Shown: one piece after another, positions 1-64,000 of the stretch
How the letters are laid out: every line of letters begins with the position of its first letter
Numbering within the stretch: position 1 is the first letter of the stretch
Origin: Sinomonas mesophila
GTDB lineage: Bacteria; Actinomycetota; Actinomycetes; Actinomycetales; Micrococcaceae
NCBI RefSeq assembly: GCF_001999765.1
Contig: NZ_KV908329.1
Location: forward strand, 34,763-98,762
Length of the DNA: 64,000 nucleotides
Direction of reading: 5' to 3'
Translations under genes and position numbers: made by a program
Notes under the pieces: model-generated
Database searches by the model: none
The model's input: the letters and a program-made list of their open reading frames with translations, nothing else
Told to the model about the DNA's origin: nothing

Positions 1-729
1 TCAGGACAGCCAGTCGGTGTAGCGCGTGGGAGCGAGCAGGGCGTGCCTGTCGGTCAGGACATCACCCCTGACGACGGCGAACATGCCGGCCGTGGGATCG
101 GTCACCACGGTACGGTCGTCGCCCTTGCGGGACAGGGTGATCCTGCCAAGCTCGTCGAGAGGGAAGATGTCCGGGCCCGCGACGTTGCGGATTCCGTTCA
201 GGGGCGCCCCTGCCGCGACCTCCGCGACAGCATGAGCCACGTCCCTGGAGGCGATCGGCTGGATCGGCGTGGCAGGCAGCCGGACGGTGTCGCCGTCGGC
301 GGTCCACGACAGTACCGCGTCAATGAACTCCATGAACTGCGTGGCCCGCACGATCGAGTAGGGGATTCGGCCGGCGGCGAGGATGTCCTCCTGGAGCACT
401 TTGGCCCGGTAGTAGTCCAGCTCCGGCACCTGATCCACGCCGACAATCGACAGGATCACCACGTGTCCGACCCCGCCCTTCCGGGCGGCGGCCAGAAGGT
501 TGTCCATCGAGCTCTGGAAGAAGGCCGGGGAGGCCTCGTCGAAGGTCGGGGAATTCGTCAGGTTGACGACGACGTCCGCCCCCGCCACCGCCTCGTCCAG
601 CCCCCGTCCGCTCACGACGTCGACCCCGGTGGACTGCGAGTGTGGCACCGCCTCGTGCCCGGCAGCTTGGAGATTCCTGACGACCTGGGACCCGATCAGC
701 CCCGTTCCCCCGATGATCGCGCACTTCAT
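1..729 (-). CDS. NmrA-like NAD(P)-binding SDR-family protein
   Basis: A 242-aa atypical short-chain dehydrogenase-fold protein that probably binds NAD(P)(H). Seen in sequence: the Rossmann motif IIGGTGLIGS (residues 5-14), the strand VVVNLT (residues 53-58), HVVILSIVGVD (residues 89-99), and YYRAK (residues 106-110) at the position of the SDR Tyr/Lys pair. The ATG at 729 is preceded by a GGGAAAGG ribosome site. The gene is divergent from an Rrf2 regulator, and a palindrome sits in the shared promoter, so it is very likely that regulator's target. In Streptomyces venezuelae the redox regulator RsrR controls a divergent gene with an NmrA-type domain, which supports a redox or NAD(P)-sensing role. 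The substrate is unknown. It may be a nucleotide sensor rather than an enzyme. Confidence 0.8.
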   Translation of the reverse strand: MKCAIIGGTGLIGSQVVRNLQAAGHEAVPHSQSTGVDVVSGRGLDEAVAGADVVVNLTNSPTFDEASPAFFQSSMDNLLAAARKGGVGHVVILSIVGVDQVPELDYYRAKVLQEDILAAGRIPYSIVRATQFMEFIDAVLSWTADGDTVRLPATPIQPIASRDVAHAVAEVAAGAPLNGIRNVAGPDIFPLDELGRITLSRKGDDRTVVTDPTAGMFAVVRGDVLTDRHALLAPTRYTDWLS

Positions 730-767
730 GAGATGCCTTTCCCTGAGAGGTGTGCCCGCACAAACCT

Positions 768-792
768 TACTCGGACACTTTCTGTCCGAGTA
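768..792. promoter_or_regulatory. Inverted-repeat operator of the Rrf2 regulator
   Basis: Two 11-base arms, TACTCGGACAC and CTGTCCGAGTA, are separated by TTT and pair at 10 of 11 positions (11-3-11). The site overlaps the -10/+1 region of the leftward promoter (TTGACT at 817-822 and TATAGT at 792-797 on the minus strand). It would therefore block transcription of the NmrA-like gene. The 11-3-11 architecture is the one reported for RsrR class 1 sites. Confidence 0.75.
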
Positions 793-809
793 CTATACGC
801 AGATAAAAG

Positions 810-838
810 TTGTCCGAGTCAAGGGGGCTGGCTAGAGT
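810..838 (+). promoter_or_regulatory. Promoter of the Rrf2 gene with operator half-site
   Basis: A -35-like TTGTCC (810-815) and a -10 TAGAGT (833-838) are separated by 17 bases. The GTG start follows the -10 box by only 6 bases, so the mRNA should be leaderless. The half-site TGTCCGAGT (811-819) repeats one arm of the neighbouring palindrome and overlaps the -35 box, suggesting autoregulation through a half-site. Confidence 0.6.
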
Positions 839-844
839 GGTGGC

Positions 845-1324
845 GTGAAAATGTCCGGCGGGGTCGAGTGGGCCCTGCATTGCTGCGTCGTGCTGACGTC
901 GGCCGAGGAGCCCGTTCCCGCATCCAGGCTGGCGGAACTGCATGACGTCTCGGCGAGCTATCTGGCCAAGCAGCTGCAGGCGCTGTCCCGGGCCGGACTC
1001 GTGCGCTCGGTCGAGGGCAAGGCGGGCGGCTACATCCTGACCAGGGAACCCGCCTCGATCACGGTGCTCGATGTGGTCGAAGCTGTCGACGGTCCCGCCC
1101 CCGCGTTCATCTGCACCGAAATCCGCCAGCGGGGGCCGCTGGCCACCCCCGCCGAGTCGTGCACCGCACCCTGTCCCATCGCCCGGGCGATGGGCGCGGC
1201 ACAGGAGGCCTGGCGAGAGGCGCTGCGCGCTGTCTCCATCGCCGATCTGGTTCAGGACGTGGCCTCCGCCTCCGGCCCGACCGCGCTGGCCCGAGTCAGC
1301 CAGTGGCTGACCAGCCCCAGATAG
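845..1324 (+). CDS. RsrR-like Rrf2-family [2Fe-2S] redox regulator
   Basis: A 159-aa Rrf2-family winged-helix repressor. The recognition helix region is VSASYLAKQLQALSRAGLV (about residues 35-53), followed by the wing EGKAGGYIL. The family [Fe-S] segment has Cys90, Cys106 and Cys110. Glu8 and His33 are also present. RsrR of Streptomyces is known to hold a [2Fe-2S] cluster with two Cys from one subunit and Glu and His from the other, so this protein keeps all the needed residue types in matching places. It is divergent from an NmrA-like gene, also as in RsrR. The likely role is a one-electron redox switch controlling its neighbour and itself. The start is GTG with a leaderless promoter. Assignment to RsrR rather than NsrR or IscR is inference from residue pattern and context. 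Confidence 0.8.
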   Translation: MKMSGGVEWALHCCVVLTSAEEPVPASRLAELHDVSASYLAKQLQALSRAGLVRSVEGKAGGYILTREPASITVLDVVEAVDGPAPAFICTEIRQRGPLATPAESCTAPCPIARAMGAAQEAWREALRAVSIADLVQDVASASGPTALARVSQWLTSPR

Positions 1325-1350
1325 CCCACGATCAGCTCCCGCGCTCGCCA

Positions 1351-1397
1351 ATGACAGGCCGCGGCCGACACAACATGCTGGCGCCACGGCCTGTCAT
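1351..1397. terminator. Inverted repeat after the Rrf2 gene
   Basis: Perfect 11-bp arms ATGACAGGCCG (1351-1361) and CGGCCTGTCAT (1387-1397) lie 27 bases after the Rrf2 stop codon. The loop is 25 bases and there is no T tract, so termination is only a suggestion. It is followed by an imperfect tandem repeat built on GGCCTGYCRTGCCGGG (1388-1434). Confidence 0.35.
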
Positions 1398-1481
1398 GCC
1401 GGGAATGGCCTGCCGTGCCGGGCAGGGCCTGCCGAAGAGCGGACGACGGCGGCGGCCTCCCGGCCCCGGCCGCCCGCCAGC

Positions 1482-1612
1482 TCAGTCCGCGCTGATCAGG
1501 TTCGCCGCCGCGCCGTCCCTGTGCTTGTTGATCGCCTGCCGCGCGGCGTCGGCGTCGCCGGGCTCGATCGCGTCGACGACGTCCCGGTGCCGGGCCACGC
1601 TGCTGACCCCTT
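1482..1612 (-). pseudogene. Truncated 3' remnant of a GntR (FCD) regulator
   Basis: The minus strand encodes SVARHRDVVDAIEPGD and continues to NLISAD and a TGA stop. This matches the C-terminal end of the intact GntR protein encoded at 2589-3251 (SVARHRDIVDAIESGD to DLTGED). About 40 codons survive. Upstream of them the homology ends a few codons before a 67-bp palindrome that begins at 1613, and no N-terminal part exists. This is a dead remnant of a paralogue or partial duplicate, truncated at or near the palindrome. Confidence 0.75.
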
Positions 1613-1679
1613 CCCAACGCCGCATCGCGACCCGCTGGTATGACACGGTCATAACAGCGTGTCGCGATGCGGCGTTGGG
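1613..1679. repeat. Long palindrome RE1
   Basis: A 67-bp near-perfect palindrome. The 25-base arms start with CCCAACGCCGCATCGCGAC and pair at 24 of 25 positions. The loop contains a smaller perfect palindrome, TATGAC-ACG-GTCATA. It belongs with RE2 (2464), RE3 (8515) and RE4 (15588), which share the core AACGCCGCATCGCRACACGC. Confidence 0.9.
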
Positions 1680-1697
1680 GGTGCGGGCGTGCGACGA

Positions 1698-1736
1698 GAA
1701 GCGGACCCGGCCTCACGGGGAGGCCGGGCCCGCTTC
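1698..1736 (-). terminator. Terminator-like hairpin of the SnoaL-like gene
   Basis: The 17-base arms GAAGCGGACCCGGCCTC (1698-1714) and GAGGCCGGGCCCGCTTC (1720-1736) have one mismatch and a 5-base loop. The hairpin lies 14 bases past the stop codon of the leftward SnoaL-like gene. No U tract is present, as is common in high-GC actinobacteria. Confidence 0.6.
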
Positions 1737-1750
1737 CCTGAGGGCGGGGT

Positions 1751-2194
1751 TCACTGGCCGGCGCTAGGGGAACCCATGATCCCGAGCTGCATCATGAGGT
1801 CCATAGTGTCCGGACGGGCGCTGAAGGAGCTGATCTTGCCGTCCTTCACGTGGAACAAATAGGCTGCGGTCGATCGGACGGACTTGCCAGTGGCGGGAAT
1901 CTGCTGCCCTCCCGCTGTCAGGGGGCCTGTGTGGGTCCCCGTGAACTCGATCTCTCCCGCGACGCTGTCGTCGGAGATCACGCGGTCGGTCGCGGCGACG
2001 TGCAGATCGGGAAATGCGGTGAACCATGAGTTCATGTACTCGCGGACCTGGTCGGTGGTGGTGAGCGGCTCCGGAAGCGATGACTCGCGGAACTCGAAAC
2101 CGTCCGCAAACATGCCTACGAAGCGGTCGGGATCGTGGCTGTCCCAGGCGGCCACTCCGTCCTCGTCAAGCCTGCGGACATCTTCGACGGTCAT
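1751..2194 (-). CDS. SnoaL-like / NTF2-fold protein
   Basis: A 147-aa protein of the SnoaL-like polyketide cyclase or ester cyclase group (NTF2 cone fold). Seen: a helical N-terminus with DGVAAWDSHDPDRFVGMFAD, then the alternating strands typical of the fold, including VAGEIEFTGTHTGPL and the C-terminal SVRSTAAYLFHVKDGKI. The internal ATG at 2194 was chosen because GAGGAG lies 7 bases upstream; the longer upstream frame has no such site. The gene stands alone, bracketed by palindromes RE1 and RE2. Such proteins bind or isomerise small hydrophobic molecules, but no substrate can be read from the sequence. Local G+C is lower than in the surrounding genes. Confidence 0.75.
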   Translation of the reverse strand: MTVEDVRRLDEDGVAAWDSHDPDRFVGMFADGFEFRESSLPEPLTTTDQVREYMNSWFTAFPDLHVAATDRVISDDSVAGEIEFTGTHTGPLTAGGQQIPATGKSVRSTAAYLFHVKDGKISSFSARPDTMDLMMQLGIMGSPSAGQ

Positions 2195-2588
2195 TGCAGT
2201 CTCCTCATCTCTGAGTGTGGAATCCATGCGCGGGCCTGCGGCCCTCAAGCAATGGCGCAGTTGATGACAAGCTCTCTCCGCCGCCGTGATGCGGCAACGC
2301 AGAGCGTCGTCCCTGACGGGCATCTGCCCTGCCGGGACGAACAGGATCCCCAGCCATCCAACGCATCCTGAAGAACCGCCAACCGTGGGTCGCGCGGTCT
2401 AGGAACATTCCGCGCGTCGGCCGCTGGTTTGTCAAGACCGTCGAACGCGGCCTGCTGCTCACGCCAACGCCGCATCGCGACACGCGGTGATGACCGCTTC
2501 ATAACAGCGTGTCGCGATGCGGCGTGGGGGCGTGCCCTTGATCCCCGCTAGCCGTTCGGCTCCAGTAGGGTGTGCCGCTGAGGGGGCG
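2195..2588. other. Intergenic region without a credible gene
   Basis: A 394-base gap between the SnoaL-like and GntR genes. It contains a hairpin at 2309-2338 (arms GTCCC/GGGAC with inner GGGCA/TGCCC) and palindrome RE2 at 2464-2529. Open frames crossing it on the minus strand lack ribosome sites and run through the palindrome, so they are not called. It may be decayed sequence. Confidence 0.5.
2464..2529. repeat. Long palindrome RE2
   Basis: The second copy of the RE family: left arm CAACGCCGCATCGCGACACG, right arm CGTGTCGCGATGCGGCGTGG, loop about 16 bases. With RE1 it brackets the SnoaL-like gene. It ends 60 bases from the stop codon of the intact GntR gene. Confidence 0.85.
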
Positions 2589-3251
2589 TCAGTCCTCGCC
2601 GGTGAGGTCCGTCGCCACGCCATCCAGGTGTCTGATGATTGACTGCAGGGCGGCGCCGACGTCGCCGGACTCAATGGCGTCAACGATGTCGCGGTGCCGG
2701 GCGACACTCAAATTGCCCGAGGTCGGATCGATCCCGGAGAACACGATCGACATCCGGACGGAACCCTCGAGCGCCTCCCACTGATGCAGGAGCGTCTCAT
2801 TGCCCGAGAGCCTGCACAGGAGCCGATGGAAGCCGAGGTCCGCCTCGACCCGGTCCTCGAGTGGGCGCTCCGCCGCCGCCTCCATGACCTCCAGGGCTTC
2901 GCGCAGCTCGCCGACGGGCCTGGCCCGGTTCGCCTGGTTGACGAGAGTACGCGTAGCGAGGGATTCGAGCGCGGCCCGGACGGCGAAGATGTCCCGGATC
3001 TCCTTGGCGTCGAGTTTCCGCACGCTGAGCCGCCTCCGGGGGCCTACGGTCGCGAGCCCCTCCTGCTGGATTTGGCGCAGTGCTTCGCGCAGCGTCCCAC
3101 GGGAGATGCCGAGCATCTCCGAGAGCTCGGTCTCCACGAGGTGCCGCCCCGGAGCGAGCTCACCCGAGGTGATCGCGCGGCGCAGCGCCGCGAGTGCCTG
3201 CTCCCGCAGGCTCCTCTTCTCGAGCCCCACCATCGATGCCGTCTCGCTCAC
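2589..3251 (-). CDS. GntR-family (FadR/FCD) transcriptional regulator
   Basis: A 220-aa regulator. The N-terminal winged helix spans about residues 12-78, with LREQALAALRRAITSGEL, then MLGISRGTLREALRQIQQEG and a basic wing GPRRRLSV. The C-terminal all-helical FCD ligand domain (about 90-215) includes DLGFHRLLCRLSGNETL and ends with HRDIVDAIESGD, where the usual metal-site His occurs. FCD regulators sense small organic acids. The GTG start at 3251 has AGGAGG 7 bases upstream. No metabolic gene is adjacent in the same direction, so the target is unknown. A truncated relative of its 3' end lies at 1482-1612. Confidence 0.88.
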   Translation of the reverse strand: MSETASMVGLEKRSLREQALAALRRAITSGELAPGRHLVETELSEMLGISRGTLREALRQIQQEGLATVGPRRRLSVRKLDAKEIRDIFAVRAALESLATRTLVNQANRARPVGELREALEVMEAAAERPLEDRVEADLGFHRLLCRLSGNETLLHQWEALEGSVRMSIVFSGIDPTSGNLSVARHRDIVDAIESGDVGAALQSIIRHLDGVATDLTGED

Positions 3252-3416
3252 GGCGGACCTCCTCGTCAGGGCAACATCAAACTTCGGCTGTCAACCCGCA
3301 GCCGTCAACTATCTATCATACGTAACGGGAGTGTTTCGTCCCGCGGGGGGACCCCCGCGCGTCGGCCATGTCCCGCCGCACGCCGGCTGGTTCTCTGGCT
3401 CCTGACTCCGACCCAG

Positions 3417-3422
3417 TAGGGT
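3417..3422 (+). promoter_or_regulatory. -10 box of the lipid operon (leaderless)
   Basis: TAGGGT ends 7 bases before the ATG at 3430, the spacing expected for a leaderless transcript. No strong -35 or ribosome site is visible. It would drive the four-gene operon 3430-6546. Confidence 0.4.
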
Positions 3423-3429
3423 GTCCGGC

Positions 3430-4185
3430 ATGGGGGTTCCTTACGCGGCAAGCGGGGCGGTCCACGGGCTGCTCGTCGGGCTGGGCATCGCCGCCGCGCT
3501 CGGGTTCTTCGCCCTCGAGAAGCGGCGCCGCGGGCTCGCGGACGACAGGCTCTGGGCGATCGCCGGCTTCGCCCTCGCGTTCGGCGCGATCGGCGCCCGG
3601 CTCTTCACGTGGGACGTGGCCCGTGTGCCCTCGCTCGCTGCGTGGTGGGAGGCCGGGGACCGCAGCATCCTCGCCGGGCTCGTCGGGGCGTGGCTCGGCG
3701 TGCACGTCGGCAAGTTGATCCTGCGGTACCGGCCGTCCACGGGCGACCTCTTCGCCCCGGCCGTGGCCCTCTCGATGGCCATCGGCCGCATCGGATGCCT
3801 CCTCACGGAGCTCCCCGGGACCCCGACCGGCGGGGCGTGGGGCCTCGTCCTCACCCCCGAGCAGGCGGCGCTGTTCGGGGCCCAGGCCGGGGTCGGGCTG
3901 CATCCATCCTTCGCCTACGAAATCGCCTTCCACGCCCTCGCGTTCGCTGCCATGCTGCACTACCGGGACCGTCTGGCCCGCCCCGGGGACCTGTTCGTCC
4001 TGTACGTCGCCGGGTACGCGCTGTTCCGGTTCGCCGTCGAATTCGTGCGCGGCAACGAGGCGATGTGGCTCGGGCTGAGCGGGCCGCAGTGGTTCCTGCT
4101 CATCGTGCTCCCGCTGCTCGCGTGGCGGGTCTGGACGGTCGTCGCGGCGCTGCGGCCCGCGCGTCAGGAGGAGGTCGCCCCATGA
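3430..4185 (+). CDS. Lgt-like multi-pass membrane protein, degenerate
   Basis: A 251-aa integral membrane protein of the prolipoprotein diacylglyceryl transferase (Lgt) superfamily with about seven membrane segments. Seen: the Lgt signature region SMAIGRIGCLLTE (compare GRIGNFINGE in true Lgt), HPSFAYEIAFH, and YALFRFAVEFVRGNE near the last helices, which keep the conserved Arg residues. The His-Gly-Gly loop that is catalytic in Lgt is not seen; the corresponding stretch reads SILAGLVGAWLG. It is therefore probably not the housekeeping lipoprotein enzyme but a relative acting on a glycerolipid. The stop overlaps the next start (ATGA), and the operon leads to a radical SAM enzyme. ATG 3430 was preferred over GTG 3421 because of its spacing from TAGGGT. 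Confidence 0.75.
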   Translation: MGVPYAASGAVHGLLVGLGIAAALGFFALEKRRRGLADDRLWAIAGFALAFGAIGARLFTWDVARVPSLAAWWEAGDRSILAGLVGAWLGVHVGKLILRYRPSTGDLFAPAVALSMAIGRIGCLLTELPGTPTGGAWGLVLTPEQAALFGAQAGVGLHPSFAYEIAFHALAFAAMLHYRDRLARPGDLFVLYVAGYALFRFAVEFVRGNEAMWLGLSGPQWFLLIVLPLLAWRVWTVVAALRPARQEEVAP

Positions 4186-4571
4186 GCAAGCCGCCCGAGC
4201 CCCCGCCGCCCAGGGTCCCGCCGCCGCCCGGGTTCCAGCCGCCCGGGCCCTGGCAGGCCCCGCGGCACTGGGGCAACTCGTTCCTCCTCGGGATCCTGGC
4301 CGGCGTCGTCGCGATCGGCCTCTACGTCTACCTGACCCTCGCGGTCGGCCCGCTCCTGAGCTATGGCAACACCCCCCTGTCACCCCTCCTCCAGGGGGTG
4401 CTCGGCTGGGGCTTCCCGCTCGTCTACCTCGCAGGAGCGATCGTGCTGACCTCCCTCCCCGCCACGATGCGCTTCGGAGCCGGCCTGCTCATCGCCATCG
4501 GCGTGTCGATGCTGATCGCAGCGGGCGTGTGCTTCGCGATCCTCTCCGGATTCTCGGGGGCGAACCGATGA
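4182..4571 (+). CDS. Small proline-rich three-helix membrane protein
   Basis: A 129-aa protein that I do not recognise. The N-terminal 30 residues are proline-rich (PPEPPPPRVPPPPGFQPPG) and cytoplasmic in character. They are followed by three hydrophobic segments at about residues 34-56, 72-92 and 96-122. Both ends overlap neighbours by ATGA, so it is translationally coupled between the Lgt-like and radical SAM genes. It may be an accessory or scaffold subunit of a membrane complex acting on lipids. This is inferred from context only. Confidence 0.7.
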   Translation: MSKPPEPPPPRVPPPPGFQPPGPWQAPRHWGNSFLLGILAGVVAIGLYVYLTLAVGPLLSYGNTPLSPLLQGVLGWGFPLVYLAGAIVLTSLPATMRFGAGLLIAIGVSMLIAAGVCFAILSGFSGANR

Positions 4572-6166
4572 GCCGCCGCGCGCCGCTCGGCCCGGGCCAG
4601 CCGCTGCGCGGCGACCGGATCCACCGCTACGTCACGGCCTTCTGCCCGCTCTGCCACGAGCAGAACCCGCCGCTGGCCCAGGTGCGCCGCCTGTCCGGGG
4701 CCCTGCTCGTGCGGGACGGCCGGGTCTGGCTCGAGCGCGGCTGCCCCGACCACGGGCTCGTGCGCACGCTCTACGACGAGTCGCCCGAGATCCTCGCGTA
4801 CCTCGAGCGCTGGCAGGCGCCCACCAAGGCCCACGTCCCCGACCGGCCCGACAACTACCGCCAGGTCCCCGAGGCCTACGCGTACGGGCTGCCCGCGATG
4901 CAGACCCAGCACACGTGCATCCTCCTCGAGGACGTGATCGAGCACTGCAACCTGCGCTGCCCCACGTGCTTCACGGCGTCGGGCCCGCAGCTGCAGGGCG
5001 TCGCGCCGCTCGCGGAGGTCCTCGCGAACGTCGATGCGCGGCTGGCCCGCGAGAACGGCCGCATCGACGTGCTCATGCTCTCGGGCGGCGAGCCGACCCT
5101 GTACCCGCACCTCGAGGAGCTCCTCGACGAGCTCGTGGCCCGGCCGATCGTGCGGATCATGGTCAACAGCAACGGCGTGCTCCTCGCGCACGACGACGGG
5201 CTGCTGGCCCTGCTCGAGCGGCACCGCGAGCGCGTCGAGGTGTACCTGCAGTACGACGGGCCCTCGAAGGAAACCTCCGTGCACCACCGCGGCGGCGACC
5301 TCACCCGGGTCAAGGACGCCGCGATCGAGCGCCTCTCCGCCGCCGGCGTCTTCACGACCCTCACCATGACGGCGGCCCTCGGCGTGAACGACGGCGAGAT
5401 CGGCGACGTCGTGCTCCGCGCCCTCGAGACGCCCTACATGGGCGGCGTCGCGCTCCAGCCCGTGTTCGGCTCGGGACGCGGCCACGGGATCGACGCGATG
5501 GACCGGCTCACCCACGGGGGCGTGCTCGCGCGGCTCGAGGAGCAGACCGGCGGCGTCGTCGCGTGGCACGACCTCACGGCCCTGCCGTGCTCGCACCCTC
5601 ACTGCGCCTCGGTGGGCTACATGCTCAGGGACGACGCGGGTGTCTGGCGCTCCCTCACGCAGCTCATCGGCCACGACCGGCTCCTGCAGTGGCTCGAGCT
5701 CGACCCGGACGGAATCGCGAACCGCATCGCCGACAGCGCGATCCCGCTGGGCCTGCGCGAGGTCATGAAGTCCTCGCTCCTGGACCTGCTGAGCGAGCAG
5801 TCCTCCCTGTCCCACCCGCGCACCCTCGACCTGTGGAAGAACATCTGCACCCAGTGCGACCTCGGGATCGGCACCCTCGCGACCCTCGCCATGGGTGCCC
5901 TCCCCGGCCAGTACCAGCGCCTGCGCCGGCTCCTCGCCGAACGGGTCACGCGCATCACCGTCAAGCCGTTCATGGACATCTCGACCATGCTCGAGGAGCG
6001 GCTCACGCAGTGCTGCGTCCACGTCGGGACGAAGGGCGACGACGGCCTCCACCAGTGTGCGCCGTTCTGCGCCGTGCAGGCCTGGCCCGAGCTGTCCCAC
6101 CAGCGGCTCAGCACCGCGACGGGCCAGCGCCTCCTGCCGCTCTCGCCCGTCGGGACGCACGAATGA
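4568..6166 (+). CDS. Radical SAM enzyme, tetraether/membrane-spanning lipid synthase-like
   Basis: A 532-aa radical SAM protein. The N-terminal metal-ribbon pattern is Cys26-x2-Cys29 and Cys59-x2-His62. The SAM cluster motif is Cys127-x3-Cys131-x2-Cys134 (CNLRCPTC), followed by the SAM-binding GGEPTLYP. C-terminal Cys groups are LPCSHPHC, NICTQCDLG, LTQCC and HQCAPFC, enough for auxiliary [4Fe-4S] clusters. This layout is that of the Tes/MSS group (MJ0619-like), which joins lipid tails by C-C bond formation at unactivated carbons and carries several clusters plus a ribbon-type metal site. Genes on both sides overlap it by ATGA and all encode membrane proteins, which fits a lipid substrate. 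The product in this organism is unknown. Assignment to the group is from motif order, not from alignment. Confidence 0.75.
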   Translation: MSRRAPLGPGQPLRGDRIHRYVTAFCPLCHEQNPPLAQVRRLSGALLVRDGRVWLERGCPDHGLVRTLYDESPEILAYLERWQAPTKAHVPDRPDNYRQVPEAYAYGLPAMQTQHTCILLEDVIEHCNLRCPTCFTASGPQLQGVAPLAEVLANVDARLARENGRIDVLMLSGGEPTLYPHLEELLDELVARPIVRIMVNSNGVLLAHDDGLLALLERHRERVEVYLQYDGPSKETSVHHRGGDLTRVKDAAIERLSAAGVFTTLTMTAALGVNDGEIGDVVLRALETPYMGGVALQPVFGSGRGHGIDAMDRLTHGGVLARLEEQTGGVVAWHDLTALPCSHPHCASVGYMLRDDAGVWRSLTQLIGHDRLLQWLELDPDGIANRIADSAIPLGLREVMKSSLLDLLSEQSSLSHPRTLDLWKNICTQCDLGIGTLATLAMGALPGQYQRLRRLLAERVTRITVKPFMDISTMLEERLTQCCVHVGTKGDDGLHQCAPFCAVQAWPELSHQRLSTATGQRLLPLSPVGTHE

Positions 6167-6546
6167 GCGGCCCCCCGGACGACCGGGCGGAGGCGGCGCG
6201 CCGGCTCGCCGCGGGGCCGCAGCCGTCGGGCTTCAGGGCCGGGCCGGCGCGCGACGGCGACCACGCGCCGTCGCGCTCATCCCGCACCGGCGTCGCGCCG
6301 TACGACCCGCTGCGGCTGTGCGTCTACGCGACGATCGCGCTCCTGGGCTGGCTCGCGGGGCCGGCGGCGCTCGTCGTGTTCGCGGCCGTCGGGTTCGCGG
6401 GGTACCTGCGGGCGCGGCGTGCCGGCCTCACGCGCTCGAAGTGCGTGCTGCGGGACACGCGGCTCGTGCTCACGTACCTTGCGGCACTCACCGTCGCCGG
6501 GCTGTGGGGCGTGTGGGCGCTCGTGGCGCGGATCTGGGGTGGCTGA
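6163..6546 (+). CDS. Small membrane protein of the radical SAM operon
   Basis: A 127-aa protein of unknown function. The first 45 residues are hydrophilic. Hydrophobic segments at about 49-80 (ATIALLGWLAGPAALVVFAA) and 100-124 form two or three membrane helices joined by a basic loop (RARRAGLTRSKCVLRDTR). It starts by ATGA overlap with the radical SAM gene and closes the operon. Its role is presumably tied to the same lipid pathway. Confidence 0.65.
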   Translation: MSGPPDDRAEAARRLAAGPQPSGFRAGPARDGDHAPSRSSRTGVAPYDPLRLCVYATIALLGWLAGPAALVVFAAVGFAGYLRARRAGLTRSKCVLRDTRLVLTYLAALTVAGLWGVWALVARIWGG

Positions 6547-6608
6547 GCGTCAGCAGCATCCCAACGGGTAAGAGTCGGTTCGTCAGGACCCCGGCCAAGG
6601 AGAATGCG

Positions 6609-7475
6609 ATGAAGCTGTTGGACGACGCCCTCACCCAGCTCGAGCGCTGGCATGCCCTCGACGCGGTGGCCGAACCGGTGCGGGCCGTGACTCGGGCCGC
6701 CGTGAAGCCCCGTCTGGTCCGGGATCTGCTCAGCGGCACGGGACTCGGGCACCCCCTCCATCCCGTCCTCACCGACCTGCCGATCGGGGCCTGGAGCATG
6801 GCCGCGGTCCTGGACCTGATGGGCGAACCGACGGAGCGCGGGGCGGACGTCCTCGTGGCGGCCGGGCTCGTCGCGGCCGTCCCGACCGCGGCGGCCGGCT
6901 TCAACGATTGGACGGAGACGAACGAAGCGGAGAGCCGCGTCGGCATTGTGCATGCGGCCCTCAACGTCACGGCGCTGGGCCTCTACGGCGCGTCCCTGGC
7001 CGCACGGAAGGCCGGGGCCCGCACCGCAGGCCGGGGCCTGGCCTTCGCCGGCCTCGGGATCCTGCTCACGAGCGGCTACCTCGGCGGCCATCTCGCCTTC
7101 TCGAAGGGCGTGCGCGTCAGCCGGGCCGCGTGGCATGAGGGTCCCGTCACGTGGCAGGACGTCGGGGCCGCGGACGACGTGGCCGAGGGCACGCCGACCC
7201 TGGTCGAGGCCGGGGGCGTCCCCCTGCTCCTCGTGCACGACGACGGTCGGCTCGTCGCGCTCGACAACGTCTGCACGCACGCGGGCGGCCCCCTCAACGA
7301 GGGGACCGTCAGCGGCGGGTGCGTGACCTGCCCCCTGCACGGGAGCACCTTCCGCCTCGCCGACGGCAGCGTGGTCCACGGGCCGGCGAGCGTCCCCCAG
7401 CCCAGCTACGAGGTGCGCGTCCGCGACGGCCGCGTCCTGGTCCGGGCCCGCCGGCGGAAGGCGCCGATCATCTAG
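6609..7475 (+). CDS. DUF2231 membrane domain fused to a Rieske [2Fe-2S] domain
   Basis: A 288-aa protein. Residues about 40-165 form the DUF2231 membrane domain (HPLHPVLTDLPIGAW, then TAAAGFNDW). Residues about 180-280 form a Rieske ferredoxin with both ligand boxes, CTHAGGPL and CPLHGSTF (C-x-H and C-x2-H). It is probably a membrane-tethered electron carrier with an unknown partner. The ATG at 6609 has AAGGAG 7 bases upstream. It lies 62 bases after the lipid operon in the same direction, so read-through is possible. Its TAG stop shares the palindrome CTAG with the stop codon of the convergent ku gene. Confidence 0.85.
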   Translation: MKLLDDALTQLERWHALDAVAEPVRAVTRAAVKPRLVRDLLSGTGLGHPLHPVLTDLPIGAWSMAAVLDLMGEPTERGADVLVAAGLVAAVPTAAAGFNDWTETNEAESRVGIVHAALNVTALGLYGASLAARKAGARTAGRGLAFAGLGILLTSGYLGGHLAFSKGVRVSRAAWHEGPVTWQDVGAADDVAEGTPTLVEAGGVPLLLVHDDGRLVALDNVCTHAGGPLNEGTVSGGCVTCPLHGSTFRLADGSVVHGPASVPQPSYEVRVRDGRVLVRARRRKAPII

Positions 7476-8467
7476 CCGGTCTTGCGGGTCGTGCGCCGTT
7501 TGGCCGGCGCCTTCTCCTCCTTCTCGTCCTTCTCGTCCTTCTCGGCCTTCACGGCCTTCTCTGCCTTGGCCGGCTCCCCGCCGTCGTCCTTCTTCGCCGA
7601 GGCGCGCCTCGAGCGGGTGGCCTTGGCGGGCGCCGGCTCCTCCTCGTCCGGCTCCTCCGCGGCCGAGCCGCCGGCGGCCTTGCGCCGGCTCTCGACGCTG
7701 CGCCGCAGCGCCTCCATGAGGTCCAGGACCTCGGCGCCCTTGCGCTCCTCGGGCGGGGCGCCGAAGGTCTCCTCGGTGTCCACGGCATCGCCCTTCTCGA
7801 GCTTCGCCTCGACGAGCTGGCGCAGCTGCTCCTGGTACTCGTCGGCGAACTGGTCCGGGTCGAAGTCCGCGGACAGGCTCTCAACGAGCGAGGAGGACAT
7901 CTTGAGCTCCTTGTCGGAGACCTTCACGTCCGTGTCCTCGAGGATCGGGAACGCGGCCTCGCGCACCTCGTCGGGCCACAGGAGGGACTGGAGCACCATG
8001 ACGTCCCCGCGCACGCGCAGCGCCCCGAGGCGGGTCTTCTGCCGCAGGGCGAACTTCACGACGGCGGTCAGCTCGGTCTTCTCGAGGGTCTCCTTGAGCA
8101 GGTGGTACGGCTTGACCCCGACCTTCTCCGGCTCGAGGTAATAGCTCTTCTCGAAGAACATCGGGTCGATCTGGTCGTCCGGGACGAACTCGACAACCTC
8201 GATCTCGCGGCTGCGCTCCACGGGAAGGGACTCGAGGTCCTCGTCCGTCAGGACGACCGTGCGGCCGCCCTCCTCGTACGCCTTGTCGATGTCCGAGTAC
8301 TCGACGACCTCGCCGCAGACCTCACACCTGCGCTGGTAGCGGATGCGCCCTCGGTCTTTGTCGTGGACCTGGTGGAGCCTGAGGTCGTGGTCCTCGGTGG
8401 CGCTGTACACCTTCACGGGCACGCTGACCAGACCGAAGCTGATGGCGCCCTTCCAGATCGACCGCAT
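7472..8467 (-). CDS. ku: Ku, NHEJ DNA end-binding protein
   Basis: A 331-aa bacterial Ku homodimer subunit that threads onto broken DNA ends and recruits LigD. It starts with the typical MRSIWKGAISFGLVSVPVKV. The core (about 1-260) includes RIRYQRRCEVCGEVV. The tail from about residue 262 is long, charged and low-complexity (KAEKDEKDEKEEK and RRASAKK). Such lysine-rich tails are common in actinobacterial Ku and add DNA binding. The ATG at 8467 was chosen for the conserved N-terminus; no strong ribosome site is visible, and the longer frame upstream would run through palindrome RE3. Its partners ligC and ligD lie 7-9 kb away, beyond an intervening sugar operon. Confidence 0.95.
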   Translation of the reverse strand: MRSIWKGAISFGLVSVPVKVYSATEDHDLRLHQVHDKDRGRIRYQRRCEVCGEVVEYSDIDKAYEEGGRTVVLTDEDLESLPVERSREIEVVEFVPDDQIDPMFFEKSYYLEPEKVGVKPYHLLKETLEKTELTAVVKFALRQKTRLGALRVRGDVMVLQSLLWPDEVREAAFPILEDTDVKVSDKELKMSSSLVESLSADFDPDQFADEYQEQLRQLVEAKLEKGDAVDTEETFGAPPEERKGAEVLDLMEALRRSVESRRKAAGGSAAEEPDEEEPAPAKATRSRRASAKKDDGGEPAKAEKAVKAEKDEKDEKEEKAPAKRRTTRKTG

Positions 8468-8514
8468 GTGCCCAGTGAACCGCAGATCCCGGGGCTTGAA
8501 CAGGCGTGCACCCT

Positions 8515-8577
8515 CAACGCCGCATCGCAACACGCTGTTATGGGCGGCCCATAACAGCGTGTTGCGATGCGGGGTTG
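8515..8577. repeat. Long palindrome RE3
   Basis: A 63-bp palindrome centred on base 8546. The 31-base arms begin CAACGCCGCATCGCAACACG, continue to GTTATGGGC, and have a single mismatch. It lies between the ku start and the GH32 stop, 12 bases from the latter. It is nearly identical to RE4 at the other end of the sugar operon. Confidence 0.92.
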
Positions 8578-8588
8578 CGAGCCGGCGC

Positions 8589-10106
8589 TCAGCCGAGCAG
8601 CGCGACCTCGAGCTCGGCGGGCACAACCGGGGCATCCGTCTCGAGCTCGAGCGCGGTCTCGGCCCCCCGCGGGAACACGAGGTCCGTCACGGCCACGAGC
8701 CCGTCCTGCGCGAAGACCTCGACCGAGCACGCGTCGACGACCACATCGAGCCGAACGCCGCCGTCAGAGCCCGGCAGCGGAGCCGTCTCGGCGGAGGCGA
8801 AGAGCCCGTGGAAGTCCGTCATGCCCGAGGCGGTCCGGTCGAGCGTGAGCGTGCCCGCGGCCGGGTCGATCCGCAGCAGGGCCGCCTCGTCCTCGCCGGT
8901 GCCCAGCCGCAGCGTGCAGGCCGGAGCGCCGGCGGGCAGCGCGAGCCGCACCCGGAACGCCTCCCCGCGCGGCACGGACGCGAGCCGCGTCCGTCCGGCC
9001 GGCACGTGAACGACGGAGCCCGCAGGCACGGACGCCAGACCGCCCCCCGGCGGCAGGACCGGCGCCTGGACGAGGGCGTGGCCGCCGCCGACGGCGCGCA
9101 GGGTCACCTCGCGCGGAACGGACATGGCACTGCGCCACGCCCCCGTGGGCGTCGCGTCCGCGTAGTCCCAGTTGCTCATCCAGCCGAGCATGAGCGCCCG
9201 GCCCGTGACCCCGCTGAAGGAGACGGCGGCGTAGTAGTCGCGGCCCCAGTCGAGCCAGCGGAAGCCGTCTGCGTCGGGGCGGAACCGCTTGCCGTCGAAG
9301 TCGCCGACGCAGTACTTCATGCCGGATCCCCCGGCCGCGCCGTGCGGGTTCACGCTCACCACGAGCACCCAGCGGGTCCGCCCCTGCTTGCCCTCGACGG
9401 GAACCTCGATGAGGTCCGGGCACTCCCACAGGCCCTCGCCGGGGTCGGCGACCCCGCCGGCCACATCGGCCGCCGCGACCTCGCTCAGGAGGCGCCATGC
9501 CTTCAGGTCCGCCGAGGCGTAGAGCAGCACGCGCCGCTCCGCGGCCTCGACGGCGACCATGACCCAGTACGCGCCCGCGGGGCCCGCGTACCGGAACACC
9601 TTGGGGTCGCGGAAGTTCGCCGAGCCGCGGTCCAGCACGGGATTGCCCTCGTGCTTGGTCCAGGTCGCGCCGTCGTCGAGGCTGTAGGCGAGCGACTGGG
9701 CCTGGATGCCGGGGCGCTCGGAGCCCTCCGCGTACGCGCTCGTGTACACGGCGACGAGCGGCACGGTCGCCTCGCCGCCTGCATCGGGCGCGCCGTCGCG
9801 CTCCCTGCTGGCAAAGCCGGCCGTATTGAGGGGGTCCGCCACGACGCTGCCCGAGAAGATCGCCTCGGTCCCGGTGCACGGGATCGCGACCGGCTGCTCG
9901 GTCCAGGTGTGCAGGTCGGTCGACGTCGCGTGGCCCCAGGACATGTTGCCCCAGTCCGGGCCAGAGGGGTTGTGCTGGTAGAAGAGGTGGTACACGCCGC
10001 GGTGGAAGACGAGCCCGTTGGGATCGTTCATCCAGTTCCGCGCGGGCGTGTAGTGGACGCGCGGCCGGTAGTCGTCGCGGGTCGGGACAGGTGCGGTGGT
10101 GGTCAT
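8589..10106 (-). CDS. GH32 beta-fructosidase (sucrose/fructan hydrolase)
   Basis: A 505-aa glycoside hydrolase family 32 enzyme. The N-terminal five-bladed propeller holds the nucleophile motif NWMNDPNG (about residues 24-31), the transition-state stabiliser FRDPKVF, and the acid/base motif ECPDLIEV. A beta-sandwich C-terminal domain follows from about residue 330. No signal peptide is seen, so it acts in the cytoplasm on imported sucrose or short fructans and releases fructose for the adjacent PfkB kinase. It is the last gene of the leftward operon lacI-binding protein-permeases-kinase-GH32. Substrate preference (sucrose, levan or inulin fragments) cannot be decided. Confidence 0.93.
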   Translation of the reverse strand: MTTTAPVPTRDDYRPRVHYTPARNWMNDPNGLVFHRGVYHLFYQHNPSGPDWGNMSWGHATSTDLHTWTEQPVAIPCTGTEAIFSGSVVADPLNTAGFASRERDGAPDAGGEATVPLVAVYTSAYAEGSERPGIQAQSLAYSLDDGATWTKHEGNPVLDRGSANFRDPKVFRYAGPAGAYWVMVAVEAAERRVLLYASADLKAWRLLSEVAAADVAGGVADPGEGLWECPDLIEVPVEGKQGRTRWVLVVSVNPHGAAGGSGMKYCVGDFDGKRFRPDADGFRWLDWGRDYYAAVSFSGVTGRALMLGWMSNWDYADATPTGAWRSAMSVPREVTLRAVGGGHALVQAPVLPPGGGLASVPAGSVVHVPAGRTRLASVPRGEAFRVRLALPAGAPACTLRLGTGEDEAALLRIDPAAGTLTLDRTASGMTDFHGLFASAETAPLPGSDGGVRLDVVVDACSVEVFAQDGLVAVTDLVFPRGAETALELETDAPVVPAELEVALLG

Positions 10107-10161
10107 CGCTTCTTTCGTGGTTCAGGGGGTGCGCGCGAGTTCTGGGGCGCGCGGCGGGCTT

Positions 10162-11106
10162 CTACGGTGCTGCGGGCGTGAGGCCGACGGCGGGCACCTC
10201 GCCCGGCACGTCGGAGGCCAGCGGCGGCTCGGCGCCCGCGCGGGAGACGGTCACGGCGGCGGCCCGGGCTGCGAACGACCCGGCGGCCGCGAGCGCGCGG
10301 GCGCTGATCGGGGCGAGCCGGTCTCCCCCGGCGGCCAGGAGCGCGTGCACGAGGGCGGACATGTAGCTGTCCCCCGCCCCGACCGTGTCGCGGACCTCGA
10401 CGGCCACGGGCGCGACCTCGGCCTCGTGCCCGCCCGAGAGCAGGAAGGAGCCGCTCGCGCCCAGGGTGACGGCGACGACGGTCGGGCCCAGTTCCGCGAT
10501 CCGCCGTGCCGCGGCGCGCGGGGCGAGGCACGGATAGAGGTACGCCGCGTCCTCGTCGCTGAGCTTGACGACGTCGGCCAGGCCGGCGAGGCGCTCGAAC
10601 CTCGCCAGGGCGTCGGCGTGCGGGCCGACGAGGGCGGGGCGGATGTTGGGGTCGAGGCTCACCGTCGCGCCGCGCCCGTGCCGGGCCGCGCGCACGATCT
10701 CCTCGACGCGCGCGGCTCCCGGCTCGAGGAACGCGGCGACCGAGCCGACATGCACGTGCTGCACGTGCACGTGCCGCGCCGGCGGCAGCGCCACGGAGCC
10801 GGGGAGCTCCCAGGCGAGGTCGAATTCATAGGAGGCCGCGCCGTCGTCCGCGATGTGGGCCGCCGCGCTCGAGGTGACCGGCAGGCAGAACGACTCCGGC
10901 AGCACGTCCACGCCCGAGGCGGCGAGCCGCGCTGCGATCGCCTCGCCGCGCGCGTCCCGGCCGAGGGCCGTGAGGAACGCCGTCGGCGTGCCGAGCCGGG
11001 CGAGGCCGAGGGCCACGTTCGCGGGCGAGCCGCCCGGGTGCTCGCGCGTGCCCGCCGCGGTGCGGATGATGTCGGTGAGGCTCTCCCCCACGACCAGCAC
11101 GCTCAC
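10162..11106 (-). CDS. PfkB-family sugar kinase, probable fructokinase
   Basis: A 314-aa ribokinase-family kinase. Seen: the N-terminal VGESLTDI, the PfkB signature 1 region with PGGSPANVALGLARLG (about 27-42), and signature 2 DTVGAGDSYMSALV with the catalytic Asp and anion hole. The GTG start at 11106 overlaps the permease stop (GTGA), so the genes are translationally coupled. Next to a GH32 enzyme, the natural substrate is fructose, giving fructose 6-phosphate. Specificity is inferred from context. Confidence 0.88.
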   Translation of the reverse strand: MSVLVVGESLTDIIRTAAGTREHPGGSPANVALGLARLGTPTAFLTALGRDARGEAIAARLAASGVDVLPESFCLPVTSSAAAHIADDGAASYEFDLAWELPGSVALPPARHVHVQHVHVGSVAAFLEPGAARVEEIVRAARHGRGATVSLDPNIRPALVGPHADALARFERLAGLADVVKLSDEDAAYLYPCLAPRAAARRIAELGPTVVAVTLGASGSFLLSGGHEAEVAPVAVEVRDTVGAGDSYMSALVHALLAAGGDRLAPISARALAAAGSFAARAAAVTVSRAGAEPPLASDVPGEVPAVGLTPAAP

Positions 11107-11999
11107 CCCTTGACCCCGCTCGCCGCAATGCTGTTCACGAACGCGCGCTGGAACGCGATGAACAGGGCCACGACCGGGAGCGTAATGAGGGACGTGTACG
11201 CCATGACCTCGCCCCACGAGACGTTGAGCTGGAAGAAGTACTGCACGCCGAGCATGACGGGGCGCAGCTCCTCGCTCTGGACCACCATGAGCGGCCACAG
11301 GTACGAGTTCCATGCGGGCAGGAACGTCAGGATCGCGACCGTCGCGACGGCCGGGCCGGAGAGCGGCATGACAACGCGGCGGTAGATCGTGAACCAGCCG
11401 GCGCCGTCCATGCGGGCGGCCTCGTCGAGCTCCTTCGGGATGGAGTCGAAGTACTGGTGGAAGAGGTAGATCGAGAACGCGTTCGCGACGAACGGCAGGA
11501 CCTGCACCTGGTAGGTGTCGAGCCAGCCGGTGGTCAGCTCGAGGCTGAACCCGTTGGCGGTGAGCCACGGGAGCTGGTTGACCCACCACACGAGCGGCAG
11601 GGCCAGCGTCTCGAACGGGACGATGAGCGTCGCGATGACGAGCGTCAGGATGATGCCCTTGCCGCGGACCCGCATGCGGGAGAGCGCGAAGGCGGCCATC
11701 GAGTTGACGACGACGCCGAGCGCCACCGTCACGGCCGAGACGCCCACCGAGTTGAGCAGGAACCGGGCCGCGGGGACGCGGTCGAACACGGCGGCGTAGT
11801 TGTCGAGCGAGAGGTGCCCGACCGGAAGGAACGCCGCCGGCGAGCCCAGGTCGCCGAAGATCTGCTGGTCCGGCTTGAGCGAGGAGACGACCATGAACAG
11901 GAGCGGGAACGCGAAGACCGCGGCGAGGGCGATCCGCGCGAGCCACGCGACCGGGCCGGTTCCCGGGCGGAGCACGCCCTGAGGCTTGAGGACAGTCAT
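11103..11999 (-). CDS. Sugar ABC transporter permease (MalG type)
   Basis: A 298-aa carbohydrate ABC permease of the CUT1 class with about six membrane segments. The EAA loop ELDEAARMDGAGWFTIYRR (about residues 193-211) contacts the ATPase. The gene starts one base after the stop of the MalF-type permease and overlaps the kinase start. No ATP-binding gene is present in the operon, so a shared CUT1 ATPase (MsiK type) encoded elsewhere is expected. Confidence 0.92.
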   Translation of the reverse strand: MTVLKPQGVLRPGTGPVAWLARIALAAVFAFPLLFMVVSSLKPDQQIFGDLGSPAAFLPVGHLSLDNYAAVFDRVPAARFLLNSVGVSAVTVALGVVVNSMAAFALSRMRVRGKGIILTLVIATLIVPFETLALPLVWWVNQLPWLTANGFSLELTTGWLDTYQVQVLPFVANAFSIYLFHQYFDSIPKELDEAARMDGAGWFTIYRRVVMPLSGPAVATVAILTFLPAWNSYLWPLMVVQSEELRPVMLGVQYFFQLNVSWGEVMAYTSLITLPVVALFIAFQRAFVNSIAASGVKG

Positions 12000-12000
12000 G

Positions 12001-13008
12001 TCAGGACTTCTCCCGCGTGAGGTAGCGCTGGGCGCTCGAGACGATGAGGACGAGGACGAAGAAGACCAGGGAGATCGCCGAGGCGTACGAGGTCTCCTGC
12101 TGGCGGAACCCGGTCTGGACGGCTTGGTGGACGATCGTCGTCGTCGAGTCGAGCGGGCCGCCCTGGGTCATGACGTCGATCTGGGTGAACAGGCTCAGGG
12201 CCTGGATCGTGATCGTGACGAGGATGAGGTTCCGCGTGGCCCGCAGCCCCGGCCACGTGATGTGCCGGAAGCGCTGCCACGTGCTCACGCCGTCGAGCGC
12301 CGCGGCCTCGTAGAGGTCGCCCGGGATGGTCTGCAGGCCCGAGAGCCAGATGATCATGTGGAAGCCGGCGGCCTGCCACACGGACATGAGGATGACGGCG
12401 GGCATGGCCGTGGCCGGGTCGTTGAGCCAGTCCGGCCCCTCGACGAGGCCGAACGTGACCGCGCGGATGACCTCGTTGAGCAGGCCCTCCTGCCGGTACA
12501 TGAACAGCCACAGGAGCGAGACCACGACCATCGAGGTCACGACGGGCAGGAAGTACACGGTGCGGAAGAAGTTCACGCCCCGGACCCGGACGTTGACGAG
12601 CAGCGCCATGCCGAGCGCGAGCGCCGACTGGAGCGGCACGACGACGACCGCGAAGTACGCGACGTTCGCGAGCGAGCGCCAGAACGTGGCGTCCTCGGCG
12701 AGCCGGACGAAGTTGTCCAGGCCCACGAATTCGGGCGGGTACGGGGAGATGAGCCGGGCGTTCGTGAACGCGAGGCCGAACGCGAGCAGCGCCGGGACCA
12801 CGATGAACAGCACGAGCAGGAGCGCGGCGGGGGCGATCATGGCCCAGCCGAGGCGCTCCTCGCGGCGGGCGACGGCGCCGGCCATGGTTCCGGAACGGGG
12901 GCGAGTGCGGGGACCGGGCAGGGGACCCGGGCGGGCGGCGCGCCCGCCCACGCGCGGGGCGTGGGGGGCGCGGTCACTCGCGCGGTCGGTGACAGAGTGG
13001 GTGGTCAT
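12001..13008 (-). CDS. Sugar ABC transporter permease (MalF type)
   Basis: A 335-aa CUT1 permease. The N-terminal 55 residues are hydrophilic and Pro/Arg-rich, then about six membrane helices begin at MIAPAALLLVLFIVVPALL. The EAA loop is DLYEAAALDGVSTWQRFRHI. The ATG at 13008 lies 5 bases from the stop of the binding-protein gene. An internal start at the second Met (about residue 42) is possible and would remove most of the tail. It pairs with the next permease to form the membrane channel for the GH32 substrate. Confidence 0.9.
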   Translation of the reverse strand: MTTHSVTDRASDRAPHAPRVGGRAARPGPLPGPRTRPRSGTMAGAVARREERLGWAMIAPAALLLVLFIVVPALLAFGLAFTNARLISPYPPEFVGLDNFVRLAEDATFWRSLANVAYFAVVVVPLQSALALGMALLVNVRVRGVNFFRTVYFLPVVTSMVVVSLLWLFMYRQEGLLNEVIRAVTFGLVEGPDWLNDPATAMPAVILMSVWQAAGFHMIIWLSGLQTIPGDLYEAAALDGVSTWQRFRHITWPGLRATRNLILVTITIQALSLFTQIDVMTQGGPLDSTTTIVHQAVQTGFRQQETSYASAISLVFFVLVLIVSSAQRYLTREKS

Positions 13009-13013
13009 GGTGC

Positions 13014-14309
13014 TCAGCCCTTGTAGCCGCCGTTGGACTTGATGTTGGCGTCGATGTCCTTCACGGCCTTGTCCAGGGTGGACTTCGGGTCGGCGCCGGA
13101 GAGGATGTCCTGCGTCGCCTTGCCGAACTCGGTCGCGATGAACGGGTACGCCGGGGTCTCGGGGCGCAGCACGGCGAACTCTTGCGAGAACTCGCGGAAG
13201 ATGCTGTTCGCGCCGCCGGGGGCGTAGGCCGGGATGAGCGCCGCGGCCTCCTCCGTGGCCGGGATCGTGCCGGTGGCCTGGGCGATCTTCGCGACGTTCT
13301 CCGGGGCCAGCGTGAAGGAGAGGTAGTCCATCGCGGCCTCGGCGCTCTTGCATCCGCTTGTGACACCCCACTGCCACGAGCCGCCGCCGATCTTCGGGCC
13401 CTCGCCGAGGTCCACCGAGGGCAGGACGACGAGGTCGTCGCCGAGCGCCGCGCGGGCCTTGTCCGCAGCCCACGAGCCGGTGTACAGGATCGCGCTCTTG
13501 CCCGCGATGAAGTCCGCCGTCGTGTCCTTGCCGCTCTTCTGGGCGGCGTAGCCCTTCTCGACGAGGCCGTGGAACCACTCGGCCCACTCGACAGCGGCGT
13601 CGCCGTTGAGCGTGCCGTCGGCGCTCTGGTAGCCGTCGCGGTTCACGAGGTCGCCGCCCGCGGACTGGAGGAACGGCGAGTAGGCGTACGGGAGCCATTC
13701 GCCGGTGCCGCCCGTGCCGAGGTCCAGCGGGTGCTCCCACGTGCCGAGGCCCTTGAGCTTCTCGAGCGCCGCGTCGAGCTCGTCCTTCGTCCATGGCGAG
13801 TCGATGGTCGGGATGCGGACGCCGGCGGCCGTGAGGTCGGACCTGCGGGCCAGGAGCGCGAGGGCGACGTCGTAGTGGCCCACCGAGTAGGTCTTCCCGT
13901 TCCACTCGCCGAGCGTCGAGGGGAGGTTCTTCGAGAGGTCGGCGCTGAGCTCGAGCGGGGCGAGGTACTTCGACCACGCCCAGTTGGGGACGTTCGGGCC
14001 GTCGATGTCGACGATGCACGGGAGCTTCTTGGCCGAGGCCGCCGCGACGACGGAGTCGTTGTAGGAGTCCTGCGGGAAGGCCTGGACCTTGACCGTGGCC
14101 TTCTTGTCCGGCTTCGCGTTGTACTCGTCGACCAGCGACTGGATCGCCGCGAGCTCTTCCTTGTTGCCCGCGTTGTGCGTCCAGAGGGTGAGCTCGCCGT
14201 TGGCGCCGTCGCCTGAGCCGCCCGAGCCGGAGCCGCACGCGACGAGGCTTCCGCCGAGGGCCGTCGCCACTACACTGGCTGCGAGGAGCCGCTTGACCGC
14301 TGTCTTCAT
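13014..14309 (-). CDS. Sugar ABC transporter binding lipoprotein
   Basis: A 431-aa extracellular solute-binding protein of family 1. The signal sequence MKTAVKRLLAASVVATALGG ends in the lipobox LVAC, giving a lipid-anchored Cys at about residue 25. The mature protein has the two-lobe fold with the family motif ADFIAGKSAILYTGSW. The ATG at 14309 has AGAAGGAA 9 bases upstream. It is the first structural gene after lacI, and the operon context points to sucrose or a fructo-oligosaccharide. Confidence 0.92.
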   Translation of the reverse strand: MKTAVKRLLAASVVATALGGSLVACGSGSGGSGDGANGELTLWTHNAGNKEELAAIQSLVDEYNAKPDKKATVKVQAFPQDSYNDSVVAAASAKKLPCIVDIDGPNVPNWAWSKYLAPLELSADLSKNLPSTLGEWNGKTYSVGHYDVALALLARRSDLTAAGVRIPTIDSPWTKDELDAALEKLKGLGTWEHPLDLGTGGTGEWLPYAYSPFLQSAGGDLVNRDGYQSADGTLNGDAAVEWAEWFHGLVEKGYAAQKSGKDTTADFIAGKSAILYTGSWAADKARAALGDDLVVLPSVDLGEGPKIGGGSWQWGVTSGCKSAEAAMDYLSFTLAPENVAKIAQATGTIPATEEAAALIPAYAPGGANSIFREFSQEFAVLRPETPAYPFIATEFGKATQDILSGADPKSTLDKAVKDIDANIKSNGGYKG

Positions 14310-14370
14310 GCGCGTTGTTCCTTCTGTCTTGTCCTGGGAGGGATGGGGTGGGGGTGATGGCTCCTGGTGA

Positions 14371-14400
14371 CGGGTGCGGCTGTTGCCGCAGGCGCACCCG
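14371..14400 (-). terminator. Hairpin between lacI and the binding-protein gene
   Basis: The outer arms CGGGTGCG/CGCACCCG enclose inner arms TGCGGC/GCCGCA around TGTT. It lies in the 151-base gap downstream of lacI and 62 bases upstream of the binding-protein ATG. It could end lacI transcripts or attenuate read-through. There is no U tract. Confidence 0.4.
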
Positions 14401-14418
14401 TCCCCCCGGAGCCGGTGG

Positions 14419-14484
14419 GGGGTCACTTCCGTTGCGGGGTCACGTCCCTGCGTTGCGGGGTCACATCCCTGCGCTGCGGGGTCT
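14419..14484 (+). repeat. 21-bp repeat array A1 (end of lacI)
   Basis: GGGGTC cores begin at 14419, 14436, 14457 and 14478 (spacing 17, 21, 21), with units such as GGGGTCACATCC + CTGCGCTGC. The array overlaps the 3' end of the leftward lacI gene. The lacI TGA stop (14461-14463) is the TGA of a unit read on the minus strand as TGACCCC. Confidence 0.85.
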
Positions 14485-15492
14485 TGCGACCGACCCGCGC
14501 CGCACGAGCGGGCAGTCGAGGAGCTTCTGGCGGGGCTCGCCGTCGTCCGCCGTCCCCTCGATCTCGTCGAGGAGCCGGCTCACCGCCCAGCGGCCCATGT
14601 CGTAGTGCGGGAGCGCCACGGTCGTGAGCCCTGGCCACAAGCCGTCGGCCACAATCTCGAAGTTGTCGATGCCCACCACCGAGAGGTCCCCGGGGATGCC
14701 GAGGCCACGGCGGGCGGCGACCTCATAGACGCCGAAGGCCTGCTGGTCGTGGAAACAGAAGATCGCCGTCGGCGGATCGGGCAGGGCCAGGAGCTCCTCC
14801 GCCCCGGCCCGGCCCCCGCTGACGGCTGGCCGCTGCCTCGTGACCAGCGCGCCGTCGTACTCGATCCCCGCCTCGGCGAGGCTCGAGCGGTAGCCCTCGA
14901 GCCGGCCGAAGGCGGCGGGAATCTCGTCCCTGTTGTTGATGAAGCCGATGCGCCGGTGGCCGGCCTCGATGAGTTCCTTCATCGCCGTGCGGGCGGCAGC
15001 CGCCTCGTCCGGGACGACCGAGGGGAACGCCCCCTCAGCATCGAAGGCATCCAGCAGGACGACCGGGACGTTGATGCCAGCCGGGATCTCCGCACGCTGG
15101 TGGTACATGCGGGCGAGGACGAGGCCGTCCACCTGATGCTGCAGGAGGGTCCGCACCTGCTTCTCCTCGAGCGCCCAGTTCCGGCCGCTGTCCACGAGCA
15201 TGACGAGCCAGCCCCGCTCGTACGCCGCATCCTGCGCCCCGAGGATCATCTCGCCGGCGAAGGGGCTGCTGGCGATCTCGTCGCTGACGAGGCCGAGCAG
15301 GTAGGAGCGCTGGTTGCGCAGGCCGCTCGCGAGCCGGTTCGGCGAGTAGCCGAGGCTCGCGGCGACCTTCCGGACGTGCTCACGCGTCTCCGGGCTGACC
15401 CGGGCCTGGTGGGCTTCGCTCAGGGCGTGCGAGACGGTCGTGACAGACACCTCGGCGGCTTTCGCCACGTCGCGGATGCCGACCTTGCCCAT
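14461..15492 (-). CDS. LacI-family repressor of the fructan/sucrose operon
   Basis: A 343-aa LacI/GalR repressor. The N-terminal helix-turn-helix and hinge region is IRDVAKAAEVSVTTVSHAL to GYSPNRLASGLR (residues 6-60), followed by a periplasmic-binding-protein-like effector domain. The ATG at 15492 has GAGGGAG upstream. Two CAAAmCGTTTTG palindromes lie in its own promoter, so it is autoregulated and should control the downstream operon by read-through or through the same sites. Its last residues (about 334-343) and the stop codon are encoded by a 21-bp repeat unit of array A1, so the C-terminus has been altered or extended by the repeat. The effector is probably fructose, sucrose or a phosphate ester. 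Confidence 0.93.
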   Translation of the reverse strand: MGKVGIRDVAKAAEVSVTTVSHALSEAHQARVSPETREHVRKVAASLGYSPNRLASGLRNQRSYLLGLVSDEIASSPFAGEMILGAQDAAYERGWLVMLVDSGRNWALEEKQVRTLLQHQVDGLVLARMYHQRAEIPAGINVPVVLLDAFDAEGAFPSVVPDEAAAARTAMKELIEAGHRRIGFINNRDEIPAAFGRLEGYRSSLAEAGIEYDGALVTRQRPAVSGGRAGAEELLALPDPPTAIFCFHDQQAFGVYEVAARRGLGIPGDLSVVGIDNFEIVADGLWPGLTTVALPHYDMGRWAVSRLLDEIEGTADDGEPRQKLLDCPLVRRGSVARPRSAGM

Positions 15493-15508
15493 CCTGCACT
15501 CCCTCGTC

Positions 15509-15520
15509 CAAAACGTTTTG
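15509..15520. promoter_or_regulatory. LacI-type operator O1
   Basis: The perfect palindrome CAAAACGTTTTG with the central CG typical of LacI-family operators. It is 17 bases upstream of the lacI ATG. It is centred 36 bp from O2, a spacing that suits cooperative binding. Confidence 0.85.
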
Positions 15521-15544
15521 TATGCGTTGCATCACAGTCTGGGG

Positions 15545-15556
15545 CAAACCGTTTTG
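15545..15556. promoter_or_regulatory. LacI-type operator O2 and promoter
   Basis: CAAACCGTTTTG, one base off a perfect palindrome. It lies just downstream of a minus-strand -35 TTGACA (15560-15565) and before a weak -10 near 15536-15541. Bound repressor would therefore occlude the lacI/operon promoter. Confidence 0.8.
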
Positions 15557-15587
15557 CATTGTCAACCCACGCCTTTGCCCCCACCCT

Positions 15588-15650
15588 CAACGCCGCATCG
15601 CAACACGCCGTTATGGGCGGCGCATGACGGCGTGTTGCGATGCGGGGTTG
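15588..15650. repeat. Long palindrome RE4
   Basis: The 28-base arms begin CAACGCCGCATCGCAACACG and end GTTATG/CATGAC, around GGCGGCG. It is the closest relative of RE3. It sits between the lacI promoter and the stop codon of ligC, so RE3 and RE4 exactly bracket the sugar operon. Confidence 0.92.
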
Positions 15651-15668
15651 GGGGTGGGGTTGGGGTGG

Positions 15669-16751
15669 CTAGCGGCCCTCGTCGAGGATGCGGCGGACGT
15701 CGAACGCTGCCGCGGTCTCGAGCTGCGCGTACGTGCAGCTCGAGGGGTCCCGGTCGGTCCGCCACCGGCGGAACTGGGCGGTGTGCCGGAACCGGTCCCC
15801 CTCCATGTGGTCGTAGGCGACCTCGACGACGAGCTCGGGCCTGAGCGGGACGAAGGAGAGGTCCTTGCCGCCGCTCCAGCGGCTCACGGCGCCGGGCAGG
15901 CGCTGCGTCCCGTGCGCCGACTGGTCGGCCCACCTGCCCCACGGGTGCGCGGCGAGGTCCGTCTCGACGAGCGGCGCGAGCTCCGTGGCGAGCGCGCGCC
16001 GCTTCGCCATGGGGAACGAGGCGGCGACGCCGACGTGGTGGAGGGTCCCGCCGTCGTCGTACAGGCCGAGCAGGAGCGAGCCGAGCGCGTTCCTGCTGTC
16101 TGTGCCTCCGGCTTTGTGCCACCGGAACCCCGCGACGACGCAGTCCGCCGTGCGCTCGTGCTTGATCTTGAACATGCTCCGCTTGCCCGGCTCGTAGGGG
16201 GCGTCGAGCGGCTTGGCGATGACGCCGTCGAGCCCGGCCCCCTCGAACTCAGTGAACCACCGCTTCGCCTCCTCGAGGTCGGCTGTGGCCGGCGTGAGGA
16301 TGATGGACTCCTCCGGCCCGCCGAGGATCTGGCGCAGGACGTCGCGCCGGTCGCCGAAGGGGCGGCGCATGAGGTTCTCACTGCCGAGCGCGAGGATGTC
16401 AAAGGCGACGAGGGACGACGGCGTGTGCTCGGCCAGGAGCCGCACCCGGCTGTCCGCGGGGTGGATGCGCTGCTGCAGGGCCTCGAAGTCCAGGCGGTCG
16501 TTGAGGAGCAGGACGATTTCGCCGTCGACCACGCACTTCTCCGGCAGGCCCCGACGCAGGATCTCGACGAGTTCGGGGAAGTAGCGCGTCATGGGCTTGT
16601 CGTTCCGGCTGCCGAGCATCACCTCGTCGCCGTCCTTGAAGACGATCGTCCTGAAGCCGTCCCACTTCGGCTCGCTGTGCCCGACGTCGGGGATCTCACG
16701 GACGGGGCGCGCGAGCATGGGTTCGACCGGCGGCATCACGGGTAGATCCAT
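15669..16751 (-). CDS. ligC: ATP-dependent DNA ligase LigC
   Basis: A 360-aa stand-alone ATP-dependent DNA ligase of the mycobacterial LigC type. The adenylation domain has the nucleotidyl-lysine motif PKWDGFR with Lys29, then DGEIVLL (motif III), DGVIAKP (motif IV) and MFKIKHERTADCVV (motif V). The OB-fold domain follows from about residue 215. It seals nicks and short gaps as a backup in end joining or repair. The gene is divergent from ligD with only 45 bases between starts, so the two are probably co-regulated. Confidence 0.93.
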   Translation of the reverse strand: MDLPVMPPVEPMLARPVREIPDVGHSEPKWDGFRTIVFKDGDEVMLGSRNDKPMTRYFPELVEILRRGLPEKCVVDGEIVLLLNDRLDFEALQQRIHPADSRVRLLAEHTPSSLVAFDILALGSENLMRRPFGDRRDVLRQILGGPEESIILTPATADLEEAKRWFTEFEGAGLDGVIAKPLDAPYEPGKRSMFKIKHERTADCVVAGFRWHKAGGTDSRNALGSLLLGLYDDGGTLHHVGVAASFPMAKRRALATELAPLVETDLAAHPWGRWADQSAHGTQRLPGAVSRWSGGKDLSFVPLRPELVVEVAYDHMEGDRFRHTAQFRRWRTDRDPSSCTYAQLETAAAFDVRRILDEGR

Positions 16752-16796
16752 GGGGACATCTTCCACCGGAAGCTCACACCATGGGAGATTAGCCGC

Positions 16797-19529
16797 ATGG
16801 CTCCGCACCGCGAGACCGTCGAGATCGAAGGCCGCCGGATCAGCCTGTCCAATCTGGACAAGGTGCTGTACCCCGAGGCCGGCACCACGAAGGCCGACGT
16901 CATCGAGTACTACAAGTCCGTCGCCGACGTCATGATCCCCGTGGTGCGCGACCGTCCGGCCACGCGGAAGCGGTGGGTGAACGGCGTCGGCACGGCCGAG
17001 GAGCCGGGCGAGGTGTTCTTCCAGAAGAACCTGGACAAAAGGTCCACGCCGGACTGGGTCGAGCGCGTGACGCTCCACCATCGGAACTCCGTCAACTCGT
17101 ACCCGCTCGTCAACGACCTCCCGACCCTCATCTGGCTCGCCCAGATCGCCGCCCTCGAGATCCACGTCCCGCAGTGGCGCGCCGTCGAGGAAGACACGAT
17201 GCTCAACCCGGACCGGCTCGTGATCGACCTCGACCCCGGCCCCGGCGCGGGACTGCCCGAATGCGTCGAGGTGGCCAAGCTGGTCAAGTCGATCTTCGAC
17301 GACATGGGCCTGGCCTCGGTCCCGGTCACCAGCGGGTCCAAGGGCATCCACCTCTACGCCAAGCTCGACATGGGCCAGCGGTGGGAGGAGGTCTCCGCGG
17401 TGGCACGGGAGCTCGCGAAGTCCCTCGAGGCCGACCACCCCGACCTCATCGTCGCCGACCAGAAGAAGACCCTGCGCAAGGGCCGCGTCCTCGTGGACTG
17501 GAGCCAGAACAGCGGCCAGAAGACCACGATCGCCCCGTACTCCCTGCGGGGGCGCGTCCAGCCCATGGTCGCCGCGCCGCGGACGTGGAAGGAGATCGAC
17601 TCCCCCAAACTGGCACACGTGCGCTACGACGAGATGCCCGCCCGGCTCAAGAAGTTCGGCGATCTCTTCGAGCCCCTCCACGCCATCCCGCTCTCGGAGG
17701 CGCCCGACGCCGGCCGCCCCTCCAAGCCCGAGGCCCGGTCCCGCGCCTCGGCCGGCGCCCGCTCCGGCTCGAAGGGCGGCTCCCGCGGCTCGCGGTCGTC
17801 CGGCGAGGACGACGACGACGGCGGCCACGGGCCGTCGTCCTCCGGGGGTGCGGGCGCCCGCCCGGGCGAAGACCGCCTGACCCGCTACCGGGCAAAGCGC
17901 GACGCCGAGAAGACCCCCGAGCCGGTCCCGCTCGAGGCGCCGACGCCCGGGGCGGGCGACGCGTTCGTGATCCATGAGCACCACGCGCGGCGCCTGCACT
18001 GGGACCTGCGGCTCGAGCACGAGGGCGTGCTGGCCTCGTTCGCGATCCCCAAGGGCATCCCCACGGACACCGGCACGAACCACCTGGCCGTGCACACCGA
18101 GGACCACCCGATCGAGTACCTCACGTTCTCCGGCACCATCCCCCAGGGCGAGTACGGCGCGGGCGAGATGTTCGTGTGGGACACCGGGACGTACGAGGTG
18201 GAGAAGTGGATCGAGGGCAAGGAGATCATCGTCATCCTGCATGGCAGGGAGGGCGGCGGCCTCCAGGCCGTCGCCGAGGGGCTGGGCCGGGCCGGGGCCG
18301 GGGTGCGGCTCGCGCTCATCCATCCCGAGGGGGGCTACGGCGGGGGCGAGTCGGGGGGGAAGGAGAACTGGCTTGCGCACTTGATGAAGGACCAGGAGAA
18401 GGGCCATTGGCGCCGCGGCGCCAAGGGCGGCGGTGATGCCCCCGAGAAACCCGGGGTCACCTCCCAGGAATCCGGGGTCACCTCCCAAGAATCCGGGGTC
18501 ACCTCCCAAGAATCCGGGGTCACCTCCCAAGAATCCGGGGTCACCTCCAAGAAGGGCCGGGCAGCTCCCGCCCCCGCACCCATGCTCGCGCAGGCGGGCA
18601 CACCGGGACTCGTGCGCGGCGAGGGCTGGGCGCTCGAGATGAAGTGGGACGGCATCCGGGCGATCGTCGACGCGCGGGCCGAGCCGCTGCGCCTGTGGAG
18701 CCGGCGCGGGATCGACCAGGCCGGGACCTACCCCGAGCTCGCGGGGCTCGCGGACCTCGGTCCGGCAGTCCTCGACGGCGAGATCGTCGCCCAGGACGCG
18801 CGCGGGCGCCCCGACTTCGGGCTCCTGCAGCAGCGCATGAACCTCACCCGGCCCGCCGACGTCGAACGTGCGCGGCGCGACGTCCAGGTGAAGATCTTCC
18901 TGTTCGACATCCTGGAGTACGACGGCCAGGACCTCACGGGCCTGGCCTTCCGCGACCGCCGCGCTGCCCTCGAGCTCCTGGCCGCGGGCGGCCTGCCCCC
19001 GGCGACCGAGCTCTCGCCGCTCTTCGAAGGGGAGATCGAGCACATCCTCGAGGCCTCCGCGGAGCACGGGCTGGAGGGCGTCATGGCCAAGCGCCTCGAT
19101 TCCCGGTATGACGCCGGCCGCCGCTCTGGGGCCTGGCTGAAGATCAAGAACGCGCGCATTCAGGAGGTCGTGGTCGCCGGATGGCGCGAGGGCAAGGGCT
19201 CCCGCTCGGCGACGATCGGCTCGCTGATCCTCGGCATCCCGGACGACGCCGGCGTGCTGCGGTACGCGGGGCGGGTCGGCTCGGGCTTCGCCGAGGCGGA
19301 CCTGCGCAGGATCTCCTCAATGCTGGACGCCCTCGAGCGGAAGACGTCCCCACTGGAGGACGTCCCCGCCGAGGATCGACGGGACGCCCACTGGGTCACG
19401 CCCAAGCTCGTCGCCGAGGTGACCTACTCGGAAATGACCTCGGGCGGCAGGCTGCGCCACCCGGTGTGGCGCGGCTGGCGCCCGGACAAGGTGCCCGCAG
19501 ACGTGGTGCTCGAGCCGCCCGGCCGCTGA
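16797..19529 (+). CDS. ligD: NHEJ DNA ligase D (POL-PE-LIG) with repeat insertion
   Basis: A 910-aa multifunctional end-joining enzyme in mycobacterial domain order. The primase-polymerase domain (about 10-300) has the catalytic LVIDLDPG near residue 140. The 3'-phosphoesterase domain (about 385-530) has HEHHARRLHWDLRLE. The ATP-dependent ligase domain (about 590-905) has the nucleotidyl Lys616 in EMKWDGIR and EGVMAKR. Linker 1 (about 310-380) is charged and Ser/Gly-rich. Linker 2 (553-586) is built from five in-frame copies of a 21-bp repeat, giving ESGVTSQ units. The insertion keeps frame and lies between folded domains, so the enzyme should be functional. It works with Ku (7472-8467). Confidence 0.95.
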   Translation: MAPHRETVEIEGRRISLSNLDKVLYPEAGTTKADVIEYYKSVADVMIPVVRDRPATRKRWVNGVGTAEEPGEVFFQKNLDKRSTPDWVERVTLHHRNSVNSYPLVNDLPTLIWLAQIAALEIHVPQWRAVEEDTMLNPDRLVIDLDPGPGAGLPECVEVAKLVKSIFDDMGLASVPVTSGSKGIHLYAKLDMGQRWEEVSAVARELAKSLEADHPDLIVADQKKTLRKGRVLVDWSQNSGQKTTIAPYSLRGRVQPMVAAPRTWKEIDSPKLAHVRYDEMPARLKKFGDLFEPLHAIPLSEAPDAGRPSKPEARSRASAGARSGSKGGSRGSRSSGEDDDDGGHGPSSSGGAGARPGEDRLTRYRAKRDAEKTPEPVPLEAPTPGAGDAFVIHEHHARRLHWDLRLEHEGVLASFAIPKGIPTDTGTNHLAVHTEDHPIEYLTFSGTIPQGEYGAGEMFVWDTGTYEVEKWIEGKEIIVILHGREGGGLQAVAEGLGRAGAGVRLALIHPEGGYGGGESGGKENWLAHLMKDQEKGHWRRGAKGGGDAPEKPGVTSQESGVTSQESGVTSQESGVTSQESGVTSKKGRAAPAPAPMLAQAGTPGLVRGEGWALEMKWDGIRAIVDARAEPLRLWSRRGIDQAGTYPELAGLADLGPAVLDGEIVAQDARGRPDFGLLQQRMNLTRPADVERARRDVQVKIFLFDILEYDGQDLTGLAFRDRRAALELLAAGGLPPATELSPLFEGEIEHILEASAEHGLEGVMAKRLDSRYDAGRRSGAWLKIKNARIQEVVVAGWREGKGSRSATIGSLILGIPDDAGVLRYAGRVGSGFAEADLRRISSMLDALERKTSPLEDVPAEDRRDAHWVTPKLVAEVTYSEMTSGGRLRHPVWRGWRPDKVPADVVLEPPGR
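18453..18552 (+). repeat. 21-bp repeat array A2 inside ligD
   Basis: Five contiguous units start at 18453, 18474, 18495, 18516 and 18537, exactly 21 bases apart. The unit is GGGGTCACCTCC followed by CAAGAATCC. Units are nearly identical, which indicates recent tandem expansion. They encode repeated SGVTSQE in the PE-LIG linker. Confidence 0.95.
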
Positions 19530-19546
19530 GCGGAGGCGCGGCGGCA

Positions 19547-19582
19547 GAGCGGAGGCGGGGCCAGGCCGGCCCGCCCCCGCTC
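19547..19582. terminator. Hairpin between ligD and ggt
   Basis: Arms GAGCGGAGGCGGGGCC and GGCCCGCCCCCGCTC pair with one bulge across a short loop. The genes converge here (stops at 19529 and 19595), so it may serve both directions. Confidence 0.5.
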
Positions 19583-19594
19583 AGCCTCCCGAGC

Positions 19595-21451
19595 CTACGG
19601 CGACGGGGTCAGCACGAGGGCCGAGCCGCCCCCGCGCCGCACCGGCTCGGCGGCGGCGAGCATGCGCCCGTCGGGCAGGAACTCGATGGCCGTCTCGGCG
19701 CCGATCTCTGCCGCCGACGTGAACGCGTCCCCCGACTTCACGAGCAGGTACTCGTACGGTGCGAGGTCGTCGCCGAACTCATCGATGAATCCGGGCTCGG
19801 CGGTCACGAACGCGCGGCCGATGCTGTTGGCGAAGTTCCGGTTGGAGGCCCGCGGGGCCGCGAGCGCCGCCGGCGTCGTCATGCCCAGGTCCACACGGTT
19901 GACGATTGTCTGCAGGACGGTCGTGATGATCGTCGACCCGCCGGGCGAGCCGAGCGCGAGGAACGGCGTGCCGTCCTCGTTCAGGAGGATCGTCGGCGAC
20001 ATCGATGACCGCGGCCGCTTGCCCGGCTCGATGCGGTTGGGATCCGCGGTGTCGAAGCTGGTCGTGGTGAAGTCCGTGAGCTCGTTGTTGAGGATGAAGC
20101 CGCGGCCCGGCACGACGATCCCAGATCCGCCGGTCTGCTCGATCGTGAGGGTGTACTCGACCACGTTGCCCCACTGGTCGGCGACGGTGAGATTGGTCGT
20201 CGAGAGGTTCTCCGTGTCCTGCTCATCGGCGAGCGCGGCCGGGGCGGCGGGGCACACGCCGTCGTACGACGCCACGTCCCCCGGCGCGAACGGCGTCTGG
20301 GCGGCAGTGTCGGGATTGATCAGACACGCGCGCTCCTTGCCGAAGACAGGATCGGTCAGGGCCTTCGTCGGGACACCGACGAACGCCGGATCCCCCACGT
20401 ACTTGCCGCGGTCAGCGAAGGCCAAGCCGCTTGACTGCAGGTAATGATGCAGCGCATCCGCCGGCGCCATGCCGGCAAGGTCGAACGTCTCGAGAATGTT
20501 CAGCGCCTCGCCCACCGTCGTGCCGCCGCTCGACGACGGGGCCATGCCGTACACGTCGTAGCCGCGGTACTCGACGTGGGTCGGATCCTGGTCGAGGGCC
20601 TCGTAGCCGGCCAGGTCCGCCGTCGTCATGGTTCCCGCGGGCACGGGCAGCGTCGGCGTCGGAACCGTGGGCGGGGCCTGTACCGTCGCGGCGATTTCCT
20701 CGGCGAGGGGGCCAGCGTAGAAGCCGTCCTCCGTGCCCTGCCTCGCGAGGAGCCGATACGTCTCCGCGAGGTCGTGGTTCTTGAAGATGCTGCCGACGGT
20801 GGGAAGCGCGCCCCCTGGGAGGAACAGTTCCGAGGTGGACGTGAAGTTGGCGAACCTTGCCCTGTTGTCGTCGGTCTGCTTGCGGAAGGTCTCGTCCACG
20901 ACGAAGCCGCGGTCGGCGACCTTGATCGCCGGCCTGAGGGCTTCCCCAAGGCTCAGGGTGCCCCAGTTCTCCAGCGCCCGCTCCCACGTCGCGGGGGTCC
21001 CGGGCACGCCGACGGACACTCCCGAGGTGACGAGCTCACCGAAGAGGTAGGGCTTGCCCGTTGCGGGATTCATGAAGGTCTGGAAGTCGGCCCCCGCCGG
21101 CGCCGTCTCGCGCCCGTCGATCGTGTGCACGGACTCGGTCGCGGCGTCGTAGTACACGAAGTACCCGCCGCCGCCGATCCCGGCGCTGTAGGGCTCGGTC
21201 ACGCCGAGCGTCGCGGCCGCGGCGACGGCGGCGTCGACCGCGTTGCCGCCCTTGCGGAGCACCTCGAGGGCCGCGGCGGAGGCCTCCGGGTCGACGGTGC
21301 TCACGGCTCCGCCCGTCCCGACGGCCGTGTGCGTCTTCTCGACCGCGCGGGGGTCGGCGACGGCGGGGCTCGCGGCGGCGCCGCCCGTGAGCGCGAGCGC
21401 GAGGGCCGCCGAGGCGGCGGCCAGGCGGCGTGTGAAGGGCGCGTGAAGCAT
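19595..21451 (-). CDS. ggt: Gamma-glutamyltransferase (glutathione hydrolase)
   Basis: A 618-aa secreted Ntn hydrolase that cleaves gamma-glutamyl bonds of glutathione-like compounds. It has an N-terminal signal peptide (FTRRLAAASAALALALTGG...AVADP, cut near residue 32). The large-subunit region includes NAVDAAVAAAATLGVTEP and GIGGGGYFVYYD. The autocatalytic site is STTNLTV with Thr418 as the expected nucleophile. GSPGGSTIITTV follows in the small subunit. An MHS transporter is divergent from it, sharing a 217-base promoter region with two TTGTTGAACAA sites, so uptake of the released product is plausible. Confidence 0.93.
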   Translation of the reverse strand: MLHAPFTRRLAAASAALALALTGGAAASPAVADPRAVEKTHTAVGTGGAVSTVDPEASAAALEVLRKGGNAVDAAVAAAATLGVTEPYSAGIGGGGYFVYYDAATESVHTIDGRETAPAGADFQTFMNPATGKPYLFGELVTSGVSVGVPGTPATWERALENWGTLSLGEALRPAIKVADRGFVVDETFRKQTDDNRARFANFTSTSELFLPGGALPTVGSIFKNHDLAETYRLLARQGTEDGFYAGPLAEEIAATVQAPPTVPTPTLPVPAGTMTTADLAGYEALDQDPTHVEYRGYDVYGMAPSSSGGTTVGEALNILETFDLAGMAPADALHHYLQSSGLAFADRGKYVGDPAFVGVPTKALTDPVFGKERACLINPDTAAQTPFAPGDVASYDGVCPAAPAALADEQDTENLSTTNLTVADQWGNVVEYTLTIEQTGGSGIVVPGRGFILNNELTDFTTTSFDTADPNRIEPGKRPRSSMSPTILLNEDGTPFLALGSPGGSTIITTVLQTIVNRVDLGMTTPAALAAPRASNRNFANSIGRAFVTAEPGFIDEFGDDLAPYEYLLVKSGDAFTSAAEIGAETAIEFLPDGRMLAAAEPVRRGGGSALVLTPSP

Positions 21452-21557
21452 GGGGGCCTCCAGAGCTGAGGGTGAGTCGAGCTGTCGGGTCTGACCAACC
21501 TATGCACCGCGCCGCAGGGGCGGTAGGCCTCACGCTGAGGACTTCAGGCACGAAAGG

Positions 21558-21590
21558 TTGTTGAACAATTTCCCGAAAATTGTTGAACAA
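21558..21590. promoter_or_regulatory. Paired TTGTTGAACAA operators
   Basis: Two identical 11-bp palindromes, TTGTTGAACAA, at 21558-21568 and 21580-21590, are centred 22 bp (two helical turns) apart. They lie between the divergent ggt and MHS transporter genes. The form resembles GntR/FCD half-spaced sites. The cognate regulator is not identified in the window. Confidence 0.65.
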
Positions 21591-21668
21591 CCTGAGATTC
21601 TGGGGCATCCTTGATTCACGCACGTCGACGAGATCCGCATCACACAGGCCCCCACCGAAGGACACCAC

Positions 21669-23012
21669 ATGAGCACCAATCCAGCGCCGCGGCCCGCATC
21701 GGTCGCGACCCGCAAGGTCCCCCCGGGGGCCGTCAAGGCCTATATCGCAAGCCTCACGGGCACCTCCCTCGAGTACTACGACTTCGCGATCTACTCAGTG
21801 GCCTCCGCCCTCGTCTTCCCGAAGATCTTCTTCCCCGCCGGGGACGAGTTCGTGGGCCTCCTGCTCTCGTTCTCGACGTTCGCGATCGGCTACCTGGCCC
21901 GCCCCATCGGCGGGATCGTCTTCGGCCGCCTCGGCGACAAGATCGGTCGCAAGCACGTCCTCGTCATCACGCTCCTGCTCATCGGCATCGCGACGGTGCT
22001 GATCGGCATCCTGCCCACCTACGGCACCGTCGGCGTCGTCGCCCCGGTCATCCTCGTGCTGCTGCGCCTGGCCCAGGGGATCGGCGTCGGCGGCGAGTGG
22101 GGCGGGGCGGTCCTCCTCTCGAGCGAGTTCGGCAACCCGACGAAGCGCGGCCTCTGGTCCTCGGCCGCCCAGATCGGCCCGCCCGCTGGCAACCTCATGG
22201 CCAACGGCGCCCTCGCCCTCCTCGCAGGCGTGCTCAGCACCGAAGCGTTCCTCGACTGGGGCTGGCGCGTCGCGTTCCTCGCCTCCGCGCTGCTCGTCGT
22301 CTTCGGCCTCGTCATCCGCCTCAAGCTCGAGGAGACCCCGGTCTTCAAGAACATCGAGGCACATGGCGACCGCCCGAAGGCCCCGATCTCCGAGGTCCTC
22401 AGGACGCAGCCGCGCGGACTCCTTGCCGCGATCCTCTCGCGCATCTCCCCGGACATCCTCTACTCGCTGCTGACCGTGTTCGTGGCCGTCTACGCCACGA
22501 GGGAGCTCGGCATGACCACGGGGAACGTCCTGACCGCGATCCTCACCGGCTCTGCGTTCCAGCTGGTGCTGATCCCGGCCGCAGGCGCGCTGACTGACCG
22601 CTTCAACCGCCGCGTGGTGTACGGCGTCGCGGCCGTGGGCACCGCGATCTGGATCCCGATCTTCTTCCTCATGATCCAGGGCCGCTCCGTGGTCATGCTG
22701 ACGATCGGCATCGTGGTCGGCCTCGGGTTCCACGCCTTCATGTACGGCCCGCAGGCCGCCTTCATCACCGAGCAGTTCCCGGCCCGCCTGCGCTACGCGG
22801 GCAGCTCGCTCGCCTACACCCTGGCAGGTGTCATCGGCGGCGCGATCGCACCGCTCGTGTTCACGGCCCTGTACCAGGCAACGGCGTCGTGGGTCCTCAT
22901 TGCCGTCTACCTCGCGGTTGCGGGGCTGGTCACGATCATCGGCCTCGCGATCGGCCGCGATCCGAAGACGGAGGAGGAGATCGCCCTCGTCCAGCCCGAC
23001 TACGCGCGCTGA
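21669..23012 (+). CDS. MHS-family MFS transporter (metabolite:H+ symporter)
   Basis: A 447-aa, 12-helix major facilitator. Seen: the MHS N-terminal hallmark GTSLEYYDFAIYSVASALVFP, the loop 2-3 motif GRLGDKIGRKHVL, QGIGVGGEWGGAVLLSSE in helix 4, and a second motif A copy at LTDRFNRR. MHS members take up dicarboxylates, osmolytes or aromatic acids with protons. GAAGGA lies 7 bases before the ATG. It is divergent from ggt, and a paralogue of the same family is at 52378-53742. The substrate is not identifiable. Confidence 0.9.
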   Translation: MSTNPAPRPASVATRKVPPGAVKAYIASLTGTSLEYYDFAIYSVASALVFPKIFFPAGDEFVGLLLSFSTFAIGYLARPIGGIVFGRLGDKIGRKHVLVITLLLIGIATVLIGILPTYGTVGVVAPVILVLLRLAQGIGVGGEWGGAVLLSSEFGNPTKRGLWSSAAQIGPPAGNLMANGALALLAGVLSTEAFLDWGWRVAFLASALLVVFGLVIRLKLEETPVFKNIEAHGDRPKAPISEVLRTQPRGLLAAILSRISPDILYSLLTVFVAVYATRELGMTTGNVLTAILTGSAFQLVLIPAAGALTDRFNRRVVYGVAAVGTAIWIPIFFLMIQGRSVVMLTIGIVVGLGFHAFMYGPQAAFITEQFPARLRYAGSSLAYTLAGVIGGAIAPLVFTALYQATASWVLIAVYLAVAGLVTIIGLAIGRDPKTEEEIALVQPDYAR

Positions 23013-23025
23013 GCGAACGGTCCAA

Positions 23026-23068
23026 CGCGAAAGGTGCCCCCGGCAGATGGCCGGGGGCACCTTTCGCG
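23026..23068. terminator. Bidirectional terminator hairpin
   Basis: The perfect 19-bp arms CGCGAAAGGTGCCCCCGGC (23026-23044) and its complement (23050-23068) surround AGATG. The upper stem is flanked by AAA/TTT, so either strand gives a GC stem followed by Us. It serves the convergent MHS transporter and quinone reductase genes. Confidence 0.9.
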
Positions 23069-23089
23069 ACTGACCGTGCCCGGCCTCAC

Positions 23090-24124
23090 TCAGCGGCCGA
23101 CGTCGATCAGCACCTTCCCCACGAAGCCCGCCTCGACGGCGTCGTGCGCCGAGGCCGTCTCGGCGAGCGGGAACCGCGCGAGCGGCAGTCCGTGCTCCTC
23201 GCCCACCCGCAGCGCGCCGTCGGCGAGCGCCGCGCCCACGGCTGCGACGGCGTCGCGCTTCTGCGCCTCGGTGACGGTGTAGGTGAGGAGGAACTGGAGG
23301 CGCGCGTTCTTGGCCATGGCGGCGCGGACCGGGACTGCCAAGTCCTCGTCGCCGGAGCCCGCGTAGACGGCGATCGTCCCGCCCTCGCGCAGGGCCGCGA
23401 GATCCGCAGCGATGTTCGCCGCGGCGTTGACGTCCACGATCACGTCCGCCCCCTCGGGGGCGGCCCGGCGCACCTGGGTGGAGACGTCCTGCTCGCGGTA
23501 GTTGACGACGACGCCGGCCCCGGCCGCGTGCGCGAGCGCCGCCTTCGCGTCGCTGCTCACCGTCGCGACGACACGGGCCCCGGCCCACCGGGCGAGCTGG
23601 ATCGCGGCGTGGCCGACGGCGCCGGCGCCGCCCGTGACGAGGACCGTGCAGCCCGCGAGGGCGCCCGGGGCCAGTCGCGCAGGGCCCTGCTCGCTCGAGG
23701 TGAGGGCGCGATGGGCGGTCAGGGCGGGGATGCCGAGCGAGGCGCCGGCGTCGAAGGACTCGGCGTCAGGCAGCGGGACCGCGTGGTCGGCCGGGACCAC
23801 GACGTACTCCTGGGCCGTCCCCTCGGCCCGGCCCCATGCGACGTCCCAGAGCCAGACCCGCTGACCTGGCGCGAGGCCCACGGCGCCCGGCCCGACGGCG
23901 TCGACCGTCCCGGCCCCGTCCTGGCCCGGCACGTGCCACGCCTCGAGGCTCCCGCCGTACGTGCCGCCGGCCCGGGCCTTCCAGTCGGTCGGGTTGACGC
24001 CCGCGACGGCGATGCGCACGCGGACCTCCCCCTCGCCGGGCTCGGTGCGCTCGCGCTCGCGCAGGGTCAGGACGGACGAGGGGCCCGTCTGGTGATATTG
24101 GATCGCGCGGTAGGTCGCAGCCAT
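23090..24124 (-). CDS. NADPH:quinone reductase-like MDR oxidoreductase
   Basis: A 344-aa zinc-independent medium-chain dehydrogenase/reductase. The N-terminal GroES-like domain has VRIAVAGVNPTDWKARAG and GQDGAGTVDAVG. The Rossmann domain has TVLVTGGAGAVGHAAIQLARW (GxGxxG near residue 150). No structural zinc Cys cluster is seen, as in QOR-type quinone or enal reductases. The ATG at 24124 was chosen over an upstream ATG at 24196, because GGAGG lies 8-9 bases before it and the extra N-terminus would be encoded by 21-bp repeats. The substrate is unknown. Confidence 0.85.
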   Translation of the reverse strand: MAATYRAIQYHQTGPSSVLTLRERERTEPGEGEVRVRIAVAGVNPTDWKARAGGTYGGSLEAWHVPGQDGAGTVDAVGPGAVGLAPGQRVWLWDVAWGRAEGTAQEYVVVPADHAVPLPDAESFDAGASLGIPALTAHRALTSSEQGPARLAPGALAGCTVLVTGGAGAVGHAAIQLARWAGARVVATVSSDAKAALAHAAGAGVVVNYREQDVSTQVRRAAPEGADVIVDVNAAANIAADLAALREGGTIAVYAGSGDEDLAVPVRAAMAKNARLQFLLTYTVTEAQKRDAVAAVGAALADGALRVGEEHGLPLARFPLAETASAHDAVEAGFVGKVLIDVGR

Positions 24125-24140
24125 GCCCCCATCCTCCCCC

Positions 24141-24265
24141 AACCACCTCCCCAACGATGCGGGGTCACCTCCCAGCGATGCGGGGTCACCTCCCAACGAT
24201 GCGGGGTCACCTCCCTAGAATGCGGGGTCACCCCGCATCCTAGGGACGTGACCCCTCATCCTAGA
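24141..24265. repeat. 21-bp repeat array A3 with inverted tail
   Basis: Direct cores begin at 24161, 24182, 24203 and 24224 (21-base steps), after a degenerate unit at 24141. Two inverted units follow. The junction forms a hairpin, CTAGAATGCGGGG / CCCCGCATCCTAG (24215-24243). The array fills the gap between the quinone reductase start and the MurA-fusion stop. Confidence 0.92.
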
Positions 24266-24288
24266 GACCGGGTCGGGAGGAGGGTCGG

Positions 24289-25830
24289 TCAGTCCTGGAA
24301 GTACTCGATCCGCGCGCCGATCGAGTTGAGCCGCTCGGCGAGGTCCTGGTAGCCGCGCTCGATCACGTAGATGTTGCGCAGCTCGCTCGTACCGCGGGCG
24401 GCGAGCATCGCGAGGAGGATGCACGCGGCGGGACGCAGCGCGGGCGGGCAGCCGACCTCGGCGGCGCGCCACTTCGTGGGCCCGTTGACGTAGATCCGGT
24501 GCGGGTCCAGGAGCTGGACCTGCCCGCCGAGCCGGTTGAGCTCGGTCAGGTAGATCGCGCGATTCTCGTACACCCAGTCGTGGATCATCGTCTGGCCGGA
24601 GGCGTTGGCGGCGATGACCGCAAAGAACGGGAGGTTGTCGATGTTGAGGCCCGGGAACGGCATCGGGTGGATCTTGTCCGCCGGGGCGTGCAGGACGGAC
24701 GGCTTGGTCGTGACGTCGACGAGGCGCGTGCGGCCGTTGCGGGCCATGTACTCGCCGGAGACCTCGAGCTCCTGGCCCATCTGGGCGAGGGTCGCGAGCT
24801 CGATTTCCATGAACTCGATCGGCACGCGCCGCACGGTGACCTCGGAATTGGTCACGATGCCCGCGGTGATGAGGCTCATGGCCTCGATCGGGTCCTCGGA
24901 GGGCCAGTAGTCGATGTCGACGTCGATGCGCGCCCGGCCGCGGATCCGCAGCGTCGTCGTGCCGATCCCCTCGATCTCGACGCCGAGCCCCTGGAGGTAG
25001 AAGCACAGGTCCTGGACCATGTAGTTCGGGCTCGCGTTCCGGATCACCGTGACGCCCTCGCGGTGCGCGGCGGCCATGATCGCGTTCTCGGTGACCGTGT
25101 CCCCGCGCTCGGTGAGCACGAACGAGCGGTCGGCGCCGTCGGCCTCGGGGGCGCGCACGGTGTAGAAGCCGCTCGTCGCCTCGACGTCGAGCCCGAACTG
25201 GCGCAGGGCCTGCATGTGCGGCTCGACGGTGCGGGTGCCGAGGTCGCAGCCGCCCGCGTAGGGGAGCTTGTACTCGCTGCGCTCGTCCAGGAGAGGTCCG
25301 AGGAGCATGATGACGCTGCGCGTGCGGCGCGCGGCCTCGACGTCCATCGACTCGAGGTCGAGGTCCGCGGGGCGGCGGACCTGGAGGTCGCGCGGCTGCC
25401 CGCCGTCGCCCCCCTCGAGCCACGTGCACTCGACGCCGATCGAGGTCAGGACCTCGACGATCCGGTTGACCTCCTCGATCCGGGCGAGGCGGCGCAGCGT
25501 CGTGGTCCCGCGGTTGATGAGCGAGGCGCACAGGAGAGCGACGCCGGCGTTCTTGGACGTGTTGACGTCGACGGCGCCCGCGAGGCGGCGCCCGCCCTCA
25601 ACGCGCAGGTGGGTCATGCGCGGCGCGCCGATGCTCACGATCCGCTGCCCGAGGATGTCCTCGATGCGCTGGATCATCTTGAGGCTCAGGTTCTGCTTGC
25701 CCTGTTCCATGCGCGCGACGGCGCTCTGGCTCGTGCCCAGTTCGGCGGCGAGCTGCCCCTGGGTCCAGCCCCGGTGGGAGCGGACGTCGCGCAGTAGGGC
25801 TCCGACGGTCTCAGCAGTCTGTTGTGACAT
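24289..25830 (-). CDS. HTH (XRE) domain fused to MurA-type enolpyruvyl transferase
   Basis: A 513-aa two-domain protein. Residues 7-65 form an XRE/Cro helix-turn-helix (RGWTQGQLAAELGTSQSAVARMEQG). Residues about 70-513 form a UDP-N-acetylglucosamine 1-carboxyvinyltransferase fold with the catalytic pair present: Lys93 in NTSKNAG and Cys195 in YAGGCDLGTRTVEP. The C-terminal motif NIYVIERGYQDL is also seen. Known MurA makes enolpyruvyl-UDP-GlcNAc in peptidoglycan synthesis. The fusion suggests an enzyme that also binds DNA, or a regulator that senses UDP-GlcNAc. The ATG at 25830 was chosen because the sequence before it contains a palindromic site that may be its own operator. Confidence 0.9.
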   Translation of the reverse strand: MSQQTAETVGALLRDVRSHRGWTQGQLAAELGTSQSAVARMEQGKQNLSLKMIQRIEDILGQRIVSIGAPRMTHLRVEGGRRLAGAVDVNTSKNAGVALLCASLINRGTTTLRRLARIEEVNRIVEVLTSIGVECTWLEGGDGGQPRDLQVRRPADLDLESMDVEAARRTRSVIMLLGPLLDERSEYKLPYAGGCDLGTRTVEPHMQALRQFGLDVEATSGFYTVRAPEADGADRSFVLTERGDTVTENAIMAAAHREGVTVIRNASPNYMVQDLCFYLQGLGVEIEGIGTTTLRIRGRARIDVDIDYWPSEDPIEAMSLITAGIVTNSEVTVRRVPIEFMEIELATLAQMGQELEVSGEYMARNGRTRLVDVTTKPSVLHAPADKIHPMPFPGLNIDNLPFFAVIAANASGQTMIHDWVYENRAIYLTELNRLGGQVQLLDPHRIYVNGPTKWRAAEVGCPPALRPAACILLAMLAARGTSELRNIYVIERGYQDLAERLNSIGARIEYFQD

Positions 25831-25841
25831 GCGCTCGAAAA

Positions 25842-25857
25842 TATCACAGATGCGATA
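25842..25857. promoter_or_regulatory. Possible operator of the HTH-MurA gene
   Basis: TATCACA-GA-TGCGATA is an inverted repeat with one mismatch. It is centred about 20 bases upstream of the start codon and overlaps a -10-like GATATT on the minus strand. The site is placed for autoregulation by the fused HTH domain. The link is inference. Confidence 0.45.
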
Positions 25858-25937
25858 CGTGACCGCTAATCGGGGGCGCGACACGCCCGAGACCCGGTCT
25901 AGACCGGGGGTATACGAAAATCATGAGATAGACGCCG

Positions 25938-26318
25938 CTAGTGGATGATTCCCAGGACGTTCCCCGCGGGGTCCTTGATCCACGCGATGCCAGCGCCGCT
26001 GTCCGGGTCGCGCAGCACGCCCTTCTCGTCGATCGGCATCTGCGGCGTGCTCGCGTACTGCTCGAGGGGGAGCCCCATCGACTCGAGCTCGGCGATGGCC
26101 TCGTCGAGGTCCGGGACCTCGAAGTTGAGCACGGTGAAGGTCGCCGGCTCGTGGTCGTCCTTCGGGTAGGCGTAGACCGTCTGCCCGCCCGGGACCGTGA
26201 TGAGCAGGCCGCCCATGCTGTCCTCGACCTCGAAGCCGAGGGTCCGGCCGTAGAAGGTGCGTGCCGCCTCGATGTCGTCGACGCTGAAGCTCGAGAACGA
26301 GCGCGTGATGTCGAGCAT
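25938..26318 (-). CDS. VOC-superfamily (glyoxalase-like) protein
   Basis: A 126-aa vicinal-oxygen-chelate protein with two beta-alpha-beta-beta-beta modules. Seen: SSFSVDDIEAARTFYGRTLGFEV at the N-terminus and the closing GIAWIKDPAGNVLGII. GGAAGGAA lies 7 bases before the ATG. Possible roles include a dioxygenase, a thiol transferase or a ligand-binding resistance protein. Not all metal-ligand positions are evident, so catalysis is uncertain. Confidence 0.82.
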   Translation of the reverse strand: MLDITRSFSSFSVDDIEAARTFYGRTLGFEVEDSMGGLLITVPGGQTVYAYPKDDHEPATFTVLNFEVPDLDEAIAELESMGLPLEQYASTPQMPIDEKGVLRDPDSGAGIAWIKDPAGNVLGIIH

Positions 26319-26412
26319 GGGAGTTCCTTCCGCCGGCGGGGTCCTCCGCCCCACTCAACGATGCCACCGGGCACGCGGGGCAGCCAGAGCCCGAGGGTCG
26401 GGCCCAGGGCGG

Positions 26413-27210
26413 CTACTGCATCCAGACCACGTTCCACGTCCCCGCCGCGACGGCAGCGCCCACCGATGCGGCGGCGAGCAGGACGCCGCCGGCAAGCACC
26501 CCGGCGTCGAGCGCGGAGAACCGCGACGGCCGCGCCCACGTGCGCTCGGCGCCGCCGAACCCGCGTGCCTCCATCGTCACGGCGAGCCGCGACGCGAGCC
26601 GGATCGACTGGACGAGCAGCCCGAAGCTCTGCCCGAGCAGCGCCCGGAGCCGATGGAGCGGCCCGCCTTGGGCGCCCACTCCGCGGGCCCGGCGCGCGAG
26701 CCCGAGGATCTGCCACTGCTCCACCATGAGGCCGACGAGCCGCAGCGCCGCGAGCGTGCCGAGGACGAACCGGTGCGGGAGGCGGGCGCGCTGGGCGAGG
26801 GCGTCGGCGAGGTCGGTCGGGTCTGTGCAGCTCATCATGAGCAGCGCCGGCAGCGCGATCGCGAGGCCGCGCAGCGCCATCGCGGCGCCGACCCCGAGCG
26901 AGCCCTCGGTCACGTCCCACAGAGGGGTCGCGAGCAGCACGGCTCCCGAGTCCTGCCCGACGGCGGCGGTGCTGAGCCCGCCGACGGCGGCCGCGAGGAT
27001 GAGCGGCCAGCCCCGCTGCCACAGGAGCCGGAACGTCATTCCGGCCAGCGGGAACACGGCGAGGCACAGCGCAAGCGCGACGCCCGCCGAGACCCAGTCG
27101 ATGCTCAGCGCGAGCGCGAACGTCGGAAGGACGACGGCGGCGAGCTTGCTCAGCGGGTTGGCCCGGGCGAGCAGCGAGTCGTTGTCTCGGATCGCGAGAA
27201 GGTCCCTCAC
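26413..27210 (-). CDS. ykoC: ECF transporter transmembrane component (YkoC/EcfT)
   Basis: A 265-aa EcfT subunit with about five or six membrane helices. The two Ala-Arg-Gly coupling motifs expected in EcfT are seen (LARRARG and TMEARGFGG). Its start overlaps the stop of the fused ATPase by four bases. With YkoE and YkoD it forms an ATP-driven importer for the thiamine precursor hydroxymethylpyrimidine. A TPP riboswitch upstream of the operon supports the substrate. Confidence 0.88.
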   Translation of the reverse strand: MRDLLAIRDNDSLLARANPLSKLAAVVLPTFALALSIDWVSAGVALALCLAVFPLAGMTFRLLWQRGWPLILAAAVGGLSTAAVGQDSGAVLLATPLWDVTEGSLGVGAAMALRGLAIALPALLMMSCTDPTDLADALAQRARLPHRFVLGTLAALRLVGLMVEQWQILGLARRARGVGAQGGPLHRLRALLGQSFGLLVQSIRLASRLAVTMEARGFGGAERTWARPSRFSALDAGVLAGGVLLAAASVGAAVAAGTWNVVWMQ

Positions 27211-28976
27211 GTCGCCTCCCCTCGCGGAATTGTCGGCTGGGGGTCGGTGCTAGTGCTGCGCACCGGCCCCACGTCGACAATTGCGGGTGCCGCCGGCGAG
27301 CCGAGCGCAAGGCGGCGGCCCCCGAGCGCACGGGTGAACTCGACGTCGTGCGTCACGGACACCACGGCCGTCCCCTCGTCGAGGAGCTCGGTGAGGAACG
27401 AGGCGAGCTCGGCCCACGTGGTCGCGTCCTGGCCGAACGTCGGCTCGTCGAGGATCAGCACGCGCGGGCTCGCCGCGAGGACCGTCGCGACCGAGAGCCG
27501 CCGCTTCTCCCCGCCCGAGAGCGTGTACGGGTTCGCGTCCATGAGGTGCACGAGGCGGAGCCGCTCGGCGAGCTCGTCGACCCGCCCGAGCCCCCGGCCG
27601 AGCTGGCGAGGAGCGAAGCGCAGCTCGTCGCGGACGGTGGAGGTGACGAACTGGTGCTCGGGCTCCTGGAACACGGTCCCGATGCGCGGCACGAGGTCCT
27701 CGGCGCGCCACGCGTGCGGGACGGGCCCGACGGCGCGCAGCCCGGCGGAGGGGTCGGCGCCCGCGAGCGCCGCGGCGGCCTCGACGCGCCCCTCGACCGG
27801 GGCGAGGAGGCCCGCGAGAGTGAGCGCGAACGTGGACTTCCCGGCGCCGTTGGGGCCCGTGACGGCGAGCGCCTCGCCCGCGCGGACCTCGGCGTCGACA
27901 CCGGTGAGGACGGGGACAGGCGCACGACGGCGGGTGGCCCGCTCGCGCGAGACGCCCACCCTGTGCGCGGAGAGCAGGAGATGACCGGCGGGAGGTGAGC
28001 CCGCATCGTAGGGACGTGACCCCGCATCGTTGAGAGGTGACCCCGCATCGTTGAGAGGTGACCCCGCAAGGTTGGGGGCGTTGCGGCGGGGGCGGACCGC
28101 CGGCACGACGCCGGGGACCCAGACGCCGGCGCGGGCGAGCAGCTCTCGGGCGCCGGCGAGGACGTCGTCGGGCGCGCCGTCGAGCAGTACCCCGCCCGCG
28201 TGGCCCGCCGAGCCGGGGGCCAGGACCACGATCCGGTCCACGCAGTCCCTCCACACGGCCACGCGGTGCTCGACGACGACCAGCGTCGCCCCGCTCGCCG
28301 CGGCCGTGCGCACGACGGCGTCGCGCACCTCGAGCACGCCGGCCGGGTCGAGGTTCGCGGTCGGCTCGTCGAGGAGGATGAGCCCCGGGCGCATGGCCAG
28401 GATGCCCGCGAGCGCGAGGCGCTGCTTCTGCCCGCCCGAGAGACTGGCCGTGGGGTGGTCGAGCGGGAGGTGGCCGAGGCCGACGTCGTCCAGCGCGGCG
28501 CGGACGCGCTCCCAGATCTCCTCGCGGGGGACGGCGAGGTTCTCGGCGCCGAACGCGACGTCGTCGCCGAGCCGGCCGAGGATCACCTGCGTCTCCGGGT
28601 CCTGCTGCATGAGCCCCACGCGCCCGCGGCGCTCGCGCGGCTGGCCGCCGTCGACGGCGAGCCGGCCGCCCTCGTGGGCCTCGTCGTCGTCCCCGAGGAC
28701 GCCCGCGAGGGCGTGCAGGAACGTGGACTTGCCCGCGCCCGAGGGCCCGAGGACGAGGACGCGCTCCCCCGGCTCGATGCGCAGGGTCAGGTCCCCGACG
28801 GCCGGGGCGTCCCGGCCCGCGTGCTGCCAGGTCCAGCCCTCGGCCACGACCTCAGCGGGGCGTACGCGGCTGGCGCTCACGCGGCCGGCGCGCACCTGAC
28901 CGGCCGCACCCCCGGGGGCCGCACCCCCGGGGGCCGCACCCCCGCGGGCTGCCCCGCGGGGGCCCGCCGTCGCCAT
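27207..28976 (-). CDS. ykoD: Fused two-domain ECF ATPase (YkoD type) with repeat linker
   Basis: A 589-aa duplicated ABC ATPase. Domain 1 has Walker A GPSGAGKST (77-84), signature SLSGGQKQR and Walker B LILLDEPTANLD. Domain 2 has Walker A GPNGAGKST (about 374), signature TLSGGEKRR and LILDEPTFGQD. The first 30 residues are a Gly-Ala-Pro repeat coded by three GC-rich 15-base units. The inter-domain linker (about 301-329) consists of four in-frame 21-bp family-A units read as NDAGSPL. It energises the YkoE/YkoC importer. Its start overlaps the YkoE stop (TGATG). Confidence 0.9.
   Translation of the reverse strand: MATAGPRGAARGGAAPGGAAPGGAAGQVRAGRVSASRVRPAEVVAEGWTWQHAGRDAPAVGDLTLRIEPGERVLVLGPSGAGKSTFLHALAGVLGDDDEAHEGGRLAVDGGQPRERRGRVGLMQQDPETQVILGRLGDDVAFGAENLAVPREEIWERVRAALDDVGLGHLPLDHPTASLSGGQKQRLALAGILAMRPGLILLDEPTANLDPAGVLEVRDAVVRTAAASGATLVVVEHRVAVWRDCVDRIVVLAPGSAGHAGGVLLDGAPDDVLAGARELLARAGVWVPGVVPAVRPRRNAPNLAGSPLNDAGSPLNDAGSRPYDAGSPPAGHLLLSAHRVGVSRERATRRRAPVPVLTGVDAEVRAGEALAVTGPNGAGKSTFALTLAGLLAPVEGRVEAAAALAGADPSAGLRAVGPVPHAWRAEDLVPRIGTVFQEPEHQFVTSTVRDELRFAPRQLGRGLGRVDELAERLRLVHLMDANPYTLSGGEKRRLSVATVLAASPRVLILDEPTFGQDATTWAELASFLTELLDEGTAVVSVTHDVEFTRALGGRRLALGSPAAPAIVDVGPVRSTSTDPQPTIPRGEAT
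27991..28075 (-). repeat. 21-bp repeat array A4 inside ykoD
   Basis: Four units in reverse orientation begin with TGASCCC at 27996, 28017, 28038 and 28059, exactly 21 apart. On the coding strand each reads as GGGGTCACC-type sequence translated in a different frame from ligD, giving A-G-S-P blocks. Confidence 0.92.
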
Positions 28977-29602
28977 CAGACCACGGGCTCGGTCGCGGCG
29001 CGGCGCGAGGCGAAGCTCGAGAGCGCGCCGGTCTTGGCGAGGCCGCGCGTGGCGAGCCACGAGAGCAGGCCCGCGATCACGGCGCCCGAGATGCACGTGC
29101 ACGCGATGTAGGCGAACTTGTCGCCGAGCTCGTACGCGATGTTCCAGCCCCACGGCGCGAAGCAGTCGTTGAGGCCCATCGCGAGGCCCGCGCCGACGCC
29201 CGCGAGCGCGGCGACGGGGAGCGTGAAGCGGCGGTAGCCGAACGCCGCGAAGACTGCCTCGGCGCCGAGGCCCTGGACGATCCCGGAGATCAGGACGGTC
29301 GTGCCGTACTGGGAGCCCATGAGGAGCTCGCCGGTCGCGGCGACGGTCTCGACGAAGAGGGCGGCGCCGGGCTTGCGGATGATGAGCCCGCCGAGCACGG
29401 CCGGGAGGACCCAGCCGCCGGAGAGCAGGCCCGCGAGCGGGGGGTAGGTGGCGAGCAGGCCGGCCGAGAGCGGCGGGTAGATGCCGTTGGACCAGGCCCA
29501 GAACAGGACCCCGCCGGCGACGGCGAGCAGGGCGCCGACGACGATGTCGACGACGCGCCAGCGGCGCGAGCCAGTGGCGGGCTTGGCGGTGGTCTTAGTC
29601 AT
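28976..29602 (-). CDS. ykoE: ECF transporter S component YkoE (thiamine precursor)
   Basis: A 208-aa substrate-binding membrane subunit of the YkoE/HMP family with about six helices. Seen: VDIVVGALLAVAGGVLFWAW, PPLAGLLSGGWVLPAVLGGL, and MGSQYGTTVLISGIVQGLGAE, which is typical of YkoE. The ATG at 29602 has AGGAGG 7-9 bases upstream. It is the first gene of ykoE-ykoD-ykoC. The TPP riboswitch starts about 60 bases before the start codon. Confidence 0.9.
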   Translation of the reverse strand: MTKTTAKPATGSRRWRVVDIVVGALLAVAGGVLFWAWSNGIYPPLSAGLLATYPPLAGLLSGGWVLPAVLGGLIIRKPGAALFVETVAATGELLMGSQYGTTVLISGIVQGLGAEAVFAAFGYRRFTLPVAALAGVGAGLAMGLNDCFAPWGWNIAYELGDKFAYIACTCISGAVIAGLLSWLATRGLAKTGALSSFASRRAATEPVV

Positions 29603-29660
29603 GGTGGTTTCCTCCTGGGTGCAGGAGGGGAAGGCGGTCCCCGCCGCCCTGAGATTCTCG

Positions 29661-29775
29661 ACTCCCTTCGCCGGTACTAGCCGGAGCAGGTTCGAGGGTC
29701 TGCGGTAGCCCGCACTCTCAGCGTCCCGTCCTCGCCCCGGCCGGCGGCCGGATGGAGGACGACGCTCCCCTGTCG
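29661..29775 (-). ncRNA. TPP (THI-element) riboswitch
   Basis: The minus strand shows the conserved elements in order: GGGGAGCG, GACGCTGAGAGTGCGGGC, then GAACCTGCTCCGGCTAGTAC and CGGCGAAGGGAG. These match the pyrophosphate- and pyrimidine-sensing helices of thiamine pyrophosphate riboswitches. It lies in the leader of ykoE and should shut off the transporter when TPP is plentiful. A short GAGAATCTC palindrome (29651-29659) follows and may be part of the expression platform. Confidence 0.93.
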
Positions 29776-29845
29776 TTGTGCAGACGATTCTACCGCTGCG
29801 TGTGACGGGACGCCGCGGGCGGAGCCCCACGCTAGGCTGGCGGGC

Positions 29846-30106
29846 ATGAGCATCCTCATGAAGCTCCTCGGCACGGCCATCAGCATCGGCGCGGGCATCG
29901 CCGCCGCGAAGCTCATGGACGTCGCCTGGGAGAAGAGCACCGGGAACAAGCCGCCCAAGGACGCGACGAACCTCGAGGAGAGCCTCCGCGACACGCTCGT
30001 GTTCGCCATCGTCTCCGCCGGCGTCGGCGCCGTGATCCAGACCCTCGCCCAGCGCGTCACGCAGCGCGCGATCGCCCGCTACAAGAGCACGCCCGAGATC
30101 GTCTGA
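29846..30106 (+). CDS. DUF4235 small membrane protein
   Basis: An 86-aa actinobacterial DUF4235 protein. It has two membrane segments, MKLLGTAISIGAGIAAAKLM (5-24) and TLVFAIVSAGVGAVIQTL (50-67), with a hydrophilic link containing WEKSTGNKPP. A -10-like TAGGCT ends 7 bases before the ATG, so the transcript is probably leaderless. Its function is unknown. Confidence 0.82.
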   Translation: MSILMKLLGTAISIGAGIAAAKLMDVAWEKSTGNKPPKDATNLEESLRDTLVFAIVSAGVGAVIQTLAQRVTQRAIARYKSTPEIV

Positions 30107-30137
30107 CCGGGCGCCGGGCGCCTCCGAGCCGGGACCG

Positions 30138-30602
30138 TCAGCTTCCGTCCTCCCGGAGCATCGGTGCGCCGGCCCGCTCGCCGTCGGCCCCGCCGTCGTC
30201 CGCGCCGCCACTGCCCGGGCGCCGGGCCGCGTGCTCGCGCTCGAGGCGCGCGACGACGTCCTCGAGCTCGTCGACGGACAGCCGCGCGTCCTTGAGGTGC
30301 TTCGTGCGGTAGCCCGCGCGCCCCACCATGTGCGCCGAGACGGGCACCGTGAGCAGCTGGAAGATCCACGCGACGAGCGCCAGCGGCACGAGCGCCCAGC
30401 TGCGCAGCTGGAGCCCGACGGCGGTGAGCAGCAGGAGCGAGCCGAGCACCTGCGGCTTCGTGGCCGCGTGCATGCGCGTGATCAGGTCCGGGAAGCGCAG
30501 GAGCCCGACGGCGGCGCTCAGCGAGAGCGCGGAGCCGGCGACCATGAGGATCCCGGCCACCCACGTGAGCACAGTGTCGAGGGCGCTGGGGTCCAGGGTC
30601 AC
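30138..30602 (-). CDS. mrpG: Mrp antiporter subunit MrpG
   Basis: A 154-aa MrpG/MnhG subunit of the multisubunit Na+/H+ antiporter. Three membrane helices span residues 8-95 with the family stretch VGLLRFPDLITRMHAATK. The C-terminal tail is hydrophilic and acidic. The GTG start at 30602 overlaps the mrpF stop (GTGA). It is the last gene of the operon and converges on the DUF4235 gene. Confidence 0.92.
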   Translation of the reverse strand: MTLDPSALDTVLTWVAGILMVAGSALSLSAAVGLLRFPDLITRMHAATKPQVLGSLLLLTAVGLQLRSWALVPLALVAWIFQLLTVPVSAHMVGRAGYRTKHLKDARLSVDELEDVVARLEREHAARRPGSGGADDGGADGERAGAPMLREDGS

Positions 30603-30886
30603 CGGGGCCTCCTGTCCTGGACGAAGCGGGCCACGGTGACGGACCCGACGAAGCCGATGAGCGTGATGCCCACGATGAGCGCCACGTGGTTCGTGTGCCG
30701 GTTCGCGGCCATGTCCACCATGAGCGCGCCGGAGAGGACGACGAGGAGCACGTCCGAGGCGAGCACGCGGTCCAGGAGCGCAGGGCCCTTGACCATCCGG
30801 ACGATCGCCCCGAGCGCCGCGAGCCCGAGCAGGACGCTGCACGCGACAAGCACCCACGGCATGACGAGCGCGTCGGCCCCGGTCAT
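30599..30886 (-). CDS. mrpF: Mrp antiporter subunit MrpF
   Basis: A 95-aa MrpF/MnhF subunit with three membrane helices. The conserved core is VKGPALLDRVLASDVLLV, with a membrane Asp thought to take part in ion movement. It overlaps its neighbours on both sides by ATGA or GTGA. Confidence 0.92.
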   Translation of the reverse strand: MTGADALVMPWVLVACSVLLGLAALGAIVRMVKGPALLDRVLASDVLLVVLSGALMVDMAANRHTNHVALIVGITLIGFVGSVTVARFVQDRRPR

Positions 30887-31464
30887 CGGCTCCCTGCCTT
30901 CCCTCGGTCTGCAGCCCCCACCATGCGCTCCTCCTCGCGCAGGAGCTCGAGCTCCTCGCGCGTGCCCATGATCCGGATGAGCTCCGCCTCCGCGGCGAGC
31001 ACCTCGCGGCGCCTGCGCTCCGCGCCCGCGGCATCGTCGACGTCGATGTAGTGCACGTAGAGCGTCGCGTTCGCCCGGTCCACGTCCACGACGAGCGACC
31101 CGGGCACGAGCGAGATGACGTGCCCCGTCGCCGTGACCATGAGGTCCGCGTGGCTGCGCAGCGGCACGGCGATGACGGCGCTGCGCACCGCGGGCCCCTT
31201 GGTGAGGGCGAGCCACAGGAGCTGCAGGCTCGCCGCGACGACCTGGCCGACGAACACGACGGCGTAGCGCGCCGCGTGCAGAACGTTGAACCGGCCGCTG
31301 AGCTCGACCGGCGGGAGGTAGAACAGGCGCGTCACGACGAGCGCGACGAGCGCCCCGAAGACGAGGTTCGCCGGCGAGAAGTCCCGCCACAGGGCGCCCC
31401 AGAGGATCACGAGCCACGCGAGCAGGGGCAGCTCGGTGCGGAGGGAGATGCGCTGCCGGCTCAT
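30883..31464 (-). CDS. mrpE: Mrp antiporter subunit MrpE
   Basis: A 193-aa MrpE/MnhE subunit. Two N-terminal helices (LLAWLVILWGALW, LVFGALVALVVTRL) are followed by the conserved domain with SLVPGSLVVDVD and LYVHYIDVDD (about residues 117-142) and a charged tail. It overlaps mrpD and mrpF by four bases each. Confidence 0.92.
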   Translation of the reverse strand: MSRQRISLRTELPLLAWLVILWGALWRDFSPANLVFGALVALVVTRLFYLPPVELSGRFNVLHAARYAVVFVGQVVAASLQLLWLALTKGPAVRSAVIAVPLRSHADLMVTATGHVISLVPGSLVVDVDRANATLYVHYIDVDDAAGAERRRREVLAAEAELIRIMGTREELELLREEERMVGAADRGKAGSR

Positions 31465-33065
31465 GGCCGGGCCCCCTGCAGCGAGGCGACGTCCGCGGCC
31501 GCGGCCTCGGCGGCCTCGGCCCCGAGGACGGAGTAGATGTAGTCCGTGCGGTCGAGCATCGACAGCGCGGACTGCTCGCTCAGCTGGAACAGCGGCCCCG
31601 CGAAGACGGTGAGGCCCAGGCCGAGAACCACGAGGCCCGCGGTCGCGCCGACCATCGTGCGCGGGAGCGCCGTCGCGGCCGCCGGGGCCAGGAGCGCGGG
31701 GTCCGGGTTCTCGGCGTCCTCGGGGCGGCGCCAGAACACGCGGTTCCAGACGCGGGCCATGGCCAGCAGCGTCAGGAGGCTCACGACGACGCCAGTCACC
31801 ACGAGCGTGATCGCCATCGGGGTGCCGAGCTGCACGCCGGCCTGGAGCAGGCCGAGCTTGCCGAGGAACCCGGACAGCGGCGGGATGCCCGAGAGGTTCA
31901 TGGCGGGGATGAAGTACAGGAGCGCGAGCAGCGGGGAGAGCTTCGCGAGCCCCGCGAGCCTGTCCTGGGAGGCCGAGCCGCCGCGGCGCTCGATGAGCCC
32001 CGTGACGAGGAACAGCGAGGTCTGCACGGTGATGTGGTGGGCGACGTAGTACACGGCCGCGGCGAGGCCCAGGGCCGAGCTCATCGCGAGGCCGAACACC
32101 ATGTACCCGATGTGGCTCACGAGCGTGAAGGACAGGAGCCTCTTGATGTCCGTCTGCGCGAGGGCGCCGAGGATGCCCACGACCATGGTCGCGAGCGCGA
32201 CCACCATGAGGGGGAGGTTGAGCGAGTCCCCGGGAAACAGGAGCGTCTCGGTGCGCACGATCGCGTACACGCCGACCTTCGTCAGGAGGCCCGCGAACAC
32301 GGCCGTGACCGGGGCGGGCGCCGTCGGGTAGGAGTCGGGCAGCCAGAAGGAGAGCGGGAAGACGGCGGCCTTGATGCCGAAGCCCACGAGCAGCATCGCG
32401 TGCAGGAGCACCTGCATCTCCGGCCCGAGCTGGCCGAGCTTGACCGCGAGGTCCGCCATGTTCACGGTGCCGGTCGCGGCGTAGACCATGCCGATCGCGA
32501 TGAGGAACAGGAGCGAGGACACGACGCTCACGACGACGTACGTCACCCCCGCGCGGATCCTCGGCCCCGTGCCGCCGAGGGTCATGAGGACGTAGCTCGC
32601 GGTCAGGAGGATCTCGAAGCCGACGTAGAGGTTGAACAGGTCCCCCGCGAGGAACGCGTTCGAGACGCCCGCGACCAGGATCATGTAGCTCGGGTGGAAC
32701 ACCGAGATGGGGCCGTTGTTCTGTGCCCCTTGGGCGGACCCGTCGGCGAGGCCCTGGCCTGTCGCGTAGACGAGGACGGCGAGGCTGATGGCGGTCGAGA
32801 CGACGAGCATGAATGAGGAGAACTGGTCCACGACGAGCGTGATCCCCCAGGGCGGCGCCCAGGCCCCGAGCGTCACGGCGTAGGTCCCGCCGCTGGACCC
32901 GTCCCAGACGGAGCCGAGCAGGAGGCACTCGAGGGCGAGGGTCAGCGAGAGCACCGAGATCGTCACGATCCGCTGCCCGCGCTCGTGCCGCAGGAGCATG
33001 AACGCGAGCGCTGCGCCGAAGATCGGGAGGACGACGGCGAGCGGGGCGAGGCTTGCAATGTTCAC
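31461..33065 (-). CDS. mrpD: Mrp antiporter subunit MrpD
   Basis: A 534-aa NuoM/N-like proton-translocating subunit with about 14 helices. Seen: the proton-channel family stretch KAAVFPLSFWLPDSYPTAP and the later QTDIKRLLSFTLVSHIGYM with the membrane Lys. The GTG start at 33065 overlaps the mrpC stop. It works with MrpA in H+ and Na+ exchange. Confidence 0.93.
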   Translation of the reverse strand: MNIASLAPLAVVLPIFGAALAFMLLRHERGQRIVTISVLSLTLALECLLLGSVWDGSSGGTYAVTLGAWAPPWGITLVVDQFSSFMLVVSTAISLAVLVYATGQGLADGSAQGAQNNGPISVFHPSYMILVAGVSNAFLAGDLFNLYVGFEILLTASYVLMTLGGTGPRIRAGVTYVVVSVVSSLLFLIAIGMVYAATGTVNMADLAVKLGQLGPEMQVLLHAMLLVGFGIKAAVFPLSFWLPDSYPTAPAPVTAVFAGLLTKVGVYAIVRTETLLFPGDSLNLPLMVVALATMVVGILGALAQTDIKRLLSFTLVSHIGYMVFGLAMSSALGLAAAVYYVAHHITVQTSLFLVTGLIERRGGSASQDRLAGLAKLSPLLALLYFIPAMNLSGIPPLSGFLGKLGLLQAGVQLGTPMAITLVVTGVVVSLLTLLAMARVWNRVFWRRPEDAENPDPALLAPAAATALPRTMVGATAGLVVLGLGLTVFAGPLFQLSEQSALSMLDRTDYIYSVLGAEAAEAAAADVASLQGARP

Positions 33066-33622
33066 CTGGGCGTCGCCCCCTCTTCCGTGCCTTCTGTCTC
33101 GGGCGCGTGCGTGTCCTCGGCGTGGCGCGGGCGGTCGCCACCCTCGGGGCCGAGACGCGGGTCCGGGGTCGCCAGCGCCTCGAGGTCCGCGGCGACCGCC
33201 TCGTCGGGGTTCATGAACTCGCTCAGGTCCGTCGGGACGTCGGCGTCGTCCTCGGCGTCCCAGCTCGGGGTCGCCGCGACGCGGCGGTCCTCGATGTCGT
33301 CCGCGACGACGTCGGCGCGGCCGAGCTGCCACGTGCGGTAGATCATGGCGAGCATGAACGCCGTGACGGCGAAGGAGATGACGATCGAGGTCAGGATGAG
33401 CGCCTGCGGGAGCGGGTCGCTGTACGCGGCCGGGTCGGTCCCGGCGTCGTAGAACGGGGCGATGCCCGCACCGCCGCCGGTGGCGAGGACGAGGAGGTTC
33501 GCGCCGTTCGTCAGGAGCATGAGGCCCAGGAGCACGCGCGTGAGGCTGCGCTCGAGCACGAGGTAGATCCCGCATGCGAAGAGCAGCCCGGAGATGATCA
33601 GGAGGGTCAGGTTCGCGGTCAT
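33062..33622 (-). CDS. mrpC: Mrp antiporter subunit MrpC
   Basis: A 186-aa NuoK-like subunit. Three helices in the first 100 residues include LLGLMLLTNGANLLVLATGG and PLPQALILTSIVISFAVTAF. The C-terminal 80 residues are acidic and unusually long for MrpC. It overlaps mrpA and mrpD by ATGA or GTGA. Confidence 0.92.
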   Translation of the reverse strand: MTANLTLLIISGLLFACGIYLVLERSLTRVLLGLMLLTNGANLLVLATGGGAGIAPFYDAGTDPAAYSDPLPQALILTSIVISFAVTAFMLAMIYRTWQLGRADVVADDIEDRRVAATPSWDAEDDADVPTDLSEFMNPDEAVAADLEALATPDPRLGPEGGDRPRHAEDTHAPETEGTEEGATPR

Positions 33623-36600
33623 CGGACGGCCTCCTCGCGCTCCGGCGAGGTCCGCGCGCCGTCGGGCGACACGCCGTCGGGCGCGCCCTCCGCCGGCCGG
33701 CCCGCGCGGGGCCCCGCGGGCTTCTCGCTGGTGGCGCCGGCCTCTGCCTCCTCGACGTGCTCGTCGATGCGCGCCCCGAGGCTGCGCAGGACGTCGGCGA
33801 CGAGGCCGACGACGACGAGGTACACGCCCGCGTCGAAGATCGTGGAGGTCACGAACTTCACGTCCCCGAACACGGGGAGCCAGAGCTCGATGATCGCGCT
33901 CTGGAAGACCTGCCCGCCGAGGGCGAGCGGGACCGCGCCGGAGAGCGCCGCCGTCGCGAGCCCGACCCCGAGGAGGATGCCGGGGCTCACGGGAGCCGCC
34001 TCGTTGAGCTCGAACCGCCCGCCCGCGAGGTAGCGCACGGCGAGGGCGAGGCCCGCGAGCAGCCCGCCCGCGAACCCCCCGCCCGGCAGGTTGTGCCCCG
34101 CGAAGAGGAGGTACACGGAGACGACGACCATGCTGTGGAACACGAGCCGGGTGACGACCTCGAAGATGATGGAGCGCCGCTCGGGGGCCAGGGTGCGGCC
34201 GGCGACGAGCCACGCGTCGCGCTCGAGCGTCGCGAAGGTGCGGGCGACGGCGAGCTCCGCGGCCCCGCGCGCGAGCTGCTCGGCGCGGGCGCGGCCCACG
34301 CTGCCGGTCTCGACGGTCTCGGTCGCGCCGAGCCGGCGGCCCCTGTCGCGGATGAAGATGAGGCTCGCGATGCCCGTCGCCGCGAGCGCGAGCACGGAGA
34401 TCTCCCCGAAGGTGTCCCACGCGCGGATGTCCACGAGCGTCACGTTGACGACGTTGAGCCCGCCCCCGCCCGTGTACGCGAGCTCGGGGAAGCGCAGGGC
34501 CACGGGCTGGGCGGCGCGGGCGCCCATCGCGTAGAGGCCCACGAACACCATCGCGGTGCCGAACAGGAGGGCGACGGCGACGCGGACCACGCGGTACTTC
34601 CCGCCCATGCGGTCGCGCAGCTGGGGCGGGAGGCTGCGCATGCCGAGGACGAACGCGACGAGCACGATCGTCTCGACGAGCATCTGCGTCAGCGCGAGGT
34701 CCGGCGCGCCCTGGAGCGCGAAGATGAGCGAGATCCCGTACCCGGTGACGGCAACCATGAGCACGGCGAGGAAGCGCTTGTTGGCCCGGACCGCGGCGAG
34801 AGCCCCCAGCGCGATCCCGATCCCGATGACGAGCTGGAGCGGCGAGCCCGGATCCACGAGGTCCGCGGCGTCAGGCAGGGGCATGCGCAGGGCCAGCATC
34901 GTCCCGACGGGCACGAGGGCCGCGACCGCGAGGATCACGGCGAGGTAGAAGAAGAGCGAGCCGCGCTGGGTGCGTCCGGTGATCCAGATCGCGACGTCGT
35001 CCACGGCGCCCACGATCGAGCGGTACACGCGCTCCGAGTCGACCGGCGCCCCGAGCCGCTGCTGCGCGCGGCCCACCGCCTCGCGCGCCGCGAAGAGCGC
35101 CGCGCCCGCGAGCCAGCCCGCGGCCGAGAGCGCGAGCGGCAGCCCGAGCCCGTGCCAGGCGGCGAGGTGCGGGGCTGCCGCAGCTGCGGTACTGGCGGCA
35201 GCACCGCCGTCGTCCGCGCCCAGCGACGAGACTGTCCCAGCGGCTGACGCCGCGTACGGCGCCGCGAGCGCGTCCACGGGCGCCGGCCACAGGCCGAACG
35301 CGAGCCCGAGCAGCGCGAGGACGGCGGGCGGGGCCACGAAGAGCGGCGTGACCGGGGTGAACGGCGTGTCCGCGACGCCGGGCTTGCGCGCGAGCGCGCC
35401 CCACACGAAGCGCGCGCTGTACGCGACCGTCAGGGCCGAGCCGAGCGCCATCGCGGCGAGCACAACAGCGGCCCAGCCGGCGGCGGCCGGCGCGGCGGCG
35501 GCGTCGGCCCCGCCCGGGGCGAGCCGCGCGAACGCGTCGAACACGGCCTCCTTCGCGACGAAGCCGCCGAACAGCGGGAGCCCGGCCATCGACGCGGCGG
35601 CGAGCACCGCCGTGACGCCGAGCGCGCGGGACTGGCGGAAGACGCCGGAGAGCCGGCGGACGTCGCGCGTGCCGGTCTGGTGGTCGATCACCCCGACCAC
35701 GAGGAACAGGGCGGCCTTGAACAGCGCGTGCGCGACGACCATCGCGAGGCCCGCGAGCGCCGCGGCGGGCGTGCCGAGGCCCACGACGGCGACGAGGAAC
35801 CCGAGCTGGCTCACGGTGCCGAAGGCGAGGATGAGCTTGATGTCGGTCTGGCGCAGGGCCCGGTAGCCGCCGAGCAGCATCGTCGCGAGGCCGACCCCGA
35901 GGACGATGGGGTGCCAGAACGCCGTACCGGCCAGTGCCGGGGCCAGGAGCGCGACGAGGTACACGCCGGCCTTCACCATGGCGGCGGCGTGCAGGTACGC
36001 GGAGACCGGGGTCGGGGCGGCCATCGCGGCGGGCAGCCAGAAGTGGAACGGGACGAGCGCGGACTTGCTCAGCGCACCCACAAGGGCCAGGAGGGCGCCG
36101 ACGGCGATCGGGGCCGCGGTCGCGGGGGCCGCGGCGAGGGCCGGGGCACGCTCGAGGAGCTCCGAGATCCGGTACGTCCCGGCCGACTCGCCGAGGAGGA
36201 TGAGGCCCACGAGCATCGCGAGGCCGCCCGCCGTCGTCACCACGAGGGCCTGCAGCGCCGAGCGGCGGGCCGAGAGGCGCGTCCGGGCGAAGCCGATGAG
36301 GAGGTACGAGAGGACTGTCGTGAGCTCCCAGAAGACGAACAGGACGATGAGGTCGTCCGCCGCGACGAGGCCGAACATCGCGCCCGAGAAGGCGAGCATC
36401 TGGCCGCCGAACCCGCCGATGTCCGCCTCTCCGCGCGTGAAGTAGCGCGCGCAGTAGACCAGCACGAGCGCCCCGATCCCCAGGATCAGGAGGGACATGG
36501 TCCACGAGAGCGGGTCGAGGCGGAACGCGAGGCCGACGCCGAGCTGGGGGATGAAGGGCCAGACCTCGCTCACGCCCGGCCCGTACGCCGCCCCCTGCTG

Positions 36601-36729
36601 GCCGAGCAGCCACACGAGCGAGAGCCCGGGGACCGCGGCGAGGCACAGGAAGGCCGCCCGCCCCCACGCCGCGAAGAGCCACGGCGCCCCAGCCGCCACT
36701 GCGAAGTGCAGGGCGAGGACTGGTATCAC
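33619..36729 (-). CDS. mrpA: Mrp antiporter subunit MrpA with fused MrpB domain
   Basis: A 1036-aa NuoL-like subunit with the extra C-terminal part of MrpA and a fused MrpB (MnhB) domain. Seen: KSALVPFHFWLPAAMAAPTP and RQTDIKLILAFGTVSQLGFL in the antiporter core. About residues 830-960 include FHSMVVVSVYLLFAGHNLPG, the MrpB signature. A Gly/Ala-rich loop near residue 500-520 (GADDGGAAAST) is encoded by the frequent CCGCCGTCGTCC motif. The GTG start at 36729 is the first gene of mrpA(B)-C-D-E-F-G. The complex exports Na+ and supports pH and salt homeostasis. Confidence 0.93.
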   Translation of the reverse strand: MIPVLALHFAVAAGAPWLFAAWGRAAFLCLAAVPGLSLVWLLGQQGAAYGPGVSEVWPFIPQLGVGLAFRLDPLSWTMSLLILGIGALVLVYCARYFTRGEADIGGFGGQMLAFSGAMFGLVAADDLIVLFVFWELTTVLSYLLIGFARTRLSARRSALQALVVTTAGGLAMLVGLILLGESAGTYRISELLERAPALAAAPATAAPIAVGALLALVGALSKSALVPFHFWLPAAMAAPTPVSAYLHAAAMVKAGVYLVALLAPALAGTAFWHPIVLGVGLATMLLGGYRALRQTDIKLILAFGTVSQLGFLVAVVGLGTPAAALAGLAMVVAHALFKAALFLVVGVIDHQTGTRDVRRLSGVFRQSRALGVTAVLAAASMAGLPLFGGFVAKEAVFDAFARLAPGGADAAAAPAAAGWAAVVLAAMALGSALTVAYSARFVWGALARKPGVADTPFTPVTPLFVAPPAVLALLGLAFGLWPAPVDALAAPYAASAAGTVSSLGADDGGAAASTAAAAAPHLAAWHGLGLPLALSAAGWLAGAALFAAREAVGRAQQRLGAPVDSERVYRSIVGAVDDVAIWITGRTQRGSLFFYLAVILAVAALVPVGTMLALRMPLPDAADLVDPGSPLQLVIGIGIALGALAAVRANKRFLAVLMVAVTGYGISLIFALQGAPDLALTQMLVETIVLVAFVLGMRSLPPQLRDRMGGKYRVVRVAVALLFGTAMVFVGLYAMGARAAQPVALRFPELAYTGGGGLNVVNVTLVDIRAWDTFGEISVLALAATGIASLIFIRDRGRRLGATETVETGSVGRARAEQLARGAAELAVARTFATLERDAWLVAGRTLAPERRSIIFEVVTRLVFHSMVVVSVYLLFAGHNLPGGGFAGGLLAGLALAVRYLAGGRFELNEAAPVSPGILLGVGLATAALSGAVPLALGGQVFQSAIIELWLPVFGDVKFVTSTIFDAGVYLVVVGLVADVLRSLGARIDEHVEEAEAGATSEKPAGPRAGRPAEGAPDGVSPDGARTSPEREEAVR

Positions 36730-36833
36730 GGGTCGGCTCCGCTCATCATGGTTGAGTTGTCAAGGCGTTGGGTGAGGCGGCATATCAGTTGGGTTCCGGC
36801 CGCGCCAGTCTATCAGCGGCTAGAGTGCGAGAT

Positions 36834-38288
36834 ATGCAGCCCTCGGCCCAGCAGCCCGGCCCCATTGACCCCATCCCGGTGCCGGACTCCGGCGGTCCCG
36901 AGGCCGCTGGCGCCTCTGGCGAGTCCGAGCTCGAGCGCCGGCGCACCGCCCCCGTCCGCCGCTCCCAGGTGCTCGCATGGGCCTCGTGGGACTGGGGGTC
37001 GGCGGCGTTCAACGCGATCATGACGACGTTCGTGTTCACCGTGTACCTCACGTCCGAGGCGTTCGGCGGCGAGGACCGGGCCTCCGCCGCGCTCGGGGCG
37101 GCGCTCGCCGTCGCCGGCCTGGCGATCGCCGTCCTCGCGCCCGTCACCGGCCAGCGCTCCGACGCCGGCGGGCGGCGGAAGCAGTGGCTCGGGGTCAACA
37201 CCGCCGTCGTCGCGGCCCTGACGGGGGCGTGCTTCTTCGTGTACCCGCGGCCCGAGCTGCTCGTGCTCGGCGCGGCGCTCATCGCGGCGGGCCACGTGTT
37301 CAGCGAGTTCGCGGGCGTGAACTACAACGCGATGCTCGAGCAGATCGCGACACCCAGGACCATCGGGAAGGTCTCCGGCTTCGGCTGGGCGGCCGGGTAC
37401 CTCGGCGGGATCGTCGCGCTCCTGCTCGTCCTGGTCCTCTTCGTCCAGCCCGTCGTCGACTGGTTCGGTGCCTCGACCGAGGAGAACCTCAACATCCGGC
37501 TCGTGGCCGTGTTCTCGATGCTGTGGATCGTCGTGTTCTCGGTGCCCGTCCTCGTGGCGGTGCCCGAGGTGCCGCGGCGCCCCGCGGCGCGGCTGGGATT
37601 CGCCGCCTCCTACGGGCTCCTGTGGCGGCGCATCAAGGCGATCTGGGCCACGAGCCCGCACACGATCTACTTCCTCCTCGCCTCGGCCGTGTTCCGGGAC
37701 GGCCTCGCCGCGGTGTTCACGTTCGGCGGGGTCATCGCGGCGGGCACGTTCGGCTTCCCGCTGAGCCAGGTGATCTTCTTCGCGATCTTCGGCAACGTCA
37801 TCGCCGCGGGCGGCGCCATCCTGGGCGGCGTGCTCGACGACAGGATCGGGCCCAAGCGGGTCATCGTCGGCTCGCTCGTGGGCCTTCTCATCGCCTCGGG
37901 GGCGATCCTCGCGCTCGGCAACGGCACGTATTCCTTGGGCGGCATGCAGTGGACCGGGGGCCACACGTTCTGGGTCTTCGGGCTCTCCCTCACGCTCTTC
38001 GTCGGGCCCGCGCAGGCCTCGGCCCGGGCGTACCTCGCGCGCCTCGCGCCCGACGGCGAGGCCGGCGAGCTGTTCGGCCTCTATGCGACGACCGGCCGGG
38101 CCGTGAGCTTCCTCGCCCCGTCCCTGTTCAGCCTGAGCATCGCCATCGCGGCCCCCCTGGTCGCCGAGGGCGAGGCCCAGCGGTGGGGCATCCTGGGCAT
38201 CATGGCCGTGCTCCTCGCGGGCCTGCTCGTGCTCCTGCCCGTCAAGCCCCCGGCGGAAGTGCGCACCGCCGTCGTCCCCGCCGCCTGA
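36834..38288 (+). CDS. MFS transporter, UMF1/Atg22-like
   Basis: A 484-aa major facilitator with about 12 helices. The first 45 residues are hydrophilic and Pro/Ser-rich. Seen: LAWASWDWGSAAFNAIMTTF, typical of the UMF1/Atg22-like group, then SDAGGRRKQWLG at loop 2-3 and FSEFAGVNYNAML in helix 4. TAGAGT ends 7 bases before the ATG, so the start is probably leaderless. It is divergent from the mrp operon by 104 bases. The substrate is unknown. Its TGA stop opens the first unit of repeat array B1. Confidence 0.85.
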   Translation: MQPSAQQPGPIDPIPVPDSGGPEAAGASGESELERRRTAPVRRSQVLAWASWDWGSAAFNAIMTTFVFTVYLTSEAFGGEDRASAALGAALAVAGLAIAVLAPVTGQRSDAGGRRKQWLGVNTAVVAALTGACFFVYPRPELLVLGAALIAAGHVFSEFAGVNYNAMLEQIATPRTIGKVSGFGWAAGYLGGIVALLLVLVLFVQPVVDWFGASTEENLNIRLVAVFSMLWIVVFSVPVLVAVPEVPRRPAARLGFAASYGLLWRRIKAIWATSPHTIYFLLASAVFRDGLAAVFTFGGVIAAGTFGFPLSQVIFFAIFGNVIAAGGAILGGVLDDRIGPKRVIVGSLVGLLIASGAILALGNGTYSLGGMQWTGGHTFWVFGLSLTLFVGPAQASARAYLARLAPDGEAGELFGLYATTGRAVSFLAPSLFSLSIAIAAPLVAEGEAQRWGILGIMAVLLAGLLVLLPVKPPAEVRTAVVPAA

Positions 38289-38347
38289 CGCCGAGATGGG
38301 GGCCTGTAACCGCGAGATGGGGTCCCGTGACCCCGAGATGGGGGCAC
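38286..38347 (+). repeat. 21-bp repeat array B1
   Basis: Three family-B units with GAGATGGGG cores at 38293, 38314 and 38335 (21-base steps), unit TGACGCCGAGATG + GGGGCCTG. The first unit begins with the TGA stop codon of the MFS gene. Confidence 0.88.
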
Positions 38348-38461
38348 CGGTCGCACGACGACGACCCTCACCCGCCGCTCGGCTCGCGCGGCCCGCCTGG
38401 TGGGGCGTCAGCGTGGGGAGGCACCGCCGTCGTCCGCGCGCCGCAGTACCGGGAACTCCAC

Positions 38462-38524
38462 CACCCCACCTCGCCGTCCCACCACCCCACCTCGGCGGCA
38501 CAGGACCCCACCTCGGCGAGGCAC
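38462..38524 (-). repeat. 21-bp repeat array B2 (inverted)
   Basis: Three reverse-orientation family-B units with CCCCACCTCG at 38464, 38485 and 38506. Array B1 faces it across about 115 bases, so the 256-base gap before khtT could fold as a large hairpin. Otherwise the gap holds a CCGCCGTCGTCC motif (38424-38435) and nothing else recognised. Confidence 0.85.
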
Positions 38525-38544
38525 GCCGGGACTAGAGTTGTGCC

Positions 38545-39027
38545 ATGGATGTTGACGAGACCGAACTCCCCGGGTTCGGGGTTCGCAAAGACTTCATGAC
38601 ACAGTCGGGCCGGCGCATCGGCGTCGTGTGCCATCGCGACGGCGAGACCGAGCTCTTCGTCTCCGACTGGGACGATCCGGACACGTGCGCCGCCTCGATC
38701 CCACTCACCGCCGAGGAGGCCGCCGCCCTCGGCAATCTCCTCGGCGGCCAGCGGATCGTCATGCAGCTCACGGAGGAGCACCGCGAGGTCCCCGGCATCT
38801 CGACGCGCCAGTTCCACGTCGGCGCCGACTCGCCCTTCCGCGACCAGCCCATGGGCAAGGCCGCGATCCGCACGAGGACGAAGGTCTCCGTCGTCGCGAT
38901 CATGCGCGAAGGCGAGGTCAACGCGTCGCCGGGACCCGACGACGTGCTCCGGAACGGCGACGTGATTGTCGCCGTCGGCACCCACGAGGGGCTCGAGGCG
39001 GCCGCCCAGATCCTGCGCAACGGCTGA
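38545..39027 (+). CDS. khtT: KhtT-like antiporter regulatory subunit (RCK_C domain)
   Basis: A 160-aa soluble protein. The N-terminal 75 residues form a small alpha/beta domain. Residues about 80-158 form a TrkA-C (RCK_C) ligand domain with VSVVAIMREGEV and the closing LRNGDVIVAVGTHEGLEAA. It gates the K+ or cation/H+ antiporter encoded 6 bases downstream. A TAGAGT -10 ends 6 bases before the ATG, so the transcript is leaderless. Confidence 0.87.
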   Translation: MDVDETELPGFGVRKDFMTQSGRRIGVVCHRDGETELFVSDWDDPDTCAASIPLTAEEAAALGNLLGGQRIVMQLTEEHREVPGISTRQFHVGADSPFRDQPMGKAAIRTRTKVSVVAIMREGEVNASPGPDDVLRNGDVIVAVGTHEGLEAAAQILRNG

Positions 39028-39033
39028 GCTGCG

Positions 39034-40230
39034 ATGGACCCGCTCGCGCTGGCGCTCATCGAGCTGGGGGCCGTCGTCTTCGCCCTCGGCCTCTTGGCGC
39101 GCCTCGCGGGCAGAATCGGCATGTCGCCCATCCCGCTGTACCTCCTGGGCGGGCTCGTCTTCGGCGCGGGCGGCGTCGTCGACCTGGCGGGCATGCGCGA
39201 GTTCGGCCACCTCGCGGGCGAGATCGGCGTGATCCTGCTCCTGCTCATGCTCGGTTTGGAATATACGGCCCAGGAGCTCGTCACCGGGCTCCGCGGCTCC
39301 TGGCAGGCCGGTGTCATGGACCTCGTGCTCAACTTCGTCCCGGGCGCGGCGCTGGCCTACATGCTTGGCTGGGGAGGCGTCGGCGCGCTCGTCATGGGCG
39401 GCATCACCTACATCTCGTCGTCGGGCATCGTCGCGAAGGTCATCACCGACCTGGGCCGGCTCGGCAACCGCGAGACCCCCACCATCCTCTCGATCCTCGT
39501 CTTCGAGGACCTCGCCATGGCCGTCTTCCTCCCCATCCTCACCACGGTCCTCGCCGGCGTGAGCTTCCTCGGCGGACTCCAGGCCCTGGGCATCTCGCTC
39601 CTCGTCGTCACGGTCGTGCTCCTGCTCGCGCTGCGGCACGGACACCATGTGTCCAAGGCCGTCCACAGCGAGAACTCCGAGGTCTTCCTCCTCAACGTCC
39701 TCGGCCTGGCCCTGCTCGTGGCGGGCCTCGCCTCCGCGATGCAGGTCTCGGCGGCGGTCGGTGCATTCATGCTCGGCATCGCCATCTCCGGCACGACGGC
39801 GCAGAACGCCTCCCTCGTGCTCGAGCCGCTCCGCGACCTCTTCGCCGCCATCTTCTTCGTCTCGTTCGGGCTCAACACGGATCCCTCGACGATCCCGCCC
39901 GTCCTGGGCTGGGCCCTCGCGCTCGCCCTCGTCACGGCCGGGACCAAGGTCGCGACGGGCTGGTGGGCCGCCGCACGGGCAGGCATCGCCGTCCACGGCC
40001 GGGCCCGCGCGGGCGCGGCGCTCATCGCGCGCGGCGAGTTCTCGATCGTCATCGCCGGCCTCGCCGTCGCGTCCGGGGCCGTCGGTGGCGAGCTTGCCGC
40101 CTTCGCGACCGCGTACGTGCTCATCATGGCGGTGCTCGGCCCGCTCGCGGCGCGCTATGTCGAGCCCGTCGTCAGGGCCCTGCGCGGCCCCCGCGGCCCT
40201 CAGCCGGCGTCGGCTCGGGTGCCGTTCTGA
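39034..40230 (+). CDS. CPA2-family cation/H+ antiporter (KhtU/KefB-like)
   Basis: A 398-aa monovalent cation:proton antiporter-2 membrane domain with about 12-13 helices. Seen: SPIPLYLLGGLVFGAGGVV, GEIGVILLLLMLGLEYTAQE with the conserved membrane acidic residue, and FEDLAMAVFLPIL. No C-terminal TrkA-N domain is present. Regulation therefore comes from the separate KhtT-like partner just upstream, as in B. subtilis KhtTU. The likely role is K+ efflux and pH or electrophile stress. Confidence 0.9.
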   Translation: MDPLALALIELGAVVFALGLLARLAGRIGMSPIPLYLLGGLVFGAGGVVDLAGMREFGHLAGEIGVILLLLMLGLEYTAQELVTGLRGSWQAGVMDLVLNFVPGAALAYMLGWGGVGALVMGGITYISSSGIVAKVITDLGRLGNRETPTILSILVFEDLAMAVFLPILTTVLAGVSFLGGLQALGISLLVVTVVLLLALRHGHHVSKAVHSENSEVFLLNVLGLALLVAGLASAMQVSAAVGAFMLGIAISGTTAQNASLVLEPLRDLFAAIFFVSFGLNTDPSTIPPVLGWALALALVTAGTKVATGWWAAARAGIAVHGRARAGAALIARGEFSIVIAGLAVASGAVGGELAAFATAYVLIMAVLGPLAARYVEPVVRALRGPRGPQPASARVPF

Positions 40231-40395
40231 CGCGCGGATCCGGCGCTGCTCCCCAGTCGGACGACGGCGGCGCCGCGCCTCTCGCGCGCGGGCGGCGCGG
40301 CCCGCGCACGCCGGCCGCCCGCCGTCGGCCCTCAGCAACACGGGCTTAAACACCTCGGCAACGGTGCGGAAACAGCCGCGGGCTTGGATGGGTGC

Positions 40396-41232
40396 ATGAG
40401 CACCTTCACCCACACTCCCCCGCCGTCCGAACTGGCCTGCGAAGTGTGCGGCCGGTACCCCGAGCCGCCGAAGTTCAGGCTCACCCTCGCCAATGTCGCC
40501 GCGATGCTGCCGATCGAGCTCGCGGTGCACGCCGCCGTGGTCGGCACGGACTGGCCGCTCGCGCTCAAGGTCGCCCTGCTCGCGGTGACCGCGACGGCGC
40601 TCGTCATCTGGGTCGCCGAGCCCGGCGCGCGCCGCCTCTTCCGCTCGTGGCTGCACGCCCCGGCCCTGCGCCGTCGCCGCGAGCTCGACGTCGCCCCCGC
40701 GCTCTGGCGTGCCCGCGCCACCCTGCCGGACACGACCGGCGCCCTCGAGCACCTCACGCACGCGCTCACGCGCCTCGAGGTCAACATCCTCGGCATCCAC
40801 GCGCAGCCGGTGCGCAGCGGCGTCGTCGACGAGCTCGTGCTCTCCGCCCCCGGCGGCCTCACCGAGCAGGACCTCCTCGACGCCATCGAGGACGGGGGCG
40901 GCGTGGCAGCCCGCGTGTGGCCGACGACGCCGCTCGCCCTCGTCGACGCTCCCACCCGCGCTCTCTCGCTCGCCGCGCGGGTCGCCGCCGCGCCCGCAGA
41001 GCTGCCGTACGCGGCGGCCGAGCTCCTCGGCGCGCACCGCGTTCCGGAGGACAAGGCGCTGCCGGTCGAGTGGCACGCAGCCGGGAGCGTGCTCAAGGTG
41101 CCGACGCCGTGGGACGCGCCGCTCGTGCTCATCCGGCCAGGGGTCCCCTTCACCCCCGCCGAATCCGCGCGGGCGGGCCGCCTCGCCGAGCTGGCCGAGG
41201 TGGTCGAGCGGCAGCGGGCGGGCCGGGCCTGA
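40396..41232 (+). CDS. Two-helix membrane protein with ACT-like C-terminus
   Basis: A 278-aa protein widespread in character but not a characterised family to me. The N-terminus has CEVCGRYPEPPKF, a Cys-x2-Cys pair without an obvious second pair. Two membrane helices follow at about 34-75 (AMLPIELAVHAAVVGTDW, VALLAVTATALVIWVA). From about residue 105 there are one or two ACT-like regulatory modules: RATLPDTTGALEHLTHALT, then EVNILGIHAQPV. It may sense an amino acid at the membrane. The ATG at 40396 is preferred over the in-frame TTG at 40384. Confidence 0.7.
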   Translation: MSTFTHTPPPSELACEVCGRYPEPPKFRLTLANVAAMLPIELAVHAAVVGTDWPLALKVALLAVTATALVIWVAEPGARRLFRSWLHAPALRRRRELDVAPALWRARATLPDTTGALEHLTHALTRLEVNILGIHAQPVRSGVVDELVLSAPGGLTEQDLLDAIEDGGGVAARVWPTTPLALVDAPTRALSLAARVAAAPAELPYAAAELLGAHRVPEDKALPVEWHAAGSVLKVPTPWDAPLVLIRPGVPFTPAESARAGRLAELAEVVERQRAGRA

Positions 41233-41247
41233 CGCCCCCTCTGAACC

Positions 41248-41284
41248 GCGGCCGGGCGGCGCCTTGGGGGCGCCGCCCGGCCGC
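41248..41284. terminator. Bidirectional hairpin between the ACT protein and lutC
   Basis: The perfect 16-bp arms GCGGCCGGGCGGCGCC (41248-41263) and its complement (41269-41284) surround TTGGG. The flanking genes converge, so it can end transcription from both sides. No U tract is present. Confidence 0.8.
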
Positions 41285-41293
41285 GCCCTTGCC

Positions 41294-41983
41294 CTAACGC
41301 GCGATGATCACGTCCAGCATCCGCGGCCCGTGGACGCCCTCGACCCGCTCGAGCTCGATGTCGCTCGTCGCCGACGGCCCGGAGATGAGCGTGAGCGGCC
41401 GCGTGATGTCGAGCCGCGCGAAGCCCTCCGGCACGGTCCCCACGATCGTTGAGACCGGGACGACGCACACGTGGTGGTCCGGGACGAGCGAGGTCGCGCG
41501 CCGCCCCTGGTCCGGGGACCCGTCGAGGACGATCGTCCCCGTCTCGGCGACGCTCACGGCGGAACCGGTCACGACGGCGTCGGCCGCGTCGAGGTGTGCG
41601 ACGGCGAGCGGCGCCTCGCGCGAGTCCGTCGCCGCGCGCTCCGCGACGGCGGGGTGCAGCCACTCGGCCGGGAGGCCCTCGGGCACGACGACGTCCTTGC
41701 CCTCGAGCCGGGCCCTGATGGCCTCCGCGACCTCGGCGGCGGGGACCACCTCGACGCGAGCCTTGTAGTCCTCGAGCCGGTCGACGAGCATCGCGACGAG
41801 CGCGTCCTCATCGAGGCCGGATGTCGTGCGGTAGGCGGGAGTGACCCCGGATCGTAGGGAGGTGACCCCGGATCGTAGGGAGGTGACCCCGGATCCTTGG
41901 GAGGTGACCCCGGATTGGGTGGGGGCGGGGTCGGTGCCGAGGGCCTCGTGGATGCGGGCCAGGATCTCGTCGCGCGCGCTCAT
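41294..41983 (-). CDS. lutC: L-lactate dehydrogenase complex protein LutC with repeat insertion
   Basis: A 229-aa LUD-domain protein of the LutABC lactate oxidation complex. The LUD core includes AVVTGSAVSVAETGTIVLDG, DHHVCVVPVSTIVGTVPEG and SGPSATSDIE. Residues about 20-48 are unusual: four in-frame 21-bp repeat units give SGVTSQG, SGVTSLR, SGVTSLR and SGVTP. This segment lies between the short N-terminal helix and the LUD domain. The ATG at 41983 overlaps the lutB stop. Confidence 0.92.
   Translation of the reverse strand: MSARDEILARIHEALGTDPAPTQSGVTSQGSGVTSLRSGVTSLRSGVTPAYRTTSGLDEDALVAMLVDRLEDYKARVEVVPAAEVAEAIRARLEGKDVVVPEGLPAEWLHPAVAERAATDSREAPLAVAHLDAADAVVTGSAVSVAETGTIVLDGSPDQGRRATSLVPDHHVCVVPVSTIVGTVPEGFARLDITRPLTLISGPSATSDIELERVEGVHGPRMLDVIIAR
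41841..41925 (-). repeat. 21-bp repeat array A5 inside lutC
   Basis: Reverse-orientation units begin TGACCCC at 41842, 41863, 41884 and 41905. On the coding strand they are GGGGTCACCTCC + CTACGATCC, the same orientation and frame as in ligD, giving S-G-V-T-S blocks. Confidence 0.93.
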
Positions 41984-43497
41984 TTCTCGCCCCCTTCGGT
42001 CGTCGCTTCCCTCGTCACGTGAGTCTTCTCGCGCCTCGCCCACTGGTCCCGGAAGGACTCGGCGGGCGGGGCGGGGATGTCGCGGCTCTGCGTCCAGCCC
42101 GCGGCGAGGCCGGGCAGCCTCGTGATCTTCCCGTCCCGGTCGGCGGCGGCGCGCCCGAGCGGGAGGCCCTTCTCGAGCAGGCCGAGCCGCGCGCCGTCGG
42201 ACATCGCCCAGGAGGCGCCCTTCATCGCGAGGTCCATCTGGCTCGGCAGGCGCTTCTGGCCTCGGCGGGACTCGACGTCCTCGCCGCGCAGGTGCACCAG
42301 GATCTCGGGGATGTTGATCTTCACGGGGCACGCGTCGTAGCACGCCCCGCAGAGCGAGGACGCGTACGGCAGCGAGGAGTTCTCCTCGGCCTCGACGCCC
42401 GTGAGCAGCGGCGAGAGGATCGCGCCGATGGGCCCGGGGTAGGTCGAGCCGTAGGCGTGGCCGCCCGTGCGCTCGTACACGGGGCACACGTTCATGCAGG
42501 CCGAGCAGCGGATGCAGTGCAGGGCCGAGCGGCCGTGCCGGTCCGCGAGCGCGCGCGTGCGGCCGTTGTCGAGGAGGACTACGTGCACGTCCGAGGGCCC
42601 ATCGCCGGGGGTGACGCCGGTCCACAGCGACGTGTACGGGTTCATCCGCTCGCCGGTCGACGAGCGCGGGAGCAGCTGCATGAACACGCCGAGGTCCTCG
42701 GCGCGCGGCAGGACCTTCTCGATCCCCATGACCGTGATGAGCGTCTCGGGCAGCGTGAGGCACATGCGCCCATTGCCCTCGGACTCCACGACGCCGAGCG
42801 TGCCGGTCTCGGCGATGCCGAAGTTGGCCCCCGAGACGGCGACCCGGGCGGAGAGGAACTTGCGGCGCAGGTGGGCGCGGGCGGCCATCGCGAGGCGGCG
42901 GGGCTCGTCGGTCAGGGCCGGGTCGACCTCGGGCATCTCGCGCAGGAAGATGTCGCGGATCTCGGTGCGGTTGCGGTGGATCGCCGGGACGAGGATGTGG
43001 CTCGGCTTGTCGTGCCCGAGCTGGACGATGAGCTCGGCCAGGTCCGTCTCGTGGGCCGCGATGCCGGCCGCCTCGAGGTGCTCGTTGAGCCCGATCTCCT
43101 GGGTCGCCATCGACTTGACCTTGACGACCTCGTCGGCCCCCGCGGCCCGGACGAGCCGCTCCACGATCGCGTTCGCCTCGGCCGCGTCCCGGGCCCAGTG
43201 CACCGTCCCGCCGCGGGCCGTGAACTGCTCCTCGAACTGGGCGAGCAGCTCCGGCAGGCGCTCCATGGCCTCGGTCTTGATCGCTGAGCCGGCCTCGCGG
43301 AGCTCCTCCCAGTCGGGCAGCTCGGACACGACGCGCAGGCGCTTGTCCCGGATCGTGTGGGTTGCGTGGCCGAGGTTGGCGCGCAGCTGCCCGTTGGCGA
43401 GGTGGCGCGGGGCGGCGTGCGGGAAGGGTTCGGTGGCGGAGATGTTGCCGAAGCCGCGCGGGGGCACGACCGGGATTCCCAGGCTCACGGTGCTCAT
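41980..43497 (-). CDS. lutB: Iron-sulfur protein LutB
   Basis: A 505-aa subunit with an N-terminal LUD domain (VKSMATQEIGLNEHLEAAG; SGANFGIAETGTLGVVESEG) and a C-terminal ferredoxin region. Two cluster motifs are seen: CIRCSACMNVCPV and CGACYDACPVKI (residues about 309-375). With LutA and LutC it oxidises L-lactate to pyruvate. It overlaps both neighbours by ATGA. Confidence 0.94.
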   Translation of the reverse strand: MSTVSLGIPVVPPRGFGNISATEPFPHAAPRHLANGQLRANLGHATHTIRDKRLRVVSELPDWEELREAGSAIKTEAMERLPELLAQFEEQFTARGGTVHWARDAAEANAIVERLVRAAGADEVVKVKSMATQEIGLNEHLEAAGIAAHETDLAELIVQLGHDKPSHILVPAIHRNRTEIRDIFLREMPEVDPALTDEPRRLAMAARAHLRRKFLSARVAVSGANFGIAETGTLGVVESEGNGRMCLTLPETLITVMGIEKVLPRAEDLGVFMQLLPRSSTGERMNPYTSLWTGVTPGDGPSDVHVVLLDNGRTRALADRHGRSALHCIRCSACMNVCPVYERTGGHAYGSTYPGPIGAILSPLLTGVEAEENSSLPYASSLCGACYDACPVKINIPEILVHLRGEDVESRRGQKRLPSQMDLAMKGASWAMSDGARLGLLEKGLPLGRAAADRDGKITRLPGLAAGWTQSRDIPAPPAESFRDQWARREKTHVTREATTEGGEK

Positions 43498-44354
43498 CGC
43501 GCGCCCCGCTTCGCGCCCGAGGCGAGTGCCAGCTCGCCGTCGACGGCGAGCGGGTTCTCCCGGGTCGAGGCGAGCACCTCCGCGAGGTGCACGGTGCGCA
43601 CGGGGGCGCCCGACGCCGTCGTGCGCCGCTCGCGCGAGAGCCCGCCGCCGATGTGCATGAGGCAGCTCGCGTCGCCGCCCGCGCACGCGGCCGCGCCGGT
43701 GCCGCAGATGTTCGCGACCTTGTCGGCGAGCATCGCGGAGGAGACGTCGGCGTTCTTGACGCTGAAGGTTCCGCCGAAGCCGCAGCATTGGTCGGCCTCG
43801 GGGAGGTCGACGACGTCGAGCGCCTCGACCGTGCGCAGCAGGCTCCGCTGGCGGTCGCCGAGGCGGAGGACGCGCATGCCGTGGCACGACGGGTGGTACG
43901 TGATGCGGGCCGGGAGGTAGGAGCCGAGCTGGGCCGCGGCGTCGGTCACGCCGAGGACGTCGGTGAGGAGCTGGGCGAGCTCGTAGGTGCGGCGGGCGAC
44001 GGCGTCGGCGCGGGCCGCGAGGGTGGGATCGGCCCCCTTGACTTCGTGTTCTTCGGCCCAGCGCGCCACCATGCCGTGCTGGTGCCGCACCGAGGCGACG
44101 CACGAGCCGGACGGCGCGACCGCGACGTCGTACTCCCCCGCCGCGAAGCCGGCCTCGAACGTGCGCACGTGGTTCTCGACGACGGGCAGGGCCTCGCGGA
44201 GGTAGCCCGAGTTGACGTGCATCTGGCCGCAGCAGGCCTGGCCGGCGGGGAACACGACCTCGTGCCCGAGCCGCTCCAGGATCTGCACCGTGGCCTGCGC
44301 GACGCGCGGATACATCGCGTCGACGATGCAGGTCGCGAAGAGCGCGATCTTCAT
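43494..44354 (-). CDS. lutA: (Fe-S)-binding protein LutA
   Basis: A 286-aa protein of the GlpC/HdrB/LutA group with two CCG domains: GQACCGQMHVNSGYL (about 38-52) and ADQCCGFGGTFSVKN (about 190-204). The ATG at 44354 has GGAGAGGA upstream. It is the first gene of lutABC. Operators TGGTCTGGCCA and TGGTCGGACCA lie 33-58 bases before the start. Confidence 0.94.
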   Translation of the reverse strand: MKIALFATCIVDAMYPRVAQATVQILERLGHEVVFPAGQACCGQMHVNSGYLREALPVVENHVRTFEAGFAAGEYDVAVAPSGSCVASVRHQHGMVARWAEEHEVKGADPTLAARADAVARRTYELAQLLTDVLGVTDAAAQLGSYLPARITYHPSCHGMRVLRLGDRQRSLLRTVEALDVVDLPEADQCCGFGGTFSVKNADVSSAMLADKVANICGTGAAACAGGDASCLMHIGGGLSRERRTTASGAPVRTVHLAEVLASTRENPLAVDGELALASGAKRGAR

Positions 44355-44386
44355 GGGAATCCTCTCCGGCCAGACTGCGGGTTCCG

Positions 44387-44412
44387 TGGTCTGGCCACAT
44401 GTGGTCGGACCA
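44387..44412. promoter_or_regulatory. LldR operator pair on the lutA side
   Basis: Two TGGTCNNNCCA sites: TGGTCTGGCCA (44387-44397) and TGGTCGGACCA (44402-44412), starts 15 bp apart. The form matches operators of GntR/FCD lactate regulators. They sit in the lutA leader or promoter. Confidence 0.85.
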
Positions 44413-44467
44413 TAGTAGGCATGCACGTGCCCCTTGTCACAACCCGAGGCATGCGTGCTAGATTTCA

Positions 44468-44492
44468 TGGTCAGACCACAGTGGTCTAACCA
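44468..44492. promoter_or_regulatory. LldR operator pair on the permease side
   Basis: TGGTCAGACCA (44468-44478) and TGGTCTAACCA (44482-44492), starts 14 bp apart and about 60-85 bases before the permease ATG. The two pairs lie 66 bp apart, so a looped complex over the 198-base divergent promoter is possible. Confidence 0.85.
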
Positions 44493-44552
44493 CAGATGCT
44501 CTGCGTCGGTGGCGAGGATGCCTCCGATGTCGACCTCCACCAGGAGCCAGGA

Positions 44553-46238
44553 ATGACCTTCACCCCCGTGATCGATCCCGTGGCCGGCAGTGTCGCCGCG
44601 TCCGCGCTCGTCGGCCTCATCCCCCTCGTGACGTTCTTCGTGATGCTCGCAGTCTTCCGCCGCCCGGCCCCCGTCTCCGGGGCGTTCGCCCTCGTGGCGG
44701 CCATCGCGGTGGCCGTTCTCGCTTACCAGATGCCCGCTGGACTTGCCCTCCTCGCCGGGACGCAGGGCGCCGTCTTCGGCGCATTCCCTGTGTTCTGGAT
44801 TGTCCTCATGGCCGTGTGGCTGTACCAGGTCACGGTCCTCTCGGGCCGCTTCGAGGACCTGCGCCGGATCTTCGACCGCATCGGCGGCGGCGATCTGCGC
44901 ATCCAGGCCATCCTCATCGCCTTCTGCTTCGGCGGCCTGCTCGAGGCCCTCGCTGGATTCGGCGCGCCCGTCGCGATCACGGCGACGATGCTCATGGCCA
45001 TCGGCCTCAAGCCGCTCCGGGCCGCTGCCACTGTGCTCGTGGCCAACACGGCCCCCGTCGCCTTCGGCGCCATCGCGATCCCGATCACCACCGCCGGGGC
45101 CCTGACCGACATCCCCGCCGAGCACATCGGCGCGATCGTCGGCCGCCAGACCCCGGTCCTGGCGTTCCTCGTGCCCGTGCTCCTGCTCTTCCTCGTCGAC
45201 GGCGTGCGCGGCGTCCGCGACGCATGGTTCCCCGCCCTTGCGACCGGCGTCGTCTTCGGGATCGCCCAGTTCCTGTGCGCGAACTACTTCTCCTACGAGC
45301 TCACCGACGTCGTTGCCGCCCTCGCGGGCCTCGGCGCCGCCGTCGTGCTCCTGCGCTTCTGGAGGCCCCGCGGGGCCGACGAGGCCCGCGAGCGTCTGGG
45401 CGTCCCGGAGCCCACGAGCCACGCCGGCGGCCCCGGCGCGACGGACCTCCTCACCCGGGGGCGGATCTGGCTCGCGCTCTTCCCCTACATCCTCGTCATC
45501 GTCGTCTTCGCGGTCGCCAAGCTCTGGCGTCTCGGCATCGACCTGCCCAAGGCCCTCGCGTCCACGGACGTCAAGATCCCGTGGCCCGTCCTCCACGACG
45601 CGCTGCTCACCGCCGACGGCCAGCCGCTCTCCTCGACGGTGTACACCTTCCAGTGGCTCTCCGGCCCAGGGACGCTCCTGCTCGCCTCCGGGCTCATCAT
45701 CGCCGCGGTGTACGCGAAGTACGACGGCGACGGCCGGTTCCGCCTCCGCTTCTCCGAGGCCGTCGCCACCCTGCCCCGGACGTTCGTCAAGATGCGCAGG
45801 GCCGCTCTCACGATCGTGCTCGTGCTCGCCCTCGCCTACGTCATGAACCTCTCGGGCCAGACGATCGCGATCGGCACGTGGCTGGCCGGCACCGGCGCCG
45901 CGTTCGCGTTCCTCTCCCCGATCCTCGGCTGGATCGGCACCGCCGTGACCGGCTCCGACACGTCGGCGAATGCCCTCTTCGCCAAGCTCCAGCAGACCGC
46001 GGGGCAGCACGCCGGCATCGATCCGGCGCTGCTCGTCGCGGCCAACACGACCGGCGGCGTCGTGGGCAAGCTCATCAGCCCGCAGAACCTCGCAATCGCC
46101 GCGACGTCGGTGGGCATGGACGGCCAGGAGTCGGCGATCTTCCGCAAGGTTGTCGGCTGGAGCGTGGGGATGCTCCTGGTCCTGTGCGTCCTCGTGTTCC
46201 TCCAGTCCACGCCGGTCCTCGGGTGGATGCTCCCCTAG
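44553..46238 (+). CDS. lctP: L-lactate permease (LctP/LldP family)
   Basis: A 561-aa lactate:H+ symporter with about 13-14 membrane helices. Seen: the family stretches FGGLLEALAGFGAPVAITA and LGWIGTAVTGSDTSANALFA, and near the C-terminus GGVVGKLISPQNLAIA. CAGGAG lies about 8 bases before the ATG at 44553, which excludes the longer upstream frame. It is divergent from lutABC and followed by lldR. It feeds the LutABC pathway. Confidence 0.95.
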   Translation: MTFTPVIDPVAGSVAASALVGLIPLVTFFVMLAVFRRPAPVSGAFALVAAIAVAVLAYQMPAGLALLAGTQGAVFGAFPVFWIVLMAVWLYQVTVLSGRFEDLRRIFDRIGGGDLRIQAILIAFCFGGLLEALAGFGAPVAITATMLMAIGLKPLRAAATVLVANTAPVAFGAIAIPITTAGALTDIPAEHIGAIVGRQTPVLAFLVPVLLLFLVDGVRGVRDAWFPALATGVVFGIAQFLCANYFSYELTDVVAALAGLGAAVVLLRFWRPRGADEARERLGVPEPTSHAGGPGATDLLTRGRIWLALFPYILVIVVFAVAKLWRLGIDLPKALASTDVKIPWPVLHDALLTADGQPLSSTVYTFQWLSGPGTLLLASGLIIAAVYAKYDGDGRFRLRFSEAVATLPRTFVKMRRAALTIVLVLALAYVMNLSGQTIAIGTWLAGTGAAFAFLSPILGWIGTAVTGSDTSANALFAKLQQTAGQHAGIDPALLVAANTTGGVVGKLISPQNLAIAATSVGMDGQESAIFRKVVGWSVGMLLVLCVLVFLQSTPVLGWMLP

Positions 46239-46366
46239 CCCGGCCTGGCGGACGACGGCGGTCCTCGCGCGCGGTGCCCTCCGCACCCGCGGCGGGGGCC
46301 GCCGTCGTGCGCGACGGGGCCGCCGTCGTGCACCGCGGGGCCGACGCGTCGGGCAAGATGGACACC

Positions 46367-47089
46367 ATGCCGAGCACCGACTCCCTGGTCCCCCGCACGG
46401 GCGAGCGCGCCCACGACGTCGTCCTGGCGCACATCGAGACCGAGCTGCGCGAGGGAAGGCTCTCGGTGGGGGACAGGCTCCCGGGCGAGAGAGCGCTCGC
46501 AGAGCAGTTCGGAATCTCGCGGGCCTCGGTGCGGGACGCGATCCGCACGCTCGAGGTCATGGGCGTGGTGCGGTCGGCGACCGGCTCCGGGCCGAAGTCC
46601 GGGACGGTCGTCGTGTCCGACCCGACCTCAGCATTGGGCCAGGCGCTCAGGCTGCACGTCGCGAGCCGCCATCTGCCCGTCGCGGACATCGTGCAGGCCC
46701 GCATCATGATGGAGACGTGGTGCCTGTCCCGTGCGGCAGGCAGCACGTGGGAGCCCGCCGCGATCGACGAGGCCCGCGCGCTGCTCGACGCCATGGACGA
46801 CCCCTCGCTGCCGTCCAAGGCGTTCACAGCCCTCGACGCGCAGTTCCACGTGGCCCTCAGCGCCCTCGCGGGGAACTCTGTCGTGAGCACCATGATGGAG
46901 TCGCTGCGCGAGTCGACGCGGGGCTATGTCGACGAGGCCGTCGCGACGCTCGGCAACTGGGACGAGATCGCCGCCGATCTGCGGCTCCAGCACCGCGCGA
47001 TCTTCGAGGCCGTCGAGGCCCATGACGGCGAGCGCGCGGCCCGCCTCGTCCGCGAGCACATCGAGTGGTTCTACGCCCAGACGCTCTAA
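46367..47089 (+). CDS. lldR: GntR/FCD lactate-responsive regulator (LldR-like)
   Basis: A 240-aa GntR regulator. The N-terminal winged helix has LPGERALAEQFGISRASVRD and a short wing (GSGPKSGT). The C-terminal FCD domain has ALDAQFHVALSALAGNSVV and the metal-binding His in LQHRAIFEAVEAHD. Four matching operators in the neighbouring lutA/permease promoter and the gene order make it the lactate regulator. The start could also be the in-frame ATG at 46358, and neither has a clear ribosome site. The gap before it carries three CCGCCGTCGT-type motifs. Confidence 0.9.
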   Translation: MPSTDSLVPRTGERAHDVVLAHIETELREGRLSVGDRLPGERALAEQFGISRASVRDAIRTLEVMGVVRSATGSGPKSGTVVVSDPTSALGQALRLHVASRHLPVADIVQARIMMETWCLSRAAGSTWEPAAIDEARALLDAMDDPSLPSKAFTALDAQFHVALSALAGNSVVSTMMESLRESTRGYVDEAVATLGNWDEIAADLRLQHRAIFEAVEAHDGERAARLVREHIEWFYAQTL

Positions 47090-47097
47090 CCTACTCC

Positions 47098-47160
47098 GCG
47101 AATTGTTGGGGTCTGCAGGGTGACAGAGCCCTCAACCCTGCCGAACTCAACATTTGAGCG
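47098..47160. repeat. Palindromic element D1
   Basis: AATTGTTGGGG, then CTGCAGGGT, ACCCTGCCG and CTCAACATTTG form an imperfect 57-60 bp hairpin. It is homologous, in the same orientation, to D2 at the other end of the DUF559-like gene. It begins 8 bases after the lldR stop. Confidence 0.75.
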
Positions 47161-47257
47161 GGGGCGCTCAGACCATTGCCCCTCCACATCCGATGCATCG
47201 GCGCGGATTTCTGTGGACAATGACGATGCGCATCCACCGGCACCGCAGGATGGAGCC

Positions 47258-48226
47258 ATGAACACCCGGCCGGGGCTTCCTCCAGAGATGTCCGGGCGGT
47301 CCTTCACTGTCCACGAAGCCCAGGCTTCAGGCATTGGCCGCAGCCGGCTCAACGCCTCTGACCTCATCACGCCGACGAGGGGCATCCGCGTACCGTGGCA
47401 GGCGGCCATGACTCCGGCAGAGATCGTCGCCCCTGTGCTGAGTCTCATGCCCGACGCGGTGGCGAGCTTCACCACTGCCGGCAAGATCTGGGGCTTCCCC
47501 CTGCCGCTGGCGCATGAACGGGAGCTGGCAATCCACGTGACACGACCATCTGGCACGCCGGGCAGCGTACGGCCGGGCATTGTCTGTCACCGGATGCGAT
47601 TGGCAGACGCCGAGACAGCCTGCGTCGCAGGCGTGCGCGTGACCTCTCGGCTGCGCACATGGCTGGATCTTGCTTCGGTCCTGTCGCTCCGCGAACTCGT
47701 CGCCGTCGGTGATTACCTTGTGTGCGCCCACCCCGCGGACTTTCCCAGGCCCCGCGCGCCCTTCCTGACCGCCGACCAGATGCTGACCTATCTGGACGCA
47801 CAGCGTCGCGTGCGAGGCCTGCCCGCGGCCCGACGTGCCCTGACTCTCGTCCGGGTGGGATCCGACTCCGTGCCGGAGACCGAACTCCGTCTGGCCATCA
47901 TCGAGGCCGGCCTGCCCGAGCCGACCCTGAACCATGCGATCCGCGACGCTGCGGGGAGGGCCGTCGCGTGGCCGGATCAGGCGTTCGTCGACGTGCGGCT
48001 CTCCCTCCAGTACGACGGCGAGCACCACCGAAGTGCGGAACAGCAGGCCAGCGACAATTGGCGCAACCGAGTTGTTGCGGATGTGGGATGGGACCAGCTC
48101 ATCGTCTCCGCCGCCGATGTCCGGAGCAGGGGGTGGGATGGGGTGGCCTCTGTCGTCGCTCAACGCCTCCGGCGCCTCGAGCCATTACGGGCGGTTGGCC
48201 CGACCGGCCGTCAATTGTTGGCTTGA
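47258..48226 (+). CDS. DUF559-like nuclease-fold protein
   Basis: A 322-aa protein of the type seen as orphan genes in Micrococcaceae. The N-terminus (about 1-110) resembles an AbiEi-like HTH region. The C-terminus (about 225-300) is DUF559/Vsr-like: PETELRLAI, DQAFVDVRLSLQYDGEHH, then DNWRNRVVADVGWDQLIVSA. This suggests a PD-(D/E)XK-type core with D, E and H residues. G+C and codon choice are lower than in its neighbours, and two copies of a palindrome flank it, so it looks acquired. The biological role of such proteins is unknown. GGAG lies 5 bases before the ATG. The last codons lie inside element D2. Confidence 0.75.
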   Translation: MNTRPGLPPEMSGRSFTVHEAQASGIGRSRLNASDLITPTRGIRVPWQAAMTPAEIVAPVLSLMPDAVASFTTAGKIWGFPLPLAHERELAIHVTRPSGTPGSVRPGIVCHRMRLADAETACVAGVRVTSRLRTWLDLASVLSLRELVAVGDYLVCAHPADFPRPRAPFLTADQMLTYLDAQRRVRGLPAARRALTLVRVGSDSVPETELRLAIIEAGLPEPTLNHAIRDAAGRAVAWPDQAFVDVRLSLQYDGEHHRSAEQQASDNWRNRVVADVGWDQLIVSAADVRSRGWDGVASVVAQRLRRLEPLRAVGPTGRQLLA

Positions 48227-48270
48227 GCAGGGTGCCAAGCCCCCGAACACTGCTCAACTCAACAATTGCG
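48211..48270. repeat. Palindromic element D2
   Basis: CAATTGTTG (48212-48220) pairs with CAACAATTG (48260-48268), and TGAGCAG (48224-48230) pairs with CTGCTCA (48250-48256). It is the same element as D1 in direct orientation. It overlaps the last four codons and the stop of the DUF559-like gene. Confidence 0.85.
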
Positions 48271-48303
48271 AAGGGGGTGACCCGAGTCCGAAAGTCGAGG
48301 GCC

Positions 48304-48879
48304 TCAGACGCTCGTGCGGTGGAAGTTGAGGTAGCTGCGCGAGGCCGTCGGGCCGCGCTGGCCCTGGTAGCGGTTGCCGTACTCGCCCGAGCCGTAGGGG
48401 TGCTCGGCCGCGGAGGAGAGCCGGAAGAAGCACAGCTGGCCGATCTTCATGCCCGGCCACAGCTTGATCGGCAGCGTCGCGACGTTCGAGAGCTCGAGCG
48501 TGACGTGGCCGGAGAACCCCGGGTCGATGAACCCCGCGGTCGAGTGCGTGAGCAGGCCGAGACGCCCGAGCGACGACTTGCCCTCGAGCCGCGCCGCGAC
48601 GTCATCGGGAAGCGTCACGGTCTCGAACGTCGAGCCGAGCACGAACTCCCCCGGGTGCAGGATGAAGGGCTCATCGCCCTGGACCTCGACAAGGCGCGTC
48701 AGCTCCGGCTGCTCCTCGGACGGGTCGATGTGCGCGTACTTGTGGTTGTCGAAGAGCCGGAAGAACCGGTCGATCCGCACGTCCACGCTCGAGGGCTGCA
48801 CCATGGCCGGCTCGTACGGCGCGAGCTGGATGCGCTCGGAGTCGATTTCGGCACGGATGTCGCGGTCTGAAAGCAGCAC
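48304..48879 (-). CDS. dcd: dCTP deaminase (bifunctional dUTP-forming type)
   Basis: A 191-aa enzyme very close in layout to mycobacterial Dcd. It starts [12 protein letters not shown]. Seen: [39 protein letters not shown] with the catalytic Glu/Ser region, and [15 protein letters not shown] at the end. It turns dCTP into dUMP or dUTP for thymidylate synthesis. The GTG start at 48879 lies 7 bases after a minus-strand -10 TACTCT, so the mRNA is leaderless. Confidence 0.96.
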
Positions 48880-48989
48880 GCATCCAAGAGTACAGGCGGG
48901 CCCCGCGCGGCCGTGGGCGTGAACCAGCAGGCGCACGACGGCGGGCGGCTGGGTCCCGCCGTCGTCCCGCCGCCGCGCTTGGACGGCAT

Positions 48990-49095
48990 CCCCCCTCGGC
49001 GGACCCACCACCCCATCTCGGCGTCACAGGCCCCCATCTCGGCGGACCAACCCCCCATCTCGGCGTCACAGGCCCCCACCTCGGCGTCTCAGCCG
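48990..49095 (-). repeat. 21-bp repeat array B3
   Basis: Reverse-orientation family-B units begin CCCCAYCTCGG at 49011, 49032, 49053 and 49074, after a degenerate unit near 48991. The last one runs into the TGA stop of the SRPBCC gene. Upstream, at 48933-48966, an inverted pair of CGACGGCGGG/CCCGCCGTCG motifs forms another hairpin. Confidence 0.88.
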
Positions 49096-49538
49096 GCGGG
49101 CGCCTCGCCCTCGAGGATCGCCTTGAGCCGGTCGAGCTCGTGGACCTCGTCCTCCATCGTGCGGTGGATGAGCCCGCCGAGGAGCTTCATGACGCCGGCC
49201 GGCTCGAAGGTGAGGCCGAAGCTCACGCGCGTGGCGCCGTCGTCCGCGGGGACGAGGAGGAAGAGGCCCTGCGGCCGCGCCGGGCCCGCGATGACGCGGA
49301 ACCGGAGCACCTCGCCGGGGCGGGCCTCGGTGATCTCGTAGTCGCCGTCGATCTCGCGTCCGCCCGGACCGGCGAGCCGCTGCGCGTACACGGCGCCGAC
49401 CTCGCCAGGCGCCCCGGACGCGAGCGAGACGGACCGGACGCTGCTGCGCCAGCGCGCGTTGTTGAGCCCGTCGGCGAGGAAGGCGTAGACGTCACCCGGG
49501 GACCGGCGCACGGTGACGGTGTGCTCTGCGGCGACCAT
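49089..49538 (-). CDS. SRPBCC (polyketide cyclase/START-like) protein
   Basis: A 149-aa START-fold protein. Seen: the N-terminal EHTVTVRRSPGDVYAFLAD, the central strand VYAQRLAGPGGREIDGDYEI, and the C-terminal long helix GGLIHRTMEDEVHELDRLKA. The ATG at 49538 was chosen over an upstream in-frame start for its match to the family N-terminus. It probably binds a hydrophobic ligand. No partner is evident, and its stop codon abuts array B3. Confidence 0.8.
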   Translation of the reverse strand: MVAAEHTVTVRRSPGDVYAFLADGLNNARWRSSVRSVSLASGAPGEVGAVYAQRLAGPGGREIDGDYEITEARPGEVLRFRVIAGPARPQGLFLLVPADDGATRVSFGLTFEPAGVMKLLGGLIHRTMEDEVHELDRLKAILEGEAPAG

Positions 49539-49604
49539 GCGTGAACCGTAGGCCGGGGCGCGGGAGCTGGGCAAGGTCCACGAGAGCCTCGCGCCTCCCT
49601 GCCG

Positions 49605-50924
49605 CTAGGCCCGGCGGGCCAGACCGCGGACACCGTGCCGAGTCAGGCGCGGCCCACGACGGCGGCGCCGTCTTCCGTGCCACAGCGCGGCCCCGGCCGC
49701 AAGCACCGCGGGCCACGCGAGGTACGCCCCCGCGCTCGCGGCGAGCCCGACGACCGCGGCGAGCCCGAGCGCCGCCACGGCACGCTGACCGCTCCCCGGC
49801 AGGAGCCGCAGGGCCGCGGCGAGGCCCGCGACGTACACGGCGACGATGGCCGCGGTGACGAGCCGGACGAGGACCTCCGTCGCGTCCTGGCCCACCGCGA
49901 GGACGGCGAGGGCGGACGCGCTCAGCGCGGTGACGGCGGCGAGCCCGTGGCGCCCGCGCCCGAACCACGCGGGCAGCGAGCCGGTCTGGCCGAGGGACCG
50001 GGCCAGCTCGGCCGCGCCCGTCGCGTAGCTCGTGAGCACTCCGAGGGTGAGCACGACGGCGAGCCCCGCCGTGAGCGCAGGCGCGGCGGGCCCGACGGCG
50101 AACGCCAGCAGGGATGCCAGCGGCGCCTCGCCGCCGGCCCCCTCGCCGAGCGCGAGGACGGACACGGCCGCGAGCGAGAGATAGAGGATGCCAACGATCG
50201 CGAGCGCGGCCGCGGTCACGGCGCCGAGGTCCCGCCGCGGGTCGCGGAACTGGCCGCCGAGGTAGCTCATGGCCTCCCAGCCCGCGAAGGCCCACACGAT
50301 GAGCGCGAGCGAGGAGGCGACGGAGCCCCACCCGGACGGCGAGAAGGGCTCGAGCCTGGCCGGATCCACGTGCGGCAGCCCGGCCGCGATCGCGAGGACC
50401 AGAACCACGAGGATCGTGCCAGCGAGGCCGAGCTGGAGTGCCGACGAGGTCCGCACGCCGGCCCACACGGACCCGAGGACGGCCGCGGTGATCGCCGCGG
50501 CGACGGCGACGGCGGCCCAGCGCGGCGCGCCGAGGGCGTGCGCGGCGTACTGCCCCGCGAAGAGCGCCGAGGCGGGGATGCCCAGGGGGATCGTGAAGGC
50601 GAACCACCACCCGGAGGCCGTGGCCCAGTAGTCGCCGAAGGCCCGGCGCACGTACGTCGAGACGCCGCCGGCGTCCGGGAGCAGGCGGCCGAGGGCGGCG
50701 AACGTCCACGCGATCGGCACCGACGCGACAACAAGCGCGGCCCAGGCGACGAGGCTCGCCGGCCCGGCCGCCCGGTACGAGAGGGCCGGGAGCGCGATGA
50801 CGCCCGTGCCGAGCACGGCCCCGAGGTAGTAGGCCAGGCCGCGGACCCGCCCGAGGGCCCCACGACGCTCCTGCGCTGCTCCCGCGTCGGCGGAAAGGAT
50901 CCTCGGACTCGTCTCGGCGCTCAT
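49605..50924 (-). CDS. APC-family amino acid permease
   Basis: A 439-aa amino acid/polyamine/organocation transporter with about 12 helices. Seen: the helix-1 stretch YYLGAVLGTGVIALPALSYR with the unwound GxG segment, and SLALIVWAFAGWEAMSYLGG in helix 6. The YjeH-like branch (hydrophobic amino acid efflux) is a reasonable guess. It is divergent from the GlxA-type regulator by 70 bases, which may control it. Confidence 0.87.
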   Translation of the reverse strand: MSAETSPRILSADAGAAQERRGALGRVRGLAYYLGAVLGTGVIALPALSYRAAGPASLVAWAALVVASVPIAWTFAALGRLLPDAGGVSTYVRRAFGDYWATASGWWFAFTIPLGIPASALFAGQYAAHALGAPRWAAVAVAAAITAAVLGSVWAGVRTSSALQLGLAGTILVVLVLAIAAGLPHVDPARLEPFSPSGWGSVASSLALIVWAFAGWEAMSYLGGQFRDPRRDLGAVTAAALAIVGILYLSLAAVSVLALGEGAGGEAPLASLLAFAVGPAAPALTAGLAVVLTLGVLTSYATGAAELARSLGQTGSLPAWFGRGRHGLAAVTALSASALAVLAVGQDATEVLVRLVTAAIVAVYVAGLAAALRLLPGSGQRAVAALGLAAVVGLAASAGAYLAWPAVLAAGAALWHGRRRRRRGPRLTRHGVRGLARRA

Positions 50925-50994
50925 GACTCCACGCTAGGAATCCGACCCCCGTCGGACGAGTGCGCTGGGTGCCGATCAGCGCTAGATTTGTGCC

Positions 50995-51990
50995 ATGCCG
51001 GAAAGAGCCCTTCATGCTGGCGCAGCAGCCCACCGCGTGGGCCTCGTCCTCACGGACAACCTCCCGCTGTTCGAGCTCGCGATCCCGTGCGAGGTCTTCG
51101 GCGTCGCCCGGCCCGACCTCCACGACCCGTGGTACGAGCTCACGATGGTGCGCGGCGAGCCCGGCGAGATCACGACGGCGGGTGGCCTCGCGCCGTCGTC
51201 CGCCGCCCCGGTCGAGGCGCTGCGGGCGATGGACACGATCGTCGTGCCGGCGTGCGAGCGCAGCCTCCAGGTGGACCGCGCCGCTCAGGAGCCCCTCCTC
51301 GCGGAGCTGCGCGCGGCCGCGGCGCGGGGGGCGCGGATCGCGTCGCTGTGCTCGGGCGCCTACCTCCTCGCCCAGGCCGGGCTCCTCGACGGCCGCGACG
51401 CGACGACGCACTGGATGAACTGGGACGACTTCGAGGCCTCGTTCCCCGCGGTCCGGCTGCGCCGCGACGTGCTCTTCACCGCCGAGGGCGGCGTGTTCAC
51501 GAGCGCCGGCACCGCGGCGGGGGTCGAGCTGTGCCTGCAGCTCGTGCGCGAGGACTTCGGGGACGACGTCGCGCGCAGCGTCGCGCGGCGCATGGTCGTC
51601 GCCGAGCGGCGGGGCGCGGCGCAGTCGGAGTACCTCGAGTCGGTCGGCCGGGCGCTCCCGCCGGACCCGGTGCGGCACGCCATGGACTGGGCCGAGCGCA
51701 ACCTGCACGCGCCCATCGGCCCCGACGCGATGGCCCGCCGCGCGCGCATGAGCCGGCGCACGCTGTACCGGCGGTTCGAGGCCGTCGCTGGGACCTCGCC
51801 CACGCAGTGGCTGCTCGAGCGCCGGATCGAGGCCGCGCGCCGCCTGCTCGAGACCACGTCCCTGCCAGTCGAGCGCGTCGCGGAGCGCGCCGGCATCGGC
51901 ACCGCGGCGAACCTGCGCCAGCACTTCTCCCGGGCGGTGGGCATGTCGCCCTCGGAGTACCGGCGCGCACGACGGCGAGCGGCTGGCTGA
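50995..51990 (+). CDS. GlxA-family (DJ-1/PfpI + AraC) transcriptional regulator
   Basis: A 331-aa regulator. Residues about 13-190 form a DJ-1/PfpI-like domain (nucleophile-elbow region SLCSGAYLLAQAGLLDG). Residues about 225-325 form two AraC helix-turn-helices (MARRARMSRRTLYRRFEAV; VERVAERAGIGTAANLRQHF). TAGATT ends 6 bases before the ATG, so the start is leaderless. Divergent from the APC permease. Known relatives respond to amino acids or nitrogen compounds. Confidence 0.9.
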   Translation: MPERALHAGAAAHRVGLVLTDNLPLFELAIPCEVFGVARPDLHDPWYELTMVRGEPGEITTAGGLAPSSAAPVEALRAMDTIVVPACERSLQVDRAAQEPLLAELRAAAARGARIASLCSGAYLLAQAGLLDGRDATTHWMNWDDFEASFPAVRLRRDVLFTAEGGVFTSAGTAAGVELCLQLVREDFGDDVARSVARRMVVAERRGAAQSEYLESVGRALPPDPVRHAMDWAERNLHAPIGPDAMARRARMSRRTLYRRFEAVAGTSPTQWLLERRIEAARRLLETTSLPVERVAERAGIGTAANLRQHFSRAVGMSPSEYRRARRRAAG

Positions 51991-52079
51991 CGCTGCCGCG
52001 CCCCTCCGCGGCGCCCCCGGCGAGTGGCGCAGACCACCCCCCGGGGTGTTGTAAGCTGGGTTGTGCCCTCAGGGGCAGC

Positions 52080-52153
52080 GCGGCTGTAGCTCAATGGTAG
52101 AGCGCACGCTTCCCAAGCCTGATACGCGGGTTCGATTCCCGTCAGCCGCTCCA
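52080..52153 (+). tRNA. tRNA-Gly (anticodon CCC)
   Basis: The full cloverleaf can be drawn. The acceptor is GCGGCTG/CAGCCGC, the D stem GCTC/GAGC, the anticodon loop TTCCCAA with CCC at 52112-52114, and the T arm GCGGG-TTCGATT-CCCGT. The discriminator is T, followed by an encoded CCA. The anticodon stem CACGC/GCCTG contains a C-C mismatch at its middle pair. A rho-independent terminator follows 6 bases later. Confidence 0.93.
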
Positions 52154-52158
52154 CGGAA

Positions 52159-52185
52159 CCCCCGGTCCACAGGACCGGGGGTTTT
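52159..52185 (+). terminator. Rho-independent terminator of tRNA-Gly
   Basis: The 10-bp arms CCCCCGGTCC and GGACCGGGGG surround ACA and are followed by TTTT. This is one of the few hairpins here with a U tract. Confidence 0.93.
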
Positions 52186-52377
52186 CCCGTCCCCGGAGAC
52201 CCCGGAGGGCCCCGGACACCTCCTCCAGCAGCCCCCGAAACGTGCTCCCCACCACGTCGGGTTGACACGCAGGTCACATCGTGGCCTACTGGAAAGCGCT
52301 ATCCAAGGCGTTCCGGCCGAGCAGAGCCAGCGGCACCGGACGAGCTTCACAGTCTCGATGACCCCCAGGAGGACCTC

Positions 52378-53742
52378 ATGCACGACGGAGTGCAGGCCAC
52401 GGCGACCTCGCCGCGCCGCGCAGCCCTGAGCGGCTGGATCGGCAGCACGCTCGAGTACTACGACTTCTCCATCTACGCCCAGGCGGCGGCCCTCGTCTTC
52501 CCGCTGGTGTTCTTCCCGAGCAGCGACCCGACGGTCGCCCTCGTCGCGTCGCTCGCGACCTACGCCGTCGGCTACGTCGCCCGGCCCCTCGGCGCGTTCG
52601 TCCTCGGCCACTGGGGCGACCGCCACGGCCGCAAGAACGTGCTCGTGTTCGCGCTCATCCTCATGGGCGTCTCGACGTTCCTCGTCGGCCTCCTGCCCAC
52701 GTACGGCCAGATCGGCCTGCTCGCGCCGGTCCTGCTCGTGGTCCTGCGGCTCGTCCAGGGCTTCGCCGTCGCCGGCGAGCTGAGCGGCGCGAGCGCCCTC
52801 ATCGCCGAGCATGCCCCGGCGGACCGCCGCGGCTTCTACACGAGCTTCAGCCTCCAGGGCGCCCAGGCCGGCGGCATCCTCGCCGCCGCGAGCTTCATCC
52901 CGCTCTCGGCGTTCCTCCCTGCCGCCGACTTCCAGTCGTGGGGCTGGCGCGTGCCGTTCCTGCTGAGCGCCGTCGTGATCGTGGCCGGCTACGTGATCCG
53001 CCGGCGCGTCTCCGAGACCCCGGCGTTCCTCGCCGAGGCCGCACAGCACGAGGTGCCGAAGGCCCCGATCGTGCAGGTAGTCCGCGAGAGCGGCGGGACG
53101 GTCGTCAAGGCCATCCTCATGGGCATGGCCAACGTCATCGGCGTCACCGCGGCCGTCTTCGGCGCGGCCTACGCGACCCAGCCCGCCTACGGGATCGGCA
53201 TGAGCCCCGCAATGTACCTGTGGATGCCCGTCCTGGCCAACGTCGTCGCCGTCGCCCTCATCCCGCTCTTCGGCAGGATCTCCGACCGGATCGGCCGCCG
53301 CCCGCTCATGATCGCGGGCCCGCTCGGCTCCGGCGTCCTCTCGTTCGCCTACCTCGCCGCGATCAGCCAGAAGAACGTGGTCCTCACCGTGGTCATCGCG
53401 GTCATCATGTGGGGCGTCCTGTACCAGATGTGGAACGCGGTCTTCGCGAGCTTCTTCCAGGAACTCTTCCCCACCCGCACCCGCGTCACCGGCTTCGCGA
53501 TCTCGCAGAACATCGGCCTCCTCATCGTGGCCTTCCTCCCGACGCTCTTCACGGCGATCGCCCCGCCCGGCTCGGCCAACGTCCCGCTCATCATCGGCGG
53601 GCTCACCTGCGGGCTCGCGGTCGTCTCGGCCATCGCGGCGTGGACCACGAAGGAGACCTCGAGGCTCCGCCTGGACGACCTCGAGGCCACCGACCGGAGC
53701 CGCGAGCACTCCGCCTCGCCCGAGGCCTCAAGCGCGACGTAG
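52378..53742 (+). CDS. MHS-family MFS transporter (paralogue)
   Basis: A 454-aa major facilitator of the metabolite:H+ symporter family. Seen: IGSTLEYYDFSIYAQAAALV, HWGDRHGRKNVLV, QGFAVAGELSGASALIAEHA, and a late GRISDRIGRRPLM. AGGAGG lies 6 bases before the ATG at 52378. It is a clear paralogue of 21669-23012. The substrate is unknown. The gap from the tRNA terminator (52186-52377) holds nothing recognised beyond its promoter. Confidence 0.9.
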   Translation: MHDGVQATATSPRRAALSGWIGSTLEYYDFSIYAQAAALVFPLVFFPSSDPTVALVASLATYAVGYVARPLGAFVLGHWGDRHGRKNVLVFALILMGVSTFLVGLLPTYGQIGLLAPVLLVVLRLVQGFAVAGELSGASALIAEHAPADRRGFYTSFSLQGAQAGGILAAASFIPLSAFLPAADFQSWGWRVPFLLSAVVIVAGYVIRRRVSETPAFLAEAAQHEVPKAPIVQVVRESGGTVVKAILMGMANVIGVTAAVFGAAYATQPAYGIGMSPAMYLWMPVLANVVAVALIPLFGRISDRIGRRPLMIAGPLGSGVLSFAYLAAISQKNVVLTVVIAVIMWGVLYQMWNAVFASFFQELFPTRTRVTGFAISQNIGLLIVAFLPTLFTAIAPPGSANVPLIIGGLTCGLAVVSAIAAWTTKETSRLRLDDLEATDRSREHSASPEASSAT

Positions 53743-53778
53743 CCGTCCGGGCGCCCGCGCGCTCTCGCCGGCGCCAGC

Positions 53779-53813
53779 CCGCCGTCGTGCGTCACCTTCA
53801 CGCACGACGGCGG
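53779..53813. terminator. Bidirectional hairpin made of CCGCCGTCGTGCG motifs
   Basis: The perfect 14-bp arms CCGCCGTCGTGCGT and ACGCACGACGGCGG surround CACCTTC. It lies between two convergent MFS genes. The same arm sequence recurs at several other gene ends in the window. Confidence 0.75.
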
Positions 53814-53847
53814 TGGCGCGCCCGGGGTGGTCACCCCGCCGGCGTGC

Positions 53848-55203
53848 TCACGCCGCCGTCCGCCGCCGCAGCCACAGCGCGAGGACGGCCGCGGCGAGGG
53901 CCGGCACGCCGCCGGCGACGAGCATCGCCGGGTGCGCGCCCCAGTGCTCGGCGAGCCAGCCGATCAGGGGCCCGCCGAAGGCCTGGCCCCCGATGAGCAC
54001 CATCGTGTACAGGCTCATGATGCGGCCGCGGATCCCGACGTTGGCGCTCGTCTGCACGAGCTGGTTCGCCGACGTGAGGAACATGAGGGCGCAGAACCCG
54101 GACGCGGCGACGAGCGCGCAGAACAGCGGGAGCGACGGCGCGTACGCGGCGACGCCGAGCATCGTGCCGTGGAGTCCCGCGCCGAGCACGACCGTCCGCA
54201 GGGACAGGCGCATCCGCCGGGCCGAGGCGACCGCCCCGCAGACAGCGCCGACGGCGACCATCGTGTTGAGCAGGCCGTAGCCGGCGGCCCCGACGGAGAA
54301 GACGTGGTCCGCGTAGGCCGCGAGCAGCACGGGCAGGCTCATCGCGAAGACCGCCACGACGCCGGCCATGACCCACGGCCAGCGGATGGTCGGCTTGCGC
54401 CACGCGTAGGCGAAGGCCTCGCGCAGCATCCCTTTGGCCTTGGGCGTGGGCGGGGCGACGACGAGCTCCTCGCGCCGCAGGGCCGAGAGCATCGTCGCCG
54501 TGAGCAGGCAGGCGGCGGCGTTGACCGCGAAGGCCCACCCGCCGCCGACGGCGGTGAGCAGCCAGCCCGCGATCGCCGGGCCGATGAGGGCGCCGAGCTG
54601 GAAGGTCGTCGAGTTCACGCCGATCGCGTTGCGCAGGTACGCGGGGCCGACGAGCTCGTTGACGAAGACCTGCCGCGCCGGCTGGTCGAGCACGGTGACG
54701 AGGCCCAGGACGAGCGCGATGGCGTAGACGTGCCACACGGCGAGGGCTCCGGTGAGGGCGAGTGCCGCGAGCGCGGCCGCGCATGCCGCGGCGCCGAGCG
54801 CGCAGACCTGCAGGAGGCGGCGCTTGGAGAAGCGGTCCGCCATGAGCCCGCCCCACGGCCCGAGCGCGAGCACCGGCAGGAACTGCAGCGCGACCGTGAT
54901 GCCCACGGCCGTGACGGAGCCGGAGAGCTCGAGCACGAGCCAGTCCTGGGCGATGCGCTGCATCCACAGCGCGATGACGGCGACGAAGTGGGCGGCCGCG
55001 AAGAGCCGGAAGTTGCGGACGCTGAGCGAGATGAACGTGTGCCGCCACGGGAGGCGCTCGTGGACGACGGCGAGGGGCCCGGTGGGCGGGATGGCGGGCT
55101 GGGTGGGTCGGGCGGGCTGGACGGGTCGGGCGGGCTGGACGGGCTGGGCGGGCTGGGTAGGAATGGAGGCAGTTGAAGGCAGGGCGGGGCTGGGCGAGGT
55201 CAC
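53848..55203 (-). CDS. MFS exporter (EntS/MFS_3 type) with proline-rich N-terminus
   Basis: A 451-aa drug/siderophore exporter-like major facilitator. The N-terminal 45 residues hold a degenerate five-residue repeat (QPARP/QPVQP) coded by tandem 15-base units. About 12 helices follow. Seen: GPWGGLMADRFSKRRLLQ and LDQPARQVFVNELVGPAYLRNA, typical of the EntS-like group. The GTG start at 55203 has AGGA 8 bases upstream. Divergent from a LysR regulator that probably controls it. Confidence 0.85.
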   Translation of the reverse strand: MTSPSPALPSTASIPTQPAQPVQPARPVQPARPTQPAIPPTGPLAVVHERLPWRHTFISLSVRNFRLFAAAHFVAVIALWMQRIAQDWLVLELSGSVTAVGITVALQFLPVLALGPWGGLMADRFSKRRLLQVCALGAAACAAALAALALTGALAVWHVYAIALVLGLVTVLDQPARQVFVNELVGPAYLRNAIGVNSTTFQLGALIGPAIAGWLLTAVGGGWAFAVNAAACLLTATMLSALRREELVVAPPTPKAKGMLREAFAYAWRKPTIRWPWVMAGVVAVFAMSLPVLLAAYADHVFSVGAAGYGLLNTMVAVGAVCGAVASARRMRLSLRTVVLGAGLHGTMLGVAAYAPSLPLFCALVAASGFCALMFLTSANQLVQTSANVGIRGRIMSLYTMVLIGGQAFGGPLIGWLAEHWGAHPAMLVAGGVPALAAAVLALWLRRRTAA

Positions 55204-55270
55204 TGTGAGTCCTGGTCTCGTGTGGGGTGTGCGTTAGAGTCGACTCCCCCACGCTAGGCAGCAGGCAAAC

Positions 55271-55317
55271 CATTGCGGAAGGTTATTTATCCTCTAACTG
55301 CTATTGCATTCCGCAAT
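55271..55317. promoter_or_regulatory. LysR-type binding sites in the divergent promoter
   Basis: ATTGC-ATTCC-GCAAT (55303-55317) is a T-N11-A palindrome, the usual LysR box. A matching half, CATTGCGGAA (55271-55280), lies about 30 bases away in the opposite orientation. Together they sit between the divergent MFS exporter and the LysR gene. Confidence 0.7.
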
Positions 55318-55339
55318 GCATTCCGCGCAGCATGGACGC

Positions 55340-56191
55340 ATGTTCGAGCCGGCCCACCTGCGCAGCTTCCTCTCCGTCGCCGAGAACCTGAGCTTCACCC
55401 TCGCGGCCGAGCGCCTCGGCCTCGCCCAGCCCACCGTGAGCCAGCACGTCGCCAAGCTCGAGAAGGCGGCGGGACGGGTCCTGCTCATCCGCGACACCCA
55501 CGGCGTCCGGCTCACCGACAACGGCGACGCCATGGCCGGGTTCGCGCGCACCATCCTCTCCGCGCACGACGACGCGGCACGCTACTTCCGCGGCTCGGCG
55601 ATGCGCGGGCGGCTGCGCTTCGGGACGGCGGACGACCTCGCGATCACGGGCCTGCCCCGGATCCTGCGCGAGTTCCGCCGCGCCTACCCCCAGCTGAACC
55701 TCGAGCTGACCGTGAGCCAGAGCGACGACCTGCACCGCCGGCTCAAGGCCGGCCAGCTCGACCTCGTGTTCATCAAATGGGTCGCGGGGGCGCAGGAGGG
55801 CACGGTCGTGCGGCACGACGTCTTCTCGTGGGTCGGCGTCGAGCAGACGGCGCTCGCCCCGGCCGAGCCCGTCCCGCTGGTCGTCTACCCCGCCCCGAGT
55901 CTGTCCCGCACCTTGGCGATCCAGGCGCTCGAGGCGAGCGGGCGGCGGTGGAAGGTCACGTGCAGCACGAAGCAGATCGCCGGCGTCCTCGCCGCCGTCC
56001 GCGCGGGGCTCGGCGTCGGCGTCATGCCCACGACCCTCGTCCCGGACGACCTGGCGATCATCACCCACCGCTTCGACCTCCCGCCCGTGGGCGACGTCGA
56101 CTTCACCCTCCTCCGCAACCCGCTTGCCAACTCCGAGGCCGTGGACGCGCTCACCGAGGCGATCCTCGGACGTTCGCTGAGCCGGCCGTGA
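55340..56191 (+). CDS. LysR-family transcriptional regulator
   Basis: A 283-aa LysR regulator. The N-terminal HTH is HLRSFLSVAENLSFTLAAE followed by LGLAQPTVSQHVAKLE, then a periplasmic-binding-like effector domain from about residue 85 (LRFGTADDLAITGLP). The ATG at 55340 gives the canonical N-terminus. In-frame starts at 55316 or 55304 would place coding sequence inside the LysR box. Probably regulates the divergent exporter and itself. Confidence 0.9.
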   Translation: MFEPAHLRSFLSVAENLSFTLAAERLGLAQPTVSQHVAKLEKAAGRVLLIRDTHGVRLTDNGDAMAGFARTILSAHDDAARYFRGSAMRGRLRFGTADDLAITGLPRILREFRRAYPQLNLELTVSQSDDLHRRLKAGQLDLVFIKWVAGAQEGTVVRHDVFSWVGVEQTALAPAEPVPLVVYPAPSLSRTLAIQALEASGRRWKVTCSTKQIAGVLAAVRAGLGVGVMPTTLVPDDLAIITHRFDLPPVGDVDFTLLRNPLANSEAVDALTEAILGRSLSRP

Positions 56192-56250
56192 GGCGACGAT
56201 GAGGCGCACGCCACAGTGGGCGGGGGCCTCCGGGAGTACACTGGGGCCCG

Positions 56251-56676
56251 ATGAACCGCACAATGTTCAAGTCCAAGATCCACCGCGCCACGGTCACGCA
56301 CGCTGACCTGCACTACGTGGGTTCGGTCACCGTCGATCTGGACCTGCTCGACGCCGCAGACATCCTCCCCGGCGAGCTTGTCTCGATCGTGGACGTCACC
56401 AACGGCGCGCGCCTCGAGACCTACACGATCGCGGGCGAGCGCGGCTCCGGCGTCATCGGCATCAACGGCGCGGCCGCGCACCTTGTCCACGAGGGCGACC
56501 TCGTGATCCTCATCAGCTACGCGTCGATGAGCTCCGAGGAGGCCCGGGAATTCGTCCCGACGGTCGTGCACGTGGACGCGGCCAACCGCATCGTCCAGCT
56601 CGGCGTCGACCCGGCCGAGGGCCTCGACTCGGGCCTGCTCCGGCCGCCCTTCGCCGTTCAGGCGTACTTGAGTTAG
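56251..56676 (+). CDS. panD: Aspartate 1-decarboxylase
   Basis: A 141-aa pyruvoyl enzyme that makes beta-alanine for pantothenate and CoA. The self-cleavage site Gly24-Ser25 is present in HYVGSVTVD; Ser25 becomes the pyruvoyl group. Also seen: the substrate-pocket region [11 protein letters not shown] and [14 protein letters not shown] -10-like TACACT ends 8 bases before the ATG. No other pantothenate gene is adjacent. Confidence 0.97.
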
Positions 56677-57015
56677 TCGGGAGCACCAGCCCTCGTTTCG
56701 GGTACGTATCTCGTCGCCACATGCGGATTCCGGGTACACCGACGGGCTCCGTCCATGCACCCGAAACCCGATTTCCGCGTCCAGATCCCTACCCGAACGG
56801 CTGCCGTCCTGGGAGACGAGGACCACTGCGAGACAGGGGCCAACAGGATCGGTTTCGCGGTCCAGGAAGGTGAGACCGGCGGCTCCTCGCGAGGCCGGTC
56901 CTGACAGGACCGGTCTCGCAGCCAAGGCCCGGTCTCGCGGACAAGGGGCCGGCTGGCGACCCCGCGCCGCCCGCGAGGTCCGTCACACCGGGGTTGGCGC
57001 GCCCCCGCGGCCCAC
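56677..57015. other. Intergenic region with palindromes, no gene seen
   Basis: A 339-base stretch between panD and the AEC leader. GTTTCGGGT (56694-56702) and ACCCGAAAC (56759-56767) form an inverted pair. The sequence then holds several CCGGTCTCGC-type motifs, including a 31-bp near-perfect palindrome at 56889-56919. No open frame with a ribosome site or family resemblance was found. Confidence 0.5.
56889..56919. repeat. 31-bp palindrome
   Basis: The arms GCGAGGCCGGTCCTG and CAGGACCGGTCTCGC pair across a single A with one G-T wobble. A shorter related motif, GGTCTCGCGG, follows at 56931-56940. It may be a hairpin or protein site; its role is unknown. Confidence 0.7.
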
Positions 57016-57021
57016 TACGCT
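57016..57021 (+). promoter_or_regulatory. -10 box of the AEC transcript
   Basis: TACGCT ends 6 bases before the GTG at 57028, the spacing of a leaderless start. The AEC start codon itself lies 53 bases further on, so the transcript would begin with a short upstream reading frame. Confidence 0.45.
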
Positions 57022-57027
57022 GGTGCC

Positions 57028-57081
57028 GTGACCCCCGGAAAGCGATTCCTCACCCGTGCCCGCGGAGCCTGCGCATGCTAG
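57028..57081 (+). CDS. Possible cysteine leader peptide of the AEC transporter
   Basis: A 17-residue frame, MTPGKRFLTRARGACAC, starts with a leaderless GTG and ends with Cys-Ala-Cys just before TAG. Its last codons overlap the AEC start (ATG at 57075), so translation is coupled. Actinobacteria are known to place short leaderless frames with C-terminal Cys codons before sulfur genes, where ribosome stalling at low cysteine changes downstream expression. The following genes look sulfur-related. Too short to be certain. Confidence 0.4.
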   Translation: MTPGKRFLTRARGACAC

Positions 57082-58010
57082 GGGTGCTCGCCGGCTTCTC
57101 GGTGGTCTGGGCGATCATCGGCGTCGGCTGGTTCTGCGCACGCCGGGACGTCCTCGGCGAGGGCGCGCAGCGCGTGCTGAGCCGGCTCGCGTTCTTCGTC
57201 GCGAGCCCGGCGCTCCTGCTCGAGACGCTCTCCCGCGCGGACCTGAGCACGATCTTCTCGACCCACCTGCTCGTCATCGCCGTGAGCGCCACGGCCGTCG
57301 CCCTCATCGCGCTGGTCGTGTTCCGCTGGTGGCGGCGGCGCCGGACGCCCGAGGCGCTCATCGCCTCGATGGGCGCCTCCGTCGCCAACTCGGCCAACCT
57401 CGGCATCCCGATCTCGGTCTTCGTCCTCGGCGACGCGAGCTACGTCGCGCCCCTGCTGATCTTCCAGCTCGCGCTGTTCACGCCGTCGTTCCTCCTCGTG
57501 CTCGACGGCACGACGACGACGGCGAAGCCCGGGTGGGCGCGCGTGCTTCAGTTCGTGCTCCCCATCGTGACGAACCCGACGATCATCGGGTCGATGATCG
57601 GGCTCCTGCTGGCCGCGACCGGCTGGCAGCTGCCCGAGCTCGTGATGCAGCCGATCCACCTCATCGGCGGCGCCGCGATCCCCGCGATGCTCATGGCCTT
57701 CGGCATCTCGCTGCACGGCTCGCGTCCGTTCCAGGCCTCGGACGGCCGCCGCCTCGACACGGTCCTCGCGACGGCGCTCAAGCTCGTCGTCCACCCGCTC
57801 ATCGCGTTCGTCTTCGCGCGCTTCGCGCTCGGGATCGACGGGCACGCGCTCTTCGCCGCCGTCGTCACCGCGGCCCTGCCCACCGCGCAGAACATCTACA
57901 TCGCCGCGCAGCGGTACCAGGAGGGCCTCGTCGTCGCGAAGGACACCGTGCTCATCACGACCGTCGTGGCCGTCCCCGCCATGGCCGTCATGGCGGCGCT
58001 GCTCGCCTGA
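57075..58010 (+). CDS. AEC-family transporter
   Basis: A 311-aa auxin efflux carrier-family membrane protein with about ten helices. Seen: the split-helix motif MGASVANSANLGIPISVFVLG with the central Asn-Ser-Ala-Asn, LPIVTNPTIIGSMIGLL, and LPTAQNIYIAAQRY near the end. Members export or import organic anions or amino-acid derivatives. CGGAG lies 8 bases before the ATG. The stop is followed directly by repeat array A6. A possible leader peptide precedes it. Confidence 0.88.
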   Translation: MLGVLAGFSVVWAIIGVGWFCARRDVLGEGAQRVLSRLAFFVASPALLLETLSRADLSTIFSTHLLVIAVSATAVALIALVVFRWWRRRRTPEALIASMGASVANSANLGIPISVFVLGDASYVAPLLIFQLALFTPSFLLVLDGTTTTAKPGWARVLQFVLPIVTNPTIIGSMIGLLLAATGWQLPELVMQPIHLIGGAAIPAMLMAFGISLHGSRPFQASDGRRLDTVLATALKLVVHPLIAFVFARFALGIDGHALFAAVVTAALPTAQNIYIAAQRYQEGLVVAKDTVLITTVVAVPAMAVMAALLA

Positions 58011-58061
58011 CCCGGGGTCACCTCCCAACGATGCGGGGTCACCTCCCAACGATGCGGGGTC
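58008..58061 (+). repeat. 21-bp repeat array A6
   Basis: GGGGTC cores begin at 58014, 58035 and 58056 with units GGGGTCACCTCC + CAACGATGC. The AEC stop codon (58008-58010) forms TGACCC, an inverted half-unit fused to the first core. Confidence 0.92.
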
Positions 58062-58254
58062 GCTCGCTCCAGTGGTGCACTCGCTCCCGCACCCTGACTC
58101 CGCGAGACGCCGCATGACTCCCTGTTTCCCCGGATTTCCGCCGGTTTCGTCGAGTGTCCCTCAGCGTCCCGGCGCTTTGGAGCCGTGCCGCGCTGCCGTG
58201 TTCAGTGGTGCCAATCGCGGTCCGATCGGCCGCACGAGCACCCGGAGGAACACC

Positions 58255-59244
58255 ATGGCACGCCCCCGCATCCATCCCCTCGCCGCGCCCGCGGCGACCC
58301 TCTCCGCGACGGCGCTGCTCGCCGTCGTCGGCCTCAGCGCCTGCGCCGACCCGGGCGCGCAGGCGAGCCAAGCTTCCGCCACGGCGAGCGTCGCGGGGAA
58401 GACGTTCAACCTCACCGCAGACCAGCAGCGCATCACGGTGGAGAAGGACGGCGCCGCGGCGGCCCTCGTGCCCGATGCCGTGAAGGCGGACGGGACGCTG
58501 ACCGTCGCGACGACCGGCGGCACGGCGCCGCTCTCGTTCCGCGCGACAGACAACACGACGCTCATCGGCAACGAGGTGGACATCGCGTACGCCGTCGCGG
58601 AGACGCTGGGCCTCACGGTCGAGGTCGTGCCGGTCGCGTGGGCGGACTGGCCGCTCGGCGTCGAATCGGGCAAGTACGAGGCAGTCCTCTCCAACGTGAC
58701 GGTCACCGAGGCGCGCAAGGAGAAGTTCGACTTCGCGAGCTACCGCAACGACCTCCTCGGCTTCTACGCGAAGAGCGACTCGGCCATCACCGAGGTCACC
58801 GAGCCCAAGGACGTCGCGGGGAAGCGCATCATCGTCGGCTCGGGGACCAATCAGGAGGCGATCCTGGTCCGCTGGGACGAGCAGAACAGGGCGGCCGGCC
58901 TGGCCCCGGTCGAGTTCCAGTACTACGACGACGACTCCGCGTCCTCGCTCGCGATCCAGTCCGGGCGCGCGGACCTCACGTTCGGCCCGAACGCCGGCGC
59001 CGCGTACAAGGCGGCGCTGGACGGGAAGACCAAGGTGGTCGGGACGCTCGACGGCGGGTGGCCGCTCAAGGCGGAGATCGCCTTCACGACGAAGAAGGGC
59101 AACGGGCTCGCCGCCGCGGCCCAGGCTGCCCTCAACCGGCTCATCGACGACGGCGCGTACGCCCGAATCCTCGACCGCTGGGGCCTGACCTCCGAGGCCA
59201 TCCCCCGCTCGGAGCTCAACCCGCCGGGCCTGCCCAAGAAGTGA
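58255..59244 (+). CDS. Amino-acid-type ABC binding lipoprotein
   Basis: A 329-aa family 3 solute-binding protein. The signal peptide ends in the lipobox LSAC (Cys at about residue 26). The mature domain has GTLTVATTGGTAPLSFRATD, LIGNEVDIAYAVAETLGL and ESGKYEAVLSNVTVTEAR. GGAGG lies 6-7 bases before the ATG. It resembles the binding protein at 62887-63888 along its whole length. No permease or ATPase is next to it, so it may share the importer of its paralogue. Its TGA stop is the first triplet of a repeat unit in array A7. Confidence 0.92.
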   Translation: MARPRIHPLAAPAATLSATALLAVVGLSACADPGAQASQASATASVAGKTFNLTADQQRITVEKDGAAAALVPDAVKADGTLTVATTGGTAPLSFRATDNTTLIGNEVDIAYAVAETLGLTVEVVPVAWADWPLGVESGKYEAVLSNVTVTEARKEKFDFASYRNDLLGFYAKSDSAITEVTEPKDVAGKRIIVGSGTNQEAILVRWDEQNRAAGLAPVEFQYYDDDSASSLAIQSGRADLTFGPNAGAAYKAALDGKTKVVGTLDGGWPLKAEIAFTTKKGNGLAAAAQAALNRLIDDGAYARILDRWGLTSEAIPRSELNPPGLPKK

Positions 59245-59378
59245 CCCCGGAACGTAGGGACGTGACCCCGGAACGTTGAGAGGTGACTCCGCAACCTTGA
59301 GAGGTGACCCCGCAACGAGCATCCTTTGCGGGGTCACCTTCCTGTGTTGCGGGGTCACCTTCCTGTGTTGCGGGGTCA
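59242..59378. repeat. 21-bp repeat array A7 (two opposed blocks)
   Basis: Four reverse units (TGACCCC-type at 59242, 59263, 59284, 59305) are followed by three direct units (GGGGTC at 59330, 59351, 59372), all in 21-base steps. The opposed blocks can form a long hairpin with TGACCCCGCAA / TTGCGGGGTCA at its tip. It fills the whole gap between two convergent genes and supplies the first gene's stop codon. Confidence 0.95.
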
Positions 59379-59379
59379 G

Positions 59380-60699
59380 TCAGACTCTGCTGCGCTCCGG
59401 GGCTGGGAGGCCGAGGTGCTCTCGGAGGGTCGTGCCCGCGTACTCCGTCGGGTAGACGCCCCGCTCCTGGAGCTCGGGGACGAGCCGGTCGACGATCTCG
59501 TCGAGACCGCTCGGGATGAGCCACGGGGAGATGTTGAACCCGTCCACGGCGCCCACGCGCGCGTACTCCGCGAGGAGGTCCGCGACCTCGGTGTACGAAC
59601 CGACGATGCTCCGCGCCCCGCGGGCGTTGCGCTGCCGCACGAACTCGAGGATCGTCAGCCCCTGGTCGGTGGCCTCGGCCCGCCACGCGGCGGCAAGCTC
59701 GAGCGCCTTCGCGCCGTGGAACGCGCTCCCCCGCGTCTCGGAGGTCGTCTCGACGACGGGGTCGACGTCGGGCAGCGGCCCGTCCGGGTCGTACTCGGCG
59801 AGGGAGCGGCCCCAGAACTGCTCCAGGTACGCGAGGGCCTGCTGCGGGCCGATCTGGAGCTCGCGCAGCCACACGAGCTTCTCCCGCGCCTCGGCCGAGG
59901 TGGGCGCGAGGACGAACTCGCTCGCCGGCATGATCTGGAGCTCCTCGGGACTGCGCCCGGCCGCGAGCGTCCGCTCGACGAGGTCGCGGCGGAACGCGAC
60001 GGCGTCGTCGAACCCGGGGTGCGCGGAGAAGATGACGTCGGCCTGGCGGGCCGCGAAGTCGCGGCCCTCGGGCGAGTCCCCGGCCTGGAACAGCACGGGC
60101 CGTCCCTGGGGGCTCCGGGGCAGGCGAGCGGTCGTGTCGATGCTGTAGTGCTGGCCCGAGTGCAGGACGCGCCGGCCCGGCTCGGTGGCCCAGAACTCCT
60201 TCGCGAACCGCACGAACGCCTCGGCGTGCCGGTACCGGTCGGCGTGGTCGAGGTACCCGCCGCGGCGGAAGTTCTCCCCGGTCCACGCATTGTCCGTCGT
60301 GACCACGTTCCACGCCGCGCGCCCGCCCGAGAGCGCATCGAGCGAGGCGAGCCGCCCGGCGAGGTCGGCCGGGTCGTTGTACGTCGTGTTCTGCGTCGCG
60401 ACGAGCCCGATCCTGCTCGTGACGCCCGCGAGCGCGGCGAGCATGGTCTGCGCGTCGGGCCGCCCCGCGACGTCGAGCTCGTGCACGCGGCCGAGGTGCT
60501 CGCGCAGCCGCAGGCCTTCGCCGAGGAAGAACGCGGCGAAGAGCCCTCGCTCGGCGGTCTGGGCGACCCGGCGGAAGGACTGGAAGTCCGTCTGGGACCC
60601 GGACTGCGGCAGCTTCCAGACGGTCCCGGAGTTGACGCCCTGGAAGAACACGCCGAACTGCAGGCTGCCGCTCGGGGTGAAGTCGGGATGGATGCTCAT
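59380..60699 (-). CDS. NtaA/SnaA/DszA-type flavin-dependent monooxygenase
   Basis: A 439-aa group C flavin monooxygenase of the NtaA/SnaA/DszA branch. Seen: LGRVHELDVAGRPDAQTML, ATQNTTYNDPADLAGRLASL, SGGRAAWNVVTTDNAWTGEN and the later GRPVLFQAGDSPEGRDFAA. It needs reduced FMN from a partner reductase, which is not in the window. AGGAGG lies before the ATG at 60699, which overlaps the stop of the next LLM gene. Related YtnJ proteins act on sulfur or N-acylated amino-acid compounds. Confidence 0.9.
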   Translation of the reverse strand: MSIHPDFTPSGSLQFGVFFQGVNSGTVWKLPQSGSQTDFQSFRRVAQTAERGLFAAFFLGEGLRLREHLGRVHELDVAGRPDAQTMLAALAGVTSRIGLVATQNTTYNDPADLAGRLASLDALSGGRAAWNVVTTDNAWTGENFRRGGYLDHADRYRHAEAFVRFAKEFWATEPGRRVLHSGQHYSIDTTARLPRSPQGRPVLFQAGDSPEGRDFAARQADVIFSAHPGFDDAVAFRRDLVERTLAAGRSPEELQIMPASEFVLAPTSAEAREKLVWLRELQIGPQQALAYLEQFWGRSLAEYDPDGPLPDVDPVVETTSETRGSAFHGAKALELAAAWRAEATDQGLTILEFVRQRNARGARSIVGSYTEVADLLAEYARVGAVDGFNISPWLIPSGLDEIVDRLVPELQERGVYPTEYAGTTLREHLGLPAPERSRV

Positions 60700-61772
60700 C
60701 GGATGCCTCCTGCACGGGTCGTGGAGTAGCGGCTCGGCGGCGGGCGGCGCAGGCCGAGGACGTGGCGGAAGGGCGCGTCGGCATTCACGGGGGCGAGGCG
60801 CCCGCGCCGGCGCAGCTCCGGCAGGACGAGCTGGGCTAGCTCGGGAAGCTCGACGCCGAGCACCGCCGGATGCACGCGGACCCCGTGGGCGACGCCGAGC
60901 AGCTCGCCGAGGTAGTCGGCCAGCTCACGCGGGCCGCCGGCGAAGAGCGCGTGCGGCAACTCCCACGCGCTCAAAGCGTCGAGCTCCGCGAGCCGGTCCG
61001 CGCCCGAGCGCCCCCGCGCGTCGAGGACGACGTCGAGCTCTGCCAGGACGATGTGCTCGGGGTACGCCTCCCGGGCCGCGGCGGCCTCGGCGACGAGCAG
61101 GTCCCCCGCGGGCGCGGAGACAAGCAGGACGTCGGCCTGCCCCGCCGGCACGAGCCCGTACGGGGCGAGGACGGGCAGCTGCCCCTGGGGCGGGCGCGGG
61201 ATGATCGAGGGCCCCTTGACCGAGAACGAGCGGCCGCGGAAGTCGGCGTAGTGGACGCGGTCGGCGTCGAGGTACCGACCCGTGGCCACGTCCCGGATCT
61301 CGGCCGTGTCCTCCCACGTGTCCCACAGGCGCCGGGCTGCCTCGACGGCGTCGGACGCCTCGTCGAGCGCGTCGTCGGCCCCGAGCGGGCCGCGCCCGAG
61401 GGCCGCGAGCCGCGGGGCGGAGCCGTCGGCCGCGACGAGCCAGCCGGCCCGCCCGTAGCTGATGTAGTCCAGGCTCGCGAGCTGGGTCGAGACGTGGAAC
61501 GGCTCGGAGGCGACGGCGTCGACCTCCGGCACGAGCGCAATGGTGCGCGTGTGCGGCGCGGCGAGGGCGGCGCGCTGGACGGCGTCGGCGCGGGGCGCCG
61601 CGAGCGGCGCGCGGGCGGCGTCGGGCAGGGTCGCGAAGTGGAAGCCGGCGGACTCGGCGTCGAGCACCTCGCGCACGACGGCGGCCGCATCCAAGGCGGG
61701 CACCTCGCCGATCCGCCACACCGCCGGGTGGGCGTCGCCGAGGTCGATGCCGATGATGCCTCGCTGTATCAT
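60696..61772 (-). CDS. LLM-class flavin-dependent oxidoreductase, divergent
   Basis: A 358-aa luciferase-like monooxygenase. Seen: LDAESAGFHFATLPD near the N-terminus and HVSTQLASLDYISYGRAGWL, the family's SxGR region in altered form. The sequence is more divergent than its two neighbours, and the residues expected to bind FMN phosphate are not clear. It overlaps both neighbours by four bases, so it is a fixed part of the operon. Confidence 0.8.
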   Translation of the reverse strand: MIQRGIIGIDLGDAHPAVWRIGEVPALDAAAVVREVLDAESAGFHFATLPDAARAPLAAPRADAVQRAALAAPHTRTIALVPEVDAVASEPFHVSTQLASLDYISYGRAGWLVAADGSAPRLAALGRGPLGADDALDEASDAVEAARRLWDTWEDTAEIRDVATGRYLDADRVHYADFRGRSFSVKGPSIIPRPPQGQLPVLAPYGLVPAGQADVLLVSAPAGDLLVAEAAAAREAYPEHIVLAELDVVLDARGRSGADRLAELDALSAWELPHALFAGGPRELADYLGELLGVAHGVRVHPAVLGVELPELAQLVLPELRRRGRLAPVNADAPFRHVLGLRRPPPSRYSTTRAGGIR

Positions 61773-62887
61773 GCTGCACTCCCTCTCTCGTCTGTCTCGG
61801 GGTCTGCTGTCTGCCCTGTCCTGGAAGCGGAGGGGTCCTCGGGACCCCAGAGGGTCGTGGGTGCGGCGGCGCGCACGGCGGGGATGACCTCGGCGGCGAA
61901 CCGCTCGAGCACCTCGAGCTGCTCCTCGAAGGGGAGCACTGTCGGCAGCGAGATGGACTGGAGGTCATGCCTATACAGCGCGTGATACTCAAGGATCTTC
62001 TCGATGACGCGTTCGGGGCTGCCCACGAGGGACGGCCCGTGGGCGACGGCGTGCTCGATGTCCCGGAATGGCGTGTTGTTGCCGGGCACGTCCCGGGCTG
62101 CCGTGAGCGCCTCGTACACGGGACCGAAGCGGAGCGTCGCCTCGCGAGTCGTGTCTGCCAGGAACACGCCACCGGCACCGCTGCCCGAGCCGAGGTATGC
62201 GTGCCGATCGTCGTGCCCGTGCGCGGCGTACTGCTCGCGCCAGTGGTCGATGAGGACCTTGTAGTTCTCCCGCGGCTGGATCGCATTGGCGGTGAAGAGG
62301 GGCTCGCCCCAGCGGCCCGCGAGCGCGGCCGAAGCGAGGGTCGTCGCGCTGCCATGCCAGATGCGCGGGGCGCCGCCGAAGGGGCGCGGAAGGGTCCTCG
62401 TCGGCCGCGTGAGGGGTGCGCGGAAGCGCCCCGACCACGTCACGCCCTCCTCGCGCCAGAGCCTGCGCAGGAGCGCATGCTTCTCCTCGAGGAGGGCCCA
62501 CTGTTCAGCGACGTCGAGGCCGAAGAGCGGGTACTGGAGCACCTCGTTGCCCTTGCCGATGGTGATCTCGAGCCGCCCGCGCGAGAGCTGATCCACGGTC
62601 GCGTAGTCCTCCGCCGCCCGGACTGGATCGGCCAAGGACAGGACGGTGACGCCAGTGTGCAGGCGGATGGTGCGCGTCGCCGTCGCGACAGCCGCGAGGA
62701 TCACCGCGGGCGACGATGACAGGAATGCTCCGGCATGCCGCTCCCCCACCGCGAAGGAGTCGAAGCCGAGCTCCTCGGCCCGCCGCGCCGTCTCGATGAC
62801 TTGGGCGAGCCGTTCCGCGGCCGAGACCTGCTCGCCTGTGATCGGGTGCGGTCCATACGGGACGATGTCGAGGACCTGGAAGCGCAT
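61769..62887 (-). CDS. LLM-class flavin-dependent monooxygenase
   Basis: A 372-aa luciferase-like monooxygenase. Seen: ARRAEELGFDSFAVGERHAG, RTIRLHTGVTVLSLADPVRAAEDYATVDQ (split across residues about 72-100), LSRGRLEITIGKGNE, and APRIWHGSATTLASAAL. It resembles the FMN-dependent branch that includes YtmO-like proteins. The ATG at 62887 overlaps the stop of the binding-protein gene (TGATG). Transcribed with the ABC importer. Confidence 0.9.
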   Translation of the reverse strand: MRFQVLDIVPYGPHPITGEQVSAAERLAQVIETARRAEELGFDSFAVGERHAGAFLSSSPAVILAAVATATRTIRLHTGVTVLSLADPVRAAEDYATVDQLSRGRLEITIGKGNEVLQYPLFGLDVAEQWALLEEKHALLRRLWREEGVTWSGRFRAPLTRPTRTLPRPFGGAPRIWHGSATTLASAALAGRWGEPLFTANAIQPRENYKVLIDHWREQYAAHGHDDRHAYLGSGSGAGGVFLADTTREATLRFGPVYEALTAARDVPGNNTPFRDIEHAVAHGPSLVGSPERVIEKILEYHALYRHDLQSISLPTVLPFEEQLEVLERFAAEVIPAVRAAAPTTLWGPEDPSASRTGQTADPETDERGSAA

Positions 62888-63888
62888 CAGGAGCCCGCCT
62901 GCACGAGCGTCTCGGCCGTCACCGTCGTCGACTCGGGCAGCGCCTCGTCGCCGAGGCCCCAGCGGTCGAGGACCTCCCGGTACATGCCGTCCGCGATCGC
63001 GGCGTTGAGCGCATCCGTGATCGGCGCGGCGAGCCCGTTGCCGCGCAGCGTCGTCGCGGCGACGAGGGTCTCCTTGGGCCAGCCTGCGTTGACCTTGCCC
63101 ACGACCTTGAGGTCGTCGCGCGTGTTCTCCCGGTACACGACCGTGGGGTACGGGCCGAGGTTGAGGTCCGTCCGGCCCGAGGCGAGGGCCAGGATCGTGT
63201 CCGCGTCCGTGGAGTAGTAGTGCAGCTCGGCGGGGGCCTTGCCGCGGGCCTCGAGGTCCTTGTTCCACGCAAGCAGGATCTTCTCCTGGTTCGTGCCCGA
63301 CCCGACCGAGACCTTCTTGCCCGAGATGTCGTCCGCGCCGCTGACCGTCAGGCCGGAGCCCTTCTTCGCCTCGAAGCCCATGTAGGCGGCGCGGTACGTC
63401 GCGAAGTCGAACAGCTGCGCCCGAGCAGCGTTGATGCCCACGTTCGAGAACACGGCCTCGAAGTCGCCAGACTGGGTCTTGAGCGGCCAGTTCTCCCACG
63501 AGGTCTGCTGCAGGTCCAGCTCGAGGCCCAGCCTGTCCGCGACGAGCTGCGCGAGGTCCACCTCGACGCCGATGAGCGTCCTGTTGTCCGTGGCCTGGAA
63601 GGTCAGGGGCAGGGCGCCGCCCGTCGTGGCGACGGTGAGCTTCCCATCAGCGGCGATCTTGGCCGGGACCTCGGCGGCGAGCGCCGGGTCCTTGTCGGCG
63701 CGGATGCGCTTCTGGTCCGGGGAGAGGTTGTAGACGACGCCGTTCTTCGCCACCGTGCTCGGCGCGGACGCCTGCGCATCTGGGTCCGCGCAGGAGCTGA
63801 GGGCGGCGGCTGCCGCAAGGCCAGTGGCAAGGACGACGGCGGGGCGCGCCGTCCGCGTCCGGCGCGTCTGGGCGCTGGGGTTCTTCAT
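62887..63888 (-). CDS. Amino-acid-type ABC binding lipoprotein
   Basis: A 333-aa family 3 solute-binding protein. The Arg-rich start and hydrophobic segment VVLATGLAAAAALSSC end in a lipobox (Cys at about residue 33). The mature part has GKLTVATTGGALPLTFQATD and LIGVEVDLAQLVADRLGLEL. The start may instead be the GTG at 63921, which follows a good GGGAGGTGA supplied by a repeat unit; this would add 11 residues. It lies downstream of an ABC ATPase and upstream of three monooxygenases in one operon. Paralogue of 58255-59244. Confidence 0.9.
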   Translation of the reverse strand: MKNPSAQTRRTRTARPAVVLATGLAAAAALSSCADPDAQASAPSTVAKNGVVYNLSPDQKRIRADKDPALAAEVPAKIAADGKLTVATTGGALPLTFQATDNRTLIGVEVDLAQLVADRLGLELDLQQTSWENWPLKTQSGDFEAVFSNVGINAARAQLFDFATYRAAYMGFEAKKGSGLTVSGADDISGKKVSVGSGTNQEKILLAWNKDLEARGKAPAELHYYSTDADTILALASGRTDLNLGPYPTVVYRENTRDDLKVVGKVNAGWPKETLVAATTLRGNGLAAPITDALNAAIADGMYREVLDRWGLGDEALPESTTVTAETLVQAGS

Positions 63889-63924
63889 AGTGCGGGCAAG
63901 CCTTTCTCGATGGGGAGACACGTG

Positions 63925-63952
63925 AAGGTCACCTCCCTGCGATGCGGGGTCA
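63925..63952 (+). repeat. 21-bp repeat A8
   Basis: One full and one partial family-A unit (cores at about 63925 and 63946). The partial unit's TCA (63950-63952) is the TGA stop of the leftward ATPase gene. On the mRNA strand the full unit offers GGGAGGTGA upstream of the binding-protein gene. Confidence 0.85.
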
Positions 63953-64000
63953 GATCTGGAACGCGGGCTCGAGGACCTTGGACAGGAACGCGCGCGTGCG
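63950..64000 (-). CDS. Amino-acid ABC transporter ATP-binding protein (C-terminal end)
   Basis: Only the last 16 codons are in the window: RTRAFLSKVLEPAFQI and the stop. RTRAFLSKVL is the usual C-terminal motif of GlnQ-type polar amino acid ATPases. It is the upstream member of the operon with the binding protein at 62887-63888. The final residues and the TGA come at the edge of a 21-bp repeat. Confidence 0.75.
   Translation of the reverse strand, partial: RTRAFLSKVLEPAFQI

Follow-up and report, generated by a model that had tools for sequence, protein, structure and literature searches.

A genus-restricted family of 21-bp tandem repeats in Sinomonas mesophila and its possible role between convergent genes

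Introduction

Why does a single stretch of the Sinomonas mesophila genome (the window, 64,000 nucleotides of contig NZ_KV908329.1) carry arrays of one 21-bp unit at eight separate places, and could these arrays serve the genes beside them? Bacterial tandem repeats of constant size are on record without an assigned function, and the split into one-arm and two-arm arrays reported here offers a role that can be tested. The initial annotation of the window had listed the eight arrays as a dispersed family; it mentioned neither their two-arm design and hairpins nor a bias toward convergent genes or the existence of other unit families.

Extent and Structure of the Repeat Family

The unit of this family (family A) is 21 bp long and consists of a conserved part, GGGGTCACCTCCC, and a variable remainder. 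A core search recovered it at all eight places, most of which were also detected by TRF. The exact two-unit pattern with a 21-base step matched 17 times in the window as opposed to 0 times in 100 dinucleotide shuffles, which substantiates the initial claim of a shared unit. The search beyond the window that had been proposed was run on the complete genome (4.0 Mb) and yielded 207 exact tandem steps, as opposed to 0 for the reversed pattern. Of the 15 Sinomonas genomes, 9 carry the unit, whereas none of 230 other genomes of the bacterial family does. At the level of the order (396 genomes), a related pattern turned up twice, each time in a Sinomonas genome. An assembly artefact is unlikely because arrays recur in the single-contig genomes G005 and G011 and in G006. 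The repeat is interspersed, specific to the genus and for the most part non-coding, and its unit is a 21-bp tandem module.

The step is 21 bases in 145 of the 149 steps at sampled loci, two of the four exceptions coming from hits outside the final set of 46 loci (see below), and the only 17-base step of the window, already reported as the single departure, was located at 14419/14436. With a 12-base core and no more than two mismatches as the counting criterion, each arm in the window held one to five units. The largest total was six at 59242, summed over both arms, so that the count of two to seven units per array given earlier holds at its upper end only if partial units are included. A second 21-bp family (family B) accounts for 50 tandem steps genome-wide and is represented in the window by a left arm (38291..38345, minus strand), a right arm (38459..38526, plus strand) and a further array (48990..49092, plus strand).

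Arrays Within the Window

As described initially, the arrays are dispersed, lie in both orientations and are found at gene ends, between genes and inside genes. The first (14419..14483, plus strand) is a one-arm array of three cores with steps of 17 and 21 bases, and one of its units contains the stop codon of a LacI-type gene (14461–15492, minus strand). Five units (18453..18557, plus strand) form a one-arm array in frame inside LigD (16797–19529), where they separate the phosphoesterase and ligase domains, and another one-arm array (27992..28068, minus strand; three units by profile, four cores) lies in frame between both ABC matches of gene 27207–28847 (minus strand). Two one-arm arrays are intergenic: one of three units by profile or four cores (41837..41915, minus strand) between two minus-strand genes, and one of two units (58014..58061, plus strand) immediately after gene 57084–58010. 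The last place (63925..63952, plus strand) retains one degenerate unit, identified by its core, and a partial unit.

Due to their opposite-strand units (24235–24255 and 59330–59378), the arrays at 24141 and 59242 are inverted structures. At 24141..24260, plus-strand units (24161–24223 by profile) are followed by one inverted unit; the plus strand has a fold z of −6.6, and the array is tallied as one-arm in the classification below. A plasmid search with this array gave two weak Rhizobium matches (E 0.4), which were taken as chance. At 59242..59378, a minus arm ending at 59311 and a plus arm starting at 59330 enclose an 18-base centre, and the whole is flanked by the convergent genes 58255–59244 (plus strand) and 59380–60699 (minus strand). 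Its RNA fold z is −7.9 and −7.1, as opposed to 1.55, 0.20 (58014..58061) and −0.96 (41837..41915) for three one-arm loci of the window.

Position and Folding of Two-Arm Arrays

The contrast seen in the window was examined at 46 loci from the window and 27 stretches, which were picked via the first 100 of the 207 genome hits and are thus array-selected. Loci lacking any arm with two good units were excluded, as was a false, A+T-rich hit (L092:3297). Loci with facing arms less than 400 bases apart were defined as two-arm, with the exception of L084:375, whose minus hits overlap its plus hits. The sample comprises 19 two-arm, inverted loci and 27 one-arm loci, and 41 of the 46 are intergenic according to gene calls from our own codon-usage script rather than a standard gene finder.

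Among the intergenic loci, 13 of 17 two-arm arrays occupy convergent gaps as opposed to 8 of 24 one-arm arrays (Fisher 0.011). Moving four one-arm loci with a single nearby opposite unit into the two-arm class gives 15 of 21 as opposed to 6 of 20 (Fisher 0.013). Some copies occupy codirectional and divergent gaps; one-arm loci in codirectional gaps show no strand preference relative to the upstream gene (6 of 12 on the gene strand). Of 145 array-free gaps with a length of 100 bases or more, 17 are convergent, and at this minimum length the one-arm proportion also exceeds the background (p 0.005). Part of the bias therefore needs no hairpin.

Folding separates the two classes further. The 18 two-arm loci that were folded (one locus longer than 330 bases was left out) have mean z values of −10.9 and −9.9 and none lies above −4.2, whereas the 27 one-arm loci average −0.9 and −0.7, about the level of the shuffles, which permuted non-overlapping two-letter words and are an approximation. 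Two-arm arrays are thus predicted by folding models to form long, very stable hairpins on either strand. The order of the arms is plus-then-minus in 15 two-arm loci and different in 4.

Our preferred, still tentative reading, to which we give a probability of roughly 0.4, is that two-arm arrays may act as two-way stop signals or 3′-end shields between convergent genes. The predicted hairpin would stop transcription in both directions, or would guard both 3′ ends against antisense reading, and with such a role two-arm copies would be maintained in convergent gaps and disappear from other places. One-arm arrays would represent relics or seeds whose presence is tolerated at the ends of genes and, with a unit length divisible by three, also between protein domains. 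The first dispersal may have followed a non-autonomous route resembling that of REP and BIME elements. If two-arm arrays do stop transcription, the repeats would be a source of gene-end signals that are replaced from one species to the next but keep their shape. A search of the literature for inverted-repeat bidirectional terminators between convergent actinobacterial genes found nothing.

Length Change and Independence of the Arms

Arrays lengthen and shorten by whole units at fixed sites, as is apparent from orthologous arrays in two S. atrocyanea genomes, which differ by whole units. At variable columns, units within an arm are more similar (0.72) than units of different loci (0.57). Together these results corroborate the initial suggestion of local tandem change after dispersal. 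The comparison of orthologs proposed for dating insertions revealed whole-unit differences but no clean empty site among the compared loci, so that insertions are not datable in this way; the species pairs were drawn from pattern-bearing loci, which under-samples absent sites, and for 4 of the 14 relatives the comparison covered 30 bases of flank. Facing arms are no more alike (0.51) than arms of different loci (0.57; p 0.96) at the variable columns, so that selection for perfect pairing is not evident. The whole-unit changes take place in each arm independently.

The independence of the arms, with no covariation between facing arms, is what would be expected if family A were functionless satellite DNA, whose units are multiplied by slippage, copied between loci by recombination and persist where they do least harm, namely at 3′ gene ends, in convergent gaps and between domains, with hairpins as a by-product. 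Whole-unit length differences among close species agree with this explanation, as do the enrichment of the unstructured one-arm majority in convergent gaps and the restriction of in-gene copies to positions between domain matches. However, the positional difference between two-arm and one-arm loci and the excess of the plus-then-minus order go beyond mere tolerance, and we regard the satellite explanation as possible but somewhat doubtful.

Arrays inside genes lie between domain matches of the encoded protein in five of five cases, all in open frames. The in-frame copies in LigD, PutA, HrpB, TilS and an ABC protein provide a natural record of protein sites which tolerate insertions that grow by seven residues at a time.

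Other Unit Families in Sinomonas

Other Sinomonas carry other unit families, some with the inverted two-arm design, and their array steps include 14, 15, 17, 18, 19, 22, 31 and 32 bases. Noise in G+C-rich sequence may account for the short steps of 15 and 18. Stretches of 20 kb from four Sinomonas genomes were surveyed for gaps that contain a tandem array together with a hairpin (z below −4 against the same approximate shuffles of non-overlapping two-letter words). The combination was found in 16 of 116 convergent gaps, in 6 of 415 codirectional gaps and in none of 179 divergent gaps, and several unrelated unit families are involved. Three of the relatives’ stretches (L196, which was chosen deliberately, L231 and L326) include the known gene end 58010, which supplies 1 of the 16 convergent and 1 of the 6 codirectional cases, and the stretches of S. 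mesophila itself contain no exact family A step and are thus uninformative on family A. Convergent gaps contain hairpins as such equally often in two outgroup genomes (12 of 34) and in Sinomonas (39 of 116); tandem arrays with hairpins occur in 1 of 34 as opposed to 16 of 116 (p 0.12).

These comparisons would fit gene ends that are blind to sequence, where unrelated units (21, 22 and 31–32 bp among those inspected) are made into two-arm arrays in convergent gaps, differing by species, and where it is the architecture that is selected or produced, with no constraint on the turnover of sequence. Judged from sequence comparison, we consider this unlikely. If true, it would imply a machine of the host or borne by an element which makes and spreads inverted tandem arrays.

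The steps of other Sinomonas arrays also bear on the idea that a DNA-binding protein of the host, such as one organising the nucleoid, recognises the units as phased sites, given that 21 bp correspond to two helical turns. The strict 21-bp step and the conserved part of the unit speak for such sites, and a protein that forms polymers along the DNA has been suggested for comparable repeats (Subirana and Messeguer, PMC8161180). However, helical phasing as a general rule is rejected, as steps of 14, 15, 17, 18, 19, 22, 31 and 32 are not all whole turns. The sequences of these other arrays are unrelated, and the position of two-arm arrays is left unexplained by protein sites. This explanation is improbable.

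Mobile Elements and Other Candidate Origins

A transposon of the IS21 type (or a Tn7-like one) that lost its genes could also have left the arms as its two ends, the phased direct repeats being transposase sites. The plus-then-minus order at 15 of 19 two-arm loci accords with this, and some IS21 elements from the same bacterial family show, by eye, phased end repeats of about 22 bp with the same inward polarity. A 22-bp lag ranks within the top three at 8 of 30 IS21 loci, but only 5 of those 8 exceed the maximum of 20 shuffles. Moreover, tandem family A units are found at none of these 30 loci, including one Sinomonas element, nor in four further Sinomonas stretches with IS21 matches, and arms that by definition lie less than 400 bases apart leave no room for a transposase gene. 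The outer flanks of 16 plus-minus loci yielded no target duplication (longest shared words 4.4 as opposed to 4.1 when re-paired, p 0.23; one locus was later re-classed, and old copies may have lost duplications), and no sharp outer end was seen at plus-minus loci. The genome has few IstB/rve matches, and no inspected locus, from a subset of its arrays, combines them with arrays. IS21 ends are rejected as the source of family A, given the lack of tandem units at the IS21 loci searched, and retained as a rival, an improbable one, for the shared architecture only.

Where facing arms lie about 0.6–1.1 kb apart, the genes between them, as judged by eye, encode Nudix-like and TetR-like proteins or a 320-aa and a TetR-like protein; where they lie about 1.8 kb apart, Pfam identifies a MarR protein and an MFS transporter. 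These genes look host-like, which argues against composite transposons. RAYT/REPIN mobility is rejected because the S. mesophila genome has no match to the Y1/RAYT transposase (PF01797), the enzyme expected for GTAG REPs. The motif GGGGTCACCTCC resembles the 3′ end of 16S rRNA; Shine-Dalgarno or 16S mimicry was discarded, as GGGGTCATGTCCC is frequent at the places listed for other Sinomonas and the other families are without GGGGTCACCTCC.

Comparison With Known Systems

The regular step of family A recalls CRISPR, but there are no spacers and the unit equals the step of 21 bases, in line with the initial annotation, which had set CRISPR aside. IS21 ends likewise consist of phased direct repeats of similar length (23 bp apart in a studied member), and in family A such repeats are inverted across the arms at 19 of 46 loci; family A differs from these ends in the absence of istA/istB between the arms of the inspected loci, of a defined tip and of target duplication, and in an arm length that varies by whole units (PMC10122671; PMC11208146).

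REPs are located predominantly between unidirectional and convergent genes, with some inside genes, and CGTC REPs apparently have no dedicated transposase (PMC3733652). Family A resembles REP and BIME elements in its many short copies at gene ends, which are often in opposite orientation and foldable together. In contrast to the regularly alternating units described there, however, its arms are same-direction tandems of two to six units. Furthermore, one-arm arrays fold to about the same extent as shuffles, and the family A unit is thus not a hairpin, unlike a REP.

The initial annotation knew of no described element with this unit. This stands for the sequence itself: among the papers listed for Sinomonas repeats or 21 bp Arthrobacter tandem repeats, none, judged by title, reports family A. 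It does not stand for the kind of repeat, as species-specific tandem repeats of constant size (20–21 nt) have been published for bacteria, Actinobacteria included (Subirana and Messeguer, PMC8161180). Family A agrees with them in its tandem unit of 21 nt, its restriction to species or genus, its mostly non-coding location, the short conserved stretch in its units and the presence of equal-length families of different sequence in one genome (here A and B). It differs in the two-arm design, the convergent bias and the insertions between domains (the term “convergent” is absent from the main text of PMC8161180, and a 2020 paper, JB.00229-20, might describe a two-arm design), and other Sinomonas families differ in unit length. 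Compared with these partly accessible sources, the kind of repeat is already in print, and what appears to be new is the Sinomonas unit sequence, the two-arm design and the bias toward convergent genes.

Family A Arrays in the Window and the Genome

The genome is 4.0 Mb long and assembled into 47 contigs; the window corresponds to positions 34763-98762 of contig C12. The initial annotation had placed a dispersed tandem repeat, here family A, at eight sites of the window, and the unit GGGGTCACCTCCCAACGATGC with its step of 21 bases is indeed present at all eight. The window matches an exact two-unit pattern 17 times, as opposed to no match in 100 shuffles. The pattern extends beyond the window, with 105 plus and 102 minus matches in the whole genome; the reversed pattern, serving as control for these 207 steps, has none there. 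In a profile covering 421,926 bases, namely the window together with 27 fetched stretches, the unit has a conserved portion, GGGGTCAC-TCCC, and a variable one; hits at score 9 number 287, compared to 19 in reversed sequence. At window positions 14461 and 59244, the adjoining gene takes its stop codon from the repeat's TGACCCC. The window also contains a TPP riboswitch on the minus strand at 29646-29781 (Rfam RF00059).

Position and Predicted Folding

Genes were called with a codon-usage script, and 46 loci, each with at least one arm of two good units, were checked. Two facing inverted arrays form 19 two-arm loci (plus arm first in 15, minus arm first in four), and the remaining 27 are one-arm loci with units in a single orientation. 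Convergent gaps, which lie between genes ending head-on, hold 13 of the 17 intergenic two-arm loci compared to eight of the 24 one-arm loci (Fisher 0.011), and relative to array-free gaps of at least 100 bases, one-arm loci are enriched there (p 0.005) and two-arm loci much more strongly (p 1e-9). Gap size is not the source of this bias, because the convergent share of array-free gaps drops as they lengthen (33/232, 17/145 and 7/90 at lengths of at least 30, 100 and 150 bases).

When predicted RNA fold energies are compared with shuffles, mean z for 18 two-arm loci is -10.9 on one strand and -9.9 on the other, with no locus above -4.2; the 27 one-arm loci average -0.9 and -0.7. Among the window arrays, the two-arm one at 59242-59378, which has convergent genes on either side, reaches -7.9 and -7.1 and the array at 24141, which contains one inverted unit, -6.6; three one-arm arrays score 1.55, 0.20 and -0.96. 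Judged by eye, many plus-to-minus centres are near-palindromes of 26 bases resembling GGTCAATGTC-N4-CAATGACC, and many minus-to-plus centres are near-palindromes of 17-18 bases. Agreement at variable columns is 0.72 within an arm, 0.51 between facing arms and 0.57 between arms of different loci. Since facing arms are no closer than random arms at these columns (p 0.96), their predicted pairing relies on the conserved portion of the unit. The same comparison reveals no covariation between facing arms, which argues against selection for a perfect hairpin.

The best-supported reading takes family A for a repeat of gene ends: its two-arm copies would act as long stops between convergent genes, ending transcription from both directions, and its one-arm copies would be tolerated. 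The main rival reading regards the arrays as satellite DNA without function, retained where harm is small.

Copies Within Genes

All five in-gene loci have open frames and lie between Pfam domain matches. They comprise LigD (family A array at amino acids 553-587), PutA (between proline dehydrogenase and aldehyde dehydrogenase), TilS, the two-domain ABC protein of the window and the HrpB helicase; for the last four, the positions were computed. A linker location is less certain for HrpB than for the others, because the match-free stretch around its array spans nearly 300 residues. Orthologues from 14 other Sinomonas genomes (G001-G014) were aligned for LigD and PutA. None of the 14 LigD proteins has family A units in the form of this genome; in several, other seven-residue repeats of differing sequence occupy that stretch. 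Some of those in G003-G005 resemble a coding form (GCCGAGATCGG) of family B, a second 21-bp repeat. The PutA array of this genome consists of five plus and four minus units. At that site G006 has a short inverted GGGGTCACC/GGTGACC-type pair, which is degenerate in G003, G004 and G005 and weaker still in G002; no units are visible in the nine other relatives or in this genome's other PutA copy. These graded forms suggest that a small old insertion grew in this genome, or was replaced.

Turnover and Distribution Among Sinomonas

Eleven orthologous locus pairs were aligned between two Sinomonas atrocyanea genomes (89-93% identical). Local tandem change, as proposed in the initial annotation, is evident in several pairs which keep the array site and differ in unit number: L120/L166 by 42 bases, L128/L168 by 21, and L118/L158 with three versus five units. 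No clean empty site occurs among the 11 pairs, all picked for bearing the pattern. In L123/L171, a shortened gene of one genome runs directly into the array, and the longer gene of the other stops ahead of it. The end of the window gene 57084-58010 carries family A-like units in G005, G006 and G009, an inverted pair of a different unit in G010 and G011, a 31-bp repeat in G013 and no units in G002, G003, G004 and G012; G001, G007, G008 and G014, with too little flank, are left out.

Some IS21 elements from this bacterial family bear phased inward repeats of about 22 bp, and the repeats of studied IS21 elements are spaced 23 bp (PMC10122671), which makes an origin from transposon ends attractive. 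However, the examined IS21 loci contain no tandem family A unit, and neither target duplication nor a sharp outer end was found at array flanks.

Against named genomes, the two-unit pattern matches at least 70 loci, every one listed being from Sinomonas, which identifies the genus of this genome; among these, some are identical to loci in G006, G009 and G010. A first pattern matches 8 of 15 Sinomonas genomes (207 steps in this genome, then 44 and 40), and a second matches 9 of 15 but, outside Sinomonas, none of 230 genomes in the family; within the order, a third matches 2 of 396 genomes, both Sinomonas. Among the matches listed, units of G002-G006 and G009 mostly end in TGA and often start with GGGGTCAT, and those of G010 and G011 are nearer to the units of this genome. 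Arrays are also found in single-contig Sinomonas genomes, and an assembly artefact, considered initially, is therefore unlikely.

Other Repeat Families of the Same Design

Family B, a 21-bp unit of CCCCAYCTCGGCG plus a variable portion, has 50 tandem steps genome-wide and three arrays within the window (38291-38526 and 48990-49092), in two subtypes, CCCCATCTCGGC and CCCCACCTCGGC. The subtypes are mostly uniform inside a single array, and some arrays are paired in minus-then-plus order at a distance of a few hundred bases, as at C5:140123/140359.

A survey of four Sinomonas genomes, this one included, used 20-kb stretches and covered 116 convergent, 415 codirectional and 179 divergent gaps; the stretches of this genome lack an exact family A step, and three of those from the relatives include the gene end already seen. 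Tandem arrays occur in 33, 44 and 8 of these gaps, respectively (p 6e-8), and arrays with a strong predicted hairpin in 16, 6 and 0. Two outgroup genomes from the family have 34 convergent gaps in the comparison, of which 2 contain tandem arrays (p 0.005 versus Sinomonas) and one contains both array and hairpin, which is not significantly below the Sinomonas value (p 0.12). Predicted hairpins alone are equally frequent (12/34 versus 39/116), as expected from ordinary terminators.

Judged by eye, the two-arm forms are built from units unrelated in sequence: a CTCGGGTAC unit of 31-32 bp (this genome, G013 and G014), a CTGGCCACTCGTCG unit of 22 bp (G014), GGGGTGACTTCGGCGCCACAC and GCCAGAGACCCCGCAACGG units (G011) and a GTTCCCCAGCTTCTGCTCCCA unit (G013). 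Some other gaps lack the two-arm form and, with their short repeat, resemble ordinary terminators. In a 307-base convergent gap on C2 of this genome (L292:17483-17811, z -20), CTCGGGTAC-type arms surround GACGACGGC-type hairpins; in G014, the CTGGCCACTCGTCG two-arm array occupies a convergent gap with more hairpins alongside (L205:4084-4603).

Comparison With Known Repeats

REP repeats, as described in parts of PMC3733652, resemble family A in lying at gene ends, in forming pairs of opposite orientation and in having some copies inside genes. In contrast to REP repeats, a single family A arm is not predicted to fold, and this genome has no Y1 transposase. Tandem repeats of 20-21 nt are portrayed, in sections of Subirana and Messeguer (PMC8161180), as species-specific, with several families per genome and unknown function, Actinobacteria included. 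The two-arm design, the convergent-gap bias and the turnover of units under a constant design do not appear in the consulted portions of the literature on this class, of which family A otherwise shows every feature tested against those sections.
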